Of a stretch of DNA of 64,000 nt, positions 1 to 64,000 are shown piece after piece (the first letter of the stretch is position 1; each line of letters begins with the position of its first letter). The DNA comes from Clostridium sp. GTDB lineage: Bacteria; Bacillota; Clostridia; Clostridiales; Clostridiaceae. Made by a program: the position numbers and the translations under genes. The stretch covers positions 62,001 through 126,000 of the forward strand of contig JARLHR010000216.1 in NCBI GenBank assembly GCA_031292145.1, read 5' to 3'. Below the pieces are notes generated by a model that saw only the letters and a program-made list of their open reading frames with translations, did no database searches and was not told the DNA's origin.

Positions 1-584
1 GATTCATTATGTTAGCGTAATACAAATCACTTTTCCCATTTGCTTTTTTTATTTTTATGTATAGGGTATGAGTTGCAGTTGAAAATGCCACATCATCAAT
101 CTTCTCATTTTTATTTGTTATATTTATTTTTAGTTCATTTAAATTAAAATCTGCAAGCTGCCTCGTTTCACCTTTTTTTGCATTAAAGGATACTGGTTCA
201 AAATAAGATCCACTATCTGTTTGAACTTTTTGAACTACAATTATACTATTTTCATTTGTCAGCCATTTGTAAAATGCTACTTCTCCATTCTCTTCACTTT
301 GAAATTCTTTTTCGCTATTATCATTACTATCTAGAACTTTAAGTTTATTGTTTTCTAAATAAGCAACAAATCTTCCATCTGATGACACTGATATCTGATC
401 TATGCCCTCTTTTACAGTAATTTCATTTGGGTTATTTTGCTTTGGAGTTTCTTTTTCTTCAACCTTTTCAGCTTGTATTTTCACATCTGAAGATAAATAT
501 ATATTTTCTATATATAAAAATATACTCTGCTGAATTACTAAAGCTATTAGTGTCCATACTAATATTCTTATCAGATTTTTCATT
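1..584 (-). CDS. Partial membrane-anchored protein, possibly propeller-like (3' end outside window)
   Basis: The frame runs off the left edge, so about 194 N-terminal residues are visible. It starts at an ATG at 584 with AGGAGAGGGG just upstream. Residues about 5-22 form a hydrophobic anchor (LIRILVWTLIALVI), followed by a Lys/Glu-rich linker and an exported beta-rich part with the phrase VSSDGRFVAYLENNKLKVLD, typical of one blade of a TolB/WD40-like propeller. It lies 95 bp downstream of the NAGPA-domain gene on the same strand, so the two probably share a transcript and both act at the envelope. The function is unknown; the propeller reading is inference from one blade-like segment. Confidence 0.6.
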
Positions 585-679
585 ACTTTCCCCTCTCCTA
601 AGTACTTCTGAGTTATGCTTATATATCGAATTAATATAATTCTTAATTAGATTTCCATATACAAGTTTAAATATATACC

Positions 680-1723
680 TTACTCAACATAAAATGCTGT
701 AGCAACGGTTCTTTCACCATCCCAAGCATTTGGAGAATTTATTACATCCCCTTTATAATACATTGTAGATGAATATCCACCATCAAGAGCTCCTGCATTT
801 ATAGCTCCTCTTTCTAACATTATCTGCTGTACATCATATAAAGTTGCTCCAGGTGCTGTGATTTTTCTACCATCAATAACTAAAAAAATGACTGTTCCAT
901 CTTCCTTTTGACCAACAGCTGTTCTAGGATTTAATCCATCTGCCATCTTATCTTTAACTTGCGGTTCCCCATTAATAATAATATTAGGTCTTCTAAAGCA
1001 CATTGCTTCTTGTACATTTAATTTTTGTAATTCCTCAAGTGTATGATCTCCCACAATAAGCTGACCACCTTTTGTAAAGGCAATCACATTCTCAACATTA
1101 TTTTTCTTTACATTTGTTGTAGGATATATTACCTTTCCTCCTGAAATTACAAAACCACCTGGTTCTGCCCCAGTTCCCGCATAAAGAGTCCCATCCGAAG
1201 ATTTATCTACGAAAGATCCCCCATTGATAGCAGCAATTGCATTATGTTCTTCTGCCATCTCACTTGTCTTTTGTCCAATCTTGCCTAAATATTTTGTCAT
1301 TGCAACCCTAACACCTAAAGGATTCTTTATTTCTAATACATATCCATTATATCTATCAGTATGTATATCATATCTAGTTATTTCATTTCCACTTGTATAT
1401 TTAACTTTTATTTTATTTAAATCTGTAACGCTATTTTGGGGAGTTTCAGCCTTAGGCTCTTCATCATTCTTATTATTTACTCCCAGAATTTCATTTATCT
1501 TTTCTTGAGACATAAAATCAGTTATCAAATATGCATGTCTTGTAGCGAGTAAAGATGATACAAACACTTTCCTTGTATTTTCATATGGTCCAAACAATAA
1601 TACAAGTGGAGTTGTTATACCTAAAAAAACAACTATGTATAATATTCCCACAAAAATTACTAAAGGATTGAATTTTTTATTTTTTTTGACTTCCTTTGTT
1701 GACTGACTACCTTGGGTATCCAT
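680..1723 (-). CDS. Membrane-anchored phosphodiester glycosidase (NAGPA-domain) protein
   Basis: This is a 347-residue protein with a Lys-rich cytoplasmic N-terminus, one transmembrane segment at about residues 20-43 and an extracellular NAGPA-type domain from about 105 to the end. Family signatures are visible near the C-terminus: NPRTAVG at about 265 and LDGGYSSTMY at about 313. Family members are exported enzymes or exopolysaccharide-related proteins thought to cleave phosphodiester-linked sugars; the substrate here is unknown. TTTGGAGG precedes the ATG. It heads a likely two-gene unit with the partial gene that follows on the minus strand. Family assignment is good; biochemical role is inference. 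Confidence 0.85.
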   Translation of the reverse strand: MDTQGSQSTKEVKKNKKFNPLVIFVGILYIVVFLGITTPLVLLFGPYENTRKVFVSSLLATRHAYLITDFMSQEKINEILGVNNKNDEEPKAETPQNSVTDLNKIKVKYTSGNEITRYDIHTDRYNGYVLEIKNPLGVRVAMTKYLGKIGQKTSEMAEEHNAIAAINGGSFVDKSSDGTLYAGTGAEPGGFVISGGKVIYPTTNVKKNNVENVIAFTKGGQLIVGDHTLEELQKLNVQEAMCFRRPNIIINGEPQVKDKMADGLNPRTAVGQKEDGTVIFLVIDGRKITAPGATLYDVQQIMLERGAINAGALDGGYSSTMYYKGDVINSPNAWDGERTVATAFYVE

Positions 1724-2022
1724 TTATTACCTCCAAATTGTAAATTATATACTCGTTTCATGCACAGTAAACGCAACTATACCAGCATTAAATGCAAAAT
1801 TAATTATCTATCAATAATTATTATTCCAGACTTTATAATACATTACTCTGTAAAAATTCTATTCTTTTATAATATACATAATGCATATTCAAAAGAATAA
1901 ATTATTAATGAGTATAAATCAAATATATATTACTATATATACTATATATACTATATACTTACAACTATACTTATTAATATTCCACATTTTTATTAAATTT
2001 ATAGATATCCAACATGTATTCA

Positions 2023-2060
2023 AGGCCACTGAAAAAGTACCTGCATTTTTTCAGTGGCCT
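2023..2060. repeat. 14-bp perfect hairpin in an AT-rich spacer
   Basis: Arms AGGCCACTGAAAAA (2023-2036) and its complement (2047-2060) enclose a 10-base loop. No U-tract follows on either strand, so it is not a classic intrinsic terminator. The sequence resembles an IS terminal end folded back on itself, which is inference only. Confidence 0.5.
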
Positions 2061-2129
2061 CATTCTGAATTTTACTTATAACTAAAATTATTATAAAATT
2101 ATACTAAACTTAAGTATATATCTAAACTA

Positions 2130-2478
2130 GAAATCAAATACATTTGTGTGAAGCAGGCATTTGAAAATTTCGATGCTAAGGCACAATCAAAAAAATAACA
2201 AGTCCATCTGCCAAGCCTATTTCCCATTATGCTACATCAGCAGATTCCCCTAATAGGCCCGCTATAAGACCAATCTGCTTCTTTGCCTAATGAAAAATAA
2301 TCATGGCATTTTGGACTTGTTATTTTCTTTCATATGCCTAAAAGCACTTAGATGTAAGTTGTTCCAATTTTGCTTGTCCAACCGTATGGTTGGAGCAAGC
2401 TAAAGTGGGTGCAACCTGCCTCTTAGTGCTTTCAGCGAAATTTTCATAGTCCCGTGGAACACAAATATATTTGATTTC
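2130..2478. repeat. Palindromic repeat P1 (GAAAT...ATTTC family), interrupted by a MITE
   Basis: The 20-base arm at 2130-2149 begins GAAATCAAATACA and is nearly the exact reverse complement of 2459-2478. Inner segments containing TTTGAAAATTTC (left) and GCGAAATTTTCA (right) match the compact copy at 28094-28188. The left half is split from the right half by a complete GGCAC-type MITE at 2180-2338. It fills most of the 810-bp gap between the NAGPA gene and the activase; the rest of that gap is AT-rich with no recognisable gene. Confidence 0.75.
2180..2338. mobile_element. MITE copy M1 (GGCAC...TGCC family), 159 bp
   Basis: It starts GGCACAATCAAAAAAATAAC and ends with TTATTTTCTTTCATATGCC, imperfect inverted ends of about 26 bp. 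TAA flanks it on both sides (2177-2179 and 2339-2341), consistent with a 3-bp target duplication. It sits inside palindromic repeat P1, so it inserted after P1 arrived. It has no coding capacity. Confidence 0.75.
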
Positions 2479-2533
2479 AGTTAGTTATCTCATAAGTCTA
2501 AGTCCACAGTTTGGTATATACACCGCAAATTTA

Positions 2534-5500
2534 TTAAAGATTATCTTCTAGAGTTAAACTTAATTCACTCTGAAATACTTCTTCATATCTAGTTTCTTTT
2601 TGTACCTTATGATGATTAGCTCCATCTTCTAAATTCTTAAACGCTACTGACAACATAAGTTTAATTCTATTTAATTGATTTACATTTGAAGCACCTGGAT
2701 CATAGTCTATAGCTACTATATTAGATTTAGGATATCTTTCCTTTAATGCTTTAATCATACCTTTTCCAGTTACATGATTAGGTAAACATGCAAATGGTTG
2801 AAGACAAGCTATATTTGATGCTCCGTTTTCTATAAGTTCTATCATCTCAGCAGTTAAAAACCAGCCTTCACCAGTTTGGTTTCCAAGGGAAAGTACAGGT
2901 GAAGCCATCTCTGCTAATTCCTTTATATGCTTAGGCTTAGAAAACCTGTTACTATTTTCTAAACACTTCTTCATGGTGCTTCTATATGTTTCCATATACA
3001 TTATAGCAGAATTACATAATTTTTGTGATAATTTACTTCCTGCAAGATATTTAGCTTTAAAATCAGCATCAAAAGCTGAATAGAAAAAGAAGTCTAAAAG
3101 ATCTGGAACAACTGCTTCTGCTCCTTCATTTTCTAAGATTCCCACTATATCATTATTTGCTGTTGGATGGAATTTAACTAATATTTCTCCAACCACTCCA
3201 ACTCTAGGTTTTTTAATATTCAATAATGGTAAATTGTCAAAATCATTGATTATTTCTTTTATATTTCTATTAAATTCTCTCTTGATTCCACTTATCAAAT
3301 TAAATTTGGCTTTTTCCTTCCATTTCTTATGAAGCTCATCTGCAGATCCCTTAACTTTTTCATATGGTCTTGTTCTGTATAGAACACGCATAAACAAATC
3401 TCCATAAACTAATGCCATAATTGCTCTGTGAATTAGTTTTAATGTTATTTTAAATCCTGGCTGCTGTTCAAGCCCAACTGCATTTAATGATATAACTGGT
3501 ATTTGCTCAAAACCTGCATGCTTTAATCCCATCTTTAAAAATCCAATGTAGTTTGTAGCTCTACATCCACCACCTGTTTGAGATATTATAACTGAGGTAT
3601 TATTTAAATCATATTTTCCTGACTTAAGGGCTTCAATAATTTGTCCAATTACTATTATTGAAGGATAACAAGCATCATTATTAACATATTTTAATCCTTC
3701 ATCAACGGCCTTCATATCCATTGATGGCAAGACTTCTAAATTATATCCTGCTTCTCTTACAGCTGTTTCTATTAAATCAAAATGTATCGGAGACATTTGA
3801 GGACATAAAATTGTATGACTCTTCCTCATTTCAGGTGTAAATACCGGATTTTTATATACTATTTTTTCTTCAATAGGCTTATAGTTCTTTCTTTCTCTTT
3901 CATCCATAGCAGCTTTTAATGATCTTATTCTTATTTTAGCTGCCCCCAAATTATTTCCTTCATCTATTTTGAGTACTGTATATATCTTTCCTTTTGATGA
4001 TATAATTTCTGAAACTTGATCTGTTGTAACAGCATCTAATCCACATCCAAAGGAATTTAATTGAATCATATCAACGCAAGGCTCATTAGCGACAAAGGCT
4101 GCTGCTCTATATAATCTTGAATGATACATCCATTGGTCAACAACTCTTAACTTATCTTTTAATTCACCTAAATGAGACACACTATCTTCCGTCAATACTG
4201 CTATATCAAAAGAACTTATAATATCAGGAATACCATGATTTATTTCTGGATCTATATGATATGGCCTTCCACTCAGTACAATTCCCTTTTTATTATTCTT
4301 TCTTAAATAATTGATAACTTCTTCACCTTTATTTTGTATATCTTTCTTAAAAGCTTCCCTTTCCAAGCTTGCTGCTTCTACTGCTGCTTTTGCTTCTGCT
4401 AAAGTTACATTAAACATCTTAAACTCTTGTACTATTCTTTTAGCAAGCTCTTTTTCATTATCTAAAGATAAGAATGGCTCCATAAAGTTAATATCATTAA
4501 GTTTTAACTCATCCATATTATTTTTAATAGCTTCTGGATAAGAAGTTACCATAGGACAATTATAATGGTTTTGTGCATCATTAAATTCTTTTTTCTCATA
4601 AGATATACACGGATAAAATATATTCTTAATTTCCCTATTAATTAAGTTCATCACATGACCATGTGCGAGTTTAGCTGGATAACATGCTGATTCTGATGGA
4701 ATGGTCTCAATTCCAAGTTCATATATTTTTTTGCTAGAATGTGCTGATAGCTTAACACTAAAACCTAAATTAGTAAGCAAAGTAAACCAAAATGGATAAT
4801 TCTCATACATGTTAAGAACCCTTGGAATTCCAATTACCCCACGCTTTGCTTCTTCCTCTTTAAGAGGTTTATAATTAAATGTTCTCTTATATTTGTACTC
4901 ATACAAATTCGGTAATTTATTTTCTTTAGGCTTATCTATTCCGAGGCCCCTATCACATCTATTTCCAGAAATATATTCTTCATGGGTTGAAAACTTATTT
5001 ACAGTAAGTAAGCAATTATTTCCACACTTACCACATCTCCTGAAAGATGTTTCCATTTCAAATTCATCTATTCTATTTCTAGGTAATAAGCTTGACCTTT
5101 CTCCTTGTATATACCTTTCCTTTGAAATGAGTGCACATCCAAATGCCCCCATAAGACCTGATATATCTGGCCTTACAGCTTCTCTTCCAGAAATAAGTTC
5201 AAAGCTTCTAAGTACTGCTTCATTATAAAAAGTTCCACCCTGTACTATTACTTTTTCACCTATATCTTTTTCATTTCTTAATTTTATTACTTTAAATAAA
5301 GCATTTTTTATAACTGAATATGAAAGTCCTGCTGAAATATCTGAAACTTCTGCACCTTCTTTTTGAGATTGCTTAACCCGAGAATTCATAAATACTGTAC
5401 ATCTAGAACCAAGATCTACAGGTGCCTTTGAAGCTAATGCTTCAATAGCAAAATCTGCGACCTTCATATCTAGGGATTTTGCAAAACTCTCAATAAAAGA

Positions 5501-6847
5501 TCCACATCCTGATGAACAAGCTTCGTTTAGTAATATACTATCTATAGCTCCATTTTTAATTTTTATACACTTCATATCTTGTCCACCAATGTCCAATATA
5601 AAATCTACTCCTGGTAAGAAATAATCTGCTGCTTTATAATGAGCAATTGTTTCAATTTCACCAATATCAATATGTAATGCAGCTTTTATTAATGCTTCCC
5701 CATAACCTGTAACAGTAGAATTTACTATTTCAACTGTTTCTGGAAGTTTCTCGTATAAATCTTTCATAATTTGTACGACTTTTGATAATGGATTTCCTTC
5801 ATTACTCCCATAATAAGAATATAAAATCTCAGAATCCTCACTAATAAGTGCAACTTTAGTTGTTGTTGATCCTGCATCTATTCCTAAAAATGCTTTTCCT
5901 TTATACTCTTTTAGCTCTGCTCTTTTTACTACACTTTTATCATGTCTATCTTTAAATTTTTTATATTCTTCTTCATTTTTAAATAATGGTTCAAGCCTTT
6001 GCTCAGTATCATCTTTTATATTAGAAATATCTGAAATCTTCCCTACTATTACCTTTAAAGATGTTGTTTTTTCTTTTTCAGCTAAAAGTGCAGCTCCCAT
6101 TGCAACGAAAAGTTGAGAATTTTCTGGAGCTATCACTTGGTCTTCTGTTAAATTTAAGGTTTCAACAAATCTGTTCCTTAATTCAGATAAAAAGAATAAT
6201 GGTCCCCCAAGAAAGGCCACATTACCTCTTATAGGCTTACCACAAGCAAGTCCACTAATGGTTTGATTTACCACAGCTTGAAATATTGATGCTGCTATAT
6301 CACTCTTTTTAGCCCCTTCATTTATTAGTGGTTGTACATCCGTTTTAGCAAAAACTCCACATCTTGAAGCTATTGGATATAACACTGTGTACTCCTTAGC
6401 ATATTCATTTAACCCCAATGCATCCGTATTTAATAATACTGCCATTTGATCAATGAAAGCCCCAGTCCCACCTGCACAGCTACCATTCATTCTTTGCTCT
6501 ATTCCACCCTTAAAGTATGTTATCTTAGCGTCTTCACCACCTAGTTCTATTACAACATCTGTTTGTGGAATCAATATCTCAACGGTTTTTGAACATGCAA
6601 TTACCTCTTGTACAAAACCGATATTTAGCCATTTAGATACAGATAATCCTCCTGAACCAGTAATATTAATTTTACAATTAATATCCCCTAATACATTAAA
6701 ACATTCTTTAATTAAATCAATAATAGTGCTTCTTATATCTGAAAAATGTCTTTTATATTTATTATATATTAAGTTATTCTCTTCATTAAGGACTACTAAT
6801 TTTACTGTTGTTGATCCTATATCTAAACCTATTTTATAATTTGTCAT
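2534..6847 (-). CDS. Fused 2-hydroxyacyl-CoA dehydratase activase / BadFG-type ATPase with DUF2229 and HgdB-like region
   Basis: This 1437-residue protein carries two ASKHA ATPase modules in tandem: [10 protein letters not shown] at residues 7-16 and [10 protein letters not shown] at about 320. Each has the Cys-containing loop used by the homodimeric activator HgdC to hold a [4Fe-4S] cluster ([10 protein letters not shown] near 122; ACSSGCGSF near 440). A Cys-rich linker (CGKCGNNC near 620), a DUF2229 region and a C-terminal region resembling the dehydratase component follow. Such fusions are common in clostridia; family members use ATP to drive electron transfer onto a CoA-dehydratase-like partner, but the physiological substrate of the long form is not known. 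Start supported by GAGTAGGTG upstream. It stands alone, with no dehydratase subunits adjacent. Confidence 0.85.
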
Positions 6848-6956
6848 ATTCTTCTATTCACCTACTCTATTTTTTCAATGTATGTATTTATTCCAATTAA
6901 CAATGTACAGTTAACAATTTAAAAGTAATAAAAAAAATGCTTTCAAAATTCCTTTA

Positions 6957-7103
6957 GGTACATGAAAATAAATAACAAGTCCAAAGTTGCCATAAAATGT
7001 TCGTATATGCAGCATAGCTGCTCTTTTCTAAAAAGTTCGTATATGCAGCATAGCTGCTCTTTTCTAAAATGTTCGTATATGCAGCATAGCTGCTCTTTTC
7101 TAA
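6957..7103. mobile_element. MITE-derived sequence with left GGTAC end
   Basis: TTA at 6954-6956 is followed by GGTACATGAAAATAAATAAC and AAGTCC, matching the left end of the GGCAC MITE family with one change. The interior has been replaced or extended by the 36-bp tandem repeat. The right end is not recognisable (perhaps near 7157). The rest of the 372-bp gap to 7219 is AT-rich. Confidence 0.5.
6999..7103. repeat. Three tandem 36-bp repeats with a GCAGC-ATA-GCTGC palindrome
   Basis: Units begin GTTCGTATATGCAGCATAGC at 6999, 7035 and 7071, each 36 bp and almost identical, without spacers. Each contains the palindrome GCAGCATAGCTGC followed by TCTTTTCTAA. A single related unit occurs inside the MITE at 43793-44060 and degraded inverted ones inside 50201-50440, so the unit belongs to this MITE family. 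Confidence 0.85.
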
Positions 7104-7219
7104 GGTGTATATTTTTTAATTTTATTATCAATAAATAATTCCACATGTATAATTACCTAAGGTACTGTCAATAATTATAAGGTATTTAAGGTAATATTTG
7201 CATATTCAGGAGGTTATAA

Positions 7220-7579
7220 ATGAATTACTTTAATGAAGGAAATAAATTTTATAATATTAAGGATTACCAAAAAGCAATTGATTGTTACAAAAAATCTGCT
7301 TCTCAAAATTTAAACGAAGCATGTTCCTATTACAATTGTGGAGTTTGCTTTATAAAACTAAAAAATTTTGATGCTGCAATAACAATGCTAAACAAAGCAA
7401 TTTCCATTAAACATGAAAGCAAATATTTTTTCAATCTCGGATATTGCTATATCATGAAGGAATGCCTTGATACTGCATTACGCCTCTTTAATTTAGCTTG
7501 GTCAATAGATCCTAATGATAAAGATTGTGAAAAAGCTATTGATCTCATTATTTCAAAACTTCATAAAAAGGCGACTTAG
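7220..7579 (+). CDS. Small tetratricopeptide-repeat protein
   Basis: This 119-residue protein is almost entirely TPR. Three 34-residue helical hairpins can be read at about 2-35, 36-69 and 70-103 with the usual small/aromatic pattern (YQKAIDCYKKSA, FDAAITMLNKAI, LDTALRLFNLAW). No signal peptide or other domain is present, so it is probably a cytoplasmic protein-interaction module. TCAGGAGG lies 8 bases before the ATG. It ends 4 bp from the 3' end of the convergent transglutaminase gene. Partner unknown. Confidence 0.8.
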   Translation: MNYFNEGNKFYNIKDYQKAIDCYKKSASQNLNEACSYYNCGVCFIKLKNFDAAITMLNKAISIKHESKYFFNLGYCYIMKECLDTALRLFNLAWSIDPNDKDCEKAIDLIISKLHKKAT

Positions 7580-7583
7580 GCTT

Positions 7584-8309
7584 CTACCATTCACCAGCAA
7601 TTTCTTCTGCATTATGTTTATCAAATAAGCTGGAATCAAAGTAATCTCCGCCATCATAAAAAGTTGTATCTACATTTATCCACTTACCTTCATCTGCTAA
7701 ATAAACTTGATTCCATGCATGTCCTACATATTTTTCGCCATCATACGCCTGTCCACCTATTAATTTTACTTTAAGGTGTACTGCTCTACACATAGCGACA
7801 TAAAGACAAGCTTTATCAAAGCAAATACCGGTTCTCTTCTTAAAGGTTGTTATAGCGCCACTTTTAGGCATTTTATCCGGATCTGTGATTTCCAGTACTT
7901 CCTTTGCTTTTTCATCATCATACATTATATTACTTCCAACCCAAGTATATAAAATTTTAGCTTTTTCTCGATCACTTTTAGCATTTTTAGTCAATTCAAT
8001 TGCTTTTTTATCAATTTCTTTATTAGACTTTACACCCTCATCAACAGTAACTCCATTATATAAAACAATCGCCTTGGTATTCCCATTTTTACCTAATTGG
8101 TTACTCTTTAAAAAGGTACTTACTGCATTTTCTTTATGAACATTTGTAGTAGATATAATTTGTGGTTTAACCCAATTTTTCAAAAAAGAATTAATAGTTG
8201 CAGAATCGAATGCTACGCTTGGAATTACCAACATAGCAATAATGACACTTGCTTGAATACATCCTGAAATAATTCCAGTACTCACCAACAGAAATTTATT
8301 TTCCTTCAT
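7584..8309 (-). CDS. Transglutaminase-like (papain-fold) exported protein
   Basis: The open frame extends to 8351, but ATG at 8309 is chosen because GTGGAGGAATATA lies just ahead of it, while the longer start falls in a MITE-end relic (TTTTCTTTCATATGC at 8343-8357). The 241-residue product has an N-terminal hydrophobic segment (about 5-30) acting as signal or anchor, then a transglutaminase-like core with the Cys-His-Asp triad: C163 in RTGICFDKA, H197 in VGHAWNQV and D214 in WINVDTTF. Members act outside the membrane as proteases or peptide-processing enzymes; the substrate cannot be told. Confidence 0.8.
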   Translation of the reverse strand: MKENKFLLVSTGIISGCIQASVIIAMLVIPSVAFDSATINSFLKNWVKPQIISTTNVHKENAVSTFLKSNQLGKNGNTKAIVLYNGVTVDEGVKSNKEIDKKAIELTKNAKSDREKAKILYTWVGSNIMYDDEKAKEVLEITDPDKMPKSGAITTFKKRTGICFDKACLYVAMCRAVHLKVKLIGGQAYDGEKYVGHAWNQVYLADEGKWINVDTTFYDGGDYFDSSLFDKHNAEEIAGEW

Positions 8310-8452
8310 TATATTCCTCCACAATAACCCCTTCTTACTATTTTCTTTCATATGCTTAACTTAATTTATAATACCATTATACCAAAAATAAAAACATTAA
8401 TCACATAAAAATTCTTTACTAAAAATATAACATATTATGTTAATGCTACATT

Positions 8453-9088
8453 TTATAGTTCCTCCAATGACATGATTTCCTTCACAATATCACTAACAAT
8501 GCTCATTTCATATCCCTTAGAAATTAAATATCTGTATAATTTGCCTGAAATCTTATAATTATCATTTTCCTTCTTCCTTATCATTTCTAGCTTCTTCCTA
8601 GCTATATTCAAGGCAATATTTCTTTCATTTTCCTTATTTATATTAACTAATTCTTCTTCTATAATTTCTTTACATATTCCCTTTTGAATTAGATTAAATT
8701 TAATTTTTTGACTTCCCATTGAATTCAATTTATCCTTGATAAATACTTTTGCATAATGACTGTCATTAATAAAATTGTATTTTTCAAGAAATTCTATGCT
8801 ATAATCAATAGCATTTTCTTCATATCCCTTTTGTTTTAGTTTATCCCTTACTTCTTTTTCGGTTTTATAATTTTTCTCAATAGTCCTTAATGCAGCTTCT
8901 TTACACCTAGCAAAACTCTCCTTTTCAGCTAAATCTTTAAGTTTATTATAATCTATTTTATCATTTGCCTTTAGACGTTCCTTATATACTAATTCTGCCG
9001 AAATAGAAAATGCATATTCGCCATCTAAAAATAAATTAACTCTTTCTTTGTTTCTTTTCTGAACCTCAATTTTTGTTATTGTCGACAT
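8453..9088 (-). CDS. recX: Recombination regulator RecX
   Basis: The 211-residue product matches RecX in length and layout: a short N-terminal beta region followed by repeated three-helix modules, with the motif YKTEKEVRDKLKQKGYEE and the terminal KLYRYLISKGYE. RecX binds RecA filaments and modulates strand exchange. The start is placed at ATG 9088, preceded by GGAGGGAAAGAAG; the longer frame to 9130 adds 14 residues that run toward MITE sequence. recA is not in this window. Confidence 0.85.
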   Translation of the reverse strand: MSTITKIEVQKRNKERVNLFLDGEYAFSISAELVYKERLKANDKIDYNKLKDLAEKESFARCKEAALRTIEKNYKTEKEVRDKLKQKGYEENAIDYSIEFLEKYNFINDSHYAKVFIKDKLNSMGSQKIKFNLIQKGICKEIIEEELVNINKENERNIALNIARKKLEMIRKKENDNYKISGKLYRYLISKGYEMSIVSDIVKEIMSLEEL

Positions 9089-9139
9089 TATTTCTTCTTT
9101 CCCTCCAGGCATACTCAAAAAAATAATCAATCATCACAC

Positions 9140-9240
9140 TAGTATATTTCCCTAATAGGACCGCTATAAGGCAAATATATTTCCTTGTCTGACTGTAAAT
9201 ATACATCACATCATGGACTTATAATCTTCTTTCATATGCC
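9140..9240. mobile_element. Partial MITE (right end only)
   Basis: The segment carries the internal family phrase CCCTAATAGGACCGCTATAAGG and the right end CTTCTTTCATATGCC followed by TTA. A clear left end is lacking. It separates recX from the M16 peptidase. Confidence 0.5.
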
Positions 9241-9247
9241 TTACATA

Positions 9248-10489
9248 TCAATTAGATTTTAATATATGAATTGTTGGATTTTTTAGAACTACTTTACTTA
9301 CTTCATGAATTTTAACTGTGTCTAAATTGTTTAATCTATCCATATCCTTAACAAATTCAAATATATCCTCACCTTCTAGAGCTTGATGCAGCATATAATT
9401 ACATAATTCTGCTGAATCTTCTAAAGTTGATATTACTGCTGTTTTATGAACTTTCTTCATTATATTTAAATCTTTATCGCCAATTTTAATCTTCCCATCA
9501 ATTACATCATTTAGGGTTTTATCAATTGCTTCTTTCGTTTCATCAATATTTTCTTCACTTACTGCTGTATAAATATATAGGGTTTTGATATTCTTTGTAA
9601 TTTCTAAATGAGTATAAATATCATAAGCTAAACCTCTTTTTTCTCTTATCTCCCTAAAAAGCAACGAATTTGAACTTTCACCTAATCTGTGATTCAATAT
9701 TCTAAGAGGAAGCTCATCTCCCTTTCCAAGCTCATTAAATGTGTATAAATACACCATAGTACTTTGTTCAATATCTTTCTTATAACTTATTTTTATTATT
9801 TCTTTATTTTTTTCTTTAATTATATCTACTGGTTTTGGCTTTTCCCCCTTCCATCCTTTAAATTGTTCTTCTATTAATCTTATTGCCTCTTCATGGCTTA
9901 GGGAAGAGACCATAGTTATAACTGAATTTTGTGGGGTATAATACCTATTATAATATGACAATATTTCGTTTCGAGTAAATTTAGACACATTTTCTTCAAG
10001 TCCAATTACCTCATATTTAAGTGGGCTTTTAGTAAAAGCAATTCTATTTACATTCTTAAAGCTAAAATCCTCGATATCATCCTTGCTCGTTTTTATTTCT
10101 GATAGAATTACGCCTCTCTCTTTTTCTATCTCATCTGTATCAAACTTAGGATTCACAATCATATCACCTAAAAGTTCTATTGCATTTTTAAATTCTTCCA
10201 TTAAACAACTAATTGTATACACTGTTACATCATAATCTGTATACGCATTATATTCTCCACCTAATGTTTCTAATTCTTCATTAAGCTCCTCGTCACTTCT
10301 ACTAGTGGTTCCTTTGAATACAGTATGTTCAATAAAATGACTTATTCCCTTTTCTTCCATGTTTTCATATAATGCCCCAACCTTAACCCCTATATTTATA
10401 GCCGCAATTTGAGTATCTTTATTTATGGTGATTACTTCTAGACCATTATCCAAGACATGTCTTCTTACATCAAAATTTAATTTTATCAT
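9248..10489 (-). CDS. M16-family zinc metallopeptidase (insulinase/processing-peptidase type)
   Basis: A 413-residue single-copy M16 peptidase. The inverted zinc motif HFIEH sits at residues 51-55 and the downstream acidic ligand region (EIEKERGVILSEI) about 75 residues later, as expected for active M16B subunits. The C-terminal half has the usual non-catalytic repeat fold including RELREKRGLAYDIY-like text. Substrates are small unfolded peptides or presequence-like segments. The ATG lacks a good Shine-Dalgarno; a 55-bp MITE relic lies just upstream at 10519-10573, which may have altered the leader. Confidence 0.85.
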   Translation of the reverse strand: MIKLNFDVRRHVLDNGLEVITINKDTQIAAINIGVKVGALYENMEEKGISHFIEHTVFKGTTSRSDEELNEELETLGGEYNAYTDYDVTVYTISCLMEEFKNAIELLGDMIVNPKFDTDEIEKERGVILSEIKTSKDDIEDFSFKNVNRIAFTKSPLKYEVIGLEENVSKFTRNEILSYYNRYYTPQNSVITMVSSLSHEEAIRLIEEQFKGWKGEKPKPVDIIKEKNKEIIKISYKKDIEQSTMVYLYTFNELGKGDELPLRILNHRLGESSNSLLFREIREKRGLAYDIYTHLEITKNIKTLYIYTAVSEENIDETKEAIDKTLNDVIDGKIKIGDKDLNIMKKVHKTAVISTLEDSAELCNYMLHQALEGEDIFEFVKDMDRLNNLDTVKIHEVSKVVLKNPTIHILKSN

Positions 10490-10518
10490 TAATTATTTTG
10501 CTACACAAAATATTGTCA

Positions 10519-10573
10519 GGCATATGATACAAAATAAACTTGCATAACAACTTACTCTTTTCTTGAATATGCC
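10519..10573. mobile_element. Short degenerate MITE, 55 bp
   Basis: It starts GGCATATGATACAAAATAAAC and ends TTTTCTTGAATATGCC followed by TTA, matching both ends of the GGCAC family with the interior deleted. The rest of the 577-bp gap (10490-11066) is very AT-rich and carries no other recognisable feature except the promoter-like site at 10956-10978. Confidence 0.5.
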
Positions 10574-10955
10574 TTAACTCATTCATATTTTGACAGGTAG
10601 CTTCCCCCTTCATTAATTTACTACAATGTATAAACTACATTAAGCGTCTCTAAAACTTTATACTTTTAAAGTATAGATCCCTAATATAGCATATTAAAAT
10701 ATAATACACATTATCATAACATAAATTTAAAATATATTTCTATAATTTCTTAAAATCTTTAACACAATATAGTTGTATTAAACATTATTAAAAATAAAAA
10801 AATCGTATTTATATCTTTAATATTATATTATAATTTAATTAATATAAGTACAATATTGATTAAAACAACTTTATACTTTATATATTATCAAATATATTAT
10901 AAAAGCATAATAATAAATTTTATATTGCTCCATTATTTAAAAATGTTGTACAATA

Positions 10956-10978
10956 TTGTAACATAACTGCCTTATTTA
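10956..10978 (+). promoter_or_regulatory. Candidate promoter of the two-component operon, Pho-box-like half
   Basis: TTGTAAC (10956-10962) is followed by 10 bases and TATTTA (10973-10978), the same spacing as the small-RNA promoters near 48-63 kb. The upstream half is TTGTACA at 10946, offset by one base from the ideal 11-bp period, so the match is imperfect. Confidence 0.3.
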
Positions 10979-11066
10979 TGTTGTAGTATTAATTATAGAT
11001 TAAATATTGAGTATTTCCAATAAGGCTATTAAAGAGTCATGTTTATATAAAGGAGAGGATACAGTC

Positions 11067-11738
11067 ATGAGAAAATCTATTCTAATTGTAGAAGATGAGC
11101 TAAGAATTAGATTTTTACTTAGAGATTATTTAGCCAAAGAGGATTTTAATGTTTTTGAAGCTTCAAATGGTGAAGAAGGTTTATATATATTTAGTACTGA
11201 AAAAATAGATTTGGTACTTTTAGATATAATGATGCCAATTATGGATGGTTTAACTATGCTCGAAAAATTAAGAGCTGTTTCAACTGTACCTGTAATTCTG
11301 CTTACTGCTAAAGGTGAAGAAGAAGATAAACTTCAAGGTTATGATGTTGGCACTGATGATTATATAACAAAACCATTTAGCCCAAAGGTTTTAATTGCAA
11401 AAGTTAAAGCATTACTGAAGAGGACTAGGGACGATTTAGATTCAAGCTTTCAAGATTTCAATGGACTTACTATAAATAAGCTTTCCCATGAAGTGAAAAT
11501 AGATGGAGACGAAGTAGTTTTATCACCAAAAGAATATGAATTATTAGTATATTTAGTTACAAATGAAGGAATTGCTTTAAGTAGAGATAATATTTTAGAC
11601 AACGTATGGGGTATAGATTATTATGGTGATATTCGTACCGTTGATACTAATGTTAAAAGACTTCGCGAAAAACTCGGTGATAAAGCTAACTTTATTATTA
11701 CTGTACGCGGCAGTGGCTATAAATTCGAGGTTAAATAA
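11067..11738 (+). CDS. OmpR/PhoB-family response regulator
   Basis: The frame opens at 11007, but ATG 11067 is chosen: AAGGAGAGG lies 8 bases upstream and the receiver begins at once (MRKSILIVEDE). The 223-residue protein has a receiver domain with the phosphoacceptor D53 (LLDIMMP), the switch Thr/Lys (LLTAKG, ITKPF) and a C-terminal winged helix with RTVDTNVKRLREKLG and the RGSGYKF wing. It is phosphorylated by the kinase encoded immediately downstream (stop and start overlap, TAATG). The regulated stimulus is unknown; the family includes PhoP/PhoB. Confidence 0.9.
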   Translation: MRKSILIVEDELRIRFLLRDYLAKEDFNVFEASNGEEGLYIFSTEKIDLVLLDIMMPIMDGLTMLEKLRAVSTVPVILLTAKGEEEDKLQGYDVGTDDYITKPFSPKVLIAKVKALLKRTRDDLDSSFQDFNGLTINKLSHEVKIDGDEVVLSPKEYELLVYLVTNEGIALSRDNILDNVWGIDYYGDIRTVDTNVKRLREKLGDKANFIITVRGSGYKFEVK

Positions 11739-13249
11739 TGAGTCGTAGTTTAGCTAAACGATTATTTTATATAACAGTTTCACTAGTTATTGCTTTAACG
11801 CTTATTGCATACTTTGCACAAACTATTTTATTTGAAAGTTTTTACTCTTATAAAAAAACAAATTCCCTAATTAATGAAGTTAATAAATTTAATGATTTAT
11901 ATTCTCTTCATATTCAGACTAATTTAGATTTATATAAAGCTCTTCAAAAATTTGAAAGTGACAATAATTCAAAAGTTGTTATTATATCTTTAGACGGAAA
12001 AAATAGATATACTTCTGAGGATATTTATACAGATAAAGAAAGCAATGATACATTAAATGCCTTCACTGAACTAATTAATGATAGTGATTTAATTAATCAA
12101 GTTGTAACTCATTCACAAACTAAATATAAAATTTTTGAAAACGAAAGCAGCGGAACAAAAAAAATAGGCATTGTCGGACTCATGTCTATAAATAGTAAAA
12201 ATGATAGCCTTATTTTCTGTGTTTCCTCTATACAACCAATAACAGAAGCATCCGAAGTTGCTAAAGAATTTTTAATTTATTTATTTTTAGGTTTAATTGC
12301 AGTTTCAGCAATCCTTGCTTTAATTTATTCTAATTTAATATCTAAGCCACTAGTAAATTTAACCCGTGCTGCAAATAGAATATCTAATATGGATTTTTCT
12401 CCAGTATGCGAGACTGACAGGAAAGATGAGATAGGAATTCTTGCTAAATCCTTAAACTTTTTATCTAAAAATCTTGAGTCTGCACTTTTAGATTTGCAAA
12501 CGAAAAACAAAAAATTGGAAGATGATATTGAAAAAGAAAGACAATTAGAAGATATGAGAAAAGATTTTATATCAAATGTCAGTCATGAACTTAAAACTCC
12601 AATTGGCATAATAGAAGGATATGCTGAAGGACTTAAAGATGGTATTGTTTCTGGCGAAGATGCCGCCTTATACCTGGAAACTATAATTGATGAATCTAAA
12701 AAGATGAGTATTTTAGTTACAAATATGTTAGAATTATCAAAACTAGAATCCGGAACCATCAAACCAAATTTTGAAGCCTTTAATATAAATAGATTAATTA
12801 CAAAAATACTAAAGAAACATAAACCTGATTTTGATGAAAATAAATTTAATGTTAATTTCAATTCTTCAACACCATATAGTTACGTTTATGCTGATCCATT
12901 TCAAATGGAACAAGTTTTAACTAATATACTAACCAATGCAATTAAGTATACACCTCCCAAAAATGATATAAATATAAACATTGAGGAAGGTTTAGATAAA
13001 TTTAAAATATCTGTTCAAAATATGGGCGTATCTATTCCTGAAGAAGAAATAAGTAAACTCTTTGATAAATTCTATAGGTTAGATAAATCCCGAGAAAGAA
13101 CTCAAAAAAATAGTACTGGTATTGGGTTATCAATAGTTAAAAATATTTTGCATCTTCATAACAGTGGGTTTAATTTAAAAAATATAACTGGAGGAGTAGA
13201 ATTCTACTTTTATTTAGAAAAAATAGTTTCACCAGAAGATGATGAATAA
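11738..13249 (+). CDS. Membrane sensor histidine kinase
   Basis: The 503-residue kinase has two transmembrane segments (about 10-32 and 177-200) flanking a 145-residue extracellular sensor, a HAMP domain (ISKPLVNLTRAANRISNMDF), a coiled coil, HisKA with H283 in SNVSHELKTP, and a HATPase_c domain with the N box (NILTNAIKYTP), F box and GIGLSIVKNI G2 box. No PAS domain is seen, unlike most PhoR kinases. It is translationally coupled to the response regulator. The 3' end comes within 13 bp of the convergent reductase gene with no terminator hairpin between. Confidence 0.9.
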   Translation: MSRSLAKRLFYITVSLVIALTLIAYFAQTILFESFYSYKKTNSLINEVNKFNDLYSLHIQTNLDLYKALQKFESDNNSKVVIISLDGKNRYTSEDIYTDKESNDTLNAFTELINDSDLINQVVTHSQTKYKIFENESSGTKKIGIVGLMSINSKNDSLIFCVSSIQPITEASEVAKEFLIYLFLGLIAVSAILALIYSNLISKPLVNLTRAANRISNMDFSPVCETDRKDEIGILAKSLNFLSKNLESALLDLQTKNKKLEDDIEKERQLEDMRKDFISNVSHELKTPIGIIEGYAEGLKDGIVSGEDAALYLETIIDESKKMSILVTNMLELSKLESGTIKPNFEAFNINRLITKILKKHKPDFDENKFNVNFNSSTPYSYVYADPFQMEQVLTNILTNAIKYTPPKNDININIEEGLDKFKISVQNMGVSIPEEEISKLFDKFYRLDKSRERTQKNSTGIGLSIVKNILHLHNSGFNLKNITGGVEFYFYLEKIVSPEDDE

Positions 13250-13262
13250 TTACCCTTTAATC

Positions 13263-14006
13263 TTATATATATCCTCCATCGGCACGTATAATTTGGCCTG
13301 TTATATATGACGAATCCTCACTTGCTAAAAATACTACCAATTTTCCAATTTCATCTGGATTTCCAAATCTTCCTAGAGGAATTTCTTCTTCTAGGGATTT
13401 TTTTTCTTCTTCATCTAAAAATGAATTCATTTTTGTGCTTATTACTCCTGGTGCAATAGAATTTACTCTTATATTAGATGGTGCAACTTCTTTTGCAATA
13501 GCTTTAGTAAATGAATTTAGTCCACCTTTTGCGCTAGAATATAGCACTTCACAAGATGCACCTACTTCTCCCCACATGGAAGAGATATTTATTATATTAC
13601 CTCTTTTTCTTAAAATCATATCATTCAAAACATGCTTTGTTAAGTACATTGCTCCCAACAAATTAGTACTTATAACTTTCTCTATTTCTTCCTCAGTAAC
13701 ATCCATAAATAATCCTATATGACTTATGCCAGCATTATTTACCAGAATATCTATTTTACCCATAACTTTTAAAGCTTCTTCAATAATTAACCTGCATTCA
13801 TTGAATTTTGAAATATCCCCTTTTATCATTACACCATAGCCATTTATTTTTTTAACTTCTTCTAAAGTTTCTTCTGCTCCATTAGCATCGGTTGAGTAAT
13901 TAATTAATACACTGGCTCCTTCTTTGGCAAGTTCTATGGCTATAGCTCTTCCAATCCCCCTTGATGCTCCTGTAACAAATGCAACTTTACCGTTTAATTT
14001 ATTCAT
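13263..14006 (-). CDS. Short-chain dehydrogenase/reductase (FabG-like 3-oxoacyl reductase)
   Basis: A 247-residue classical SDR. The cofactor loop TGASRGIG is at 12-19, NNAG at 90-93, and the catalytic Ser142/143, Tyr156 and Lys160 (YSSAK) are all present. The C-terminal ADGGYI ending is typical of FabG-type 3-oxoacyl-ACP reductases using NADP(H). No fatty-acid genes adjoin, so it is likely a paralogue (YmfI type) rather than the main FabG. The Shine-Dalgarno is weak. Confidence 0.85.
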   Translation of the reverse strand: MNKLNGKVAFVTGASRGIGRAIAIELAKEGASVLINYSTDANGAEETLEEVKKINGYGVMIKGDISKFNECRLIIEEALKVMGKIDILVNNAGISHIGLFMDVTEEEIEKVISTNLLGAMYLTKHVLNDMILRKRGNIINISSMWGEVGASCEVLYSSAKGGLNSFTKAIAKEVAPSNIRVNSIAPGVISTKMNSFLDEEEKKSLEEEIPLGRFGNPDEIGKLVVFLASEDSSYITGQIIRADGGYI

Positions 14007-14125
14007 ATTTATTTCTAGTAAGATATTATAAACTTAAATATCTACTAAAATTCACCACCTTTTAATGTATCTTATACGCTTTATTGTACTTATTTATATT
14101 ACAATTTAATATGAATTTTCCTTAC

Positions 14126-15058
14126 TTAAATCTGTTTAGCATAGTCAAAATATTTTTGTATTTTTTCTGGTCCTCCAATAATACTTTTGCTAATATATAG
14201 AATGTCATTCTTACCTACTTCTATCTGCCATTTAACTAAAGATATTTCTCCACGAGTTAATTCAATACAAGTTATTGCTGATGGAAAAACACAGCATCCA
14301 TCATTAAAATATAGTCCTTCATCAGGTTCTGGAAATATATCATTATGAGTATGCCCACAAATAAGCACCTTTTTCTCCTTTTCTGCAAGCTTTTTAAGTA
14401 CATCATCAATTTTAGTTCCTTTATCATAGTTATTAGCTGGACTAGTAGGTTCTTTAAATCCAGCAACGCCCTCCATGAATCTCCATACATATCTGACTAA
14501 AAATCGACTCAATTTCCACATATCACAATTTAGAAAATCAACCTGATGCCCATGAAATGCAATTATATCATCATTAGTAGGCTTATATCTAAGAATGATA
14601 CCTTCATAAAACTTTATGCTGCTATAAAGATAAATCATTTCACGTCCAAAACCTTTACCTGCCTCCTCAAAAAGCTTTTCTTGCCTCTTAATAAATTCAG
14701 GATTAGATTTAACTATATCATGATTTCCATAAACTAGATATAATCTATCTTTATCAAAAAACTTATCTAATATAAAGAAAATATCCTTATAGTTATAAGC
14801 AATATCTAAGCAATCTTTGTTTTTCCATAACTCATCACCATCACCTAGTTCAATTAAAGTATATCCGTTTTGATAATAAAATCCAAGTGCTGCCTTATAA
14901 ATGTTTCTATTTTGCCTTAATGAATCTGCATATCCTCCATCACCTCTATGAATATCACTTATTAGAACTATTTTGGAGTTATTGTCAAACCCAATTATAG
15001 CTCCTGTTCTCAAGAGTCTTTTAATAAAATCGTTACTTTTTGAACACTGTTCACTCAT
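14126..15058 (-). CDS. Calcineurin-like metallophosphoesterase
   Basis: The 310-residue protein shows the five metallophosphoesterase blocks in order: DIHRGD at 35-40, GDGDELW near 72, YGNHD near 115, HGHQVD near 168 and CGHTHND near 236. These bind a dinuclear metal centre. There is no signal peptide, so it acts in the cytoplasm on an unknown phosphate ester. AGGGTTGATGT precedes the ATG. Downstream (minus strand) lies the SDR gene after about 120 bp of AT-rich spacer. Confidence 0.85.
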   Translation of the reverse strand: MSEQCSKSNDFIKRLLRTGAIIGFDNNSKIVLISDIHRGDGGYADSLRQNRNIYKAALGFYYQNGYTLIELGDGDELWKNKDCLDIAYNYKDIFFILDKFFDKDRLYLVYGNHDIVKSNPEFIKRQEKLFEEAGKGFGREMIYLYSSIKFYEGIILRYKPTNDDIIAFHGHQVDFLNCDMWKLSRFLVRYVWRFMEGVAGFKEPTSPANNYDKGTKIDDVLKKLAEKEKKVLICGHTHNDIFPEPDEGLYFNDGCCVFPSAITCIELTRGEISLVKWQIEVGKNDILYISKSIIGGPEKIQKYFDYAKQI

Positions 15059-15133
15059 ACATCAACCCTATAAACTTATATTGATTCCATTTATTATATG
15101 AATATTATTATTGAATTGATATTCTAATTAATC

Positions 15134-15198
15134 TACATTCAAAAAAATAACAAGTCCAATATGCTAGCAGATGGACTTGCTATTTTTTTGAATGTGCC
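15134..15198. mobile_element. Short MITE relic, about 65 bp
   Basis: Left end ACATTCAAAAAAATAACAAG has lost the terminal GGC; the right end TTTTTTTGAATGTGCC is intact and followed by TTA. The two arms can pair over more than 20 bases. It lies between the asparaginase and metallophosphoesterase genes. Confidence 0.6.
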
Positions 15199-15255
15199 TT
15201 AAGCATACTCATAACTTTTAGGCTTATTCACAATTTGTTTTTTTATTCTATTTGC

Positions 15256-16263
15256 CTAGTATTCTGCAAAAATCTTCTTTATTTCACTGAAATCTTTAGT
15301 TCTAGTTAAAGCTAATGAAAGTAGTATTCTAGCTTTTGGCGGTGATAAAGTGTAGCTCGGAATGCAATTATTATACTTATCCATAGTATCATCTTCTAAT
15401 ATTATTCCACTACCTATTCTAGATGATCTCACCACTGGAATACCTTTTGCTTCAAGACTTTCAATTTCTTGTAGCCATTTTGAACTAAAGGTTCCACTTC
15501 CAGCTCCCGCAATTACAATTCCCTCAGACCTCTGCGAAAAATAATCAATAATTGAAGGATCAGCATCAATATTAAAATATGCAATGGAAACTTGTGGTAA
15601 CTTATTTAAGTGAGAAGTATCAAATTGTGAATAAACGGTATGTGGTTTTATTGATTTATTAAAGAAAAAAGGAATATTATCTCTCATATAACCAAGACAG
15701 CCAAATTCTATTGAACTAAACGCATTTGTTTTAAATGTGTTAACTTTTTGAACATTTCTCCCACTATAAATTCCATCTGAAAAGACAACCATACATCCTT
15801 GTCCTATAGATAAATCACTAGCAGCTAATGCAACTGATTGGTATAAATTTAATGGCCCATCCGCACTAGTTGCAGTAGATGGCCTCATTGCTCCTGTTAA
15901 TACTACAGGTTTATTTGTTTTAACAGTTAAATCTAAGAAATATGCTGTTTCTTCTAATGTATCAGTTCCGTGAGTTATTACAAATCCATCTACATCATCT
16001 TGTTTTGAAAGTTCATTTATTTTATTTACAATGGTTAACCAATGATTTACAGTTATATCATTACTATCTACATTGGCTATTTGCTCACCACGTATATTAG
16101 CTATTTTATCAAGATTAGAAACACTACTAATCAATGTTTGTATATCTAAATTACCTGCTTGATAATTAGTTGTTTTTCCTTCCTCTCCAGTACCTGCAAT
16201 TGTTCCTCCAGTAGCCAAAATGACTATATTTTTAAGCTCAGACTTTTTTTGATTAATTAACAA
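15256..16263 (-). CDS. L-asparaginase
   Basis: A 335-residue asparaginase. Both catalytic Thr motifs are present: ATGGTIAG with T21 and the THGTDTLEE block at 97-105; the lysine of the second triad follows in the TGAMRPST region. It hydrolyses asparagine to aspartate and ammonia. No convincing signal peptide is present, so it is probably cytoplasmic. Translation starts at TTG 16263, supported by AGAGGGGGAACG upstream. It lies downstream of an amino-acid transporter and may supply aspartate to the AspA lyase encoded at 45.4 kb. Confidence 0.88.
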   Translation of the reverse strand: MLINQKKSELKNIVILATGGTIAGTGEEGKTTNYQAGNLDIQTLISSVSNLDKIANIRGEQIANVDSNDITVNHWLTIVNKINELSKQDDVDGFVITHGTDTLEETAYFLDLTVKTNKPVVLTGAMRPSTATSADGPLNLYQSVALAASDLSIGQGCMVVFSDGIYSGRNVQKVNTFKTNAFSSIEFGCLGYMRDNIPFFFNKSIKPHTVYSQFDTSHLNKLPQVSIAYFNIDADPSIIDYFSQRSEGIVIAGAGSGTFSSKWLQEIESLEAKGIPVVRSSRIGSGIILEDDTMDKYNNCIPSYTLSPPKARILLSLALTRTKDFSEIKKIFAEY

Positions 16264-16519
16264 CTTTCGTTCCCCCTCTAGTTTAATCTGCTCTATATAA
16301 TTTTCTTGATTGTGCCTTATACTTAGGAATTAATATAATTCCTCTCAGCCCCTATTATAACTATAAATAGTTATATAGTTATATATTTATATAGTAACAT
16401 ATTTAAATAGCAATATACTTTTATATTTAAATATTTTTATAGCAATATATTAAAATAGTTTCATAGTTATATATTTTTATAGTTATCTACTTTTAAATTT
16501 TCGTAATAATATAAACAAA
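16264..16519. other. AT-rich intergenic with degenerate TATAG repeats
   Basis: This spacer contains many imperfect copies of ATAGTTATATA/TTTATATAG-like units between 16355 and 16490, and a solo MITE right end (TTTTCTTGATTGTGCC followed by TTA) ending at 16317. No gene is visible. Confidence 0.6.
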
Positions 16520-16564
16520 GCATTGTTTCCATAATTTCATTAATTTATGAAATTGAAACAATGC
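16520..16564 (-). terminator. Intrinsic terminator after the amino-acid ABC operon
   Basis: GCATTGTTTC (16520-16529) pairs with GAAACAATGC (16555-16564), extended by ATTTCAT/ATGAAAT. On the minus strand it is followed by TTTGTTTATATT. It lies 40 bp after the ATPase stop codon. Confidence 0.75.
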
Positions 16565-16604
16565 ATTTTATATAGATAAACAATTCCCACGTTTAACTTA
16601 TAAT

Positions 16605-17333
16605 TTAATTATTAATTACTTTATCCAAGAATTCTTTACATCTATCACTTTTAGGCGCTGTAAACATTTCTTCCGGAGTATCTTCTTCTACTATATATCC
16701 TTGATCCATAAATATAACTCTATCAGATACATCTCTAGCAAAGTTCATTTCATGAGTTACAACAACCATAGTCATTCCTTCTTGTGCTAAGTCCTTCATA
16801 ACCTTTAGCACTTCACCGACCATTTCAGGATCTAATGCTGAAGTTGGTTCATCAAACAACATTATTTTCGGGTTCATTTCAAGAGCCCTAGCAATTGCAA
16901 CTCTTTGCTTTTGCCCACCTGATAATGTATCTGGATAAACATCTTTTTTATCTTTTAATCCAACCTTATCTAACAAATTAAGAGCTTTTTCAGTAGCTTC
17001 ACTCTTACTCATTTTTTTCAACTCTAACGGTGCAAGTAACATATTTTCAAGAACTGTTAGATGTGGAAACAAGTTAAATGATTGAAACACCATTCCTATT
17101 TCTTCTCTTAACTTATTTATATCTTTATTATTTACAAGCTCCTGCCCTAGTATTGTAATACTACCAGCTTGAATTTCTTCTAAACCATTCAAGCATCTTA
17201 AAAAAGTACTCTTTCCAGAGCCTGAAGGTCCTATGATGCAAAGAACTTCTCCTTCTGTTACATTTACTGATATATCTTTAAGAACTTCTAAATGTCCATA
17301 ACGTTTTTTAAGATTCTTAGCGCTTATTACCAT
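16605..17333 (-). CDS. Polar amino-acid ABC transporter, ATP-binding protein
   Basis: A 242-residue ATPase of the GlnQ/HisP class. Walker A GPSGSGKS lies at 35-42, the signature LSGGQKQR near 138 and Walker [12 protein letters not shown] near 158. It powers uptake together with the permease whose gene overlaps its start by 17 bp, and the lipoprotein encoded upstream. The set belongs to the polar amino-acid uptake family; the exact amino acid is not evident, although the neighbouring asparaginase suggests Asn/Gln/Asp-type substrates (inference). Confidence 0.92.
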
Positions 17334-17979
17334 AGTTAATTTTCCTTTCTATATAACTTGATGCTAAAGTTAATACTGTAATTACTATAAAATACATACA
17401 GGCTACAATTGCATACATTGGAAGTGCTTTAAAGTTTCTAGCAATTATAATTTGTCCAGATGATGTAAGTTCCCTTATGCTTATAACTGTCAAAATTGAT
17501 GTATCCTTTAGTGTAACTATAAATTGATTTAATATAGATGGAATCATAATCTTAACTGCTTGAGGTAGAATAACTTTTCTCATAGCTTTTGAATAGCTAA
17601 GTCCTAAACTTCTTGCCGCTTCCATTTGTCCATTATCTATAGCTTGGATTCCCCCCCTAAATATTTCAGCCATATAAGCTGAAGCATTTACTGTAAGAGT
17701 TATTATACCTGCAACCACAGGATCAAATCTTATACCAAGTGCCTGTCCAACACCAAAATATAAAAATAACGCTTGTACCATAAGTGGAGTTCCACGAACT
17801 ATGTAAATATATAATGTAGATATACCTTTTAATATCTTAGATGTACTTATACTAAATATACCTAAAATAATTCCAAGTATTACAGCTAATATTAATGATA
17901 TAACTGCAACTTCTATTGTTACTGAAAGCCCGCTAAGTAAGCTAGGAAGGCTGTCTATTAGTAATTTAAAAATTTCCAT
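17317..17979 (-). CDS. Polar amino-acid ABC transporter, permease
   Basis: The 220-residue permease has about five transmembrane segments and the HisMQ-family EAA loop ([20 protein letters not shown]) that docks on the ATPase. AAGGAGAA precedes the ATG. It overlaps the ATPase gene by 17 bp, implying coupled translation. The upstream position normally held by the binding protein is here occupied by a broken copy (17995-18123), with the intact one further upstream. Confidence 0.9.
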
Positions 17980-17994
17980 ATTATATTCTCCTTA

Positions 17995-18123
17995 CTATTT
18001 TGCTATATATTGACCAACTATTTGATCATACTGTCCATTTTCTTTTAATTTCAGCTATTGCATCTGATAGTTCTACATCAATTCCTTTGTATGTCGCATT
18101 TTCTTCAAAAGAAAATGGTGCAT
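17995..18123 (-). pseudogene. Remnant of a second amino-acid substrate-binding protein gene
   Basis: Read on the minus strand, 18123-18072 encodes APFSFEENATYKGIDVELSDA, matching residues 51-72 of the intact lipoprotein (APFSFEENGKYKGIDVELLDA). It then jumps, with a frameshift, to ENGQYDQIVGQYIAK-stop, matching its last residues. About 190 internal codons and the signal peptide are missing. This is an eroded duplicate lying directly upstream of the permease, so the intact gene may be the duplicate that survived. Confidence 0.8.
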
Positions 18124-18211
18124 GATTATTTCGCCTCTATTATGAAACTTATTATATAGTTCAATTCAAAAATTGTCAATAAAACTAGCTCTCTTCTCAA
18201 TTGTAATCATC

Positions 18212-18250
18212 TCTGTTACAAGAACTCTACCCTTGTAACAGACTTGTTTT
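18212..18250 (+). terminator. Orphan intrinsic terminator on the plus strand
   Basis: TCTGTTACAAG (18212-18222) and its perfect complement (18232-18242) enclose a 9-base loop, followed by CTTGTTTTTATAC. Both flanking genes are on the minus strand, so it does not end any annotated plus-strand gene. It may end a small RNA. The rest of 18124-18507 is AT-rich; a weak hairpin at about 18402-18450 may terminate the binding-protein transcript. Confidence 0.5.
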
Positions 18251-18507
18251 TATACTATTTTCAAGTTTTATAAAATAATTTTTCTCATGTATACATATTC
18301 CATATTATGAATAAATACATATTCTTTCATTCATTTTTAGCAATTCATATAATTTTCAAAATATTTATATACTTTCATTAAAAATGTAATATTAAACCAA
18401 TAGAGAGCCATAAATCGGAAATTTTATCATCCTACACTCATAGCTCTTTATTTAAACTAAAACTTTAAGTTTACTTTAGTAAAATCACTTATTTTCTTTC
18501 ACATGCC

Positions 18508-19293
18508 TTATTTTGCAATATATTGACCAACTATCTTATCATATTCCCCATTATCTTTTAATTTCTTAAGACCTTCGTTAAACTTTTTTAATAAATCTGC
18601 ATTTTCACCTTTTTTAACTGCAAATCCATAGTCTACACTTGTTAATTTATCTCCCACAATTTTTAGCTTTGAATTAGGATCAACCTTAATTTTATATGCT
18701 ATAACAGGAAAATCTTCTAATAAGAAATCGTAATTTTTGTTTTCAACTGCTTGGAACATTGATGGAGAATCATCAAAATAATTTAAATTCAAGCCATATT
18801 TTGCTTGATTATCTTCCGCATATTTTGCTCCTGCAGTACCCTTTTTAAGCGAAGCACTTTTACCCTTTAAATCATCTGCACTCTTAATATCTGTATTATC
18901 TTTATTAACAACTAATGATACCCCTGATACAAAATATCCATCTGAAAAATCTAATGTTTGTTTTCTTTCATCTGTAATACTCATTCCAGCTATAGCACCA
19001 TCTAATTGATTAGCTATAAGTCCTGGAATTATCCCATTAAAATCCATTGGTTTTAATTCATAATCAAAATTTTCCTCCTTAGCAACTGCATCTAAAAGCT
19101 CTACATCTATACCTTTATATTTTCCATTTTCCTCAAAAGAAAATGGTGCATATTTGGCATCGCATGCAATTAAATATTTTTTATTTGCATCACCACTTTT
19201 AGCCGAATCATTTTTTGCTGCCCCACATCCTGACATTATGCTTACTGACATTACTGATGCTAGTAAAATTCCTACTAATGATTTTTTATTCAT
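18508..19293 (-). CDS. Amino-acid ABC transporter substrate-binding lipoprotein
   Basis: The 261-residue protein has a lipoprotein signal peptide with lipobox MSGC (Cys23) and a family-3 periplasmic-binding fold (SBP_bac_3): YAPFSFEENGKYKGIDVELLDAVAKEE near the N-terminus and the conserved DGAIAGMSITDERKQTLDFSD. It delivers an amino acid to the permease encoded downstream. TTAAGGGGG lies before the ATG. A degenerate second copy sits between it and the permease. A MITE right-end relic (TTTTCTTTCACATGCC) abuts its 3' end. Confidence 0.9.
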   Translation of the reverse strand: MNKKSLVGILLASVMSVSIMSGCGAAKNDSAKSGDANKKYLIACDAKYAPFSFEENGKYKGIDVELLDAVAKEENFDYELKPMDFNGIIPGLIANQLDGAIAGMSITDERKQTLDFSDGYFVSGVSLVVNKDNTDIKSADDLKGKSASLKKGTAGAKYAEDNQAKYGLNLNYFDDSPSMFQAVENKNYDFLLEDFPVIAYKIKVDPNSKLKIVGDKLTSVDYGFAVKKGENADLLKKFNEGLKKLKDNGEYDKIVGQYIAK

Positions 19294-19394
19294 TGTTTAT
19301 TCCCCCTTAAATAATGTTAAAATTATAAAATCTATTGTAATGATTTTCTGAAAAAATTCTTGTTTCATAAACAGTTTTCCATAAATTCTTTACT

Positions 19395-20063
19395 CTATAC
19401 CCTAACTCGCTCGTTAGCATAAACTCTTGTTTGTAAATGTGAAATATGTTCTGCAATCAACTCTTCTGATTTTTTCCCATCTCTTTCAATCAGTACTTTT
19501 GCAATATTTATATGTTCTTCTTTTTCATTTACAAATTCTAACTGCTTACAATCTATCATAAGAATTCGCGAAAGATTTTCCATAATCCCTTCACACATTT
19601 CAATTAGCAATGAGTTATGAGTTGCTCTTACAATTGACATATGAAACATATCATTTAGTTTATTAAATTCAGCTATTTCACTATTTTGTGACTCTTCTGG
19701 AAATTTCATAGCTAAATTTAATATTTCCTTAAGTTCTGAATCACTAGCTGTCTTAACAGCTAAATTCACAGCTGCTTTTTCAAAAATATATCTCATTTGG
19801 AAAGATTCTATTACGCTTCTCTGTGTTACAGGTTTCACCAAATATCCTTTTCTTGGTAAAGCTTTAAGATACCCTTGGATTTCTAACGCCCCTAAAGCAT
19901 CTCTTACGGGTGTCTTGCTTACATTATATTTATCTGCTAATTCAGCTAATGTAAGAAAGTCTCCATCCTTTATTTTTAGGTTCAAAATATCCAGTTTAAT
20001 TTGCTTATATATTTCTTTAGCATATGATTTTTCAACTTGACACAGATTTATCTCTCCTTTCAT
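19395..20063 (-). CDS. GntR-family (FadR/FCD subfamily) transcriptional regulator
   Basis: The 222-residue protein has an N-terminal GntR winged helix (about 12-80; LAELADKYNVSKTPVRDALGALEIQGYL) and an all-helical FCD effector domain. Its placement suggests control of the adjacent amino-acid transporter, which is inference. The start is odd: the only good Shine-Dalgarno (AAAGGAGAG, 20052-20060) lies just after the ATG, so either the ATG is used weakly or initiation is at a downstream CTG codon. A perfect palindrome at 20073-20086 and a terminator-like leader precede it. Confidence 0.88.
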   Translation of the reverse strand: MKGEINLCQVEKSYAKEIYKQIKLDILNLKIKDGDFLTLAELADKYNVSKTPVRDALGALEIQGYLKALPRKGYLVKPVTQRSVIESFQMRYIFEKAAVNLAVKTASDSELKEILNLAMKFPEESQNSEIAEFNKLNDMFHMSIVRATHNSLLIEMCEGIMENLSRILMIDCKQLEFVNEKEEHINIAKVLIERDGKKSEELIAEHISHLQTRVYANERVRV

Positions 20064-20072
20064 TGAAATCCC

Positions 20073-20086
20073 ACTGATATATCAGT
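20073..20086. promoter_or_regulatory. Candidate GntR operator palindrome
   Basis: ACTGATATATCAGT is a perfect 14-bp palindrome ten bases upstream of the gntR start codon. Its position suggests autoregulation. No second copy was seen upstream of the transporter genes. Confidence 0.5.
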
Positions 20087-20093
20087 AAAAGTA

Positions 20094-20140
20094 AATAAAA
20101 AAAAGCAACAGAACACTTATATAAATAAATGCTCCGTTGC
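20094..20140 (-). terminator. Terminator-like hairpin in the gntR leader (possible attenuator)
   Basis: On the minus strand GCAACGGAGCA (20140-20130) pairs fully, with two G-U pairs, to TGTTCTGTTGC (20115-20105) and is followed by a run of eight or more U. It lies only about 8 bases after the predicted transcription start of gntR and 30 bases before its start codon. Confidence 0.6.
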
Positions 20141-20154
20141 CTTCATCTAACTTT

Positions 20155-20184
20155 ATTATATTTCAAAGAAATATCATTTGTCAA
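20155..20184 (-). promoter_or_regulatory. Sigma-A promoter for gntR
   Basis: On the minus strand TTGACA (20184-20179), an 18-bp spacer and TATAAT (20160-20155) form a perfect consensus pair. The expected start at about 20148 leads straight into the terminator-like hairpin. Confidence 0.7.
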
Positions 20185-20344
20185 GCTTTTATTTTTCTAA
20201 TTTAATATAATATTACACGCTATTACTATTTCTGCTTGCATTACAAATAAAGTTGCTTTTTCTATTTAATTTATAGCTTTTCTCTTTTAGCCATAAGCTT
20301 CATCGAAAAAGAATAGCTATTTAATAATGTTTTACAGCTTATGT

Positions 20345-20856
20345 ACTCACCCATTAAACCTTGACTAAAAAGTCAACCCTCAATCCCCCTCACCTCCACA
20401 TTCTCCCAAAAATTCTAACAAACCTTGCTGAAAAATTCTCCCCAAAAATGATGGTATTCAATACCTTTTTCTTCGCCAAACTTTAATCGGATTCCCACTA
20501 AAGTCTGACGAAAATCCCTTTTAAATCCCCCTCATCCCCCCTATAAAATCTCACCACATTCAAACCCACCATCTCAATCAGCCTCGCCAATGGAGTAGCC
20601 GAGGTCTCCCTTTCTCTCCTGCTTTTATTCCCGCTAATCCCACTGATGCTCTGCCTTTATCACTGTTTCATTTCCCGCTTTCTCTCTCCCTTTTATTCTA
20701 ATTTAGAGCAGCAAAAAGAGCTGACGTTTTAGCATCAGCTCTGGATTTTTTGATTAAGTTTTTGATTGAACAGATTTCCGACCAGGATGGCTATTTCGGC
20801 AAGGTTTAGTGGAAATAGTCAGAGTTTAGTGGGAATCGGTGGGGTTTAGTTAGTGG
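20345..20856. repeat. Strand-asymmetric region with GTTTAGT 20-bp-period repeats and inverted arms
   Basis: The plus strand is unusually pyrimidine-rich (many CCCC/CTCC runs) and higher in G+C than its surroundings. GTTTAGT recurs at 20804, 20824 and 20844, exactly 20 bp apart. An inverted pair, GATTCCCACTAAAGTCTGAC (20490-20509) and its near-complement (20818-20837), encloses about 310 bp. Degenerate AAACCTTG-type copies occur at 20356 and 20423. No ORF with a ribosome site is visible. Confidence 0.6.
20713..20742 (-). terminator. Intrinsic terminator of the Nudix gene
   Basis: AGAGCTGA (20717-20724) pairs with TCAGCTCT (20735-20742); read on the minus strand it is followed by TTTTTG. It lies about 115 bp after the Nudix stop codon. 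Confidence 0.7.
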
Positions 20857-21459
20857 CTACAACTTATTCAAAAAATTTTGTAACATTTCTGCTGTGATTC
20901 CCCAAATATTATAATTTTCATATCTATAAAATAAAGATCTGTAATTCGCTTCCCTAAACTTATAATTTTTCTTATTCACAATTAAATCATATGGAAATTC
21001 TTTTGGTCTATCAATATTTATTTTGCTATTTACCTCTATATATTTATGAGTTATAAGATAATTTACCGGAGCATAAAACACATGGTCAACTTCATTTTCA
21101 TTTATATTAATTTCTTTAACATCTTCGACAATCCCCAAGAAAGGATGAATTATTATCCCATCATATCTAACTATAGTATCTAACTCATTTATTATTTGAA
21201 TATTTGCTACACCAAGTTCTTCGAATAATTCCCGTAATGCTGCTTCTTTAGGAGTTTCATTTTCATCTATTTTACCTCCTGGAAAACAGATATCACCTGG
21301 CTGGCTGCTTAGTTGTTTTGCTCTCACTTCAAACAATATACAAACTTCACCTTTTATTTTTACCAATGGAATAACAACAGATGATCTCTTCATCCTTTCC
21401 CACCCATTAATATATGGTTTAATATTTTTTACCTTATTTTTTATACTTTCGATATCCAT
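20857..21459 (-). CDS. Nudix hydrolase, CoA pyrophosphatase-like
   Basis: The 200-residue protein has a complete Nudix box at residues 62-84 (G62, E68, R76-E77, E80-E81, G83). The preceding SSQPGDICFPGG agrees with the CoA/acyl-CoA diphosphatase signature of the NudL/YeaB group, which cleaves CoA to 4'-phosphopantetheine and 3',5'-ADP. GGGGGAGAG precedes the ATG. It appears monocistronic. Confidence 0.85.
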   Translation of the reverse strand: MDIESIKNKVKNIKPYINGWERMKRSSVVIPLVKIKGEVCILFEVRAKQLSSQPGDICFPGGKIDENETPKEAALRELFEELGVANIQIINELDTIVRYDGIIIHPFLGIVEDVKEININENEVDHVFYAPVNYLITHKYIEVNSKINIDRPKEFPYDLIVNKKNYKFREANYRSLFYRYENYNIWGITAEMLQNFLNKL

Positions 21460-21676
21460 ATATGCTCTCCCCCAGCTAAAAGTCAGCTATTCTAGCCCAT
21501 TGGTGGTATTAATGCAAATTTATTTTTATACCTAAATTCATCATACCTTTCAAATAACTTATTATATTTTTTTTGAACATTGCTATCTATTTTCACCCTT
21601 TTATTCTTCTTAATTTCTTCAATCGATTATTATAACTACCTTATAGTTAAATTCTATTTAGCAATATGCATTTCAA

Positions 21677-22468
21677 TCAAAAAGCCATTTCTTCATATAA
21701 TTCCTTAATTGATTCAAAACTATATGTTGGTTTAAATTCTGTATTAAATAAATCCTCTTTTTTAGCCTCTCCGGTAAATACAACCGCAGTGTCAACACCA
21801 CCATTTATTCCACAAGCAATATCTGTATATAACCTATCCCCTATAACTAGTGTTTCTTCTTTTGTGAATCCAGATTGTTTTAAACACATCTCTACAATTG
21901 TTTTATTAGGTTTACCAATATATAAAGGCTCCTTTTTTACAGCATGGCCTATCATCTCACATATTGAACCGCAATCTGGTATAAAACCAAAGGTAGTCGG
22001 ACACACAATATCTGGATTCGTTGCAATATAGTCAATATCTCTAGTAAGTAATAATTCACATATATTTTCTATCTTTTTATAAGTTAATTCATTGTCAAAC
22101 CCCACTACTGCACAAGCAATATCATTTTCCTGTTCCTCTGTTACATTTACCCTGAAGCTTCTAAGCTCTTCAATAAATGATTTTGTTCCAAGTACAAATA
22201 TCTTTTTATCTCTATAAGTTTCTTTTAAAAATAATGCTGTTGCATAAGATGATGTTACGAAGCTAGTTTCATCTACTTTTATTTTAAACTTTTCAAACTT
22301 TGTAATGTAATCTTCAATGCTTTTAGTAGAATTATTTGTTATAAAAATATATTTGCCACCAATATTTAAAACATGATTCATAAAATCTAATGTTCCATCA
22401 ATTAATGTAGTATCTAGTGCAATTGTTCCATCAATATCTAATAAAAATAATTTTTTATCTTTTAACAT
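21677..22468 (-). CDS. araL: HAD-IIA sugar phosphatase, NagD/AraL-like
   Basis: Start placed at ATG 22468 (GGAGAGTAG upstream), giving 263 residues, the usual NagD/AraL length. DIDGT at 11-15 provides the nucleophile and acid/base Asp; FITNNSTKS and the C-terminal VIGDRLYTDIACG carry the remaining HAD motifs, with a type IIA cap. AraL in B. subtilis dephosphorylates sugar phosphates and lies next to araM; here too the gene follows araM by 4 bp. The araL name rests on that context; a NagD-type generic phosphatase is the alternative. Confidence 0.8.
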   Translation of the reverse strand: MLKDKKLFLLDIDGTIALDTTLIDGTLDFMNHVLNIGGKYIFITNNSTKSIEDYITKFEKFKIKVDETSFVTSSYATALFLKETYRDKKIFVLGTKSFIEELRSFRVNVTEEQENDIACAVVGFDNELTYKKIENICELLLTRDIDYIATNPDIVCPTTFGFIPDCGSICEMIGHAVKKEPLYIGKPNKTIVEMCLKQSGFTKEETLVIGDRLYTDIACGINGGVDTAVVFTGEAKKEDLFNTEFKPTYSFESIKELYEEMAF

Positions 22469-22472
22469 ATAT

Positions 22473-23645
22473 CTACTCTCCATAAAATAAATTTGTTAAT
22501 TTATCAGCGCATTCTTCTAGTTTATTTTCATTTTTTGAATATTGTAAAATCGTATATCTATCTCTAATTTCAAGAGCATGAATTACGCTTCTATGAAATA
22601 AGTCTTTTTCAATACCTAAATCCTTAGGACTTGCTTTTGCTCCAATAGAATTTAATAATTTTATTATTTCATCTGATGTTGGAACTTTAATACCATACTT
22701 TTCTTCTATTTTAAGTTCATTATATATCCACGCAGATGTGACAGTTCCTACACCTACAGAATTACCATGAAGTGGGTGATCTAACTTTCTTGAAAGTTTA
22801 TCTATTTCCCAATAATGTGACAGGTGATGCTCCGCCCCTGATGCTGGCCTTGAATTTCCTGATAGTGTCATTGCTACACCTGATAAAATAAGAGCTTCTG
22901 CTATATATCCTATTGCTTTTGCTTCTCTATTAACTGCCCCATCTATATTATCAAAGCATCTATTCATAGCATCTCTTACTAGTTTTTCAGTTGTACTGCA
23001 GAAATATTCATTATGAATTTTATGAGATAACATCCAATCTGAAAGTGCTGTGTATTTGCCTAAAATATCTCCAAAACCTGCACATATCATTTCAAAAGGT
23101 GCATCTTTCATAATGTTAGAATCTGCTATAATTGCATATGGATGAATTCCTGGATATGTTAGTTTTGTTCCATCAACAATTAATGGTGAAACTGTTGATG
23201 CATATCCATCCATAGATGGTGCAGTTCCCATAATTACATAAGGAATTTTTGTTCGTGCACTTATCATTCTGGTTATATCATTAATACTACCAGATCCTAC
23301 CGCAACCAAAAGTTCTGTTTTTTCATCAACTTCAACAAGGACTCTTCCTACTGCTCTTTCATCTGGAACTAAATCCACTTGAGTTCCTAAAATTATATTA
23401 TTAAGTTCATACCCTTCTTCTAAAAGCTTCTTCTCCACATCTTTTCCCAGAACATTATACGTATTCCTATCATTTACTATTAAAATTTTCTTAGGTGAAA
23501 TTTCCTTTGCAATATCTACAATTTTAGTATATACACCTTCTCCAACATAGATATGTTTCATTTCAATTTTATGACGCTTTCCACAGCTACAAGTAAACTC
23601 CATATTGGCCATAGCTGTTATTTGCTTGCTTAAAATCTCATCCAT
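22473..23645 (-). CDS. araM: sn-Glycerol-1-phosphate dehydrogenase, AraM-like
   Basis: The 390-residue protein belongs to the Fe/Ni-dependent alcohol dehydrogenase superfamily: GSGSINDITRM cofactor loop, and metal ligands in the GFGDILGKYTALSDW, ASGAEHHLSHYWE and HPLHGNSVG segments. AraM of B. subtilis makes glycerol 1-phosphate from DHAP using NADH. ATG 23645 is preferred to GTG 23660 because GGGAGG lies between them. It forms a tight operon with the AraL-like phosphatase. Confidence 0.88.
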   Translation of the reverse strand: MDEILSKQITAMANMEFTCSCGKRHKIEMKHIYVGEGVYTKIVDIAKEISPKKILIVNDRNTYNVLGKDVEKKLLEEGYELNNIILGTQVDLVPDERAVGRVLVEVDEKTELLVAVGSGSINDITRMISARTKIPYVIMGTAPSMDGYASTVSPLIVDGTKLTYPGIHPYAIIADSNIMKDAPFEMICAGFGDILGKYTALSDWMLSHKIHNEYFCSTTEKLVRDAMNRCFDNIDGAVNREAKAIGYIAEALILSGVAMTLSGNSRPASGAEHHLSHYWEIDKLSRKLDHPLHGNSVGVGTVTSAWIYNELKIEEKYGIKVPTSDEIIKLLNSIGAKASPKDLGIEKDLFHRSVIHALEIRDRYTILQYSKNENKLEECADKLTNLFYGE

Positions 23646-23812
23646 TCTTAAGCCTCCCACTTTTCATTTATTTTCCATCATATCTAAATATAATTATATA
23701 ACATATTTAAACTTATAAACAGTGTTCAAGTTCTAATAAATAAAAATAAAACTATTGCTTATTATGAAAAGCGAAAAGCTTTAGATATAGATAATCCCAC
23801 CTATAATTTTTC

Positions 23813-23847
23813 AGGCTATATTTTAATATAATATTAAAATATAGCCT
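23813..23847. terminator. Long AT-rich hairpin downstream of GH127 gene
   Basis: AGGCTATATTTTAAT (23813-23827) pairs perfectly with 23833-23847. A T-run follows on the plus strand (ATTTTTTT) although both flanking genes are on the minus strand; it probably ends or protects the GH127 transcript. Confidence 0.55.
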
Positions 23848-23867
23848 ATTTTTTTAGTTTGATATAT

Positions 23868-25811
23868 CTAAATTCTTATCCAAACAAGCATTTCTCCTGG
23901 ATTTCTATTTGCCCATGAATAATATGGAATCCATTTTAAATTCTTATCTTCAAATTTAATTTGAGTATTAGGCATATACAATTTATCTTCATCATTATTT
24001 TCCTCAAGAATTTTTCCATTACCTTGAATTGTAACAATCCCACCAAGCAAATCTTTTTCAAATTTATACGTAAATTCAAGGTTATTGCTCAAATGAACTC
24101 TATGCAAATCACAGCCATTATCCTCTTCTTCAAGGCAATATACAATTGGTCCTCTCATAATTGCAACCTTACCAATGTTTTCTCTTACCTTTACGTTAGA
24201 TTTCATTATTTCTACTGACATTTTAAAATTAACATTAATTTCATCTGCATTTTTCCAAGTTCTATTAATATAGGCATAGCCATCAATTATTTCGTATTTT
24301 ACTTCAACCTTATTTACTTCTATTGTGTAATCTCTACACCACTCAGGTATTCTAATTGCAAATTCAAAATTAGTTTCTTCCTTCATGTCCATGCTAATTT
24401 TAATTTCTTCATCCCACGGATAATTTGTTTCAACATTAAATACGATATCATTATTAGATAGATTTCCAGAGATTTCACCACCCATGTATAAATGCATAAA
24501 CATTGTGTTTTTTCTTACTGAATAAGCATAACTTCCAATTGATGATAAAAGTCTCGCAAGATTAGGAGGGCAACATGCACATCCAAACCATTTTTGGCGT
24601 TCTATCTTCACATGTTCTCTTAAATGGTCTTTTTTAGATGCCTCAGGTACTACTTCAAGTGGATTTACATAGAAAAATTTTAATCCATCAAGAGACATTC
24701 CACTTATTATGCCATTATATAATGCTTTCTCCATAACATCAGCATACTTAGATTTTGGAGTTATTTCTAACATTCTTTTTGCAAAAAACACCAATCCAAT
24801 TGAAGCGCAAGTTTCAGCATAAATAGTGTCATTAGGCAAGTCATAATCATAAGTAAATGCTTCTCCATATTGAGATGAGCCAATCCCACCTGTTATATAC
24901 ATACGCTTTTTAGTCATATTGTCCCATAGACGTTCGCAAGCTTCTAACAGCTCATCATCATTTGTTTCCTTAGCTACGTCAGCCATTCCTGAATATAAAT
25001 ATACCGCTCTCACAGCATGTCCTTCTGCAACTTCTTGTTCTCTTACAGGTTTTCCCGCTTGGTAATATTGATATTTAAAAGAACTATCTTCCCACCAAAA
25101 TTTATTATTGTACTTTTTACCTTCTTCTTCAAAATATAAAGGTGACTTTCCTCTTTCATCAATAAAATATTTGGCTAATCTTAAATATTTCTCATCTTTC
25201 TTAACCTTATATAGTTTAATTAATGCCATTTCAATTACTTCATGACCTGGATAACCATGCTTTTTATTTTCTTCTTCTCCAAAAATCGAATCAACATAAT
25301 CAACATATTTTGTAACTGCATTTAATAGTTTATCTTTGCCTGTTGCTTCATAGTATGCCACCGCACCTTCAATTAAATGACCCAAACAGTACAATTCATG
25401 ATTATCACGCAAGTTTGTCCATCTTTTATCTAATCCATTTATAATATAATAAGTATCTAAGTATCCATCTGGCTGTTGTGCTGCACAAACGATTTCAATT
25501 GCTTCATCAGCAATTTTCTCTAACTCATCATCACTATGCCACATAAGAGAAAAGCCAACTGCTTCTATCCATTTTGCAAAATCACTATCTTGAAAGACAA
25601 ATCCATTAAATTCTCCTTTCATCATACCAGCCGCTATTTTAAAATTTTGCATACAATAACTTGGCTCTGCTCCTTCAATCCTATCATTTAATGCTTCCCA
25701 TTGATATGGAATAACATGAGTCCGCGCAAGTTCCATCATTTTTCTCCAAAAATTATCTTTTACATTTATTGAATCCATAAGTAAAGTTTTAGTGAATTTA
25801 TTCTTATCCAT
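23868..25811 (-). CDS. GH127 beta-L-arabinofuranosidase
   Basis: The 647-residue protein matches GH127 (DUF1680) over its length: an (alpha/alpha)6 barrel followed by beta-sandwich domains. The zinc-thiolate active site can be read as E333 and C335 (YAETCASIG) with C413 and C414 (CACCPPNLARLL), spaced as in HypBA1, where one of the paired Cys is the nucleophile. It releases L-arabinofuranose from beta-linked arabinosides. No signal peptide, so it acts on imported oligosaccharides. It is transcribed divergently from the AraC regulator. Confidence 0.9.
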   Translation of the reverse strand: MDKNKFTKTLLMDSINVKDNFWRKMMELARTHVIPYQWEALNDRIEGAEPSYCMQNFKIAAGMMKGEFNGFVFQDSDFAKWIEAVGFSLMWHSDDELEKIADEAIEIVCAAQQPDGYLDTYYIINGLDKRWTNLRDNHELYCLGHLIEGAVAYYEATGKDKLLNAVTKYVDYVDSIFGEEENKKHGYPGHEVIEMALIKLYKVKKDEKYLRLAKYFIDERGKSPLYFEEEGKKYNNKFWWEDSSFKYQYYQAGKPVREQEVAEGHAVRAVYLYSGMADVAKETNDDELLEACERLWDNMTKKRMYITGGIGSSQYGEAFTYDYDLPNDTIYAETCASIGLVFFAKRMLEITPKSKYADVMEKALYNGIISGMSLDGLKFFYVNPLEVVPEASKKDHLREHVKIERQKWFGCACCPPNLARLLSSIGSYAYSVRKNTMFMHLYMGGEISGNLSNNDIVFNVETNYPWDEEIKISMDMKEETNFEFAIRIPEWCRDYTIEVNKVEVKYEIIDGYAYINRTWKNADEINVNFKMSVEIMKSNVKVRENIGKVAIMRGPIVYCLEEEDNGCDLHRVHLSNNLEFTYKFEKDLLGGIVTIQGNGKILEENNDEDKLYMPNTQIKFEDKNLKWIPYYSWANRNPGEMLVWIRI

Positions 25812-25995
25812 ACAAAAATCCCCCTATAATTTAGTGTCTAAATCATAACATTTAAATTATTATTTTTATTGTATAATTATTATTTAACAAAATGCCACAA
25901 TCTTTCAATAATAGTAGCTTTTATATATTAAACTATAGTATATTTAATTTATGTAAACAACATTCATTTCGGTAGAATAGGTGGTGAAATCCTAT

Positions 25996-26895
25996 ATGTT
26001 TTATTTTGTTTCTGATAATAAATATCCACTTAACCACTGTTCAAGTGGGAAATTAATAAATAATGATAATTTTATACATTCAAAGAGAAATCTGGATACC
26101 TTTGTTATTTTAATCGGATGTGAAGGAACATTGTATATTACTCAAGATGATAAAAGATATGAGCTTACTCCAGATAAATTTATTATTTTATTTCCTTCGC
26201 ATACCCATTATGGTTACAAAAAATCCGAAGGCGGACTTTCTTACTATTGGTGTCACTTTCAAATTACCTCTAACGAATATAAACTTTTAAACTCTGAACA
26301 AATTAATAATTATATATCAGGCATAAAAAATAATTCTAATGATAAAGAATCTTCAAATATTTATATTTTACCCGAATATGGTTCAATTTCTTCTGCCGCT
26401 AGAACAAGTCTTATTTTTAGACAGCTTCTAGATTTATCCAATAAAAAAAGTTATTCAAAATATTTAACCAATTACGCTCTAAGCCTTTTAGCCCTGGAAA
26501 TATCTCAAGATTTCATTGATAATGTTTTTCTTGAAAAAGAAAAAATTACAGGGATAAATCAAAATATATTAGAAATTATTAATTGGATAAACACAAACTA
26601 CAATTCTAATCTATCAATAAAAAAAATTGCTGAGACCTTTAACTATAACTCTGATTATCTTTCTCTAGCATTCAAAAAGTTTACTGGTTTATCTCTATTA
26701 AAATATATCAATAAAACTAAAATAAACGCTTCCAAACAACTATTATTAAATTCTTCTTTTTCTATCAATGAAATTGCTAAACAAGTAGGATTTAATGATG
26801 ACAAACATTTTATGAAACTTTTCAAAAAACTTGAAGATGTTACACCAACCCAATATAGAAATGCTTATTTTAGAAAAAACTTAAACAAACATTAA
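25996..26895 (+). CDS. AraC-family transcriptional regulator
   Basis: A GTG-initiated frame opens at 25981, but ATG 25996 with AGGTGG about 10 bases upstream is preferred (299 residues). The N-terminal half is a cupin-like sugar-sensing domain (CEGTLYITQDDKRYELTPDKFIIL-type pattern); the C-terminal 100 residues contain two HTH motifs (IKKIAETFNYNSDYLSLAFKK and INEIAKQVGFNDDKHFMKLFKK). Divergent from the GH127 gene, it is the likely arabinoside-responsive activator. Confidence 0.88.
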   Translation: MFYFVSDNKYPLNHCSSGKLINNDNFIHSKRNLDTFVILIGCEGTLYITQDDKRYELTPDKFIILFPSHTHYGYKKSEGGLSYYWCHFQITSNEYKLLNSEQINNYISGIKNNSNDKESSNIYILPEYGSISSAARTSLIFRQLLDLSNKKSYSKYLTNYALSLLALEISQDFIDNVFLEKEKITGINQNILEIINWINTNYNSNLSIKKIAETFNYNSDYLSLAFKKFTGLSLLKYINKTKINASKQLLLNSSFSINEIAKQVGFNDDKHFMKLFKKLEDVTPTQYRNAYFRKNLNKH

Positions 26896-27126
26896 AAAAT
26901 CGCCTTTTTATTTATAAAATATTCCAATATTAGTTTTATTTTATAAGTATTTAAAATAATTATTCACTTCTAACCTATTAGAAGGTATAATTATCTTAAT
27001 AACATAAGATATCTTGCTATAAAACGTTATTTTATGCTTTTATAAACGAATTGAGTTTAAATACTATTTCTTAAATATTAATATTATAACTATTAAATAA
27101 ATTATAACTGAATAGAGGAGATTACT

Positions 27127-28050
27127 ATGATTCATATTACTAATCTAAAAGACAGTTTGCCACTCTTTAAAGCATTAAGTTCAGATGTAAGAGTCAATAT
27201 ATTAGATATTTTAGTGCAATATAAACAATTAAATATGAATGAATTATCTGAAAAGCTTGACCTAACTAACGGTGCAGTTACTATGCATATAAAAAAATTA
27301 GAAGAATGCGGTTTAATCAAAACTACTAACTTAACTGGTAAACACGGCTTACAAAAGATATGTTCCCTGCACGAGGATAAGTTTATAATCGATATAGGTA
27401 CACAAGATGTAGAAAATTCTTATAATATAAATTTAGATATAGGACATTATTCTAATTATGATATTACTCCTACTTGTGGAATTGCTACCAAGGAAAAACT
27501 TATAGGAGAAGTAGATAACCCTAATTATTTTGCAGACCCAGAAAGAATTAATGCGGATATATTATGGTTTACTAAAGGGTATATAGAATATAGAATTCCT
27601 AATTATCTTAAACCTAACGAAGTATTTTCCGAACTTCAATTCTCTATGGAAATAAGTTCAGAGGCACCTGGTGTATGCAATGATTGGCCTTCTGACATAC
27701 ATTTTTATGTTAATAATGTCAATGTTGGTAGTTGGACCAGTCCAGGAGATTTTGGTGATAGTAAAGGAATCTTAACTCCCACTTGGTGGTTCCCTAATTG
27801 GAATCAATATGGATTATTAAAGCTTTTAAATGTAAATTCCTTTGGAACTTTTATTGATGGAATGAAAATTTCAGATGTTACTTTAGAAGACTTAGGATTA
27901 ACTTACAAAAGTGATATACTCCTTAAATTAGCTGTACCAGAAGAAACAAAACATGTAGGTGGTTTAACTATCTTCGGAAAAAACTTTGGTAATTATAACC
28001 AAGGAATAAGTGTTAGACTAATTTATAACACTTTGACAAAAGAACTGTAA
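27127..28050 (+). CDS. ArsR-type winged-helix regulator with large C-terminal sensor domain
   Basis: The first about 90 residues form an ArsR-type winged helix (LSSDVRVNILDILV, MNELSEKLDLTNGAVTMHIKKLEECGLI). The remaining 215 residues are a beta-rich domain full of aromatic residues (WWFPNWNQYGLL, WTSPGDFGD, DWPSDIHFYVNNV) without metal-binding Cys pairs, so sensing of a carbohydrate rather than a metal is likely. Proteins of this layout occur in Firmicutes next to glycoside hydrolase loci. Strong GAGGAG site ahead of the ATG. A palindromic repeat pair follows its stop. Confidence 0.78.
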   Translation: MIHITNLKDSLPLFKALSSDVRVNILDILVQYKQLNMNELSEKLDLTNGAVTMHIKKLEECGLIKTTNLTGKHGLQKICSLHEDKFIIDIGTQDVENSYNINLDIGHYSNYDITPTCGIATKEKLIGEVDNPNYFADPERINADILWFTKGYIEYRIPNYLKPNEVFSELQFSMEISSEAPGVCNDWPSDIHFYVNNVNVGSWTSPGDFGDSKGILTPTWWFPNWNQYGLLKLLNVNSFGTFIDGMKISDVTLEDLGLTYKSDILLKLAVPEETKHVGGLTIFGKNFGNYNQGISVRLIYNTLTKEL

Positions 28051-28093
28051 ATTTATGAATAAAACAAGTTCCAGACTTGTGTTGTAACTTACC

Positions 28094-28188
28094 GAAATCA
28101 AATACATTTGTGTTACGCATGACTATGAAAATTTCGCTGAAAGCACTAAATTTTCAAATGCCTGTTACACACAAATGTATTTGATTTC
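28094..28188. repeat. Palindromic repeat P2 (GAAAT...ATTTC family), 95 bp
   Basis: Arms at 28094-28113 and 28169-28188 are complementary at 19 of 20 positions (GAAATCAAATACA start). Inner segments TGAAAATTTCGC and AAATTTTCA also pair, so the whole unit folds into a long hairpin. It begins 44 bp after the ArsR-type gene and may act as a transcript end. Confidence 0.8.
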
Positions 28189-28353
28189 TGGTGTAGATGT
28201 ACACCTAAATTCTAGTAAATATATATAGGATGATGTAATTAACCAATATCTCACAATTGTTAATTCCTCATGTATCAATACATTAAAGACTTACTTTTAT
28301 CTCATACTCCTATAGATAAACAACATAGAATCTAGACTTATGTAGTAACCAAC

Positions 28354-28406
28354 CGAAATGGAGTGAGCTCTATTGTTTCGGTTGCAATAGAGCTCACTCC
28401 ATTTCG
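28354..28406. repeat. Perfect 22-bp palindromic hairpin P4
   Basis: Arms 28354-28375 and 28385-28406 are perfectly complementary (CGAAATGGAGTGAGC start) around a 9-base loop. The CCGAAAT prefix links it to the P1-P3 family. Together with P2 it fills most of the 505-bp convergent gap between the ArsR-type gene and the GH43 gene. Confidence 0.85.
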
Positions 28407-28555
28407 AGTGTGGTATATATTTCAAAGTATAAATCTAATTCATAAATTGTTTATCTATATAGATTTCCAACTTATAACTATAATAATATTCGCATATACT
28501 AACTTATTTCGGTATGTGTATGCTTAATTCTAGAATATGTGTTGATTATCTATAA

Positions 28556-29533
28556 TTAAACTAGAACAGCTTTCAAATCAGGTGAAGGTGTTCCGAAATT
28601 TGGGGTTCCATCTTCATTCCATTTAATTATTTCAATTCTTGTGTGCCTATTAGGATCACTTAACGGGTCCCCATTTAGCTCAGTATAATTTCTAGCATGA
28701 TAAACTAAAAGATCTTCAATTCCATCTTCTGAAACTGTAAAGCTATTATGTCCTGGTCCATATTGATGATTTTCATATGATGTTTTAAAGACTGGTTCCT
28801 TAAATTTTTCCCATGATGACGAATTAAGCAAATCACTATTTTCATCAGCTGTAAGCATTCCAATGCAATAATTTTCATCTGTAGCACTAGCAGAATATGT
28901 TAAAAATATTTTCCCATTTTTCTTTAATATTGCCGGACCTTCATTAACCCAATATAATTTTATCTCCCAATCTAACTCTGGTTTTGATAATAATACTGAC
29001 TTAGATTTTAATGTCCATGGATTTTCCATCTCAGCAATATATATATTCGAATGAGAATTAGGTTCTACCTGAATATCTTCTTGAGCCCAGACATAATAAA
29101 GTTTATTATTATGCTCAAAAGTCGTTGCATCTATAGCAAAACTATCCCATCCTGTATCTATTTTTCCTTTCTCAATCCAATTATCTGTAAGTGGATTTTC
29201 ATTATCATTTTCAAGGACATACATACAGTGATTAAATGTGATACCAGTAATCTCTTTATCTGGAGCCGCTGCAAAATATATATACCATTTTTTCTGAATA
29301 TAATGAATTTCTGGTGCCCATATCAGCTCACTCATTTCTCCACTATCATGCTTTTTCCATATAACCATTGGTTCTGCATCTTGCAATCCTTCAATTGTTT
29401 TAGATCTTCTAATTTCTATCTTGTCAAATTTCGGCACAGAAGCCGTAAAATAATAATATCCATCACTATGTTTATGAATATATGGGTCTGCCCTTTGAAT
29501 TACAATTGGATTTTTGTATATTTTATTTGTCAT
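28556..29533 (-). CDS. GH43 arabinofuranosidase/xylosidase-family glycosidase
   Basis: The 325-residue protein is a single five-bladed GH43 propeller. Catalytic residues can be placed: base D16 (RADPYIH), pKa-modulating D135 (SFAIDATTF) and acid E198 (WVNEGPAIL). No signal peptide, so it is intracellular and acts on transported oligosaccharides, most likely alpha-L-arabinofuranosides given the cluster. It follows the sugar permease operon on the same strand by 187 bp and has its own strong ribosome site (AGGGGG). Confidence 0.88.
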   Translation of the reverse strand: MTNKIYKNPIVIQRADPYIHKHSDGYYYFTASVPKFDKIEIRRSKTIEGLQDAEPMVIWKKHDSGEMSELIWAPEIHYIQKKWYIYFAAAPDKEITGITFNHCMYVLENDNENPLTDNWIEKGKIDTGWDSFAIDATTFEHNNKLYYVWAQEDIQVEPNSHSNIYIAEMENPWTLKSKSVLLSKPELDWEIKLYWVNEGPAILKKNGKIFLTYSASATDENYCIGMLTADENSDLLNSSSWEKFKEPVFKTSYENHQYGPGHNSFTVSEDGIEDLLVYHARNYTELNGDPLSDPNRHTRIEIIKWNEDGTPNFGTPSPDLKAVLV

Positions 29534-29720
29534 AACTTTTACCCCCTATTTATCAGCAAATAATCAATTCATTTATTCCAACCTATTATTTTAACTATTT
29601 ATGTTAATAAATCAATAATAGGAGATGAATTAATTCAACTTCCATTACTTAGCACAATTTGTTACTACCGCTTTTCAGTATATCTGAACAAAAGTTCTCA
29701 TTTATTAATTCACTTACATA

Positions 29721-30611
29721 TTAGCCTTTTACAGCACCAGCTGTCATACCATCAACAAAATATTTTTGGAAGCACATAAATAATATAAATATTGGTAAAA
29801 CCGCTATGAAAGAACCTACAAATAATAAGTTGAAATTATTTCCATAAGGAGTCAATAATGTATTTAATCCAATTGGTAAAGTAAATTTTGCACTATTTTT
29901 TAATACTAACATCGGCCACAATAAGTTATTCCAGCTGCCCATAGCATTCAAGATTGCCATCGCTGCAAAAGATGGCTTCATAACAGGCAATATAATTCTA
30001 AAGAAAATACCGTATTCTGATGCTCCATCTATTCTTCCTGCTTCTACAAGATCTCTAGGAATTCCAGATAAATATTGCCTAAAGAAAAATACTGTTCCTG
30101 CATTAGCAATACTTGGAAGAATTATTCCAGTATAAGAGTCTGTTAAATGCATTGTATTAATTTGACTATATAAAGGTAACATCAAAATTTCAAATGGTAC
30201 CATCATAACAAATAATACACAAATAAACCAGAAATTTTTGAATTTGAAATCATACATGGCAAATCCATATGCAACAAAGGCACTAACAAACAACTGAAGA
30301 GCCACTTGAACTATTGTTAAAAACAAGCTGTTAAAAAACCAAGTAAAGAATCTACCGCTTTCTGTTGTAAATACAAGTACGTAGTTATTCAATGACATTT
30401 GACTAAAATTAACAGATATATCCATACCATTTCCAATTATCGTACCACCATCTTTAAAAGTTGAAATTAAGAGCGCATAAAAAGGAATTATTAGTATGAT
30501 GCTTATTACTAGAAATAATATAAAAATTAATGTTTTAACCGATATATTTTTTGTATTCCCTGTCACATTTTTAGTTATTTTTTTACTATTTAAACTTATA
30601 TTGCTTTGCAT
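29721..30611 (-). CDS. araQ: Sugar ABC transporter permease, AraQ-like
   Basis: A 296-residue MalG-type permease with six transmembrane segments and the EAA loop EAGRIDGASEYGIFFRIILP. Together with the preceding permease and lipoprotein it forms a CUT1 importer lacking its own ATPase, as is typical for systems sharing MsmX-type ATPases. araQ is named by operon analogy with B. subtilis. AAGGAGGG precedes the ATG; 11 bp separate it from the upstream permease. Confidence 0.85.
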   Translation of the reverse strand: MQSNISLNSKKITKNVTGNTKNISVKTLIFILFLVISIILIIPFYALLISTFKDGGTIIGNGMDISVNFSQMSLNNYVLVFTTESGRFFTWFFNSLFLTIVQVALQLFVSAFVAYGFAMYDFKFKNFWFICVLFVMMVPFEILMLPLYSQINTMHLTDSYTGIILPSIANAGTVFFFRQYLSGIPRDLVEAGRIDGASEYGIFFRIILPVMKPSFAAMAILNAMGSWNNLLWPMLVLKNSAKFTLPIGLNTLLTPYGNNFNLLFVGSFIAVLPIFILFMCFQKYFVDGMTAGAVKG

Positions 30612-30622
30612 ACTATCCCTCC

Positions 30623-31510
30623 TTATTCCTTATCAAATGTTCCATTTAATTTTAGTTGTATCATATTAATGACCATACCAATAATAAACAATACTAAACC
30701 AACTGCTGATGCATATCCCATTGCATTTTTTTCAATACCTTGTCTATATAAATATCCTACGATTGTAAGTCCAATATTATTTGGTGAATTATTATTTCCC
30801 CAAACCATATAACTTTCTGTAAACATTGCAAGGCCTGCATATACAGATATAGTTAAAACATAGATAGTTGTTGGCTTAAGTTGAGGTATTGTAACATATA
30901 TAAACTTCTGCCATACACTCGCTCCATCAATATCTGCTGATTCATATAATTCTGCAGGAATATTTTTCAAACCTGATAAAAAATATAACATATTTACACC
31001 AGTCCATCTCCAGCAGGCTAAAGCTAATAATACTACGAAACCTGTAGTTCCATTTTTTAACCATTTAAATGGTTCCATTCCAAAGTGAGCAATAAATTGA
31101 TTTGCTAATGAAGTAGCTTGTTCACCGAAAGTAAACCTAAAAATAATACCTGCAACAACTACTGATGTTAATGCTGGTAAATAAAATGCAGATTTGAAAA
31201 ACTCTTTACCAACCATAAGCTTACTGTTTATTATACAAGCTAGTATCATTGGTATTGGAATAAGTAATATTAATGTCCATATCATGTACTTACAACTATT
31301 CCACAGTGCAATCAAAAAAACCTTATCACCCAATAATTTAGAATAATTTTGCATACCAATAAATTTTCTTTGACCTGGTAATATGTCTTGGAAACTCATT
31401 ATTATAGTATTTATCATTGGAGAAACAAAGAATATTAAAAATACCAGAATAAATGGCAATATGAATACATATGGTGCTGCTTTTTTATTATATATAAATT
31501 TTTTAACCAT
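30623..31510 (-). CDS. araP: Sugar ABC transporter permease, AraP-like
   Basis: The MalF-type permease starts at ATG 31510 (TAGGAGGAAG upstream) rather than at 31534, giving 295 residues. Six membrane segments and the EAA motif ESADIDGASVWQKFIYVTIP are present. It forms a heterodimer with the AraQ-like permease. Gene order binding protein-permease-permease-GH43 resembles araN-araP-araQ-abfA. Confidence 0.85.
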   Translation of the reverse strand: MVKKFIYNKKAAPYVFILPFILVFLIFFVSPMINTIIMSFQDILPGQRKFIGMQNYSKLLGDKVFLIALWNSCKYMIWTLILLIPIPMILACIINSKLMVGKEFFKSAFYLPALTSVVVAGIIFRFTFGEQATSLANQFIAHFGMEPFKWLKNGTTGFVVLLALACWRWTGVNMLYFLSGLKNIPAELYESADIDGASVWQKFIYVTIPQLKPTTIYVLTISVYAGLAMFTESYMVWGNNNSPNNIGLTIVGYLYRQGIEKNAMGYASAVGLVLFIIGMVINMIQLKLNGTFDKE

Positions 31511-31605
31511 TACTAACTTCCTCCTACTACACACATATAGTACAAAGAAGCCATTTTTCTATCTTTATATTATAAAATAGCTTCTTTGTATAATTTTAAA
31601 TCATA

Positions 31606-32949
31606 TTATTTTAATTCATTTTCAACTTGTTGCTCAGCATCATCTAAAGTTTGTTTTATATCCTTTTTATCTTCAAAAATACTGTTAAGTATAACTGTTC
31701 CGAATTGATTTCCAACATTTGGACTAGCATCAACAGATTTGATTAATCCTATAGAACCCTTCATTGAATTTAATACATCAAAAGGATTAGTCTTGAAGAA
31801 TTTAACATATTGGTTATTTGCATCATGAGTAATTGCTGTGTTATTCCACAAATCCATATTAGTTGGGTCAAATCCCAAATCTTGCCATATAGCTGTTTGT
31901 CCATCTTCAGAAAGTTTAGCATATGCTAAGAATGCCTTAACATTATCTTTATTTTTAGCAGTCTTAGTTACAACTGTACCAGTACCACCATCACCTATAG
32001 TAGCGACATCACCTTTTTCAAATACTGGAGGAACAGCAATTGCCCATTTACCAGCTTGTTCTGGCATATAAGTTGTAAATCTACCCATGTACCATAATGC
32101 TTTAATTACAACAGCATAATCACCAGCATTAATTGCAGCTTCACCATCTGTAGTATCAGGTTGTCCACCTGGAATTGTTGCAATTGCATGTGCATCTTGC
32201 ATTTCTTTTAATTTAGTAAGTGCTTTAACCATTTCAGGGCTGTTTATTGCTGGTTTACCGTCTGCAGTAGTATAATCAGATTTTTGTTCTCCAAGCATTA
32301 ATGATAATGTAGTACTTCCAGCTGTATCACATGTACCGAAGTTCTTACCAGTTGCAGCATAATATTTTGCACCTGCTTTTTCAAAATCATCCCATGTTAC
32401 TATGCTCTTATAGTCAATTCCCGCTTTTTCTAAAAGTTCAGTATTGTAGTATGCAACAACTCCTCCAACGTGTGTTGGTAATCCATATACATGTCCACCT
32501 TTACTGTAAAGATCAAGACGAGATTGAACTATCTTCCCCTTGTACGGTGCTACAACATCATCAAGAGTTTCTAATTGTGGGTCTCCCTTCAAGAAGTTAG
32601 GGAATTTACCTACTTCTATATCACATATATCCGGCGCACCTTGTCCGGACAACAATGCAGATTGTAATTTATTGTGCATGTCATCATAAGGAAGAACTGT
32701 AAATTCAATGTCTAATTTTTTATCTGGGTTTTTCTCGTTCCATTTATCCAACATTTTTTGATAGAATTTAGCATGCATATCTACAAACGTCCACATTTGT
32801 AGCTTATCGCTAGAAGATGATTTACTTGTATCACTTCCACTACTGCTGCTTGTCGCAGTGCTTCCACCACATCCAATTAACATTGTAGCTCCAAGAGAAG
32901 CTGTAACAGCTATTGCTGCAAGTTTTTTTATTATTTTTACGCTTTTCAT
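31606..32949 (-). CDS. araN: Sugar ABC transporter substrate-binding lipoprotein, AraN-like
   Basis: A 447-residue family-1 solute-binding protein with a lipoprotein signal (lipobox MLIGC, Cys27) followed by a Ser-rich linker. The mature part shows the SBP_bac_1 features (KLQMWTFVDMHAKFYQKMLDKWNEKNPDKKLDIEF start and a central GDYAVVIKALWYMG). It probably binds arabino-oligosaccharides. AGGAGG lies before the ATG. A 600-bp leader region lies upstream. Confidence 0.87.
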   Translation of the reverse strand: MKSVKIIKKLAAIAVTASLGATMLIGCGGSTATSSSSGSDTSKSSSSDKLQMWTFVDMHAKFYQKMLDKWNEKNPDKKLDIEFTVLPYDDMHNKLQSALLSGQGAPDICDIEVGKFPNFLKGDPQLETLDDVVAPYKGKIVQSRLDLYSKGGHVYGLPTHVGGVVAYYNTELLEKAGIDYKSIVTWDDFEKAGAKYYAATGKNFGTCDTAGSTTLSLMLGEQKSDYTTADGKPAINSPEMVKALTKLKEMQDAHAIATIPGGQPDTTDGEAAINAGDYAVVIKALWYMGRFTTYMPEQAGKWAIAVPPVFEKGDVATIGDGGTGTVVTKTAKNKDNVKAFLAYAKLSEDGQTAIWQDLGFDPTNMDLWNNTAITHDANNQYVKFFKTNPFDVLNSMKGSIGLIKSVDASPNVGNQFGTVILNSIFEDKKDIKQTLDDAEQQVENELK

Positions 32950-33549
32950 ATAATTTACCTCCTATTTTTATAAATGAAGTTAATATATTAGTGAACACTA
33001 TTCCTCTACAAAGTTATATAACATATTTAAAAAAGAATAATGACTAAAACAAATATTTAATATTTTGTAAGTTCATTTTATACGTTTACTTTAAATAGAA
33101 TTTAATATTACGGTTTAAATATACTATTAATTGCAGCTATTTTGTTTTATATAATATTAAAATATATTGTAATGTGGATTTTTTCCACAAAATCCATCAT
33201 TTTTAATACGTAAACCATTTCTTTCATAATTATTGCAATATAATATATTTTTTAACCTCAGTAACCCTTTTCATAGGTGCTGTTTTGGTTTTTGGCTTTG
33301 TCCTTATAAATTAATTATATACTTATATATATTAAAGTCAATACTTTATATTATATATAGTTAAATTATTTTAGAGTTCTCTAAACTATATCTTTTCTTT
33401 ATTTCTACATTACTTTAATAAAACTTGAAGTTAAATATTTCAAATGATATACTATTTTTAAACTTATGTAAAATAATTGTATAATTAAATTAACTATTAT
33501 TGATTTTTAATATATTTTAAAATTATTAGAATAAAGGAGACTGATAGCT
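32950..33549. other. Divergent promoter region between araN-like and yesL genes
   Basis: This 600-bp AT-rich gap separates two divergent genes. A small hairpin (TGGATTTTTTCCA-type) is present at about 33174-33190. No clear operator or riboswitch was recognised. Confidence 0.5.
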
Positions 33550-34227
33550 ATGAGAATATTTTCTCCCAACTTCGTTCGTGAAGGTCCTGGCATAGAAAAA
33601 AACGATCCTCAGAAAAAAGGTATTTCACTGTTTTTCCAACTGTTTATCGCCAGGTTTTGGGATATACTTAAACTTAATATACTTTTTATTATCTATAGTA
33701 TTCCGATAATTACAATAGGTCCAGCATTCGGTGCAATGACAGCTATTACTATGTCAATGGTTCAAAATAAACATATTTTTATTTTTTCTGATTTTCATGA
33801 AGCATTTAAAGCAAATTGGAAACAATCACTAGCTTGTGGCTTTATAAGCTGTATAGTATTTATATTTTTAAATATATCATTACTATTTTATTTTAAATTA
33901 GCACAAAATAATACACTGTTTTATATAGTTCTCTTTTTTTCTATCTTTATCACAGTGTTATTCGGACTTGCCTGGCTATATATTTATCCTTTACTTACCA
34001 CAGTGTGCCTTTCATTACAGGATATTTTCAAAAATGCTATTTTGCTTAGTATAGTATGCTTTAAGAACTCATTATTAGGTGCATTGATTTATGGAACAAT
34101 ACTAGGACTTAATGTTTTTCTTTTTCCTTTAAGTCTTCCACTTATCTTAATTCTTACATTTAGTCTTTTATCTTTTATTTCAAGTTTTTCAACTTGGAGC
34201 GGTATTAAAAAATATATTATTAAATAA
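33550..34227 (+). CDS. YesL-family (DUF624) membrane protein
   Basis: The 225-residue protein has an amphipathic N-terminus (FSPNFVREGPGI) and about five transmembrane segments; the PAFGAMTAITMSMV loop is typical of YesL/DUF624. Such genes sit beside sugar ABC importers in Firmicutes and are assumed to assist uptake or sensing, without proven function. It is divergent from the araN-like gene. AAAGGAGACTG precedes the ATG. Confidence 0.85.
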   Translation: MRIFSPNFVREGPGIEKNDPQKKGISLFFQLFIARFWDILKLNILFIIYSIPIITIGPAFGAMTAITMSMVQNKHIFIFSDFHEAFKANWKQSLACGFISCIVFIFLNISLLFYFKLAQNNTLFYIVLFFSIFITVLFGLAWLYIYPLLTTVCLSLQDIFKNAILLSIVCFKNSLLGALIYGTILGLNVFLFPLSLPLILILTFSLLSFISSFSTWSGIKKYIIK

Positions 34228-34250
34228 TTTAACTTGTGAAATCAATAACC

Positions 34251-34382
34251 GAAATTAGCTACATGTGTGTTCCGAAGGATTCCGAAAATTTCACTGGAGT
34301 GTTCTAAATAGTATGTTGTTCTATTAAGGACATTCAACCGCTTATTTTCAAATACCTTCTTCACACACATATAGCTAATTTC
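34251..34382. repeat. Palindromic repeat P3 (GAAAT...ATTTC family), 132 bp
   Basis: Arms GAAATTAGCTACATGTGTGT (34251-34270) and 34363-34382 are complementary at nearly all positions; inner CGAAAATTTCACTGG and TTATTTTCAAATACC echo P1/P2. It starts 24 bp after the yesL stop codon. Confidence 0.75.
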
Positions 34383-34454
34383 TTTGTTTAGATGTTCTTT
34401 TATGTGTAATATAGGAATTGCTTATATACACTGCGTACATTGATTTAAATTCTA

Positions 34455-35213
34455 TTAAAAATTAATTTTAAGTTCCACTGGACAATGGTCTGACCCCATT
34501 ACTTGCGTATGGATTTTAGCATCTTCCAATTTATCTTTTAAACTTTTTGAAACTAAGAAGTAATCTATTCTCCATCCTGCATTATTTACTCTTGCATTAA
34601 ATCTATATGACCACCAAGAATATACCCCTTCTGTATCAGGATAAAAATGTCTATATGTATCTATAAATCCTGCATCTAATAATTCGGAAATCTTGCCCCT
34701 CTCTTCATCAGTAAATCCAGCATTTTTTCTATTTGCTTTAGGATTTTTAAGATCTATGTCCTCATGAGCGACATTTAAATCTCCACATAATATTACAGGC
34801 TTCTTTTCTTCAAGTTCCTTTAAATATTTTCTGAATACATCTTCCCATACCATTCTATAGTCAAGTCTCTCAAGTCCTTGTTTTGAATTAGGAGTGTAAA
34901 CATTAACTAAATAAAAATCATTAAATTCTAATGTAATAACTCTTCCTTCATTGTCATGTTCCCCTATTCCAATACCTTTTTTTACATTTAATGGCTCTTC
35001 TTTTGTAAATACAGCAGTACCTGAATATCCTTTTTTCTCTGCATAATTCCAATAAGCTTTATAACCTTCTAAATTTAAATCTATTTGTCCTTCTTGTAAT
35101 TTACTTTCTTGTATGCAAAAAATATCTGCATCTACTTCCTTAAAAAATTCTAAGAACCCTTTATTAACACATGCTCTTAGTCCATTAACATTCCACGAAA
35201 TTAATTTTTTCAT
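34455..35213 (-). CDS. xth: Exodeoxyribonuclease III
   Basis: The 252-residue protein has the exonuclease-endonuclease-phosphatase fold with MKKLISWNVNGLRAC at the start, the catalytic ESKLQ, DLNVAH and GSDHCPV motifs, and normal ExoIII/ExoA length. It acts as AP endonuclease and 3'-exonuclease in base excision repair. ATG 35213 is chosen over the TTG at 35237 because AAGGATGG lies between them. Confidence 0.92.
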   Translation of the reverse strand: MKKLISWNVNGLRACVNKGFLEFFKEVDADIFCIQESKLQEGQIDLNLEGYKAYWNYAEKKGYSGTAVFTKEEPLNVKKGIGIGEHDNEGRVITLEFNDFYLVNVYTPNSKQGLERLDYRMVWEDVFRKYLKELEEKKPVILCGDLNVAHEDIDLKNPKANRKNAGFTDEERGKISELLDAGFIDTYRHFYPDTEGVYSWWSYRFNARVNNAGWRIDYFLVSKSLKDKLEDAKIHTQVMGSDHCPVELKINF

Positions 35214-35405
35214 TTGAAATCCATCCTTTTTCCTCAAATATATTAATATAAAATAATCCTTTATCTTATAGGTTTGATATTATATAATAATTATTATTAT
35301 ATAATACATTCACAATATAATCTATATATCCCCACATTTTGGTTTTATAATTCTTAAAAATATTACTTTTTTTTTTTTAAATTTGCCTTAATTCATCCCT
35401 ATATA

Positions 35406-36325
35406 TTATGCAATACCGAAAAAGAATAGCAGCGATGTTATAATAATAATGCTTATAAAACTATGCAAAATGAGTTTATTACTCCTGCTAAACCTTCATC
35501 ACTACCACACCTTCCAGTAAATACTGCTGCAAGAACTGGAATAGGGCTAAATACCACTATTATTAAATCACGTTTAATTCCCATAGAAAAAGGTAAAACT
35601 AAATAAATTATTAATGCAGCTATACCTGCAGATAAATACCTGATACTTAAGATTGAAATAATCTTTAGCAATTGTTCCTTACGAAATTTACATTCAAATA
35701 TCATACCTATCATAAGCATAGATAAAAATGCATTCCCTGCACTTAAATTTGAAGTTACATTAAATATCACTTGAGGTAATTTAATCCCTGTAATTGTTAT
35801 AATAAACATTGCTAAATATGTATCAAAAGGTACTGATGAAAATATTTTTCTAAGAAATCCCTTAATAGTTTGCCTGTCTCCTTCCCCAGAAATCCCTGAT
35901 GCAATCGCGTAGGTACCACCTGTGCACATTATTGAATTACCAATATCAAAAAGACTCGTTATTCCTACTGCATATACTCCTAAAAAACTTTGTACATATG
36001 GAAGCGTAAAACATCCAATATTATATCCTGCAACATTCAACATATAAAAAGCCTTTTCTTTGCTATCTTTATTTCGGGCTATAATAAACCCAATAAAAGA
36101 CATAATAATGTTCATCAATAATCCTAAAACAATAATAAAAAGCATGGATGTATCTATCTTAAAATTTGCAAAGCCAGTAATTAGTGCACAGGGCAAGGTT
36201 ATATTCATTACTATTTTAGTAACAATTTTATAATCTTTAGATCCAAAAACACCTATTCGTTTAAATACATATCCTATGACAATGATAAGCACAAAACTAA
36301 ATGCCTTTATTAAAATATCAATCAT
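35406..36325 (-). pseudogene. AEC-family transporter with C-terminal frameshift
   Basis: From ATG 36325 (AAAGGAATT upstream) the frame encodes an auxin-efflux-carrier-type permease with about nine membrane segments, ending at 35453 after FCIVL. That frame stops before the usual last helix. In another frame the DNA continues as FISIIIITSLLFFFGIA-stop (stop at 35406-35408), an excellent final membrane segment. A single indel near 35460-35470 therefore seems to have truncated the gene. Family members export malate or other organic acids. The longer frame to 36472 has no ribosome site. Confidence 0.7.
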
Positions 36326-36585
36326 TTTTAAATTCCTTTCTAATAAAAATGTAGCTTCATAAGCTTTTTCATTCAGGAAGCCTGTACCTATTATATCAAC
36401 TTTGCTCAAGCAATGCCATTTTTTATAATTTATCGGAACATACCTAGACTTTTCTGCATTAATTGCTCCCATGATAATGCATATTAAATAAAATATACCA
36501 ATAATAAATCATTCATTTTTAATTAAACATTCTATAACTTTATTCCAAGCATTTCTTAATTTTAAAATTCTATCTGCTCCTATGG

Positions 36586-36618
36586 AAATAAAAAAATCCA
36601 CCAGATAAACTGATGAAT
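36586..36618 (-). terminator. Intrinsic terminator of the YgiQ gene
   Basis: On the minus strand ATTCATCAG (36618-36610) pairs with CTGGTGGAT (36604-36596, two G-U pairs) and is followed by TTTTTTTATTT. It lies 13 bp after the stop codon. Confidence 0.8.
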
Positions 36619-36630
36619 TTTAATTTGTTT

Positions 36631-38628
36631 TTATTTATTTCTAGATTTGGTTTTTATTTTAGATTTTGTTTTAACTTTTATAATATTTCTATCTTTACTA
36701 TCGACTGATTTATATTTATCACTGAATGATTTATCTACCTTTCCCTTATAAGCTTTATTTGGATTTTGTCTTCCTTTATCTTTACTTTCTTTATTCTTAT
36801 TATAAGTATTATTATTTTTTAAGTTATTACTCTTATCTTTTATAAGACATTTGGGTCCATTTCCAATTAAATCAGTTCGTCCTGCTTCAGTTAACGCCTC
36901 ATATACCAATGTATAATATTTAGGATTTTTAAATTGAAGAAGCGCTCTTTGCATTGCTTTTTCATGCTTTGATTTTGGCACATATACTTCCTTCATAGTC
37001 ATCGGGTCAAGTCCAGTATAATACATTGTAGTAGCTAAAGTTCCTGGTGTTGGGTAAAAATCTTGTACTTGCTCTGGTTGATAATTTATATCTCTTAAAT
37101 ATTCAGCAAGTTCAATTGCACATTTTAAAGTACTTCCCGGATGAGATGACATTAAATACGGAATTATGTATTGCTTCTTGCCAAGTTTTTTTGTTATTTT
37201 TTCAAACTTAGCTACAAATTTATCATAAGTCTCTCCAGCTGGTTTGCCCATATATTTTAAAACATCCCTAGAAACATGTTCAGGGGCAACTTTTAATTTT
37301 CCACTTACATGATGTTCAACCAATTCCTTAAAGAAAGTATCATCTTTATCTGCCATAATATAATCATATCGAAGTCCTGAACGTACAAATGCTTTTTTAA
37401 CTTTAGGAACTTTCCTTATAGCCCTAAGTAAATCCAAGTATTCAGTATGATCAACATCCATGTTTTTACAAACATCTGGCGATAAGCATTCTTTTCCCTT
37501 GCAAGCACCAAAAGCTAATTGTTTGCTACATGCAGGTTTTCTAAAATTAGCAGTAGGACCGCCAACATCATGTATATATCCCTTAAAATCTGGAAGCTTT
37601 GTTATCTCTTCAACTTCTTCTAATATGGATTCTTTACTTCTACTTTGAACAACCCTACCTTGATGGAATGTGATTGCACAGAATTTACAATCACCAAAGC
37701 AACCTCTAGAACTTACAGTACTAAATTTAACTTCTTCAATTGCAGATATTCCGCCTTTTCCTTCATATATAGGATGATAATTTTTCATGTATGGAAGTCC
37801 ATAAACTTCGTCCAGCTCTTCCCTATTTAAAGGCGCTTCTGGTATATTTTGTACTACATAACTACTTCCATGTCTTTGAGCAATAATATGTCCCCTTACA
37901 GAATCCTGCTCTTCATATTGAACTTTACTTGCTTCAGCATATTTATATCTATCTGCACAAACCTCTTTATAGGAAGGAATTTCAATATAATCTTGTATAT
38001 CTTCTAAACTTTCTACAGCATAGCAAGTACCTCTAACATAGGTTATATCTTTTGCACGTATTTTATTTTTCAAACTTTCTGCCACTGCGACAATTTGTTT
38101 TTCTCCCATGCCATAAATCAATAAATCTGCTGTACTATCAATAAGCATTGATTTTCGTACCTTATCACTCCAATAATCATAATGAGCAAATCGTCTTAAA
38201 CTTGCTTCAATTCCACCTATTACTATATCTACATCTTTATACGCTTCTCTAATTTTATTACAATAAACAATAGTAGCTCTATCTGGTCTAAGTCCCATTT
38301 CCCCACCTGGAGAATAAAGATCTTTTTCCCGAAGTCTCTTACTTACAGTATAATGATTAACCATAGAATCCATATTTCCTGCATTAACTAAAAATGCATA
38401 TTTAGGTCTTCCTAGTCTCTGAAAGTCATAAAGAGTTTTCCAATCTGGTTGCGGTATTATACCCACTTTATATCCATTAGCCTCGAGAACCCTCGAAATA
38501 ATAGCAGTTCCAAAACTGTGATGATCAATATAAGCATCAGCTGTTACTATTATAAAATCACATTCATCCCAGCCTCTTTCTCTCATATCCTTTTTACTTA
38601 TGGGCAAAAACTTCTTTTCTGTTGCCAT
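36631..38628 (-). CDS. YgiQ family radical SAM protein
   Basis: A 665-residue protein of the UPF0313/YgiQ family. The radical SAM cluster motif CxxxCxxC is at C310, C314 and C317 ([11 protein letters not shown]). An N-terminal B12-binding-like region and the DUF3362-type C-terminal region follow the family layout; the last 60 residues are a low-complexity Lys/Asn-rich tail. The reaction is unknown. TAAGTAGGTG precedes the ATG. Confidence 0.9.
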
Positions 38629-38875
38629 CTTTTCACCTACTTAATTTTCTTATGAATTTCAGACATATTGAAAAAATAAATACGCCTTAATTTTCTCTTG
38701 CATATTATAACATAAAGAGACTTAATTCTGTACTACTTAAAATCATTTGTAATATTGAATCTAATATATAACTTAATTTTAATTTATTTTTACCAACTTG
38801 TGTAACACTTTTTACTTATGTTTAATATATTACTAATATAACAAAAGACTAAAAAATACGAAGGAGAAATGAATT

Positions 38876-39082
38876 ATGAGTAATTGTTGTAGACGTTGTT
38901 GTAATAACAGATGCTTTAATAATCGTGGTTGTAATAACGGATGTTTTAATAATTGCGGTTGTAATAACGGATGTTTTAACAATTGCGGTTGTAATAACTG
39001 TTTTACTGGATGTAACTGTGGAAATTTTGGTTGTGGATTTAACAATCCTTGGATTTGGTTGCCTTTCTTATTTTTCTTATAA
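38876..39082 (+). CDS. Small Cys/Asn-rich repeat protein
   Basis: The 68-residue product has about 17 Cys and 20 Asn. A decapeptide CNNGCFNNCG recurs in tandem around residues 20-40, preceded by variants, and the protein ends in a hydrophobic WIWLPFLFFL tail. AAGGAG lies 9 bases before the ATG, so it is likely translated. Composition resembles cross-linked spore-coat or metal-binding proteins, but no named family was recognised. The antisense frame is a shadow. Confidence 0.75.
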   Translation: MSNCCRRCCNNRCFNNRGCNNGCFNNCGCNNGCFNNCGCNNCFTGCNCGNFGCGFNNPWIWLPFLFFL

Positions 39083-39297
39083 AATTAACTCTCTAAGTTG
39101 CAATAAAGATTTCAAAGTTACTATTTAGTATTTTAGTAATAAAATCTTAGCCTTATTTTTATTAAAATCAAATATTGCAATATATTTTTGTAGCAACTTC
39201 CAAGTAAATGCTGATATTACTAGCTTGAATATTATTCATATTAAAGTCTTAAAATATTGCCGCACTAAAAATCAGCAATAAATTATGATATAAAAAT

Positions 39298-39334
39298 AGA
39301 CCTAAAAGATTTATAATATAACTCTTTTAGGTCT
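39298..39334. terminator. Bidirectional intrinsic terminator
   Basis: AGACCTAAAAGA (39298-39309) pairs with 39323-39334; TTAATTTTT follows on the plus strand and ATTTTTATA on the minus strand. It serves the Cys/Asn-rich gene and the UPF0210 operon. The remaining 39083-39414 gap shows nothing else. Confidence 0.75.
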
Positions 39335-39414
39335 TAATTTTTAAATTATACTTTTATAAGTTAATTTCTAAATATTATATGTATATATTTATAATAAATT
39401 TCAAACTCATTCTC

Positions 39415-40770
39415 TTAGTTCTTGAATGAATGTATTGGAGCTGGTATTCTTCCACCTCTATTAGCAAATAATTCTGATGATTTTCCGTTAACCTTCATTA
39501 CTGGCGCTGAGCCTAAAAGTCCACCAAATTCAACTGTATCTCCTATATTACATCCTGGTGCTGGTATAATTCTAACAGCTGTAGTCTTATTATTAATTAC
39601 TCCAATAGCAGCTTCATCAGCAATCATTCCAGCAATTGTTGAAGTTGGTGTATCTCCTGGAATTGCTATCATGTCAAGGCCAACTGAGCATACACATGTC
39701 ATACCTTCTAATTTTTCTAAGTTTAAACATCCACTATTAACTGCATCTATCATACCTGCATCTTCTGATACTGGTATGAAAGCTCCACTTAAGCCTCCAA
39801 CATGGCTGCATGCCATAACTCCACCTTTTTTAACTGCATCATTAAGCATAGCAAGTGCAGCTATAGTTCCATGAGTTCCAACTTGCTCTAAACCTATTTC
39901 TTCTAAAATTTCAGCAACTGAATCTCCAACTGCTGGTGTTGGCGCTAAAGATAAATCTACTATACCAAAAGGTACTCCCAATCTCTTTGATGCTTCATTT
40001 GCAACTAATTCACCCATTCTTGTAACCTTAAATGCAGTTTGCTTAATTGTCTCAGCAACAACGTCAAAAGATTCTCCCCTTACTTTTTCAAGAGCTCTTT
40101 TAACAACTCCTGGTCCACTTACTCCAACATTTATGATTCTTTCAGCTTCACCAACTCCATGGAAAGCCCCCGCCATAAATGGATTATCTTCTACTGCATT
40201 TGCAAACACAACTAATTTAGCACATCCAAATCCTTTTGCATCCTTAGTAAGTTCTGCTGTTCTCTTTATAACTTCTGCCATATCTCTTACAGCATTCATA
40301 TTTATTCCTGACTTAGTACATCCAACATTAACTGATGCACAAACTTTCTTCGTTACAGCTAATGCTTCTGGAATTGATTTGATTAAAATCTTATCACCTT
40401 TAGTACATCCCTTTTGAACTAATGCGGAAAATCCACCTAGGAAATCTATTCCTAATGTTTGTGCTGCTCTATCTAAAGTTCTTGCAAATTCAACATAATC
40501 AGTTTCATCAGTAGCTCCTGCGATTATTGACATTGGAGTTATTGAAACTCTTTTATTTACTATCGGAATGCCAAATTCTGTTTCTATTTGCCTACCAACT
40601 TCAACTAAATGTTCTGCTGATTTTGTAATTTTATCATATATTTTAGTTCTCGCTTTATTTCCATCTGGATCTATACAGTCAAGTAATGATATCCCCATTG
40701 TTATGGTTCTAACATCAAGTTTTTCTTCTTCAATCATTTTTATAGTTTCAAGTATATTATTAGTATTCAT
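39415..40770 (-). CDS. UPF0210 (DUF711) family protein
   Basis: The 451-residue protein matches the UPF0210/PFL-related family throughout, with Gly-rich motifs such as [18 protein letters not shown] and [20 protein letters not shown]. Members are structurally related to glycyl-radical enzyme folds but lack proof of activity. AGGAGGGG precedes the ATG. It follows the ACT-domain gene by 13 bp; this pair is conserved across Firmicutes and archaea, implying a joint role, perhaps ligand-regulated by the ACT protein. Confidence 0.88.
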
Positions 40771-40783
40771 AAGCCCCTCCTAA

Positions 40784-41053
40784 TTATAGTGAATGCATTG
40801 ACTTGAATATTTCTTCTCTTTGGATTTTTATTTCTACCCCAAGTCTTTCTCCCTCTGCTACAAGTCCTGCACGAACATCTTCAAAAGATCTGTTCATATC
40901 CTTACAGTCTAAAACCATTATCATAGTAAAGAAGCCTTGCATTATTGTTTGATTAACATCCAATATATTGATGCTATATTCCAACATTTTTTGACTAACC
41001 CCTGCTATAATACCAACTTTATCTTGCCCAATTACTGTTAATATTGCTTTCAT
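40784..41053 (-). CDS. ACT-domain protein (UPF0237)
   Basis: An 89-residue stand-alone ACT domain of the UPF0237 family (MKAILTVIGQDKVGIIAGVS start). ACT domains bind amino acids or similar small ligands and dimerise. It is the first gene of the two-gene operon with the UPF0210 protein. Confidence 0.9.
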   Translation of the reverse strand: MKAILTVIGQDKVGIIAGVSQKMLEYSINILDVNQTIMQGFFTMIMVLDCKDMNRSFEDVRAGLVAEGERLGVEIKIQREEIFKSMHSL

Positions 41054-41097
41054 GCTTATCTACTCCATTCGTAAGTTTTTTTGAAATACCTTCTTAA

Positions 41098-41134
41098 AAA
41101 TATTATCCAATTCACCTGGAATTGGATAATATTT
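41098..41134 (-). terminator. Intrinsic terminator between the deacetylase and the ACT gene
   Basis: AAATATTATCCAATTC (41098-41113) pairs perfectly with 41119-41134 around ACCTG; the minus strand continues TTTAAGAAGG. It probably ends the deacetylase transcript, 45 bp before the ACT start codon. Confidence 0.7.
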
Positions 41135-41272
41135 AAAAAGCATCTCATTTACTATCTTTATTCTATAATTTATATTATATTTTGTCAATTTTCATAGAAC
41201 ATTTTGTAATATTTTTTTCTTATTGTTCGCATAACACCTTAAATTGTGAATTAATAATTGCAATATATATAA

Positions 41273-42217
41273 TTATTTTTTTAATTTTTTCAATAAATTA
41301 AGAATGCTATTAGGCTTATAAGTATAATCCACACAATCTCTTTGTATTTGGGCTAAATTATCACTTCTATTTGCTACCCCTCTTTCAATAGTAAATCCCA
41401 TAGCATACCCAGCATCTACAACTGCCTTTTTAGTATTATTATTGTATTTCCCTTCTGGGTAGGCAATCGAAATAACAGTCCTATGCGTTAACTCCTCTAT
41501 AGCTTTTTTGGAGTTCTTAAGTTCTTTAAGCTGATCTTCATACGTCATTGTCGAAAGCCTTTTATGCGAAACCGTATGTGATTCTATATCCATCCCATAA
41601 TCGCTCATTTCTTTTATTTCATCCCCTGTCAAATACAAATCTCTATTTACATAGCTTGATATTACAAAAATTGTTGCCTTCATATTAAATTCCTTCAAAA
41701 TAGGAAATGCATTAGTATAATTATCGCTATACCCATCATCAAAAGTCACTACCACACTTTTTTCAGGAATAGGCTTATTTTCATAAAGATATCCGTTCAA
41801 CTGAGCCATAGTTAAAGTTGTATACCCTTCATCTTTGATAGTTTTAAGCTGTTCTCTAAATATTTCTTTAGGAATTGCAATAGGCCCTTTTTTAGATTTA
41901 TCCGTCACTACAGAATGATAACAAATTACCGGCACTCCCCTATTATCATTAATTAGAGCAACATCGCCAAATTCACCTTTTTCTGTTTTAGCCAGTTGTT
42001 GAGCCATTTCTTTTGGTGTTTCCTGTTGATTATCCTCTTGACTTAAACCTAAATTCAAAGTAGCTTTTTCCTGCTTATCAATACAAATCATAAAAGTAAT
42101 ATACACTACAGCAATACACAATATTGATTTAATTATTATTTCAATATTGCTTTTCTTTCTTTTTTTGCTTCTTCTTTTTGCCTTATTTCTAGTTTGATTT
42201 ATATTAGTACTGCCCAT
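41273..42217 (-). CDS. Membrane-anchored polysaccharide deacetylase (NodB homology)
   Basis: The 314-residue protein has a basic N-terminus, one membrane anchor at about 25-46 and an extracellular NodB domain. The catalytic base D160 and metal ligand D161 (TFDDGY), and metal ligands H214 and H218 (SHTVSH), are present. It likely N-deacetylates peptidoglycan or another surface glycan. AGGAGATAT precedes the ATG. Confidence 0.9.
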   Translation of the reverse strand: MGSTNINQTRNKAKRRSKKRKKSNIEIIIKSILCIAVVYITFMICIDKQEKATLNLGLSQEDNQQETPKEMAQQLAKTEKGEFGDVALINDNRGVPVICYHSVVTDKSKKGPIAIPKEIFREQLKTIKDEGYTTLTMAQLNGYLYENKPIPEKSVVVTFDDGYSDNYTNAFPILKEFNMKATIFVISSYVNRDLYLTGDEIKEMSDYGMDIESHTVSHKRLSTMTYEDQLKELKNSKKAIEELTHRTVISIAYPEGKYNNNTKKAVVDAGYAMGFTIERGVANRSDNLAQIQRDCVDYTYKPNSILNLLKKLKK

Positions 42218-42362
42218 ATATATCTCCTCTTATCATAGATGAATTAGCTTATAGGTTTCTTTTACAATAACAATGCATTTGTTATACTTATTGAATTTTT
42301 TTCAAACCCACACATACATTTTACCATAATATTACATATCGAAAGATAAATTATATAAAAAA

Positions 42363-42466
42363 TTAAAGTAGTTTTTCAAAGCAACACCATAATACAATAA
42401 AAAATATTTTATTAATAAATTCACTTATTATTGTATTATTTTATTTTTTTGAAATAACTACTTTAA
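42363..42466. repeat. 104-bp palindromic element, MITE-like
   Basis: TTAAAGTAGTTTTTCAAA (42363-42380) is nearly complementary to 42448-42466, and inner ATAATACAATAA and TTATTGTATTAT also pair. It occupies the middle of the 298-bp gap between the deacetylase and the next gene. No relative was seen elsewhere in the window. Confidence 0.6.
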
Positions 42467-42515
42467 AACTTACATGTAACAAAATTTCAATTCAATCCCT
42501 TTACAATATTAATAT

Positions 42516-42818
42516 TTAATCAATGTTACTTTTCTCATCTATTTTTGTCGTACTTAAATGTTCACCAGATATCCGCTCTTTAATTTTAGATTTTTTATAA
42601 TCATTTGAAAAATATATTCTCAAACTTTCATCGTTACTTTCCGCATTAACTTGATACATTACATTTTGCACATATCCATGAATTAAATCATCTTTACTAA
42701 AAGATAAACTTATTTCCGTTCCTACTTTAGTAATAACATTTATAATATCTTTCAAATCCTTTGATTCTTTCGTAAATACAACATCATCGCTTTCTACAAA
42801 ACAAAATTCTACCTTCAT
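42516..42818 (-). CDS. Hypothetical protein, 100 residues
   Basis: Start set at ATG 42818, which follows AAGGGAGGGTG; the longer frame to 42884 lacks a ribosome site. The product (MKVEFCFVESDDVVFTKESK start) is acidic, without membrane segments, and looks like a compact alpha/beta protein ending in a charged tail. No family recognised. Isolated on the minus strand. Confidence 0.6.
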   Translation of the reverse strand: MKVEFCFVESDDVVFTKESKDLKDIINVITKVGTEISLSFSKDDLIHGYVQNVMYQVNAESNDESLRIYFSNDYKKSKIKERISGEHLSTTKIDEKSNID

Positions 42819-42983
42819 AGATTTCACCCTCCCTTTTATTAAATTATATAAATATAGAAATATTATTTCAAATCCGGAAAACAAACAATTTTTCTTATAT
42901 AATTCAATTATAGAAGAAAATTTATATTAATATTTATTTATACATATTCTTATGTTAGCTTACCACTAATTTCTTATAACTTA

Positions 42984-43136
42984 GGCACAGGAAAGAAAAT
43001 AACAAGTCCAAAATGCTATGATTATTTTTCATCAGGCAAGGAAGCAGATTGGTCTCATAGCGAGCGTATGCGAGTCGAGCTTCCCATGATGGAAAATAGA
43101 CTTAGCAGATGGAATTGTTATTCTTTTGATTGTGCC
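42984..43136. mobile_element. MITE copy M2 (GGCAC family), 153 bp
   Basis: It runs from GGCACAGGAAAGAAAATAAC to TTGATTGTGCC, flanked by TTA on both sides (42981-42983, 43137-43139). The internal GGCAAGGAAGCAGATTGG and CGAGCGTATGCGAGTCGAGC phrases recur in M3. Noncoding. Confidence 0.8.
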
Positions 43137-43444
43137 TTAATACATTAAATAAGGTACTTCAAAATAATCTTAAGCATTTTGAAATACCCTAAGTAATGAA
43201 ATATAGATTGCCTTATTTTGAATAAATAATATACCTGTATTTATTTTAATGTTTCTTAAGCTTGTCTCATTTCTAGCAATTATGGTACTCTCACATCTCT
43301 AAATAGAAGCTATAACTACATTATCTAGGTGTTGTGCTCCTTAATAAGTTCAACTAAATTCAGCCGAAATATAAAATACCTCTGAAATGTTTCACTTTAT
43401 GTAAGAGATACAATTCTTAATTTAAACTTATGTTTTATTTAAGC
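43137..43444. other. Intergenic spacer
   Basis: About 300 bp of AT-rich DNA between MITE M2 and the next small gene. No ORF with ribosome site, hairpin or promoter stands out. Confidence 0.5.
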
Positions 43445-43675
43445 TTATTCCCATTCTATTGTTAATATTTCTAGTTCCCCTTCTTTAAGTGAGACTTTGT
43501 ATCCATCAGTAATTAACCAAGTAGCTAAATCTGTAATCATAGTTTTTCTAATTCCATCCCTTTTACTTATAGCAAAAACAGCGGAAACTTTATTAACCCC
43601 AGCTTTTTTTCCTTGTTCTATGTTCCTCAATATTATGTTCTTATTTTCGTTTAATTTTTCTTCATATTCATTCAC
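43445..43675 (-). CDS. Hypothetical small protein, 76 residues, GTG start
   Basis: GTG 43675 follows GGGAGGAAATATT and is preferred to the upstream frame. The product has an amphipathic helical first half (YEEKLNENKNIILRNIEQGKKAG) and a beta-rich second half ending in ILTIEWE. No family recognised. MITE M3 lies 118 bp upstream. Confidence 0.6.
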   Translation of the reverse strand: MNEYEEKLNENKNIILRNIEQGKKAGVNKVSAVFAISKRDGIRKTMITDLATWLITDGYKVSLKEGELEILTIEWE

Positions 43676-43792
43676 AATATTTCCTCCCTTTAATTTCATT
43701 TCCATACAATTTTGCATATAAAATATTTACATTAAGTTTAGTTTTTCTATTATAAGTTTATGACATGAATATTACAGTTATTCTCCATTTTA

Positions 43793-44060
43793 GGCACATG
43801 AAAAAAATAATAGGCCAAAGATGCGACGAGATGTTCTTATATGCAGCATAGCTGCTCTTTTTTAATGTGTATATTTTGTAGCAGACAAGGAAGCAAGTTT
43901 TGCTCATAGTGGGCCTATTAGCATAACTTGCTGACGTGAGTAGAGAACCAAAATCTATGATTTTGTGTGAATCACTTACTCAGCGAGCGTATGCGAGTCG
44001 AGCTTCATTTATGGTGCATAATAGACAAGCATACTGGTCTATTATTTTTTTGATTGTGCC
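43793..44060. mobile_element. MITE copy M3 (GGCAC family), 268 bp
   Basis: Ends GGCACATGAAAAAAATAAT and TTTTTTGATTGTGCC with flanking TTA (43790-43792, 44061-44063). It contains one copy of the 36-bp repeat unit (TTCTTATATGCAGCATAGCT) and the CGAGCGTATGCGAGTCGAGC segment. Noncoding. Confidence 0.8.
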
Positions 44061-44128
44061 TTATACTATAACTAAAAAAACTGCCCTTAAATATAAATAC
44101 TTTTACATTTAGGACAATCTTAAATTAA

Positions 44129-44581
44129 TTATTTAGTCTCAATTTCTGCTGACACATCTAAACCTCTATGCTCAACCGCCGTAGAGAAAACAATTTGTGT
44201 TTCTGTATTTCCAAATTTCTGCAATTCTCCAATAAAAGTATCTAATTCTATAGTTGTATGATACGCTACTTTTATTAACATTGAATATTTGCCTGTTACA
44301 CAATTACATTCAAGTACATTTGGACAGCTAGCTATGAAAGGATAAAACTCAGGCTTTTGTTTTGGTGACATTTCTAAATTAATAAACGCTTTAATGTTAT
44401 ATCCAAGCTTTAAAGGATCAACATGTGCTGAATATCCTGTAATAACTCCTGATTGTTCTAGCTTTTCAATACGCGCTGAGACAGCTGGTGTTGTTAAATA
44501 CACTTCTTCTGCTATATGCTTAAGCGGATAACGTGCGTTCTTTTGCAAAAGTTCAATAATTTTAAAATCAATTTTATCCAT
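44129..44581 (-). CDS. Lrp/AsnC-family transcriptional regulator
   Basis: A 150-residue Lrp-type protein: N-terminal HTH (KHIAEEVYLTTPAVSARIEKLEQSGVI, about 15-45) and a C-terminal RAM ligand domain (GKYSMLIKVAYHTTIELDTFI). It probably senses an amino acid. The aspartase gene lies divergently 833 bp away, so regulation of aspA is plausible. AGGGAGATAG precedes the ATG. Confidence 0.9.
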   Translation of the reverse strand: MDKIDFKIIELLQKNARYPLKHIAEEVYLTTPAVSARIEKLEQSGVITGYSAHVDPLKLGYNIKAFINLEMSPKQKPEFYPFIASCPNVLECNCVTGKYSMLIKVAYHTTIELDTFIGELQKFGNTETQIVFSTAVEHRGLDVSAEIETK

Positions 44582-44701
44582 ATACTATCTCCCTATTTCT
44601 ATTAATAAATTATATGCTGTTTTAAATATCTTACTATTAAAACCCTTAGATATATCGTAAAATTTTCAACAAAAAGCTTAATCCTAATATGTGTATATAA
44701 A

Positions 44702-44745
44702 AAAGCATATCAAATAATTTATAGATAATTATTTCGATACGCTTC
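44702..44745 (-). terminator. Terminator-like hairpin upstream of the lrp gene
   Basis: AAGCATATCAAATAATT pairs with AATTATTTCGATACGCTT (G-U pairs included). Read on the minus strand it is followed by TTTTTTATA. It lies in the leader side of lrp, so it ends an upstream minus-strand transcript or attenuates lrp. Confidence 0.5.
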
Positions 44746-45414
44746 TTTGCACTTAATTAAATTACACCATTTATAAGCTGAAATTTTATGTGGTAAACTC
44801 TATTATTCTAATAGCTTATATTTTATAATATCTACTTTCATTAAAATTATATTTCTAAAAAAGTAAACCAGTTCTATTCTACTGCATATTATATAAGCAA
44901 ACATCATTGTTCATTTATATTCTAAAGCACTCAAGGCAATTTTACAAGAGTTTTTGTTGTTCAAATTAAAATAATTAACTTTTCTTTTATAATAGAAGTT
45001 AATCTTCTTCATTTTTCACTTATTAATTGTTATAAAATTAATAAACTCAAAACATTTCATATTTATACCCTGTTTTCATAAAAAAACCCTTCTTATTTTT
45101 AGTTTTTTCGAACATTTAACTCATTTAATCCTTTTTCATTCGTTTTTAATTGCTTTTGTACTAACTTTATATTATTAAGCAGTCTTTTATATAAATAAAT
45201 TTAATTAAGTATATTATATTAATTTTTAGTTTTTATTCACAATTCCGCTTCTAATATTTACATCAATTTTAATTGGTGCTAATCTTCATTCATAAGGATT
45301 AATAAAAAACAAAATTAATATTTCAAGTTTATGTTTATGAATTTGCAACTATGCAAGTAATTAAAATATCTATTATTTTCAGATATTGTAAATAATGAAA
45401 GTGAGGAATTATAA
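44746..45414. other. Long AT-rich lrp-aspA intergenic region
   Basis: About 670 bp without a convincing ORF. No known riboswitch fold was recognised. It must contain the aspA promoter and probably the lrp promoter. Confidence 0.5.
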
Positions 45415-46845
45415 ATGAAAATGAGAATAGAATCTGATTCAATAGGAAGTATGGACGTGCCAGCCAATGCCTATTATGGTATTCAATCCTTGAGATCAAG
45501 TAATAATTTTCACATTACAAAAAGCACATTGCATAAAGATTTAATAATAAGTCTTGCTGAAATAAAAAAAGCAGCAGCTATTACTAATAGAGAAGCTGAT
45601 CTTTTAAATCCTCCCATTGCTAATGCTATAATAAATGCTTGTGATGAAATTATTAATGGTAAATTGCACGATCAATTTATTGTTGATCCAATCCAAGGCG
45701 GTGCTGGAACATCAGCAAATATGAATGCTAATGAAGTTATTGCAAATCGTGCTATTGAATTACTCGGTGAACTTAAAGGTTGCTATAATATCATACACCC
45801 AAATGATCACGTAAATATGGCTCAATCAACTAACGATGTTTTTCCAACTGCCGGAAAACTCACAGTATTAAAAATGCTGCCAAAAACTATTGCTGAACTA
45901 CAACGCTTATATAATGCACTTAAATTAAAATCTTTAGAATTTAATAATGTTATTAAAATGGGACGAACTCAACTTCAAGATGCAGTTCCTATTCGACTAG
46001 GTCAATCATTTAACGCTTTTGCTTCCATGATAAAACGTGATATTGAACGTTTAAAAACTGCTGAAAAAGAAATGCTTAGTGTAAATATTGGTGGAACTGC
46101 TATAGGTACTTCAATAAATGTAAGTCCTGAATATTTAGAAAACATCGCACCAAACTTAAGAAAAATATGTGGATTTGATATAATTCAATCAAAAGATCTT
46201 ATCGATGCAACTCAAAACCTTGATTGCTTTGTAAGTGTCTCAAGTATTTTAAAAACCTGTGCAGTAAATCTTTCAAAAATGGCCAACGATTTAAGATTAT
46301 TATCAAGTGGTCCAAAAACTGGTCTTGCCGAAATTATTTTGCCTTCAATGCAAAATGGTTCTTCTATTATGCCTGGTAAAGTAAATCCTGTTATTTTAGA
46401 GGTAGTTTCACAAGTTGCCTTTAATATTATAGGTAATGATTTTACTATAACCATGGCCGCAGAAGCTGGTCAACTTGAACTAAATGCCTTTGAACCTGTA
46501 CTTTTCTATAATTTATTTGAATCTATTGAAACTCTTGAAAATGCTACTAGAACCTTAATTGATAACTGCATTTTAGGAATTACTGCTAATGAAGATAGAT
46601 GCAAAGAACTTCTAGATAACAGTGTAGGTATTGTAACAGCCCTTTGCCCTTATATAGGATATAAAAAATCATCAGATCTTGCTAAAAAAGCTTTGAAATC
46701 CGGAATTTCCATAAAAGAACTTGTATTAAGCGAAGAGATTTTGACATCCGAAGAACTCGAAACCATTTTAGATCCAATTTCAATGACAGAAATAAATTAT
46801 TCTTCAGATTTAGATTCAAAAGAAAACATTAATAAAGCAATATAA
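45415..46845 (+). CDS. aspA: Aspartate ammonia-lyase
   Basis: The 476-residue enzyme belongs to the fumarase/aspartase superfamily. The flexible signature loop GSSIMPGKVNP and the blocks GGAGTSANMNANEVIANRA and HPNDHVNMAQSTND are all present, and length matches AspA. It interconverts aspartate with fumarate and ammonia. GTGAGGAATT precedes the ATG. Asparaginase (15.3 kb) would feed it. A terminator follows at 46931. Confidence 0.93.
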   Translation: MKMRIESDSIGSMDVPANAYYGIQSLRSSNNFHITKSTLHKDLIISLAEIKKAAAITNREADLLNPPIANAIINACDEIINGKLHDQFIVDPIQGGAGTSANMNANEVIANRAIELLGELKGCYNIIHPNDHVNMAQSTNDVFPTAGKLTVLKMLPKTIAELQRLYNALKLKSLEFNNVIKMGRTQLQDAVPIRLGQSFNAFASMIKRDIERLKTAEKEMLSVNIGGTAIGTSINVSPEYLENIAPNLRKICGFDIIQSKDLIDATQNLDCFVSVSSILKTCAVNLSKMANDLRLLSSGPKTGLAEIILPSMQNGSSIMPGKVNPVILEVVSQVAFNIIGNDFTITMAAEAGQLELNAFEPVLFYNLFESIETLENATRTLIDNCILGITANEDRCKELLDNSVGIVTALCPYIGYKKSSDLAKKALKSGISIKELVLSEEILTSEELETILDPISMTEINYSSDLDSKENINKAI

Positions 46846-46930
46846 TTTTTTCCATATAATGAATAATATTTTTACAAATCTGATATAATATAATGAACAC
46901 AACTTATAAATTGTTGATATTAACCAAAAA

Positions 46931-46961
46931 GAGATAGCATATTTTATACGTATGCTATCTC
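46931..46961 (+). terminator. Intrinsic terminator of aspA
   Basis: GAGATAGCATA and TATGCTATCTC pair perfectly around a 9-base loop, followed by CTTTC. It lies 86 bp after the aspA stop. Confidence 0.65.
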
Positions 46962-47054
46962 CTTTCAACTATATAAGGCATGTTTTTAAAATAAGAAATC
47001 TGCATATTTGTATATTGACACCTTTAAAGAAAACAAAAATCCTTCCTGATCTAA

Positions 47055-47087
47055 GGCACAATCAAAAAAATAACAAGTCCATGTGCC
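47055..47087. mobile_element. Minimal 33-bp GGCAC element
   Basis: GGCACAATCAAAAAAATAAC is followed within 13 bases by the end ATGTGCC. TAA lies on both sides (47052-47054, 47088-47090). It seems to be a MITE reduced to its ends. Confidence 0.6.
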
Positions 47088-47140
47088 TAACTTAAAATCT
47101 CATTCATCATTAATTTGTTAGTTTCTTTTATATACACAAA

Positions 47141-47854
47141 TTAACTTAAACAATATTTATTACAGATATAATTAAATGGAATCTTTTCAAACTTCTCATA
47201 CTTCTTCTTAATTTCAAAGCCAAATAAATTCAAATCAGATTTTTTATTTAAAGCAGTGTTTAACCCTTTATCAAAACTTTCTAAATCATTATAAGAATTT
47301 GCCTTATCAGAATCGATAATCCCCACTCTAAACAAAGCTGAAAAGTTGCTTTCCAAATTATATTCTATTGGCAACTCATTCTTCATTTTTTTAAGTAATT
47401 CATGCAAGTCATATCCTTCAACCTTATAAATCTCATCATTTAAATTAAAAGAAAGTGAATTATTATAATGATTTTTATCCCTTTTGATACTTAATAAAAA
47501 CTCTTTTATGGCTTCTTGATTATTATAAGTTAATATCATTGGAATTTTAATATCAATAAAATACTCTATCAATTCATCCTCTTTCAAATAGAAAAGATGT
47601 TTAATTTCATCAGGATTTTTCGCATAAAAATCAAAATTGAAATCATTATCTTCAAAAATACAATTTCTCACTTTAAACTTAAAACCATCTTCTGAAAAAT
47701 GTACTCTTGCCTGTTCACACCCGAGATTATCAGTATATAAAGCTGCATATTTTAATTTGACCATATAATATTCTGTAGCCCCCTTAAGTTTATTCTCCAA
47801 CACCCATTTTTTTCTATTTTTTAAAGCACCTTTTCCATAATACCACATACTCAT
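47141..47854 (-). CDS. Hypothetical protein, 237 residues, between two MITE relics
   Basis: A soluble protein with alternating charged and aromatic stretches (MSMWYYGKGALKNRKKWVLE start) and no recognised domain. The upstream ATG has no Shine-Dalgarno; Met31 (position 47764), preceded at a distance by GGGGG, is a possible alternative start. It is flanked on both sides by GGCAC-family relics with TAA duplications (47055-47087 and 47929-47985). Function unknown. Confidence 0.6.
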   Translation of the reverse strand: MSMWYYGKGALKNRKKWVLENKLKGATEYYMVKLKYAALYTDNLGCEQARVHFSEDGFKFKVRNCIFEDNDFNFDFYAKNPDEIKHLFYLKEDELIEYFIDIKIPMILTYNNQEAIKEFLLSIKRDKNHYNNSLSFNLNDEIYKVEGYDLHELLKKMKNELPIEYNLESNFSALFRVGIIDSDKANSYNDLESFDKGLNTALNKKSDLNLFGFEIKKKYEKFEKIPFNYICNKYCLS

Positions 47855-47928
47855 ATCGATTACAAAGACAATTTTTTTTAGTTAATTATGTTCATGACCA
47901 CCTTGCCCTTTCGTTTATTTTATATTAA

Positions 47929-47985
47929 GGCACATTCAGAAAAATAATCATGTCATTTTGGACTTGTTATTTTCTTTCATGTGCC
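47929..47985. mobile_element. Minimal 57-bp GGCAC element
   Basis: GGCACATTCAGAAAAATAATC to TTTCTTTCATGTGCC, with TAA at 47926-47928 and 47986-47988. Interior deleted. Confidence 0.6.
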
Positions 47986-48138
47986 TAATCTGATATTCTT
48001 ATAGTTTTTTCATCAATTTATTATTAATCAATAAAACTAATAACTAATCTAGTAAAATCTAATAATAAATTGTATAATTAAAGTATACATTATTATTGTT
48101 TAATTATCTTATATTTTTAGGAAAGAAGGTATCCTCTA

Positions 48139-48528
48139 ATGTATGAATTTAAAGAAGAATATAAAACAGGAATAGATTTTATTGATGAGCAACATAAAGT
48201 ACTTTTTGAAATAGCTGATAAAACTTATACCCTTTTAAAAAATGATTTTGTTATTGATAAGTACGACAAAATAATAGCACTGATTGAGGAATTACAAAAC
48301 TATACTGCCTTTCATTTTAAAGCTGAAGAAGCTTATATGGAAAGTATTCACTATAAAAGAATGTTTACTCAAAAAATAGAACACGAAGCTTTTATAAAGA
48401 AAATTAATGATGTAGATTTTTCAAAAATAGATGAAAATCAAGAAGATTATATAGTAAGTATATTGCAACTTTTAAACGACTGGCTGTCAGGGCATATTTT
48501 TGAGAATGACAAACTCATAGGTCAGTAG
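48139..48528 (+). CDS. Bacteriohemerythrin
   Basis: The 129-residue four-helix protein keeps most di-iron ligands: H19 (DEQHKVLF), H59 and E63 (HFKAEEAYME), H82, H119 and D124 (HIFENDK). The position expected to hold the first His of the HxxxH pair is Gln78 (QKIEH), so one ligand appears replaced. Family members bind O2 or shuttle iron in anaerobes. AAGAAGG precedes the ATG. Small-RNA unit A begins 60 bp after its stop codon. Confidence 0.88.
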   Translation: MYEFKEEYKTGIDFIDEQHKVLFEIADKTYTLLKNDFVIDKYDKIIALIEELQNYTAFHFKAEEAYMESIHYKRMFTQKIEHEAFIKKINDVDFSKIDENQEDYIVSILQLLNDWLSGHIFENDKLIGQ

Positions 48529-48588
48529 CAATTACTGGGTAATATGTTAACAAAATATTTATTTATTGTTTATATTTATTTTATTAGT

Positions 48589-48622
48589 TTGTAACATATT
48601 TGTAACAATAATTGGTTATAAT
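48589..48622 (+). promoter_or_regulatory. Pho-box-like promoter of small-RNA unit A
   Basis: TTGTAAC (48589-48595), four bases, TTGTAAC (48600-48606), ten bases, TATAAT (48617-48622). Confidence 0.7.
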
Positions 48623-48628
48623 AACATA

Positions 48629-48717
48629 TGTAAAGTAGTTTAAGCATTATTATCCCTTATTAAAAAATACTTTCAAAGAAGAATGACTTATTCCCCTAAG
48701 TAAGTCATTCTTTTTTT
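48629..48717 (+). ncRNA. Predicted small RNA, unit A
   Basis: From the expected start 7 bases after TATAAT the RNA carries the conserved GTAAAGTAGTTT and a CCCTTATTAAA linker, then a terminator: AGAATGACTTA (48680-48690) pairs with 48701-48711 around the loop TTCCCCTAAG, followed by seven T. No ORF or ribosome site. It is closest in sequence to unit D. Confidence 0.7.
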
Positions 48718-48814
48718 ATTTCACTAAAAAATAAAGGTTAACCAAGTATTTCTACTCAATCCACCTCTAATGGCTAGTATTTGTGCAATTTAACCAAGAT
48801 AAACATTATTATTT

Positions 48815-49291
48815 CTATCTGAACTTTTCCATTCGATAATGCCCTTCATCATCCAATTCTTCTAGTCCATCCTTATAAGTATATCCCATTTTCTTATAGA
48901 AATCACATGCAGTAATTGATGCTGGAATCTCTATTCGTTTTGCTCTTAAAAAGTATTCATCACTCTCTAACGTTTCTATTATTGCTCTACCTATACCTTT
49001 ACCCTGTAATTCAGGTAAAACAAATATCGTCAAAAGTATACTTTCATCTTGTTTCCCCCAAAAACTTGATATTGCACCACAACCAACAATTTTCTTATCT
49101 ATGCAAGCAACGTACATATGTGCATAATCACTAATCTGTACTACCTTATCAGAATTATACACTTTTGATAAGTCTTCCATCTCTTTTTTAGAATAATCCC
49201 TAATATTCACTTCTAAAAAATTTCTGCAAATTATATTAGATACTTCAGTTTCATCATTTTTATCAAATCTTCTTATACTTAAATCTTCCAT
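48815..49291 (-). CDS. GNAT-family N-acetyltransferase
   Basis: A 158-residue GNAT protein. The acetyl-CoA loop is visible as LPELQGKGIGRAIIETLE (motif A) and the C-terminal ITACDFYKKMGYTYKDG (motif B). The substrate is unknown. AGGGGAGAG precedes the ATG. Monocistronic. Confidence 0.88.
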   Translation of the reverse strand: MEDLSIRRFDKNDETEVSNIICRNFLEVNIRDYSKKEMEDLSKVYNSDKVVQISDYAHMYVACIDKKIVGCGAISSFWGKQDESILLTIFVLPELQGKGIGRAIIETLESDEYFLRAKRIEIPASITACDFYKKMGYTYKDGLEELDDEGHYRMEKFR

Positions 49292-49419
49292 ACATACTCT
49301 CCCCTATTTTTCTACCTATAGAATCATTAATAACCTATACTGCACAATTATATACAAAGTTGCAGAACTACAAAACCTTAATTTTTACGCGCTTTTATGA
49401 TTACCTCCACTTAATATAG

Positions 49420-49800
49420 TTAACTTCTTCTATTTCCATTTTCATCAAAATTCTTTTTTAATTCTTTCTCGACTGGAAAAATAGATACAATTAAGGCAAT
49501 AGTTTGTATAGTAACTAAAATAAAATCAATGATTCCCTGAATTTCATCATCAAATGTAAAGGCGATTAAACTAAAAATAATAGATATAATTATCATTATA
49601 ATTCCTAGCTTCATCCATAGCCTTCCACAATATCGATGTGCAAATTTCCAAGTTTCCTTGTTTTTCATTGACATTGATGTCCTATAACCATAAATTCCAT
49701 TAATATTTTTGGGGCTGTGATTTCTAAATTTCACTCCAAAAAACAACATAATAACTGGAATGATTAAATTGCAGATAAATATAAATATTTTAACTCCCAT
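49420..49800 (-). CDS. SdpI-family membrane protein
   Basis: Start at ATG 49800 (TGGAGGAG upstream) gives 126 residues with three hydrophobic segments and the SdpI-family loop NGIYGYRTSMSMKNKETWKFAHRYCG. SdpI of B. subtilis confers immunity to the SdpC toxin; many relatives have no partner toxin, and none is seen here. Confidence 0.8.
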   Translation of the reverse strand: MGVKIFIFICNLIIPVIMLFFGVKFRNHSPKNINGIYGYRTSMSMKNKETWKFAHRYCGRLWMKLGIIMIIISIIFSLIAFTFDDEIQGIIDFILVTIQTIALIVSIFPVEKELKKNFDENGNRRS

Positions 49801-50200
49801 ATACTCCTCCATATTATAGAATATTTATCTATACTCTATTTTAAATTTGTCCGTTTCATGTCCAAAAATTATCTGCAAATAAGGATATTCTTTACTTTTT
49901 TCATGTAATTTCTCCTCATTTATTTAATTTTTTTATGAATTTAATAATAAGGGGCTTCAAATTTATATTTATATATCCTTAAATATAACAGCAATACTTA
50001 CAAAATTACTGTTGTAACACAATTTAAGAAAAAACAAATCAACACTTCATATTAATTATACCTTTTTTTCCTTAAATTGGACACAAAAAAGATAAATGCA
50101 TAATTTTGAGTAAAATTACGCATTCACTTCCAACATTTAATTTTTCTATTTTTACAATTCAGTATAATATGTAAATTTATTTCTAATCTCATATATTTTA
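49801..50200. other. AT-rich intergenic with hairpin
   Basis: A hairpin ATGCATAATTTT/AAAATTACGCAT at about 50096-50122 is the only clear structure. The phrase TTACTGTTGTAAC with a downstream AAGAAAAAAC (about 50005-50035) recurs near 56193. No gene seen. Confidence 0.45.
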
Positions 50201-50440
50201 GGCACATAAAAGAAAATAACACGTCCAAAATGCCATGATTATTTTTCATCAGGCAAGGAAACATATTGTTCTCATAGCGGGCCTATTAGGGCAATCTGCT
50301 GGCGCAGCATGATGGAAAATGGGCACATTAGAAAAAAGCAGCTATGCACCTATGAAAAGAGCATCTATGCTGCAATACGGAACTTTTCTGCATATAAGAA
50401 CTTTTCTGGCAGATGGACTTGTTATTTTTTTGATTGTGCC
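50201..50440. mobile_element. MITE copy M4 (GGCAC family), 240 bp
   Basis: Ends GGCACATAAAAGAAAATAAC and TTTTTTGATTGTGCC with TTA on both sides (50198-50200, 50441-50443). The interior holds GGCAAGGAAACATATTG, CGGGCCTATTAGGGC and degraded inverted copies of the 36-bp unit. Noncoding. Confidence 0.8.
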
Positions 50441-50574
50441 TTATATGCAACTTATAGTATACTGTAAAATAATAACTATAAAACATAGGGTATTATAATA
50501 TTAATAGATAAAAATTAAAACTATAATAATAAGTATTTATATTAATTAAATCTATTTAAAGAAGGGAGTTTTAA

Positions 50575-51375
50575 ATGAGAAATGAAAAAATAAATCGCAA
50601 TAAGTTCAAAAGTAACATATTGTTAAGAATTTTGCAGTTCATTATTATACTACTAATTATTATTGGTGGTTTTATTTATTTAAAATATTGGCCTACCATT
50701 TCATTTTTATATGATAATGCAACTACAAAAGTAAATAATTGTACACTAGATACCTTTGATACTAATAAGTCGAACAACATAAATGCCTCAAATAATACAG
50801 ATCCTTTATATTTGAACTCTGAACTTATTCCCCAAGATGTAAAAAATGCTTTTGTTGCTATTGAAGACAAAGACTTTTATAATCACGGAGGTGTAAGTAT
50901 TAAAGCCATATTTAGATCCATATATTCTATCTTCACCAATGATTGGAGAGTAACTCAAGGGGGCAGCACTATTACTCAGCAATTAGCAAGAAATGTTTTC
51001 TTAAACTTTGATAAAAATTATGAAAGAAAAGTTGAAGAAATGTTTATTGCCGTTAAATTAGAACAAAAATATACAAAAGACCAAATATTAGAGTTTTATA
51101 TTAATAATATATACTTTAGCAATAATGCTTATGGTATTAATACTGCTTCTAAAAAATTTTTTAATGAAGATTGTAGAAAACTAAACCTTTCACAAATATG
51201 CTTTTTAGTTGCAATTCCTAATGACCCTGAGTATTATGATCCAACAAAACACCTAAATAACACTTTGCAACGAAGAAATTTAGTGTTAGAAAAGATGAAA
51301 GAATATGGCTATATTACTGATGAGCAATATCAAACCGCTATTAATTATAAGATAGTTTTAAATTCAGGAAAATGA
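50575..51375 (+). CDS. Monofunctional GT51 peptidoglycan transglycosylase
   Basis: The 266-residue protein has one membrane anchor (about 18-36) and a GT51 domain with the catalytic E97 (VAIEDKDFYNHGG), GGSTITQQLARN at about 125-136 and KLEQKYTKDQILEFYIN. There is no transpeptidase domain, so it is MtgA/Sgt-like and polymerises glycan strands from lipid II. GAAGGGAG precedes the ATG. Confidence 0.9.
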   Translation: MRNEKINRNKFKSNILLRILQFIIILLIIIGGFIYLKYWPTISFLYDNATTKVNNCTLDTFDTNKSNNINASNNTDPLYLNSELIPQDVKNAFVAIEDKDFYNHGGVSIKAIFRSIYSIFTNDWRVTQGGSTITQQLARNVFLNFDKNYERKVEEMFIAVKLEQKYTKDQILEFYINNIYFSNNAYGINTASKKFFNEDCRKLNLSQICFLVAIPNDPEYYDPTKHLNNTLQRRNLVLEKMKEYGYITDEQYQTAINYKIVLNSGK

Positions 51376-51456
51376 TTGCAGAATGGAATTAAAAGCAAAT
51401 ATTATAGCAGATGATCATGCTTAACAAAACTACTCATTATGCTCAATCTTTATCCA

Positions 51457-51727
51457 TTAAGTGTGAGATAACTTTGGAAACATAAATTGATTATCTGCAA
51501 GTAACATTGTATCTTCTCCTAGAACAAATAAAGTATCTTCTTCCTCTAGCGGCGTAATTATATAAGAATCTGTTTCTTTTGGTGTAAAATAAAGTATCTG
51601 TTTCTCTATATTTTTAGTTTCAAAATAATTAAGTATTTTATCCAAAGAAACTTCTTCTAAATTTATCATCTGCACCAGTACCAATAATAAATTTATTTTC
51701 TTTACCTTTAATATTTATATATTTCAT
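51457..51727 (-). pseudogene. Frameshifted small hypothetical gene
   Basis: The only good start is ATG 51727, preceded by AAAGGAATT, giving MKYINIKGKENKFIIGTGADD and a stop after 29 codons. The next frame continues INLEEVSLDKILNYFETK to 51457 with no ribosome site of its own. A one-base indel at about 51660-51670 joins the two into a plausible protein of about 90 residues. Family not recognised. Confidence 0.55.
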
Positions 51728-51834
51728 AATTTGAATTCCTTTCATAATATAATTTAGTATCTTAATCTATTATAAATATAACCTATTAGCATTGTAGTCT
51801 AAAGATAAAATTCTTTACAGTCTTAGTCTTTATC

Positions 51835-52524
51835 CTATTGATTTACTATATTAATGAGTTCTTTAAAATCTTCTACATGGTAATCTGCAAATTTTTTTAT
51901 CTCATTATGCTGTTTTCTCTCCCTTTTTAGCAAGTATCCTGTCAATATAGTTCTTATTCCCAATTCTTTTGCACCTTTTAATTCATCAGAGCCACCATCA
52001 CCAATAAAAATACTCTTCTGTGGGCTAATATTCATCTTATCTAAAGCAATTTTATATATCTCTGTTTGAGGTTTTAAATATCCCACTTCATATGAAAATA
52101 TCGCATTATCAAATAAATTATACAAAGGAGATTTATTCCAATACATTACATCAATTTTATCTGCATTACTAATCAAACATATTTGCTTTCCATTTTTCTT
52201 TATCTCTAAAAGTACATCAACAATTTCAGGGTCTATGTCAATCAAGGATTTCTTCAATCTCTCTTCCCTTAATTTTAAAATTTCTTTTTTCCCAATCTCA
52301 CTAACATTTATCTCCATTTTATTAATAATCTCTTCAATTATCTGTTTAGGACTTATATTTTTACTTGTTGCTCTTTTCAGGTATAATTCATCATCCTCAG
52401 CATATCTTTCCCATTCCTCTTTTGTTATTCCCAATACATCATTTTCATTTCTTAAATTACTGTATTTAGGTGTTACAAGAGTAAAAAATAAGTCAAAAAA
52501 TATAACATCTATATTGTTCTTCAT
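51835..52524 (-). CDS. HAD-superfamily hydrolase
   Basis: A 229-residue HAD subfamily IA-like phosphatase: motif I is FFDLFFTLV (the second Asp of DxD is replaced by Phe, seen in some subgroups), motif II ICLISNADK, and motif IV FIGDGGSDELKGAKELG. An alpha-helical cap occupies about 20-110. It follows the kinase gene by 36 bp, forming an operon with it and the phosphatase remnant. Substrate unknown. Confidence 0.82.
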   Translation of the reverse strand: MKNNIDVIFFDLFFTLVTPKYSNLRNENDVLGITKEEWERYAEDDELYLKRATSKNISPKQIIEEIINKMEINVSEIGKKEILKLREERLKKSLIDIDPEIVDVLLEIKKNGKQICLISNADKIDVMYWNKSPLYNLFDNAIFSYEVGYLKPQTEIYKIALDKMNISPQKSIFIGDGGSDELKGAKELGIRTILTGYLLKRERKQHNEIKKFADYHVEDFKELINIVNQ

Positions 52525-52560
52525 ATTGAAGTCCTCTCTTTTAAAATTTGAATTTGCTAT

Positions 52561-53064
52561 TTACTTTATGACATCCTGATAGATTATATCCACTATTTCA
52601 TTTAAACTTAATTCTTTATGCAGGTATACTTCATGAATAATATCTAATAAATCTTTTTCATTCCACCATTCCCTCATTTCCTTTTCTCCAAATTCATGTG
52701 CATTAGGTTTTTGCTGATGACGATTTAAAGTTTCCTCAAAAGGTATATCAAAGTAATATGCAAAAATTTGGCTGTTAAATTTGTCTAGTAAATTTTTAAA
52801 TAATTTTTTATACCACTTTGAATTCAAAATACCTTCTAAAATTACTATATTGCAATGGCTTTTTCCGTATAGTGCAAGTTCCAATAATAACTCACTTGCC
52901 TCTGGATTAAGTCCATCTTTTACAAATAGCATTTCTCTTCTAACAACATCTTGTGAAATTAACATTGTACCATGTCCAAATTTTCTTTGTAATGCCTTGC
53001 CTGTAGTAGTCTTACCACTTCCAGAATTGCCTCTTAGTATTATTAACTTTGCCACTCCATTCAC
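52561..53064 (-). CDS. P-loop kinase-like ATPase (AAA_33/zeta-toxin type)
   Basis: The 167-residue protein has Walker A GNSGSGKTT near residues 12-20, a Walker-B-like IVILEG strand and a LID-like Arg region, as in small nucleoside/aminoglycoside-type kinases. It starts at GTG 53064, immediately after the TAG of the upstream gene, with AGGAG inside that gene's end, so translation is coupled. Confidence 0.8.
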   Translation of the reverse strand: MNGVAKLIILRGNSGSGKTTTGKALQRKFGHGTMLISQDVVRREMLFVKDGLNPEASELLLELALYGKSHCNIVILEGILNSKWYKKLFKNLLDKFNSQIFAYYFDIPFEETLNRHQQKPNAHEFGEKEMREWWNEKDLLDIIHEVYLHKELSLNEIVDIIYQDVIK

Positions 53065-53595
53065 CTATATCTCTCCTTTTGAATTGAGCAAATCACTATC
53101 TATTTCTGTAATCGAAGTATTATCAGTTTTAAATTTTATCATTTCATCAAAAGGAGTGTTTGTTATATAGCATTGTATACTCATAATTACAGCACTATGA
53201 GTTACAATTACAACATCTTCAAAATTCTCCTTAATAATCTTATGTATTGCTGTTAAACCCCTCTCTAGCATATCCTGATATGATTCCCCTCTAGGAGTTT
53301 TCGTATATCTTCTATTTATATACCATTGCTCATATTCGATTGGATATTTCTGCTTAACTTCTGCCCATGATAATCCTTCCCATTCTCCAAGATTCATTTC
53401 CTCTACTTCTTCTATTGGTCTATAATCCAAATTAGTAGCGTGGCCCAAGATTTCTGCTGTTTTAACTGCTCTTCTTTGTAGACTTGAATAGATTTTTGAA
53501 AATTTATATCGTTCTTCTAATATCTTATTACTCAATTCTTCCGCCTGTTTAATACCAGTATGATTAATCATTTGAAAATAATCATCCTTTATCAA
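53065..53595 (-). pseudogene. N-terminally truncated histidine phosphatase (phosphoglycerate-mutase-like)
   Basis: The 176-codon frame begins in the middle of the family pattern (HTGIKQAEELSNKILEERYKFSKIYSSLQRRAVKTAEIL). The N-terminal RHG motif with the phospho-accepting His, normally 20-30 residues earlier, is absent and not found upstream in any frame. The second His (VIVTHSAVI) is present. Without the RHG motif the phosphatase cannot work, so the copy is broken, though its reading frame is intact and still coupled to the kinase. A start at Met9 with AAAGGATG is possible. Confidence 0.7.
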
Positions 53596-53654
53596 GCATA
53601 TTTTAAAAAATAAAGCTAAGGATTGCTCCCTAACCTATTTAAAATATTATCAAC

Positions 53655-53688
53655 TTGTCATAATACTGTCACAATTCCAACTTATACT
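53655..53688 (+). promoter_or_regulatory. Pho-box-like promoter of small-RNA unit B
   Basis: TTGTCAT (53655-53661), AATA, CTGTCAC (53666-53672), ten bases, TATACT (53683-53688). This is the copy closest to the enterobacterial Pho-box consensus. Confidence 0.75.
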
Positions 53689-53694
53689 AATAAC

Positions 53695-53788
53695 ATAAAT
53701 TAATTCATTTATTTGGTTCCCTATTAAATAAATGTTATAATCCAGTATTCAGGATAACTTATTTGCATATAGTAAGTTGTCCTTTTTA
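53695..53788 (+). ncRNA. Predicted small RNA, unit B
   Basis: The transcript would carry CCCTATTAAATAAA (from 53719) and end in a hairpin: AGGATAACTTA (53751-53761) pairs with TAAGTTGTCCT (53773-53783) and is followed by TTTTT. Loop TTTGCATATAG matches unit F. No ORF. A stretch AAAAAATAAAGCTAAGGA upstream (53605-53622) recurs ahead of unit F (61570-61587). Confidence 0.7.
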
Positions 53789-53826
53789 TTTTAATTTTAT
53801 ATTTTGTTAATATTGAGTTAATATAA

Positions 53827-53860
53827 TTGACACTATTATGTAACATTAAAAACCTATAAT
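53827..53860 (+). promoter_or_regulatory. Pho-box-like promoter of small-RNA unit C
   Basis: TTGACAC (53827-53833), TATT, ATGTAAC (53838-53844), ten bases, TATAAT (53855-53860). Confidence 0.65.
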
Positions 53861-53866
53861 AATGTT

Positions 53867-53953
53867 GTAATTCTTTTTAACATATTATTTATTCTATATA
53901 ATTAATATGGAATAGAAATGACTTATTTCCCCAAATTTAAGTCATTTCTTTTT
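53867..53953 (+). ncRNA. Predicted small RNA, unit C
   Basis: The most diverged copy: the linker reads TTATTCTATATAATTAATA instead of CCCTATTAAAT. The terminator GAAATGACTTA (53915-53925) pairs with 53938-53948 around TTTCCCCAAATT and is followed by TTTTT. It starts less than 80 bp after unit B ends. Confidence 0.6.
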
Positions 53954-53992
53954 GTTTTAATTTTATATGATGTTAATATTAATTTTATAATT

Positions 53993-54026
53993 TTGTTACA
54001 TGATTGTAACACATATAATTTATAAT
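53993..54026 (+). promoter_or_regulatory. Pho-box-like promoter of small-RNA unit D
   Basis: TTGTTAC (53993-53999), ATGA, TTGTAAC (54004-54010), ten bases, TATAAT (54021-54026). Confidence 0.7.
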
Positions 54027-54032
54027 AATAAC

Positions 54033-54131
54033 TGTAAAGTAGTTTTCATTATTATTTACCCTTTATTAAATAATTAATATAAATATAGTAAGAAGGATGC
54101 TTGTTACCTCTAACAAGATGTCCTTCTTATT
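54033..54131 (+). ncRNA. Predicted small RNA, unit D
   Basis: It shares ACTGTAAAGTAGTTTTCATT and CCCTTTATTAAATAA with units A and F. The terminator AGAAGGA..CTTGTTA (54091-54106) pairs with TAACAAG...TCCTTCT (54111-54127), followed by TATTGTTT; the loop is CCTC. It ends right at the 3' end of the convergent secreted-protein gene. Confidence 0.65.
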
Positions 54132-54133
54132 GT

Positions 54134-54673
54134 TTATCTACGCATAAAATTCCAAGCTCTATCAAATTGCTTTTGTACTTTATCAAATTGTTTATCAATT
54201 TCGTCATTAGTCTTGTTTATAAAATTGCATAATTGTTCCCTTTCCTTGTTAGATTCATTTATAACATCATCAAAGTTATTGCTATCGTAAATTGGTAAAG
54301 TCATATCTGGCGGAATATTGACAGGTAAACTCACTTGCGCACACGTAGTAATATCCATTGGTATACTTACTGCTGAATCTGTAGTAATATTAATAGGAAA
54401 CGTTACCGCTGAACCTGTTGTGCTATCAAAGGATATTGCTACTGCTGAACCAGTGGTATTAGTAATATTAATTATAATTAAATTACCTGTAAACCTATCA
54501 TCTTTAGAATCCAATCCATGATTGTCAAAAATCGTACCATTTTGAATATTTTCATTAGTATTAAATTGATACCAGCCTTGTCCAGCTTGTCTCCAACTAG
54601 CATTTGCACCTACCGGTAGTGCAACAAACATAGTTGCACAAGCAATCGTCAAAGCTATTAATTTTGATTTCAT
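54134..54673 (-). CDS. Secreted hypothetical protein with short repeats
   Basis: The 179-residue product has a clear signal peptide (about 1-25, cleaved after GANA). It then has SWRQAGQGWYQFN, reminiscent of one cell-wall-binding-type repeat. Residues about 72-120 contain four imperfect 13-16-residue repeats of the form TTGSAV.I.....IT. A charged amphipathic tail (REQLCNFINKTNDEIDKQFDKVQKQFDRAW) ends it. AGAAGGAAG precedes the ATG. No family recognised; probably surface-associated. Confidence 0.7.
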   Translation of the reverse strand: MKSKLIALTIACATMFVALPVGANASWRQAGQGWYQFNTNENIQNGTIFDNHGLDSKDDRFTGNLIIINITNTTGSAVAISFDSTTGSAVTFPINITTDSAVSIPMDITTCAQVSLPVNIPPDMTLPIYDSNNFDDVINESNKEREQLCNFINKTNDEIDKQFDKVQKQFDRAWNFMRR

Positions 54674-55175
54674 TACAATGCACTTCCTTCTATTATTTTT
54701 ATTAGCTATATTATACCATCATTGGTTATATTTCGGTATAATTATGTAATGTATTTTTAGATATCTCCTTGACTCTAAATCAATGCCAAGGTATTATCGA
54801 GGCTTTCCTAAAATAGAAATAACTGCACTTGTAAAACCACAAAAAATAAAAATCAAATGATTTTACAAATACAATTATGATATTATCGAGTATAACCCTG
54901 CCACTTTAGCCAATGGTCTCGGCATCATATTACCTAATTTATAATGTATCTCAACACTATATACATATCCAAACAAGCCTTATCTTTATTTTACCGGCTT
55001 GTCCAATCTTTTGATTACTCTATGTAGCACTTTATTAAAAGATTTCCACTTCCCACTCCTCTTTGTCATAGGATAAAATATCCCTTAGACCAAACAACCT
55101 TTGGAGAATTTCATTAGGTCTTACGTCATACAGTTATAAGGTAATTATATAACTGTAACCTAATGTATTTTCTGT
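54674..55175. other. Degenerate intergenic region upstream of an IstB fragment
   Basis: About 500 bp with no intact gene. A nested hairpin at 55112-55165 (CATTAGGT outer arm, CAGTTATA inner arm) may be an IS-derived structure. A tiny minus-strand frame starting MTKRSGKWKSFN at about 55072 has no family and no ribosome site. Confidence 0.45.
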
Positions 55176-55250
55176 ATGTGCTACATCAAACATCTTAGAA
55201 TTATTTATAGTTGCTCTAAAGCTTGTATAACTAACTTATTGTCTGTAATA

Positions 55251-55538
55251 GTGCAAACCTCCGTGTTAGATGCCTTGGTGCATCTAACCGATAAAGAAAT
55301 AGCATATAAGAATGAAATGGCTTCAAAGATACAGATAACTGTAGCAGGTTTTCCTTTTGTAAAAATAGCTGAACATTATAATTATGACTTTCAGCCCTCG
55401 GTAAATAAAGCACAGATTAAAGATTTGTGTTCATTAAGATTTATTGAAAATAAAGAAAATATATTATTTTATGGAACTCTAGGTGTTGGAAAAACGTACC
55501 TAGCTACCACTATCGGAGTTGAAGCAGCGAGTAAATAG
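55251..55538 (+). pseudogene. Fragment of an IS21-family IstB helper ATPase gene
   Basis: The conceptual product matches IstB from its middle: ITVAGFPFVKIAEHYNYDFQ, then KAQIKDLCSLRFIENKENIL and Walker A GTLGVGKT followed by YLATTIGVEA. It stops there, losing the C-terminal two thirds of the ATPase domain; the N-terminus is also degraded. No IstA or intact IS ends are visible. The truncation point coincides with the truncated end of the convergent nitroreductase gene. Confidence 0.8.
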
Positions 55539-56150
55539 TATGTTTTGTGTACTCACAGAGCAATCAGCAATTAGTAATTCTTTTGTCCCTTGTAATATTT
55601 TGTCTCCACAAACTATAATGAAACAATTTGCATGTTTTATCATTTTTCCATTAATATTTGTTTTACTTAATTCCATTAGTTGGTCTTTATTTTTAATGAC
55701 GATAAAGTTCCAAGGACGTTTATTCTTTGCAGATGGAGCAGAAAAACCAGCATTTAAGATTGTATTTAATTGTTCATCTGTTATAGTTTGTTCAGTATAT
55801 TCTCTAATACTTCTACGAGTTAAAATTGCTGAAAGTACATCAAGTTTACAGTTTTCTATCAAACTTTGTGTTTCTTTAGCATCGGATATAATATTATCTT
55901 CTGTGATTGTCAATTGAACTTTCATATTTGTACCATAGTATCTAAGCAAATTTTGCAATTTCTTATCAATAATTATAATTTGGACTCTATTTCCTTTTGA
56001 AATTAATTTATTTCTATAAGAAATATCATTTATAGTTCCTTTTACATAAATGGTTCCTTTTGGTTTATTAAAAATTTCTTTTGCATTGAAAGGTATTGTT
56101 ATATACACACTTCTTCCATCTTTAATCATTTCAACTTTATATAAAATCAT
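55500..56150 (-). pseudogene. Truncated DUF1905-nitroreductase fusion gene
   Basis: From ATG 56150 (GGTGGTGAT upstream) the frame encodes a DUF1905-like beta-barrel domain (about 1-85: ITIPFNAKEIFNKPKGTIYVKGTIND) followed by a nitroreductase-like FMN domain (LTRRSIREYTEQTITDEQLNTILNAGFSAPSAKNKRPWNF). The FMN domain breaks off after about 110 residues at about 55536, where IstB-fragment DNA begins, and reads 11 foreign codons to a stop at 55500. The missing part includes the rest of the flavin site, so the protein is probably inactive. Confidence 0.75.
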
Positions 56151-56447
56151 ATAATCACCACCCATTATTAATAGTATTTATATCACAATTATTTACTGTT
56201 GTAACGCACTTCAAGAAAAAACGTAATGACATTACTGCTTTAGATATTTTATATTTACTTTCTAAAGATACTAATTTAGGCTTTTCCACTAAATCACTAA
56301 CTTCTTTTTCATTAACTCCAGACATGAATGTTACTAATAAAGGTCTTTTTTATCTCATATACGCTTACTTCCTCATCAATCCATATTTACCATAATTTTT
56401 AGTACGTTTGTATTATACCTTAATATAACTAATCTACCCATGTGCTA
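56151..56447. other. Possible gene remnant
   Basis: On the minus strand a frame without ribosome site reads MSGVNEKEVSDLVEKPKL and continues to RFFLKCVTTVNN before stopping at about 56157. The FFLxCVTTV coding segment recurs near 50010-50040, so both may be remains of the same unknown gene. Confidence 0.35.
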
Positions 56448-57302
56448 TCAAAACTCATTTTCATGTATTTTGAAAAAGTCATAATATATACGTACATTTT
56501 CTAATTCCGTCCATCGTTTTACATCAACAGGATCTTCATCCAGATTATATATTTTTGCTCCTTTCATTGAAAGCAGAAATGGTGAATGGGTTGATATAAT
56601 GAACTGACATCCCAAAAACCTTGCAGCGTCCTCAATAAAACTCATTAATTCCACTTGACGTTTTGGAGAAAGACTATTTTCAGGTTCATCTAATATATAC
56701 AGTCCATTTTCATTAATTTTTTCAATAAAATATCTGAATGCACTTTCTCCATTTGAATATTCCCTCACATTACTCATTAATTTATCTCTCACAAACCGTG
56801 ATTGAGTTTTACTTCTAGTAAGATTTACTTTTTTTAGCTGTTCATAATCTGCTATAGACTTCATCTGAAAATGAGAATATTTTGTATCCAAATATTCTTC
56901 AAAAAGTTTATCACGTTTTTGGTCAATTCCTTCATTTAGATTACGAATATTTAACATATAGTCAAATGCATCATCACTAGTAATAATTCTGCTATTTTCA
57001 GGAATTTCGGTTTCAATATACATCTTGCACATATCGACATAGTCAGGATAGAAACTAGATTTATTAAATATAGAATCGCGGCTTATTCCTGTTTTTTCTG
57101 CTATAACATTTAGTGCCGTTGATTTTCCCGAACCATTTCCACCATATAAAATTGTAACTGGCTCAAAATCAATTCTTTCAAGGCTACATGATGATAATAT
57201 CTTAAATGGATAAAATGAATCATAGCATGTTCTTTTTATTTCCTTGAAAAATTCAGACTCCATATCTTCATTTGGAAATGTAAAAAAATTCAAACAAACC
57301 AT
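56448..57302 (-). CDS. AAA_21/ABC-type ATPase, stand-alone
   Basis: The 284-residue protein has Walker A GGNGSGKST at 54-62, an ABC-like signature SNGESAF, Walker B GLYILDEPENSLSP and the D/H-loop IISTHSPFLLS. This is the layout of small SMC/RecF-like AAA_21 ATPases, including OLD-like and retron- or defence-associated ones. No nuclease domain or neighbouring effector is evident. AAGGAG precedes the ATG. Confidence 0.82.
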   Translation of the reverse strand: MVCLNFFTFPNEDMESEFFKEIKRTCYDSFYPFKILSSCSLERIDFEPVTILYGGNGSGKSTALNVIAEKTGISRDSIFNKSSFYPDYVDMCKMYIETEIPENSRIITSDDAFDYMLNIRNLNEGIDQKRDKLFEEYLDTKYSHFQMKSIADYEQLKKVNLTRSKTQSRFVRDKLMSNVREYSNGESAFRYFIEKINENGLYILDEPENSLSPKRQVELMSFIEDAARFLGCQFIISTHSPFLLSMKGAKIYNLDEDPVDVKRWTELENVRIYYDFFKIHENEF

Positions 57303-57407
57303 TCTTTTCTCCTTACTAACTAACTATTTAAATTTTATTGTAATAATGTAGTGTAAAAACTACAAATTTTTATTTCTAAATCCTGATTAGTATTTTTATA
57401 ATTATAT

Positions 57408-58082
57408 TTACTTAATACCATCTATTTCCGACTTTAATCTAGTAAAATATTCATCCATGAATTTTAATCTTTCTTTTCCTATTTCCCTTGCTTTCCCTGT
57501 ATATAATTTATCTGGAATTTTCTTAAACTTTATCTCATACTCAATAAAAGGTGTATGTTTTGAAACATCTTTCAACCTTCCATTTTCAACAGTATTAAAT
57601 TTCAAATAATCATTTAATGGTTCATTTACTGTTAGTCTTTGTCCAAATTGTCCTGCTAACATAAAAGTACGAGCAATTCCACTTGCCCCTATAACATCAA
57701 GTTTATCTGAATCAAAAAGTATTTTTGCTTCTATTGTATTAGGCTCATTTCCTGTTCTAAACCTATGTGCTACGATACAGTGTTTTATCTTCTCTATTTT
57801 CTCTTCCGAATATTCTAGTTTTCTTAGTATATCCTCTGCAATCACACTACCCAAAACTGCATGATCAATTTCTCCTGTTTTATCTTGGCTTTCTTCTACT
57901 CTTGCAATATCATGTAATAATGCTGATGGAATAAGTATTTCTAAATCAACATTCTTCTCATATTTTGCAAGTAATAAGCAAAGATTATAAACTCTAAATA
58001 CATGATCTAAATTATGTGCAGAACAAGTTAGTTTATCTTGAACAATTTCTATAATTTTTTTGTGTTTTTCTTCTAAATTCAT
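57408..58082 (-). CDS. HD-domain phosphohydrolase
   Basis: Start at ATG 58082 (TAGGATGG upstream), 224 residues. HD motifs are visible: SAHNLDHVFRVYNL (first His), LLHDIAR (HD pair) and FDSDKLDVIGASG (terminal Asp). It resembles YedJ/YpgQ-type metal-dependent nucleotide or phosphate hydrolases. Monocistronic. Confidence 0.85.
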   Translation of the reverse strand: MNLEEKHKKIIEIVQDKLTCSAHNLDHVFRVYNLCLLLAKYEKNVDLEILIPSALLHDIARVEESQDKTGEIDHAVLGSVIAEDILRKLEYSEEKIEKIKHCIVAHRFRTGNEPNTIEAKILFDSDKLDVIGASGIARTFMLAGQFGQRLTVNEPLNDYLKFNTVENGRLKDVSKHTPFIEYEIKFKKIPDKLYTGKAREIGKERLKFMDEYFTRLKSEIDGIK

Positions 58083-58239
58083 GTATATTACCATCCTATT
58101 TATAAAATATTTCTATAACTACAGATTATCAAACGTATGTTCTTTTGTCAAATTGTTCTATTTTTTTATTTGTTTTATAATTACATAAATATTTATGTTT
58201 ATTAATATAAAATTAACTGCTATCTTCTAAATTTGAATT

Positions 58240-58273
58240 TTGCCATCATTCTGTCACAACAACCTACTATAAT
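58240..58273 (+). promoter_or_regulatory. Pho-box-like promoter of small-RNA unit E
   Basis: TTGCCAT (58240-58246), CATT, CTGTCAC (58251-58257), ten bases, TATAAT (58268-58273). Confidence 0.7.
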
Positions 58274-58279
58274 AAACTT

Positions 58280-58380
58280 ATAAGATTGATAAAACTTTTT
58301 TTCATAAATATTTACCCTATTAAATATAAAGTAAAGAGTAACATGTATATTCCCCTATGCATGTTACTCTTTATTATTTT
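58280..58380 (+). ncRNA. Predicted small RNA, unit E
   Basis: It carries the TTTACCCTATTAAATA linker (58311-58326) and a terminator: AAGAGTAACATG (58334-58345) pairs perfectly with 58360-58371 around TATATTCCCCTATG, followed by TATTATTTTT. An overlapping open frame on the same strand has no ribosome site and reads through the terminator, so it is not believed. Confidence 0.7.
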
Positions 58381-58560
58381 TCACTTTAAATTTCTGTATA
58401 AAGTTACTTTAGGTACTCCTGTCATTTCTTCAATTTCTTTTAATGTATGCTGCTTACTATTCACTTACAATCTTTATTTATTTGTCATATACTTATCACA
58501 TTTTCATCTTATAATTAAAATCACTAAAAAAGGACTTCTCTATGAGTTGTCCTTTATATT

Positions 58561-58863
58561 TTAATTACCATATTGGTTGCCAAATTTATTTATTATTAAA
58601 TTTATTGTTTCTTCTAATTCTTGCTTATATTTTCTTTCTTTTTCAATTTTAATTATTAATTCTTTTAATAACACTTTATGCGTATTATATTTATCATGGT
58701 TATTAACATAACTTTCACATAAAAAATAATCTTTTGAATATTTAATTTCCATTTTTTCTATTTCTTCGATTTTATTTTTTAAGTTAGTTTGTAATTCTAA
58801 CATTAGTTCTTTGTAAGCTTTCTCTTTAGTTTTTTCATTTATAAAAGTATCTTTATTATCCAT
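58561..58863 (-). CDS. Small coiled-coil hypothetical protein, 100 residues
   Basis: Start at ATG 58863 after AGAGGAAATAAT. The product is highly charged and predicted helical (KEKAYKELMLELQTNLKNKI and KIEKERKYKQELEETINL), suggesting a coiled coil. It lies 53 bp downstream of a similar small helical gene, probably one transcript. No family recognised. Confidence 0.65.
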   Translation of the reverse strand: MDNKDTFINEKTKEKAYKELMLELQTNLKNKIEEIEKMEIKYSKDYFLCESYVNNHDKYNTHKVLLKELIIKIEKERKYKQELEETINLIINKFGNQYGN

Positions 58864-58916
58864 ATTATTTCCTCTCAAAATATTTATCAGCGAAATTTTC
58901 CGCCTCTAACACTTAA

Positions 58917-59159
58917 TTATATTCCATATTTAGCCTTAACTTCTCTAAGTTCATCTTTTACTGATTTTTCATTACATTCAATTTTATCAATTAACTCATC
59001 AAATTGTTTTCTTAAGTTTTGAATATTAGTTGCTAAATATCCATCACCTCTAGCTCTTGTATTTTCATAATATCTCCCATTTTCTAAATTCTGTAGAATA
59101 TAATATATTTCATTTAACTCATGAGAGTATTTATTTCTGATTTCGCTTTTTTCATTCAT
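58917..59159 (-). CDS. Small helical hypothetical protein, 80 residues
   Basis: Start at ATG 59159, preceded by the perfect AGGAGGTGA. The product (MNEKSEIRNKYSHELNEIYY start) is charged and helical with a central RARGDGYLA turn. It resembles small phage- or plasmid-type structural/regulatory proteins, but no family is recognised. Confidence 0.65.
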   Translation of the reverse strand: MNEKSEIRNKYSHELNEIYYILQNLENGRYYENTRARGDGYLATNIQNLRKQFDELIDKIECNEKSVKDELREVKAKYGI

Positions 59160-59223
59160 ACTTCTCACCTCCTCATCAAAATATTAGTGAGCGCCATTTT
59201 TAGCAGCTCACAATCTTTATTTT

Positions 59224-59256
59224 TTATTTTCTTGAACCAAATGGATTTCCTGACAT
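59224..59256 (-). CDS. Possible 10-residue microprotein
   Basis: ATG 59256 follows a perfect AGGAGGTGGAAAT and encodes MSGNPFGSRK then stop. It heads the two small helical genes. It could be a leader peptide, a genuine microprotein or the stump of a lost gene. Confidence 0.35.
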   Translation of the reverse strand: MSGNPFGSRK

Positions 59257-59612
59257 ATTTCCACCTCCTATATAATATTGAACAGTACAAAATTGTACAG
59301 TCATATTATATTTTCCATAAAAATGTCTATATTCCTTTATTTTCTATCGGGATATTTAAATAATTTTATTGTGTGCCAAATCTGGCTCGGTCTAAACTTC
59401 GACTATCCAAAATCGGTTAGTTCTAATATATTTTACATGAGCGAAAAATTTCGCCTTTGTTGTGGACATGATGTCACTATCCATAGAACTGATATCGAAC
59501 GAGCGTCAGATGGACGTATAAGGCAAGTTGCAGTGTAAAATTAGACTTGATGGCTTCTTTATAAAGTTAACAAAAAATAAGACTAAGATTTCTCCTAGTC
59601 TTATAACTATAA
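59257..59612. other. Spacer with a locally G+C-richer segment
   Basis: 59375-59545 is visibly richer in G+C than its surroundings and holds a plus-strand frame ending MSEKFRLCCGHDVTIHRTDI and 14 more residues, without a ribosome site or known family. It may be a remnant of foreign DNA. Confidence 0.4.
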
Positions 59613-61064
59613 TTATATAAACTTAAAATGATATCCTCTATGGTGTTTATATCTTCCATTACATACACTTGAAATCATAGTACCATCCAATTTAATCCCA
59701 AATGCTTCCAAACTTCTTTTTTTACATTCTGCAATTAATTTAAAAGTTTGCCCAGTTTCAATGCATATTATTTGCTTTGAGACTTTATTTTTCAGCCTCT
59801 CATACCCATCTTCCATAGCTTTTTTCGAATTATACTCTATAATCCCTAAATCATTCCCCTGTTTTAAATATTTTAATACGGTTGATCTACTTAAATCCAC
59901 ATCATTCATTATGTCTGTGGTTTTAAATCCATTTTCCCATAACCGATAAATTTCCTTTACTATCGGAGTACAAGCAAACTCGTGACATTTAAGCCAATCG
60001 ATAGTATTTAGATCAAATAATTCATTCAATCTACTCTCTGATATATTTTGTTTTATAAAATTACAATTAGATTTTCCACAGTCAATTCTGATTGGTTTTT
60101 CTATTCCATGCTCTACGGCTAATCTATCTTTTTCATCATCAATATAATTTTGTTCTTTTATTATTCTTCTAAACTTACTATTCTTTTGAGGTTCTTTTTT
60201 ATGTTGTAATCCATCTGCTTCTACTATATATTCTTTTTTATTTAATTTAAAATAGAAATCATATCTTCCACTTACGAATTTATTTTTATTTTTATAGTCT
60301 ATAAATTTACACCATTTGGGTGGATACTCTGTTTCAAAATTTATATTTAGTTGTTGTAAAAATTTAAATATAAATTTTTCTGGATAAGATTTTTCATTTG
60401 AACACACTCTACACATTAACCCATGTTGCACTACTGTTGCTGGTGCAATATTCTTTTCGAATCCACATATAGGACATTTCATAGCTATTTTTATAGCAGA
60501 TGATTTACTATATATATAAGCATCATCTTTATATTTTAGTAAATCAACAATCCACGAAGCAGTTGTCGCAATATCATTATATCCCTTAATGACTTTATTA
60601 CCTCCACCACATACACCACACCCGTTCCCATGTCTTATATCATCTTCTAACATTTCATCTTCATTTGGGCATGATAGGCATTTATATTTGTAACATTTTT
60701 TTGCATGATTCTTTTTATCATATCTTCTAAAACAACCTGTAATTTGAATTTTTGATACTTTGGTTTCAATAATATCTCCAACTTTATAATCATAATTATG
60801 ATTTATTAATTCTAGCACTTCTTTTAATTGGCAATTCCTTAAACCTGTTGTGCTAATTATAAAAAAATTATTTCTATATCTTATTTTTAATTTAGGATTA
60901 TCACCTTTTATATATTCAACAATTTCTATCTCACCTTGAATATCATCATATATTAATTTAACTTTGTATCCAATTGATTTTTTCCAATTTATAAGTTTTC
61001 CATTATACCCATTACATCTTGGTAAATTATCTAAAAACACTTTTCTAATTTTATTATTGCTCAT
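59613..61064 (-). CDS. Zinc-ribbon, PD-(D/E)XK-like, NUMOD-type protein (homing-endonuclease-like)
   Basis: The 483-residue protein shows, in order: an N-terminal beta region, a Cys-rich part with paired CxxC knuckles (CLSCPNED, CGVCGGG, CPICGFE, CRVCSNE, residues about 120-225), and a nuclease-like core RYDFYFKLNKKEYIVEADGLQH (about 265-290), fitting the PD-(D/E)XK pattern of EDxHD/Vsr-like homing nucleases. An HTH (TTDIMNDVDLSRSTVLKYLK) and a C-terminal NUMOD1-like DNA-binding repeat (IICIETGQTFKLIAECKKRS, then ISSVCNGRYKHHRGYHF) follow. AGGAGG precedes the ATG. No intron context is evident; free-standing mobile nuclease is inferred. Confidence 0.65.
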   Translation of the reverse strand: MSNNKIRKVFLDNLPRCNGYNGKLINWKKSIGYKVKLIYDDIQGEIEIVEYIKGDNPKLKIRYRNNFFIISTTGLRNCQLKEVLELINHNYDYKVGDIIETKVSKIQITGCFRRYDKKNHAKKCYKYKCLSCPNEDEMLEDDIRHGNGCGVCGGGNKVIKGYNDIATTASWIVDLLKYKDDAYIYSKSSAIKIAMKCPICGFEKNIAPATVVQHGLMCRVCSNEKSYPEKFIFKFLQQLNINFETEYPPKWCKFIDYKNKNKFVSGRYDFYFKLNKKEYIVEADGLQHKKEPQKNSKFRRIIKEQNYIDDEKDRLAVEHGIEKPIRIDCGKSNCNFIKQNISESRLNELFDLNTIDWLKCHEFACTPIVKEIYRLWENGFKTTDIMNDVDLSRSTVLKYLKQGNDLGIIEYNSKKAMEDGYERLKNKVSKQIICIETGQTFKLIAECKKRSLEAFGIKLDGTMISSVCNGRYKHHRGYHFKFI

Positions 61065-61652
61065 ACTACAAGACCTCCTAAAATAATTATTAATTTCGGT
61101 CTTATATTACTCATATATAATCATATCTATACGTTTAATTCATTTTAGTCAGATTACACCACTCATACTTGTAATTTAATTCATTTTCTTTCATTTACTC
61201 CATTTTTCATTTATTTTATTTTATTATTTTTATAAAAAATAAGCGAATCTAACCAAATTACTATACTCAGATACGTTTTATCTCATCAGAAAAATATATG
61301 CCACATCAGATTTTAAATTGTAAAATAATAACCCAGCAAGTAATAGAGCCACTTTGCAGAGTTTTACTGACTCAAATTATGTTATAATTTATTACTTTCT
61401 AATAGCTAAACTTAATAGAAATGTGATTATTTCTAGGCAATCTAATAAAAATTTTAAATTTAATATATTTTATAATTGAAATATTCTATGTACTAAAATC
61501 ATTAAATTACTGCAACATTAGTAAATAAGCTATTTTTCATTTTTATCTTGTATTATAATTTATTAAGCGAAAAAATAAAGCTAAGGAACTTTAACTTCTC
61601 AGCTTTATATATTAATTTTATTTAAGATAGTATTTATATTAAGTTAATTAAC
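61065..61652. other. AT-rich spacer upstream of the Tn3-type element
   Basis: About 590 bp without genes. A hairpin at about 61577-61608 (AAAGCTAAGGA pairing with TTCTCAGCTTT) is followed on the minus strand by TATTTTTTCG and may be a terminator. Its left arm is the sequence shared with the region ahead of small-RNA unit B. Confidence 0.5.
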
Positions 61653-61670
61653 TTGCCATAATCCTGTCAC
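61653..61670 (+). promoter_or_regulatory. Orphaned Pho box of small-RNA unit F
   Basis: TTGCCAT (61653-61659), AATC, CTGTCAC (61664-61670), then AATTCCATCT and T before the transposon end. Its -10 element lies 1.9 kb away at 63601 on the other side of the insertion. Confidence 0.75.
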
Positions 61671-61681
61671 AATTCCATCTT

Positions 61682-61719
61682 GGGGTAGCTCCAACATTTC
61701 CGACAAAACCCACGCTAAG
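61682..61719. repeat. Left 38-bp Tn3-type terminal inverted repeat
   Basis: Exactly 38 bases from GGGGTAGCTCC to CACGCTAAG, the canonical Tn3-family length and ends. Confidence 0.85.
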
Positions 61720-61790
61720 ACAAAAATTGGGTATAAATTAAAGTTTTTACCCACGTTAATCAAATTATAGCCAAAAGCAAGTACCATAAA

Positions 61791-62126
61791 GGGGTACCGA
61801 GCACAATTCGTGCAAAAGCAACGCTAAGAAAATTAACCTCCCACAAATTACAATATATGTATTTATGGGAGTTTTTTTGTTGTCTAATAAACGAGCGTTT
61901 TTGAAACAATTAAGCATATACCTTATAGACACTAATTTTTGAAGAAAACTCTATCTCGTAAGTCGTTTCAAAATCAAAGTTAAAAAAACTCTTGTTTTAA
62001 ATGACTTATGAGATAAATAAAAAACTATAAATAGCCTATTTTCAACAAATTAAATTCAATATAATTGCAAATATGGAACTTGAATTTTATAAACGTTACT
62101 TTTGCACAAATTGTGCTCTATACCCC
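61791..62126. mobile_element. Nested Tn3-type mini-element (TIME-like), 336 bp
   Basis: Ends at 61791-61828 (GGGGTACCGAGC ... ACGCTAAG, 38 bp) and 62089-62126 are inverted copies. The direct repeat ATAAA lies at 61786-61790 and 62127-62131. Inside are a plus-strand terminator (61838-61878, CTCCCACAAAT arm plus seven T) and a 21-bp inverted repeat (61952-61973 with 61995-62015, TATCTCGTAAGTCG arm) that could be a recombination site. No ORF. It inserted into the outer element. Confidence 0.85.
61838..61878 (+). terminator. Terminator inside the nested mini-element
   Basis: CTCCCACAAAT pairs with ATTTATGGGAG (one mismatch), followed by TTTTTTT. No plus-strand gene precedes it, so it may end a short RNA of the element. 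Confidence 0.6.
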
Positions 62127-62259
62127 ATAAAGGTTAAATTCAAGTTGTTCTGATACTTTGTTTTTGGTAATAGTTTTAGAACTAAAAATCACTAATAAAA
62201 AGGTTATTTCTAAGACTTTTATTATAGGACCAAAAACGAGGGTTTATGGAATTATATTC

Positions 62260-62297
62260 CTTAACGTGAGATTTGTCGGTTTTGTTGGCTGCACCCC
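62260..62297. repeat. Internal 38-bp Tn3-type right end
   Basis: Its complement reads GGGGTGCAGCC to CTCACGTTAAG, 38 bp, with the last 11 bases identical to the Tn3 end. It pairs with the left end at 61682 but is followed by TTAAA, not the ATCTT duplication, so it marks a former shorter element (61682-62297) now embedded in the larger one. Confidence 0.75.
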
Positions 62298-62374
62298 TTA
62301 AAGGTAAACATTGTCATGTGGCTATTTTTAGTATTAATCGTTGCCTTACCCATTATTCAATAAACGTAAGTAAA

Positions 62375-62412
62375 AAATGCTGTAAATTCAATTTTTGAAT
62401 AATACAGCATTT
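62375..62412 (-). terminator. Intrinsic terminator of the passenger genes
   Basis: AAATGCTGTA and TACAGCATTT pair perfectly with inner AATTCAA/TTGAAT; the minus strand continues TTTAC. It lies 29 bp after the small membrane-protein gene. Confidence 0.75.
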
Positions 62413-62440
62413 CTCATTATCTTTTTAATTTTAAAAGGTC

Positions 62441-62563
62441 TTAAGAATTTTTATTAATATAGATTTTTAGCGCTTTTATTAATAATATTAACGTATATAT
62501 GCTTAATACGAATAATACTATTTCCGCAATTAAATTTAGTGTTCCTACAGCTAATAAATTCAT
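62441..62563 (-). CDS. Small membrane protein, 40 residues, passenger gene
   Basis: ATG 62563 follows AAAGGATTTC; the longer frame to 62644 overlaps the preceding gene and is not favoured. The product MNLLAVGTLNLIAEIVLFVL continues as one long hydrophobic helix with a Lys-rich end (KALKIYINKNS). It lies 37 bp after the secreted-protein gene, so the two are co-transcribed. Function unknown; an anchor or immunity role is conceivable. Confidence 0.6.
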   Translation of the reverse strand: MNLLAVGTLNLIAEIVLFVLSIYTLILLIKALKIYINKNS

Positions 62564-62600
62564 GAATGTAGAAATCCTTTCGTAATTATAAAAATCATTA

Positions 62601-63356
62601 TTAGGAAAACTTAGCTTGTGAATATGCAGAATCATGACTAACAACTAATTTTAAATATAAAGTACCTGAAGAATAATTAGTATCACCTAAAAATTTTAAC
62701 GTAGCTTCTGCAGCATGATTATATGTTTCTTTAGGTCTATTTACACTTAAAGAAACATTAGAAATGCTTATTACATTACTATGGACATATTCATCATATG
62801 CATCATCTATATAGTCATCACCACCTTGAACAAAGGTATAATCTGCATAAAAATAGGCGTTAATCAATCCAAGATCTTCAGATACTTTTGAGTAAGTGTG
62901 ATTTACATACCCAGAACCAGACTCAGTTTTGCCACCATCTACGTCATCTAGTGATATATCACCTTTTTTTGAAGAAGTAGACTTAACGGAACCATCTGTA
63001 ACTCCTGTTATTGAAATTGAACCATCAGCATAAGTATTTTTAGATGTATTTTCATCCAATTTTTCAGTTTTAATTGGTGAACTTGAAGTTACTGAATCCC
63101 AGAGTTGTCCTTTTTCTAATTTTTCTAAGAGTAGTGCTTTTGTATTAGAGTCAACATTATATTGGCTTAGCCAATTATCTAAGGATTCTTTATTTTCTTC
63201 AGTCAAATTTAATTTTATACCAGAACTTGAAGTTATTTCTTTGTCTTTTGTTCCAGATAAATCTGATGCAAAAGCTGTTGTAGTTATGCTAGTAGTTGAT
63301 AGCACACTTATTGCTACAGCTCCCATTAAAAATTTCATTATCTTATTTCTTTTCAT
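62601..63356 (-). CDS. Secreted hypothetical protein, passenger of the Tn3-type element
   Basis: The 251-residue protein has a signal peptide (about 1-30, cleavage near TAFA-SD), a helical segment (LTEENKESLDNWLSQYNVDS, then LLEKLEKGQLWDS) and a beta-rich, Ser/Gly-rich second half rich in aromatic pairs (NAYFYADYTFVQGGDDYIDD). No Cys pair, LPXTG or known domain. GGGGAG precedes the ATG. Being the main cargo of a mobile element suggests a selectable extracellular role; toxin or surface protein are guesses. Confidence 0.7.
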   Translation of the reverse strand: MKRNKIMKFLMGAVAISVLSTTSITTTAFASDLSGTKDKEITSSSGIKLNLTEENKESLDNWLSQYNVDSNTKALLLEKLEKGQLWDSVTSSSPIKTEKLDENTSKNTYADGSISITGVTDGSVKSTSSKKGDISLDDVDGGKTESGSGYVNHTYSKVSEDLGLINAYFYADYTFVQGGDDYIDDAYDEYVHSNVISISNVSLSVNRPKETYNHAAEATLKFLGDTNYSSGTLYLKLVVSHDSAYSQAKFS

Positions 63357-63511
63357 TTTAACTCCCCAATAATTAATATTAATATATTTATTTTATAAGT
63401 ATATTATTACAACATATTTTTACATCTGTAAATGGTTATGGTATAAAACGTCTAAAATTTGGAACAAACGGAAACTTATTGTATGATTTTACATTAAACT
63501 AATTAAATAAA

Positions 63512-63543
63512 AAAGCAATTCAGATGCAGATCCGAATCGCTTT
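63512..63543. terminator. Terminator-like hairpin near the right end of the element
   Basis: AAAGCAATTCAGAT pairs with ATCCGAATCGCTTT (G-U pairs included); the minus strand continues TTTATT. It would insulate the passenger genes from outside transcription. Confidence 0.6.
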
Positions 63544-63600
63544 AATTATTTTTGGTTATAATTTGATTAGCGTGGGTTTTGTCGGAAATGTACCCCATCT

Positions 63601-63606
63601 TATAAT
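63601..63606 (+). promoter_or_regulatory. -10 element of disrupted small-RNA unit F
   Basis: TATAAT directly follows the right-hand ATCTT duplication. The upstream spacer is regenerated only as far as ATCTT; the Pho box is on the far side of the element. Confidence 0.65.
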
Positions 63607-63612
63607 AAAATC

Positions 63613-63713
63613 ATAAAGTAGTTCATTATTATTTCCCTATTAAATAAATATATAAAATCATAATCCAATTGAAAAGGATAACTTATTTGCGTATAGTAAG
63701 TTATCTTTTTTGT
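63613..63713 (+). ncRNA. Predicted small RNA, unit F (promoter severed)
   Basis: The body is intact: CATAAAGTAGTTCATTATTA, CCCTATTAAATAAA, and a terminator AAGGATAACTTA (63674-63685) pairing perfectly with 63697-63708, followed by TTTTTG. It is nearly identical to unit B in the hairpin and to unit D in the 5' part. Without its Pho box it is probably not induced. Confidence 0.6.
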
Positions 63714-64000
63714 TTCTTTGCTTACGCTAGTTTGATCTCTTCTTCCTATTAGATTCTTCTAACGAACTTGGAATTTACTAAATTATTTTTAAGTTAAGCT
63801 TAACTTTAAATAACGCCAAGGGAATAATGTTTTAGATTGAAAGGTTTGAGCGAAAAAATTAATTTACCTATATTCACAAACAAAAAATGAATGTGAACAT
63901 AAGTAAATTAACTCTAAAGCTAATGTTTTGAGTTGAATAGGAATCGCTTTAAATCTTTGTTATTAATTACATTTCTGTATAAGTAGTTTTACCATATCAT
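63714..64000. other. Right-edge intergenic DNA with repeats
   Basis: TTAATTTACCTATATTCACA (63859-63878) pairs with a TGTGAACATAAGTAAATTAA copy about 30 bases on. TAATGTTTTAGATTGAAAGG and TAATGTTTTGAGTTGAATAGG are direct repeats about 95 bp apart. No gene is visible before the window ends. Confidence 0.45.

Follow-up and report, generated by a model that had tools for sequence, protein, structure and literature searches.

A multi-copy family of predicted small-RNA genes in Clostridium and its probable link to cell-envelope stress

Six short plus-strand units (A to F) recur in the 64,000-nucleotide stretch of Clostridium DNA analysed here (the window), raising the question of what these units are and which regulator and signal would switch them on. 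The sequence-only reading had described six copies of a predicted small RNA (sRNA), each preceded by two 7-bp repeats 4 bp apart and, exactly 10 bp further on, a -10 hexamer, and had assigned them to a phosphate-starvation regulon. We find that all six represent one predicted small-RNA gene, recurring in many Clostridium genomes, and that it is probably a two-component regulator responding to cell-envelope stress, not to phosphate starvation, that switches them on.

Promoter layout of the units in the window

The described layout is exact in units A–E, with 10 bp between the repeats and TATAAT (TATACT in unit B), whereas in unit F a 1.9-kb element parts the repeats from the TATAAT (Table 1). 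Rejoining the flanks of this element restores the layout, and the empty site has a matrix score of 35.0. A -35 element like TTGACA is absent from units A–E (spacers of 16–18; at most three of six bases match). After the TATAAT of the seventh, degenerate unit at 58482 there is just a short hairpin body (-12.0 kcal/mol). Under a looser rule (7 or more matches among the eight bases at positions 2, 3, 6, and 7 of the two repeats, plus TATAhT) the window holds six sites, namely A–E at 8/8 and 58482 at 7/8, and the chance expectation is a mean of 1.07 sites (range 0–5; 30 runs on first-order Markov sequence). With a position matrix, chance would give 0.06 sites per 64 kb at a score of at least 15 (second-order Markov), and units A–E score 19.6–34.0; the matrix was trained on 42 boxes including those of A, B, and E, and units C (19.6) and D (20.0) lie outside the training set. 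The motif CCCT(A/T)TTAAA, previously attributed to five units, reads exactly in B, E, and F only; its position reads CCCTTATTAAA in unit A and CCCTTTATTAAA in unit D, and it is absent from unit C, which both body models, R1 and R2, missed at the cut-offs used.

Table 1 Features of the window; complete units start at the first base of their box
Feature	Position	Strand	Details
Box before response-regulator gene	10956..10989	+	TTGTAAC-ATAA-CTGCCTT-N10-TAGTAT, score 20.0
OmpR/PhoB-family response regulator, candidate sRNA activator	11067..11738	+	ORF listed from TTG 11007
Partner histidine kinase	11738..13249	+	HAMP, HisKA, HATPase
Unit A	48589..48720	+	box TTGTAAC-ATAT-TTGTAAC 48589-48606, -10 TATAAT 48617-48622; R2 training member
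Unit A, predicted sRNA body and intrinsic terminator	48623-48720 (as modelled)	+	UUCCCCUA loop
Unit B	53655..53787	+	box TTGTCAT-AATA-CTGTCAC, -10 TATACT 53683-53688, body and terminator 53689-53787; R2 training member
Unit C	53827..53957	+	box TTGACAC-TATT-ATGTAAC, -10 TATAAT 53855-53860; body divergent, without CCCT motif; terminator loop UUCCCC
Unit D	53993..54136	+	box TTGTTAC-ATGA-TTGTAAC, -10 TATAAT 54021-54026, body and terminator 54027-54136; R2 training member
Unit E, second body type (R1)	58240..58380	+	box TTGCCAT-CATT-CTGTCAC, -10 TATAAT 58268-58273; body with CCC-loop hairpin, terminator with UUCCCCUA loop; R1 training member
Seventh, degenerate unit	58482..58565	+	box TTGTCAT-ATAC-TTATCAC, 10 bp, TATAAT; matrix score 25.0
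Unit F, left half	61653..61681	+	box TTGCCAT-AATC-CTGTCAC and spacer to insertion point
Inserted element	61682..63594		inverted-repeat ends, 7-bp target duplication CCATCTT, ORF 62601-63356 (-)
Unit F, right half	63595..63716	+	-10 TATAAT 63601-63606, body and terminator 63607-63716; R2 training member

Spread of the family and structure of its RNA

In an all-unit MAFFT alignment the helices were out of register and no structure emerged, and two body types were therefore modelled separately. Units elsewhere were found with these RNA-body-only models plus a 31-base core search; matches occur in 36 of the 48 same-genus genomes. Six copies proved to be an underestimate of the family, as this genome alone has 32 units and more occur in other genomes. 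The latter hold 109 distinct units, many of them orthologues or recent copies and thus not independent, of which 89 have the same promoter geometry and 20 lack the strict box; a repeat gap other than the standard one (2 to 7 tried) occurred in none. The consensus of the 89 boxes outside this genome is TTGwCAy-N4-yTGwCAy. The strict box is also missing from 10 of the 14 units of this genome that were located independently of the promoter pattern and from 13 of the 50 regions around R3 sites. Spread on plasmids or phages was considered and rejected: a search with the 103-nt body of L105 against 72,556 plasmid and 50,697 phage records gave nothing at E ≤ 1e-5. Rfam 15 gave no window match at gathering score, and eight loci searched at E ≤ 1 yielded a sole match, mir-329, by chance and outside the unit (L107). 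The family is thus absent from Rfam; single members may have been predicted earlier, and the accessible part of PMC3879012 does not contain the words homolog, copies, phosphate, or two-component.

Compensatory change is strong in the terminator stem, where two-sided changes occur in 12 of 12 pairs, and the covariation score of the whole structure is 0.471, compared with 0.197 when shuffled. Helix 1 (GUAAA...UUUAC) is paired in 89.9% of cells; its outer pair breaks in 25 of 70 cells and two-sided change is seen in just three of nine pairs, so that this helix is probable, not proven. The geometry in other genomes and the terminator covariation strongly support the earlier proposal of multi-copy predicted sRNA genes with an activator-dependent promoter of the OmpR-family type. 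Against 152 start regions picked for AGGAGG-like sequence, the core segment pairs at -8.9 kcal/mol (-4.6 against internal sequence) and the terminator loop at -8.1 kcal/mol (-3.8 against internal sequence). Of 60 mononucleotide-shuffled versions of the core, 11 do equally well on average; the core and terminator loop therefore have anti-Shine-Dalgarno pairing capacity, not specificity.

Genes sharing the box and candidate activators

Judged by sequence, the same box stands upstream of HtrA in six genomes (identity Pfam-checked in L027, L248, L255, L283, and L314, and taken from the start sequence alone in L266) and of PrsA-type PPIases in four (L274, L278, L292, and L295), with matrix scores of 19.8–26.9, and it also precedes other exported-protein genes and OmpR-family regulator genes. 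Because HtrA, PrsA, and other exported-protein genes carry it, secretion or envelope stress is the most likely signal, as with CiaRH and CssRS. One box-bearing regulator gene lies in the window together with its partner kinase. Close orthologues of this regulator are present in each of the 16 same-genus genomes tested (72–92%), and the box upstream of its gene occurs in its own genome and in 7 of 14 relatives, not in G050, G046, G029, G004, G009, G026, or G007; the seven box-bearing relatives are those with the most similar regulators (89–92%), so the box may reflect a single event of descent. A paralogue of the window regulator has a box (score of at least 11) at six of seven loci, three of them above 15. 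A point against is that boxes of response-regulator genes are of another flavour (TGTAAy, TGTGAC) than most sRNA boxes (TGwCAy). The window regulator–kinase pair or its paralogue is a candidate activator.

The assignment to a phosphate-starvation regulon, with PhoP/PhoB acting on a 7-4-7 Pho box, has in its favour that the sRNA box looks like the Pho box of E. coli and has its class II spacing. Pho promoters share with the units direct repeats of 11-bp period, an OmpR-family regulator, and this spacing; PhoB is the nearest NCBIfam model to the window regulator (213 bits, under the cut-off of 296.2), and a Na/Pi-cotransporter gene with a PhoU domain lies divergently beside the core-bearing sRNA gene at 8 of 42 loci, through which a phosphate link is still conceivable. 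The assignment nevertheless appears improbable, since the box is absent from the 18 pstS loci scored (of 19, L050 having no ORF; 16 genomes, 9 of these same-genus), where the sRNA-promoter matrix gives -8.7 to 4.9 and 17 loci have TTAAC-type elements, and instead marks genes for HtrA, PrsA, exported proteins, and two-component regulators; unlike in the Pho regulon, the box-marked genes found here mostly code for exported proteins and regulators. The pstS loci of G004, G007, and G011 are boxless, yet HtrA or PrsA has a box there. No box was found at the response regulator on this genome's own pstS contig (L336) or at a G024 regulator with the same helix (L296), and a PF02690 search of the own genome gave no match. 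The 7-4-7-10 spacing is moreover not diagnostic of PhoB, as CiaR csRNA promoters were, in the accessible part of PMC3091779, searched for with the equivalent 6-5-6-10 spacing.

Other activators would be compatible with envelope stress. One is the response regulator of the block prs-RR-HK-HtrA-like-pth-mfd-prsA, a reading that differs from ours in the activator and that we regard as unlikely: in G024 (L312) it sits in the same gene block as an HtrA-like gene and a box-bearing prsA, and G011 (L315) has the same block by ORF order and size, but its best match is just 48–50% identical in the own genome, G009, and G029, all unit-bearing, its 62–67% relatives occur in six outgroup genomes, five of them without an R2 match, and no box above score 1 is present at L297 or at the readable loci among L319–L334 (L330 and L331 being unreadable). 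The essential cell-wall regulator WalR (YycF) would also fit an envelope signal, and its box, TGTwAh-N5-TGTwAh, is close to those of units A (TGTAAC-N5-TGTAAC) and D (TGTTAC-N5-TGTAAC); several other box-bearing genes, too, code for exported proteins. A WalR-type activator is distinctly improbable all the same, as repeat base 5 is C, not A, in 85 of 89 first and 84 of 89 second repeats of boxed units outside this genome, and the best YycF score among four response regulators scanned is 236 bits, compared with an NCBIfam cut-off of 340. These readings are not mutually exclusive. We give very little credence to the view that the units, rather than being sRNA genes, belong to a family of mobile repeats or attenuators that spread along with a common terminator-like hairpin. 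Many copies, tandem clusters (G041 C26; G008 near 1.75 Mb), and a copy number that varies between species would suit such a family, but conservation extends jointly to the promoter, the spacing, and the C-rich core, and a copy with the fixed 31-base core adjoins the methionyl-tRNA synthetase gene at 40 of 42 named-genome loci.

Known systems and proposed mode of action

CssRS of Bacillus is a secretion-stress two-component system of the OmpR family controlling HtrA-type proteases, and the likeness concerns this regulator type and these proteases; we know of no multi-copy sRNA family in its regulon. Firmicutes sRNAs of the LhrC/Rli22 and RsaE types, LhrC being multi-copy, have single-stranded, C-rich motifs that can base-pair with Shine-Dalgarno sequences, as do our units, but the units searched match no Rfam family. 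The nearest parallel in geometry and regulon is with the CiaRH csRNAs of streptococci. As described in the accessible parts of PMC3091779, PMC8186281, and PMC4211561, these are several sibling sRNAs in tandem and scattered copies, each with a terminator, Shine-Dalgarno complementarity, and a common promoter of OmpR-family direct repeats, with hexamers 5 bp apart and 10 bp to the -10 TATAAT (PMC3091779). HtrA is likewise regulated by CiaR in streptococci (by the title of PMC10197876), matching the box found from sequence alone at HtrA in six genomes here. The systems differ in the box (TGwCAy, compared with TTTAAG in the CiaR pattern NTTAAG-N5-TTTAAG), in the regulator helix (RTVDTNVKRLREKL in the Clostridium candidate and VVEVYVSKVRKKL in CiaR, the latter not found in the window regulator or in the 15 response regulators of G024 other than L304), and in number, with 32 units in this Clostridium genome and 2–6 csRNAs in streptococci according to those same parts.

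On balance we consider it fairly probable that the units form a set of sibling sRNA genes, spread through Clostridium and activated by an OmpR-family regulator, most likely as a secretion or envelope-stress regulon, with C-rich loops that could mask ribosome-binding sites. The response regulator would bind the two direct repeats TGwCAy-N5-TGwCAy, which would replace the -35 element and recruit RNA polymerase across the 10 bp between repeats and -10. The predicted transcripts of about 90–100 nt would expose C-rich single-stranded stretches, UUUACCCCUU and the terminator-loop UCCCC, and these may pair with Shine-Dalgarno sequences and so block translation of target mRNAs. A more tentative extension, which we think possible but doubtful, is a csRNA-like system that arose independently of that in streptococci and became hyper-expanded in Clostridium: an ancestral sRNA beside metG would have been amplified to at least 30 siblings in large-genome species, with two or more body types, a TGwCAy and a TGTAAC flavour of box, and two paralogous box-bearing regulators (the window regulator and a C58-type one), and would, alongside HtrA and PrsA, hold back the translation of exported proteins in a graded way when the envelope is under stress.

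If this is true, solvent-producing and gut species of Clostridium alike would possess an sRNA regulon absent from Rfam. Few sibling-sRNA families known to us would be as amplified, and the system would parallel CiaR–csRNA independently. In organisms that serve for making solvents, translation would thereby be coupled to protein-secretion stress, and the question of why bacteria retain dozens of similar sRNA genes could be studied in a natural setting.

Promoter layout in the window and the element within unit F

The sequence-only reading described six predicted sRNA units (A–F) with one invariant promoter layout. We confirmed this layout in A–E, which are intact, but not in F, whose repeats and −10 are split by an inserted element. 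Against TTGACA at −35 with spacers of 16–18 bp, A–E match at most 3 of 6 bases, as expected for an activator-dependent promoter. A looser form of the layout rule, used for the chance control, matched six window sites (A–E in full), compared with a mean of 1.07 sites (range 0–5, 30 runs) in first-order Markov sequence. A position matrix trained on 42 boxes gave 19.6–34.0 for A–E; scanning the whole window at a cut-off of ≥15 recovered nine sites, namely A–E, 58482, the left half of F (16.7), 10956, and 29855. The last (17.5, minus strand) lies within an ORF and was taken as accidental, although a 2-Mb control of second-order Markov sequence had no matrix site ≥17.

Features of the predicted sRNA family in the window
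Feature	Position	Strand	Description
Unit A	box 48589	+	7-4-7 repeats, exactly 10 bp, TATAAT
Unit B	box 53655	+	7-4-7 repeats, exactly 10 bp, TATACT
Unit C	box 53827	+	7-4-7 repeats, exactly 10 bp, TATAAT
Unit D	box 53993	+	7-4-7 repeats, exactly 10 bp, TATAAT
Unit E	box 58240	+	7-4-7 repeats, exactly 10 bp, TATAAT
Seventh unit	58482		degenerate
Unit F	repeats 61653, −10 at 63601	+	halves parted by element
Inserted element	61682–63594		inverted-repeat ends, 7-bp target duplication
ORF in inserted element	62601–63356	−	251 aa, exported-looking

The empty site of unit F reads TTGCCAT-N4-CTGTCAC-N10-TATAAT and scores 35.0, higher than any of A–E. The inverted-repeat ends of the element include a 22-bp perfect stretch close to each end, and its end sequence has one additional copy, at C125. 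The 251-aa ORF had no Pfam match, and no transposase-like ORF was noticed in the element. By reading, a smaller MITE-like inverted-repeat element, GGGGTACCGAGCACAATTCGTGCAAAAG ... CTTTTGCACAAATTGTGCTCTATACCCC, is nested within it at 61791–62127.

Family size, spread, and promoter geometry

The family is real, conserved, and larger than first reported: its size is not six. The window holds a degenerate seventh unit, and the models described below gave 32 units in the window's own genome. A pattern search of this genome allowing ≤2 mismatches gave 62 matches versus 39 in the control, and a body and terminator of the same kind followed 14 of the 25 pattern sites (18 + 7) read outside the window. 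Covariance models were built from bodies alone, beginning right after the −10; R1 drew on 11 E-type units and R2 on eight of the A, B, D, F type. In the window's own genome, R1 returned 25 matches at E ≤ 1, but nine of these read the complementary strand of hairpins already counted, so that 16 remain. R2 returned 16 at E ≤ 0.1, none of them shared with R1, and 19 of the 32 units are training members. Unit C is in neither list, and a further match beyond the 32 lies in locus L128. Tandem unit clusters are found at 53655–54136 of the window (three units) and, with several units, in the relatives G041 (C26, 29.6–32.2 kb) and G008 (1.748–1.758 Mb), which suggests growth through local duplication.

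R2 matched 37 of 79 genomes including the window's own, with 1 to 19 matches in each. These are 36 of the 48 same-genus genomes and 1 of the 31 others, the latter (G014, E = 0.025) possibly by chance. The 36 are a lower bound, because the 12 same-genus genomes that R2 missed include G011, G024, and G026, all three of which carry a core-bearing unit (L233, L234, L239). The 31-base core GTAAAGTAGTTAAAGCATTATTATTTACCCC was matched exactly by 42 stretches from the named-genome collection. Of these, 39 carry a Clostridium label (including C. beijerinckii, C. puniceum, C. tertium, C. paraputrificum, and C. neonatale), and the labels of the remaining three are Bacillota, Caproiciproducens, and Eubacterium multiforme. 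Downstream of the core, 40 of the 42 loci have an ORF of methionyl-tRNA-synthetase type (assigned by motif), and in 33 one of the two closest ORFs on the left is TatD-type; Pfam checks of neighbours were made on one example per type. In the literature searched, which did not extend to an older survey of Clostridium sRNAs, we found no prior description of the family.

Beyond this genome, 109 distinct units were found via body or core and duplicates removed; they are non-independent in descent, many being orthologues of the metG-side copy. The 7-4-7-10 box is present in 89 of these units, found independently of the promoter. With spacers of 7–13 bp tested, repeat gaps of 2, 3, 5, 6, or 7 occurred in 0 of 109; at gap 4, spacers of 9 or 11 bp were likewise absent, and alternative spacers were also readable at 8 bp (22 units), 13 (14), 7 (nine), and 12 (three). 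By reading, the 20 units without a strict box include several that deviate from it by a base or two and some that are boxless. In the own genome, the box test is passed by 4 of the 14 units that were first identified by means other than the promoter. The consensus is TTGwCAy-N4-yTGwCAyA-N9-TAnnAT.

RNA structure and pairing capacity

Among 88 aligned matches, all 12 pairs of the terminator stem show two-sided changes. Across 79 distinct rows, 94.1% of cells in both helices are paired, and the covariation score is 0.471 versus 0.197 shuffled and ≤0.120 slid, in an alignment fitted to the terminator helix. In the 5′ helix GUAAA...UUUAC, 89.9% of cells pair, but covariation is slight. An exposed C-rich stretch, UUUACCCCUU, lies at or 3′ of the first hairpin, and the terminator loop is C-rich in many units (UUCCCCUA, UCCCCUAA, or CACCCUAG); this loop C run is absent from B, F, L013, and some others. 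Using 152 ORFs of named loci, with starts picked by AGGAGG-like sequence, the core segment paired with start regions at a mean of −8.9 kcal/mol, compared with −4.6 for internal sequence and −3.2 for a C-to-A control, and 11 of 60 mononucleotide shuffles of the core paired equally well. This pairing is a capacity, not specificity. The units are presumably transcribed, and the sRNAs may act on Shine-Dalgarno sequences.

Signal, candidate activators, and likeness to CiaR csRNAs

The proposed phosphate (PhoP/PhoB) signal predicts an sRNA-type box at pst. At 18 pstS loci (16 genomes, nine same-genus including the window's own; a further locus, L050, gave no ORF and was left out), no matrix score in the 300 bp upstream exceeded 4.9, and TTAAC elements lie ≤250 bp upstream in 17 of 18. 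The signal was probably misassigned. A phosphate link is hinted at mainly by a divergent Na/Pi-cotransporter-type gene, the nearest left ORF in 8 of the 42 core loci (L185 1734–3344, with a PhoU domain, and seven others).

A promoter-only model, R3, was run on 15 genomes and 50 regions around its sites were read (40 fetched and 10 R3 loci). Among the matches listed, many sites were additional units, and other boxes lay upstream of HtrA (G011, G024, G004, G007, G029), PrsA-type PPIases (G024, G011, G026, G007), SH3-type exported proteins (G035, G037), a lipoprotein-like gene (G046), and a few unassigned genes; the own-genome HtrA box came from the pattern search. In G008 and G037 (L270, L291) the box is followed first by a unit-like body and then by an undecaprenyl-diphosphate-synthase-type gene. 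Pfam confirmed five HtrA, four PrsA, one SH3 (L261), and one UppS-type (L291) product. The strict box expression was unmatched in 13 of the 50 regions (L250, L252, L253, L254, L273, L277, L280, L284, L285, L288, L289, L290, L294), and the G024 HtrA site was matched by the matrix only. The units thus share their box with HtrA, PrsA, and response-regulator genes, whereas the 18 pstS loci lack it; the signal is most likely one of envelope or secretion stress. A second box class, CTGTAAC-N4-CTGTGAC, possibly read by a related regulator, precedes three genes of the own genome (L005, L009, L028), whose products are glycosyltransferase-like, small and lipoprotein-like, and exported and rich in repeats, respectively.

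As activator of the units we rank first, at somewhat under even odds, the window's response regulator–kinase pair or its paralogue, because of the boxes at regulator genes in the window, relatives, and paralogue loci and the mostly boxless regulators of G024. The box at 10956 (20.0) ends 77 bp 5′ of the ATG of this OmpR-family regulator, with the kinase gene behind it. Orthologues (72–92% identity) occur in all 16 same-genus genomes tested (14 relatives plus G011 and G024), and the best relative among 16 outgroup genomes reaches 61%. A box precedes the orthologue in seven of the 14 relatives (G008, G045, G041, G035, G034, G039, G037; 16.7–22.2) and is absent in the other seven and in G024 (L304), with G011 outside the scan. 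Of seven loci of a paralogue (52–55%), six carry a comparable box, TTGTGAC-N4-TTGTAAC (11.3–23.0), and by eye so does the own genome at C58. In the 300 bp upstream of 16 OmpR-family regulators of G024, 14 score ≤1 and two are weak (7.3, 8.2). Ranked second is the pair in the conserved block prs–regulator–kinase–HtrA-like protease–pth–mfd–prsA (G024, L312 3755–12341; G011, L315), in which an sRNA-type box precedes prsA in both genomes.

CiaR csRNAs were predicted using a repeat separation of 5 and a distance of 10 to the −10 (PMC3091779), number 2–6 per species (PMC4211561, PMC3091779), and are complementary to ribosome-binding sites (PMC3091779). Their 5/10 spacing equals the geometry of the sRNA units when counted in hexamers. 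The Clostridium units differ in box, in the recognition helix of the candidate regulator, and in copy number. Because of these differences the Clostridium system is not a csRNA member, but one that works like the csRNAs.
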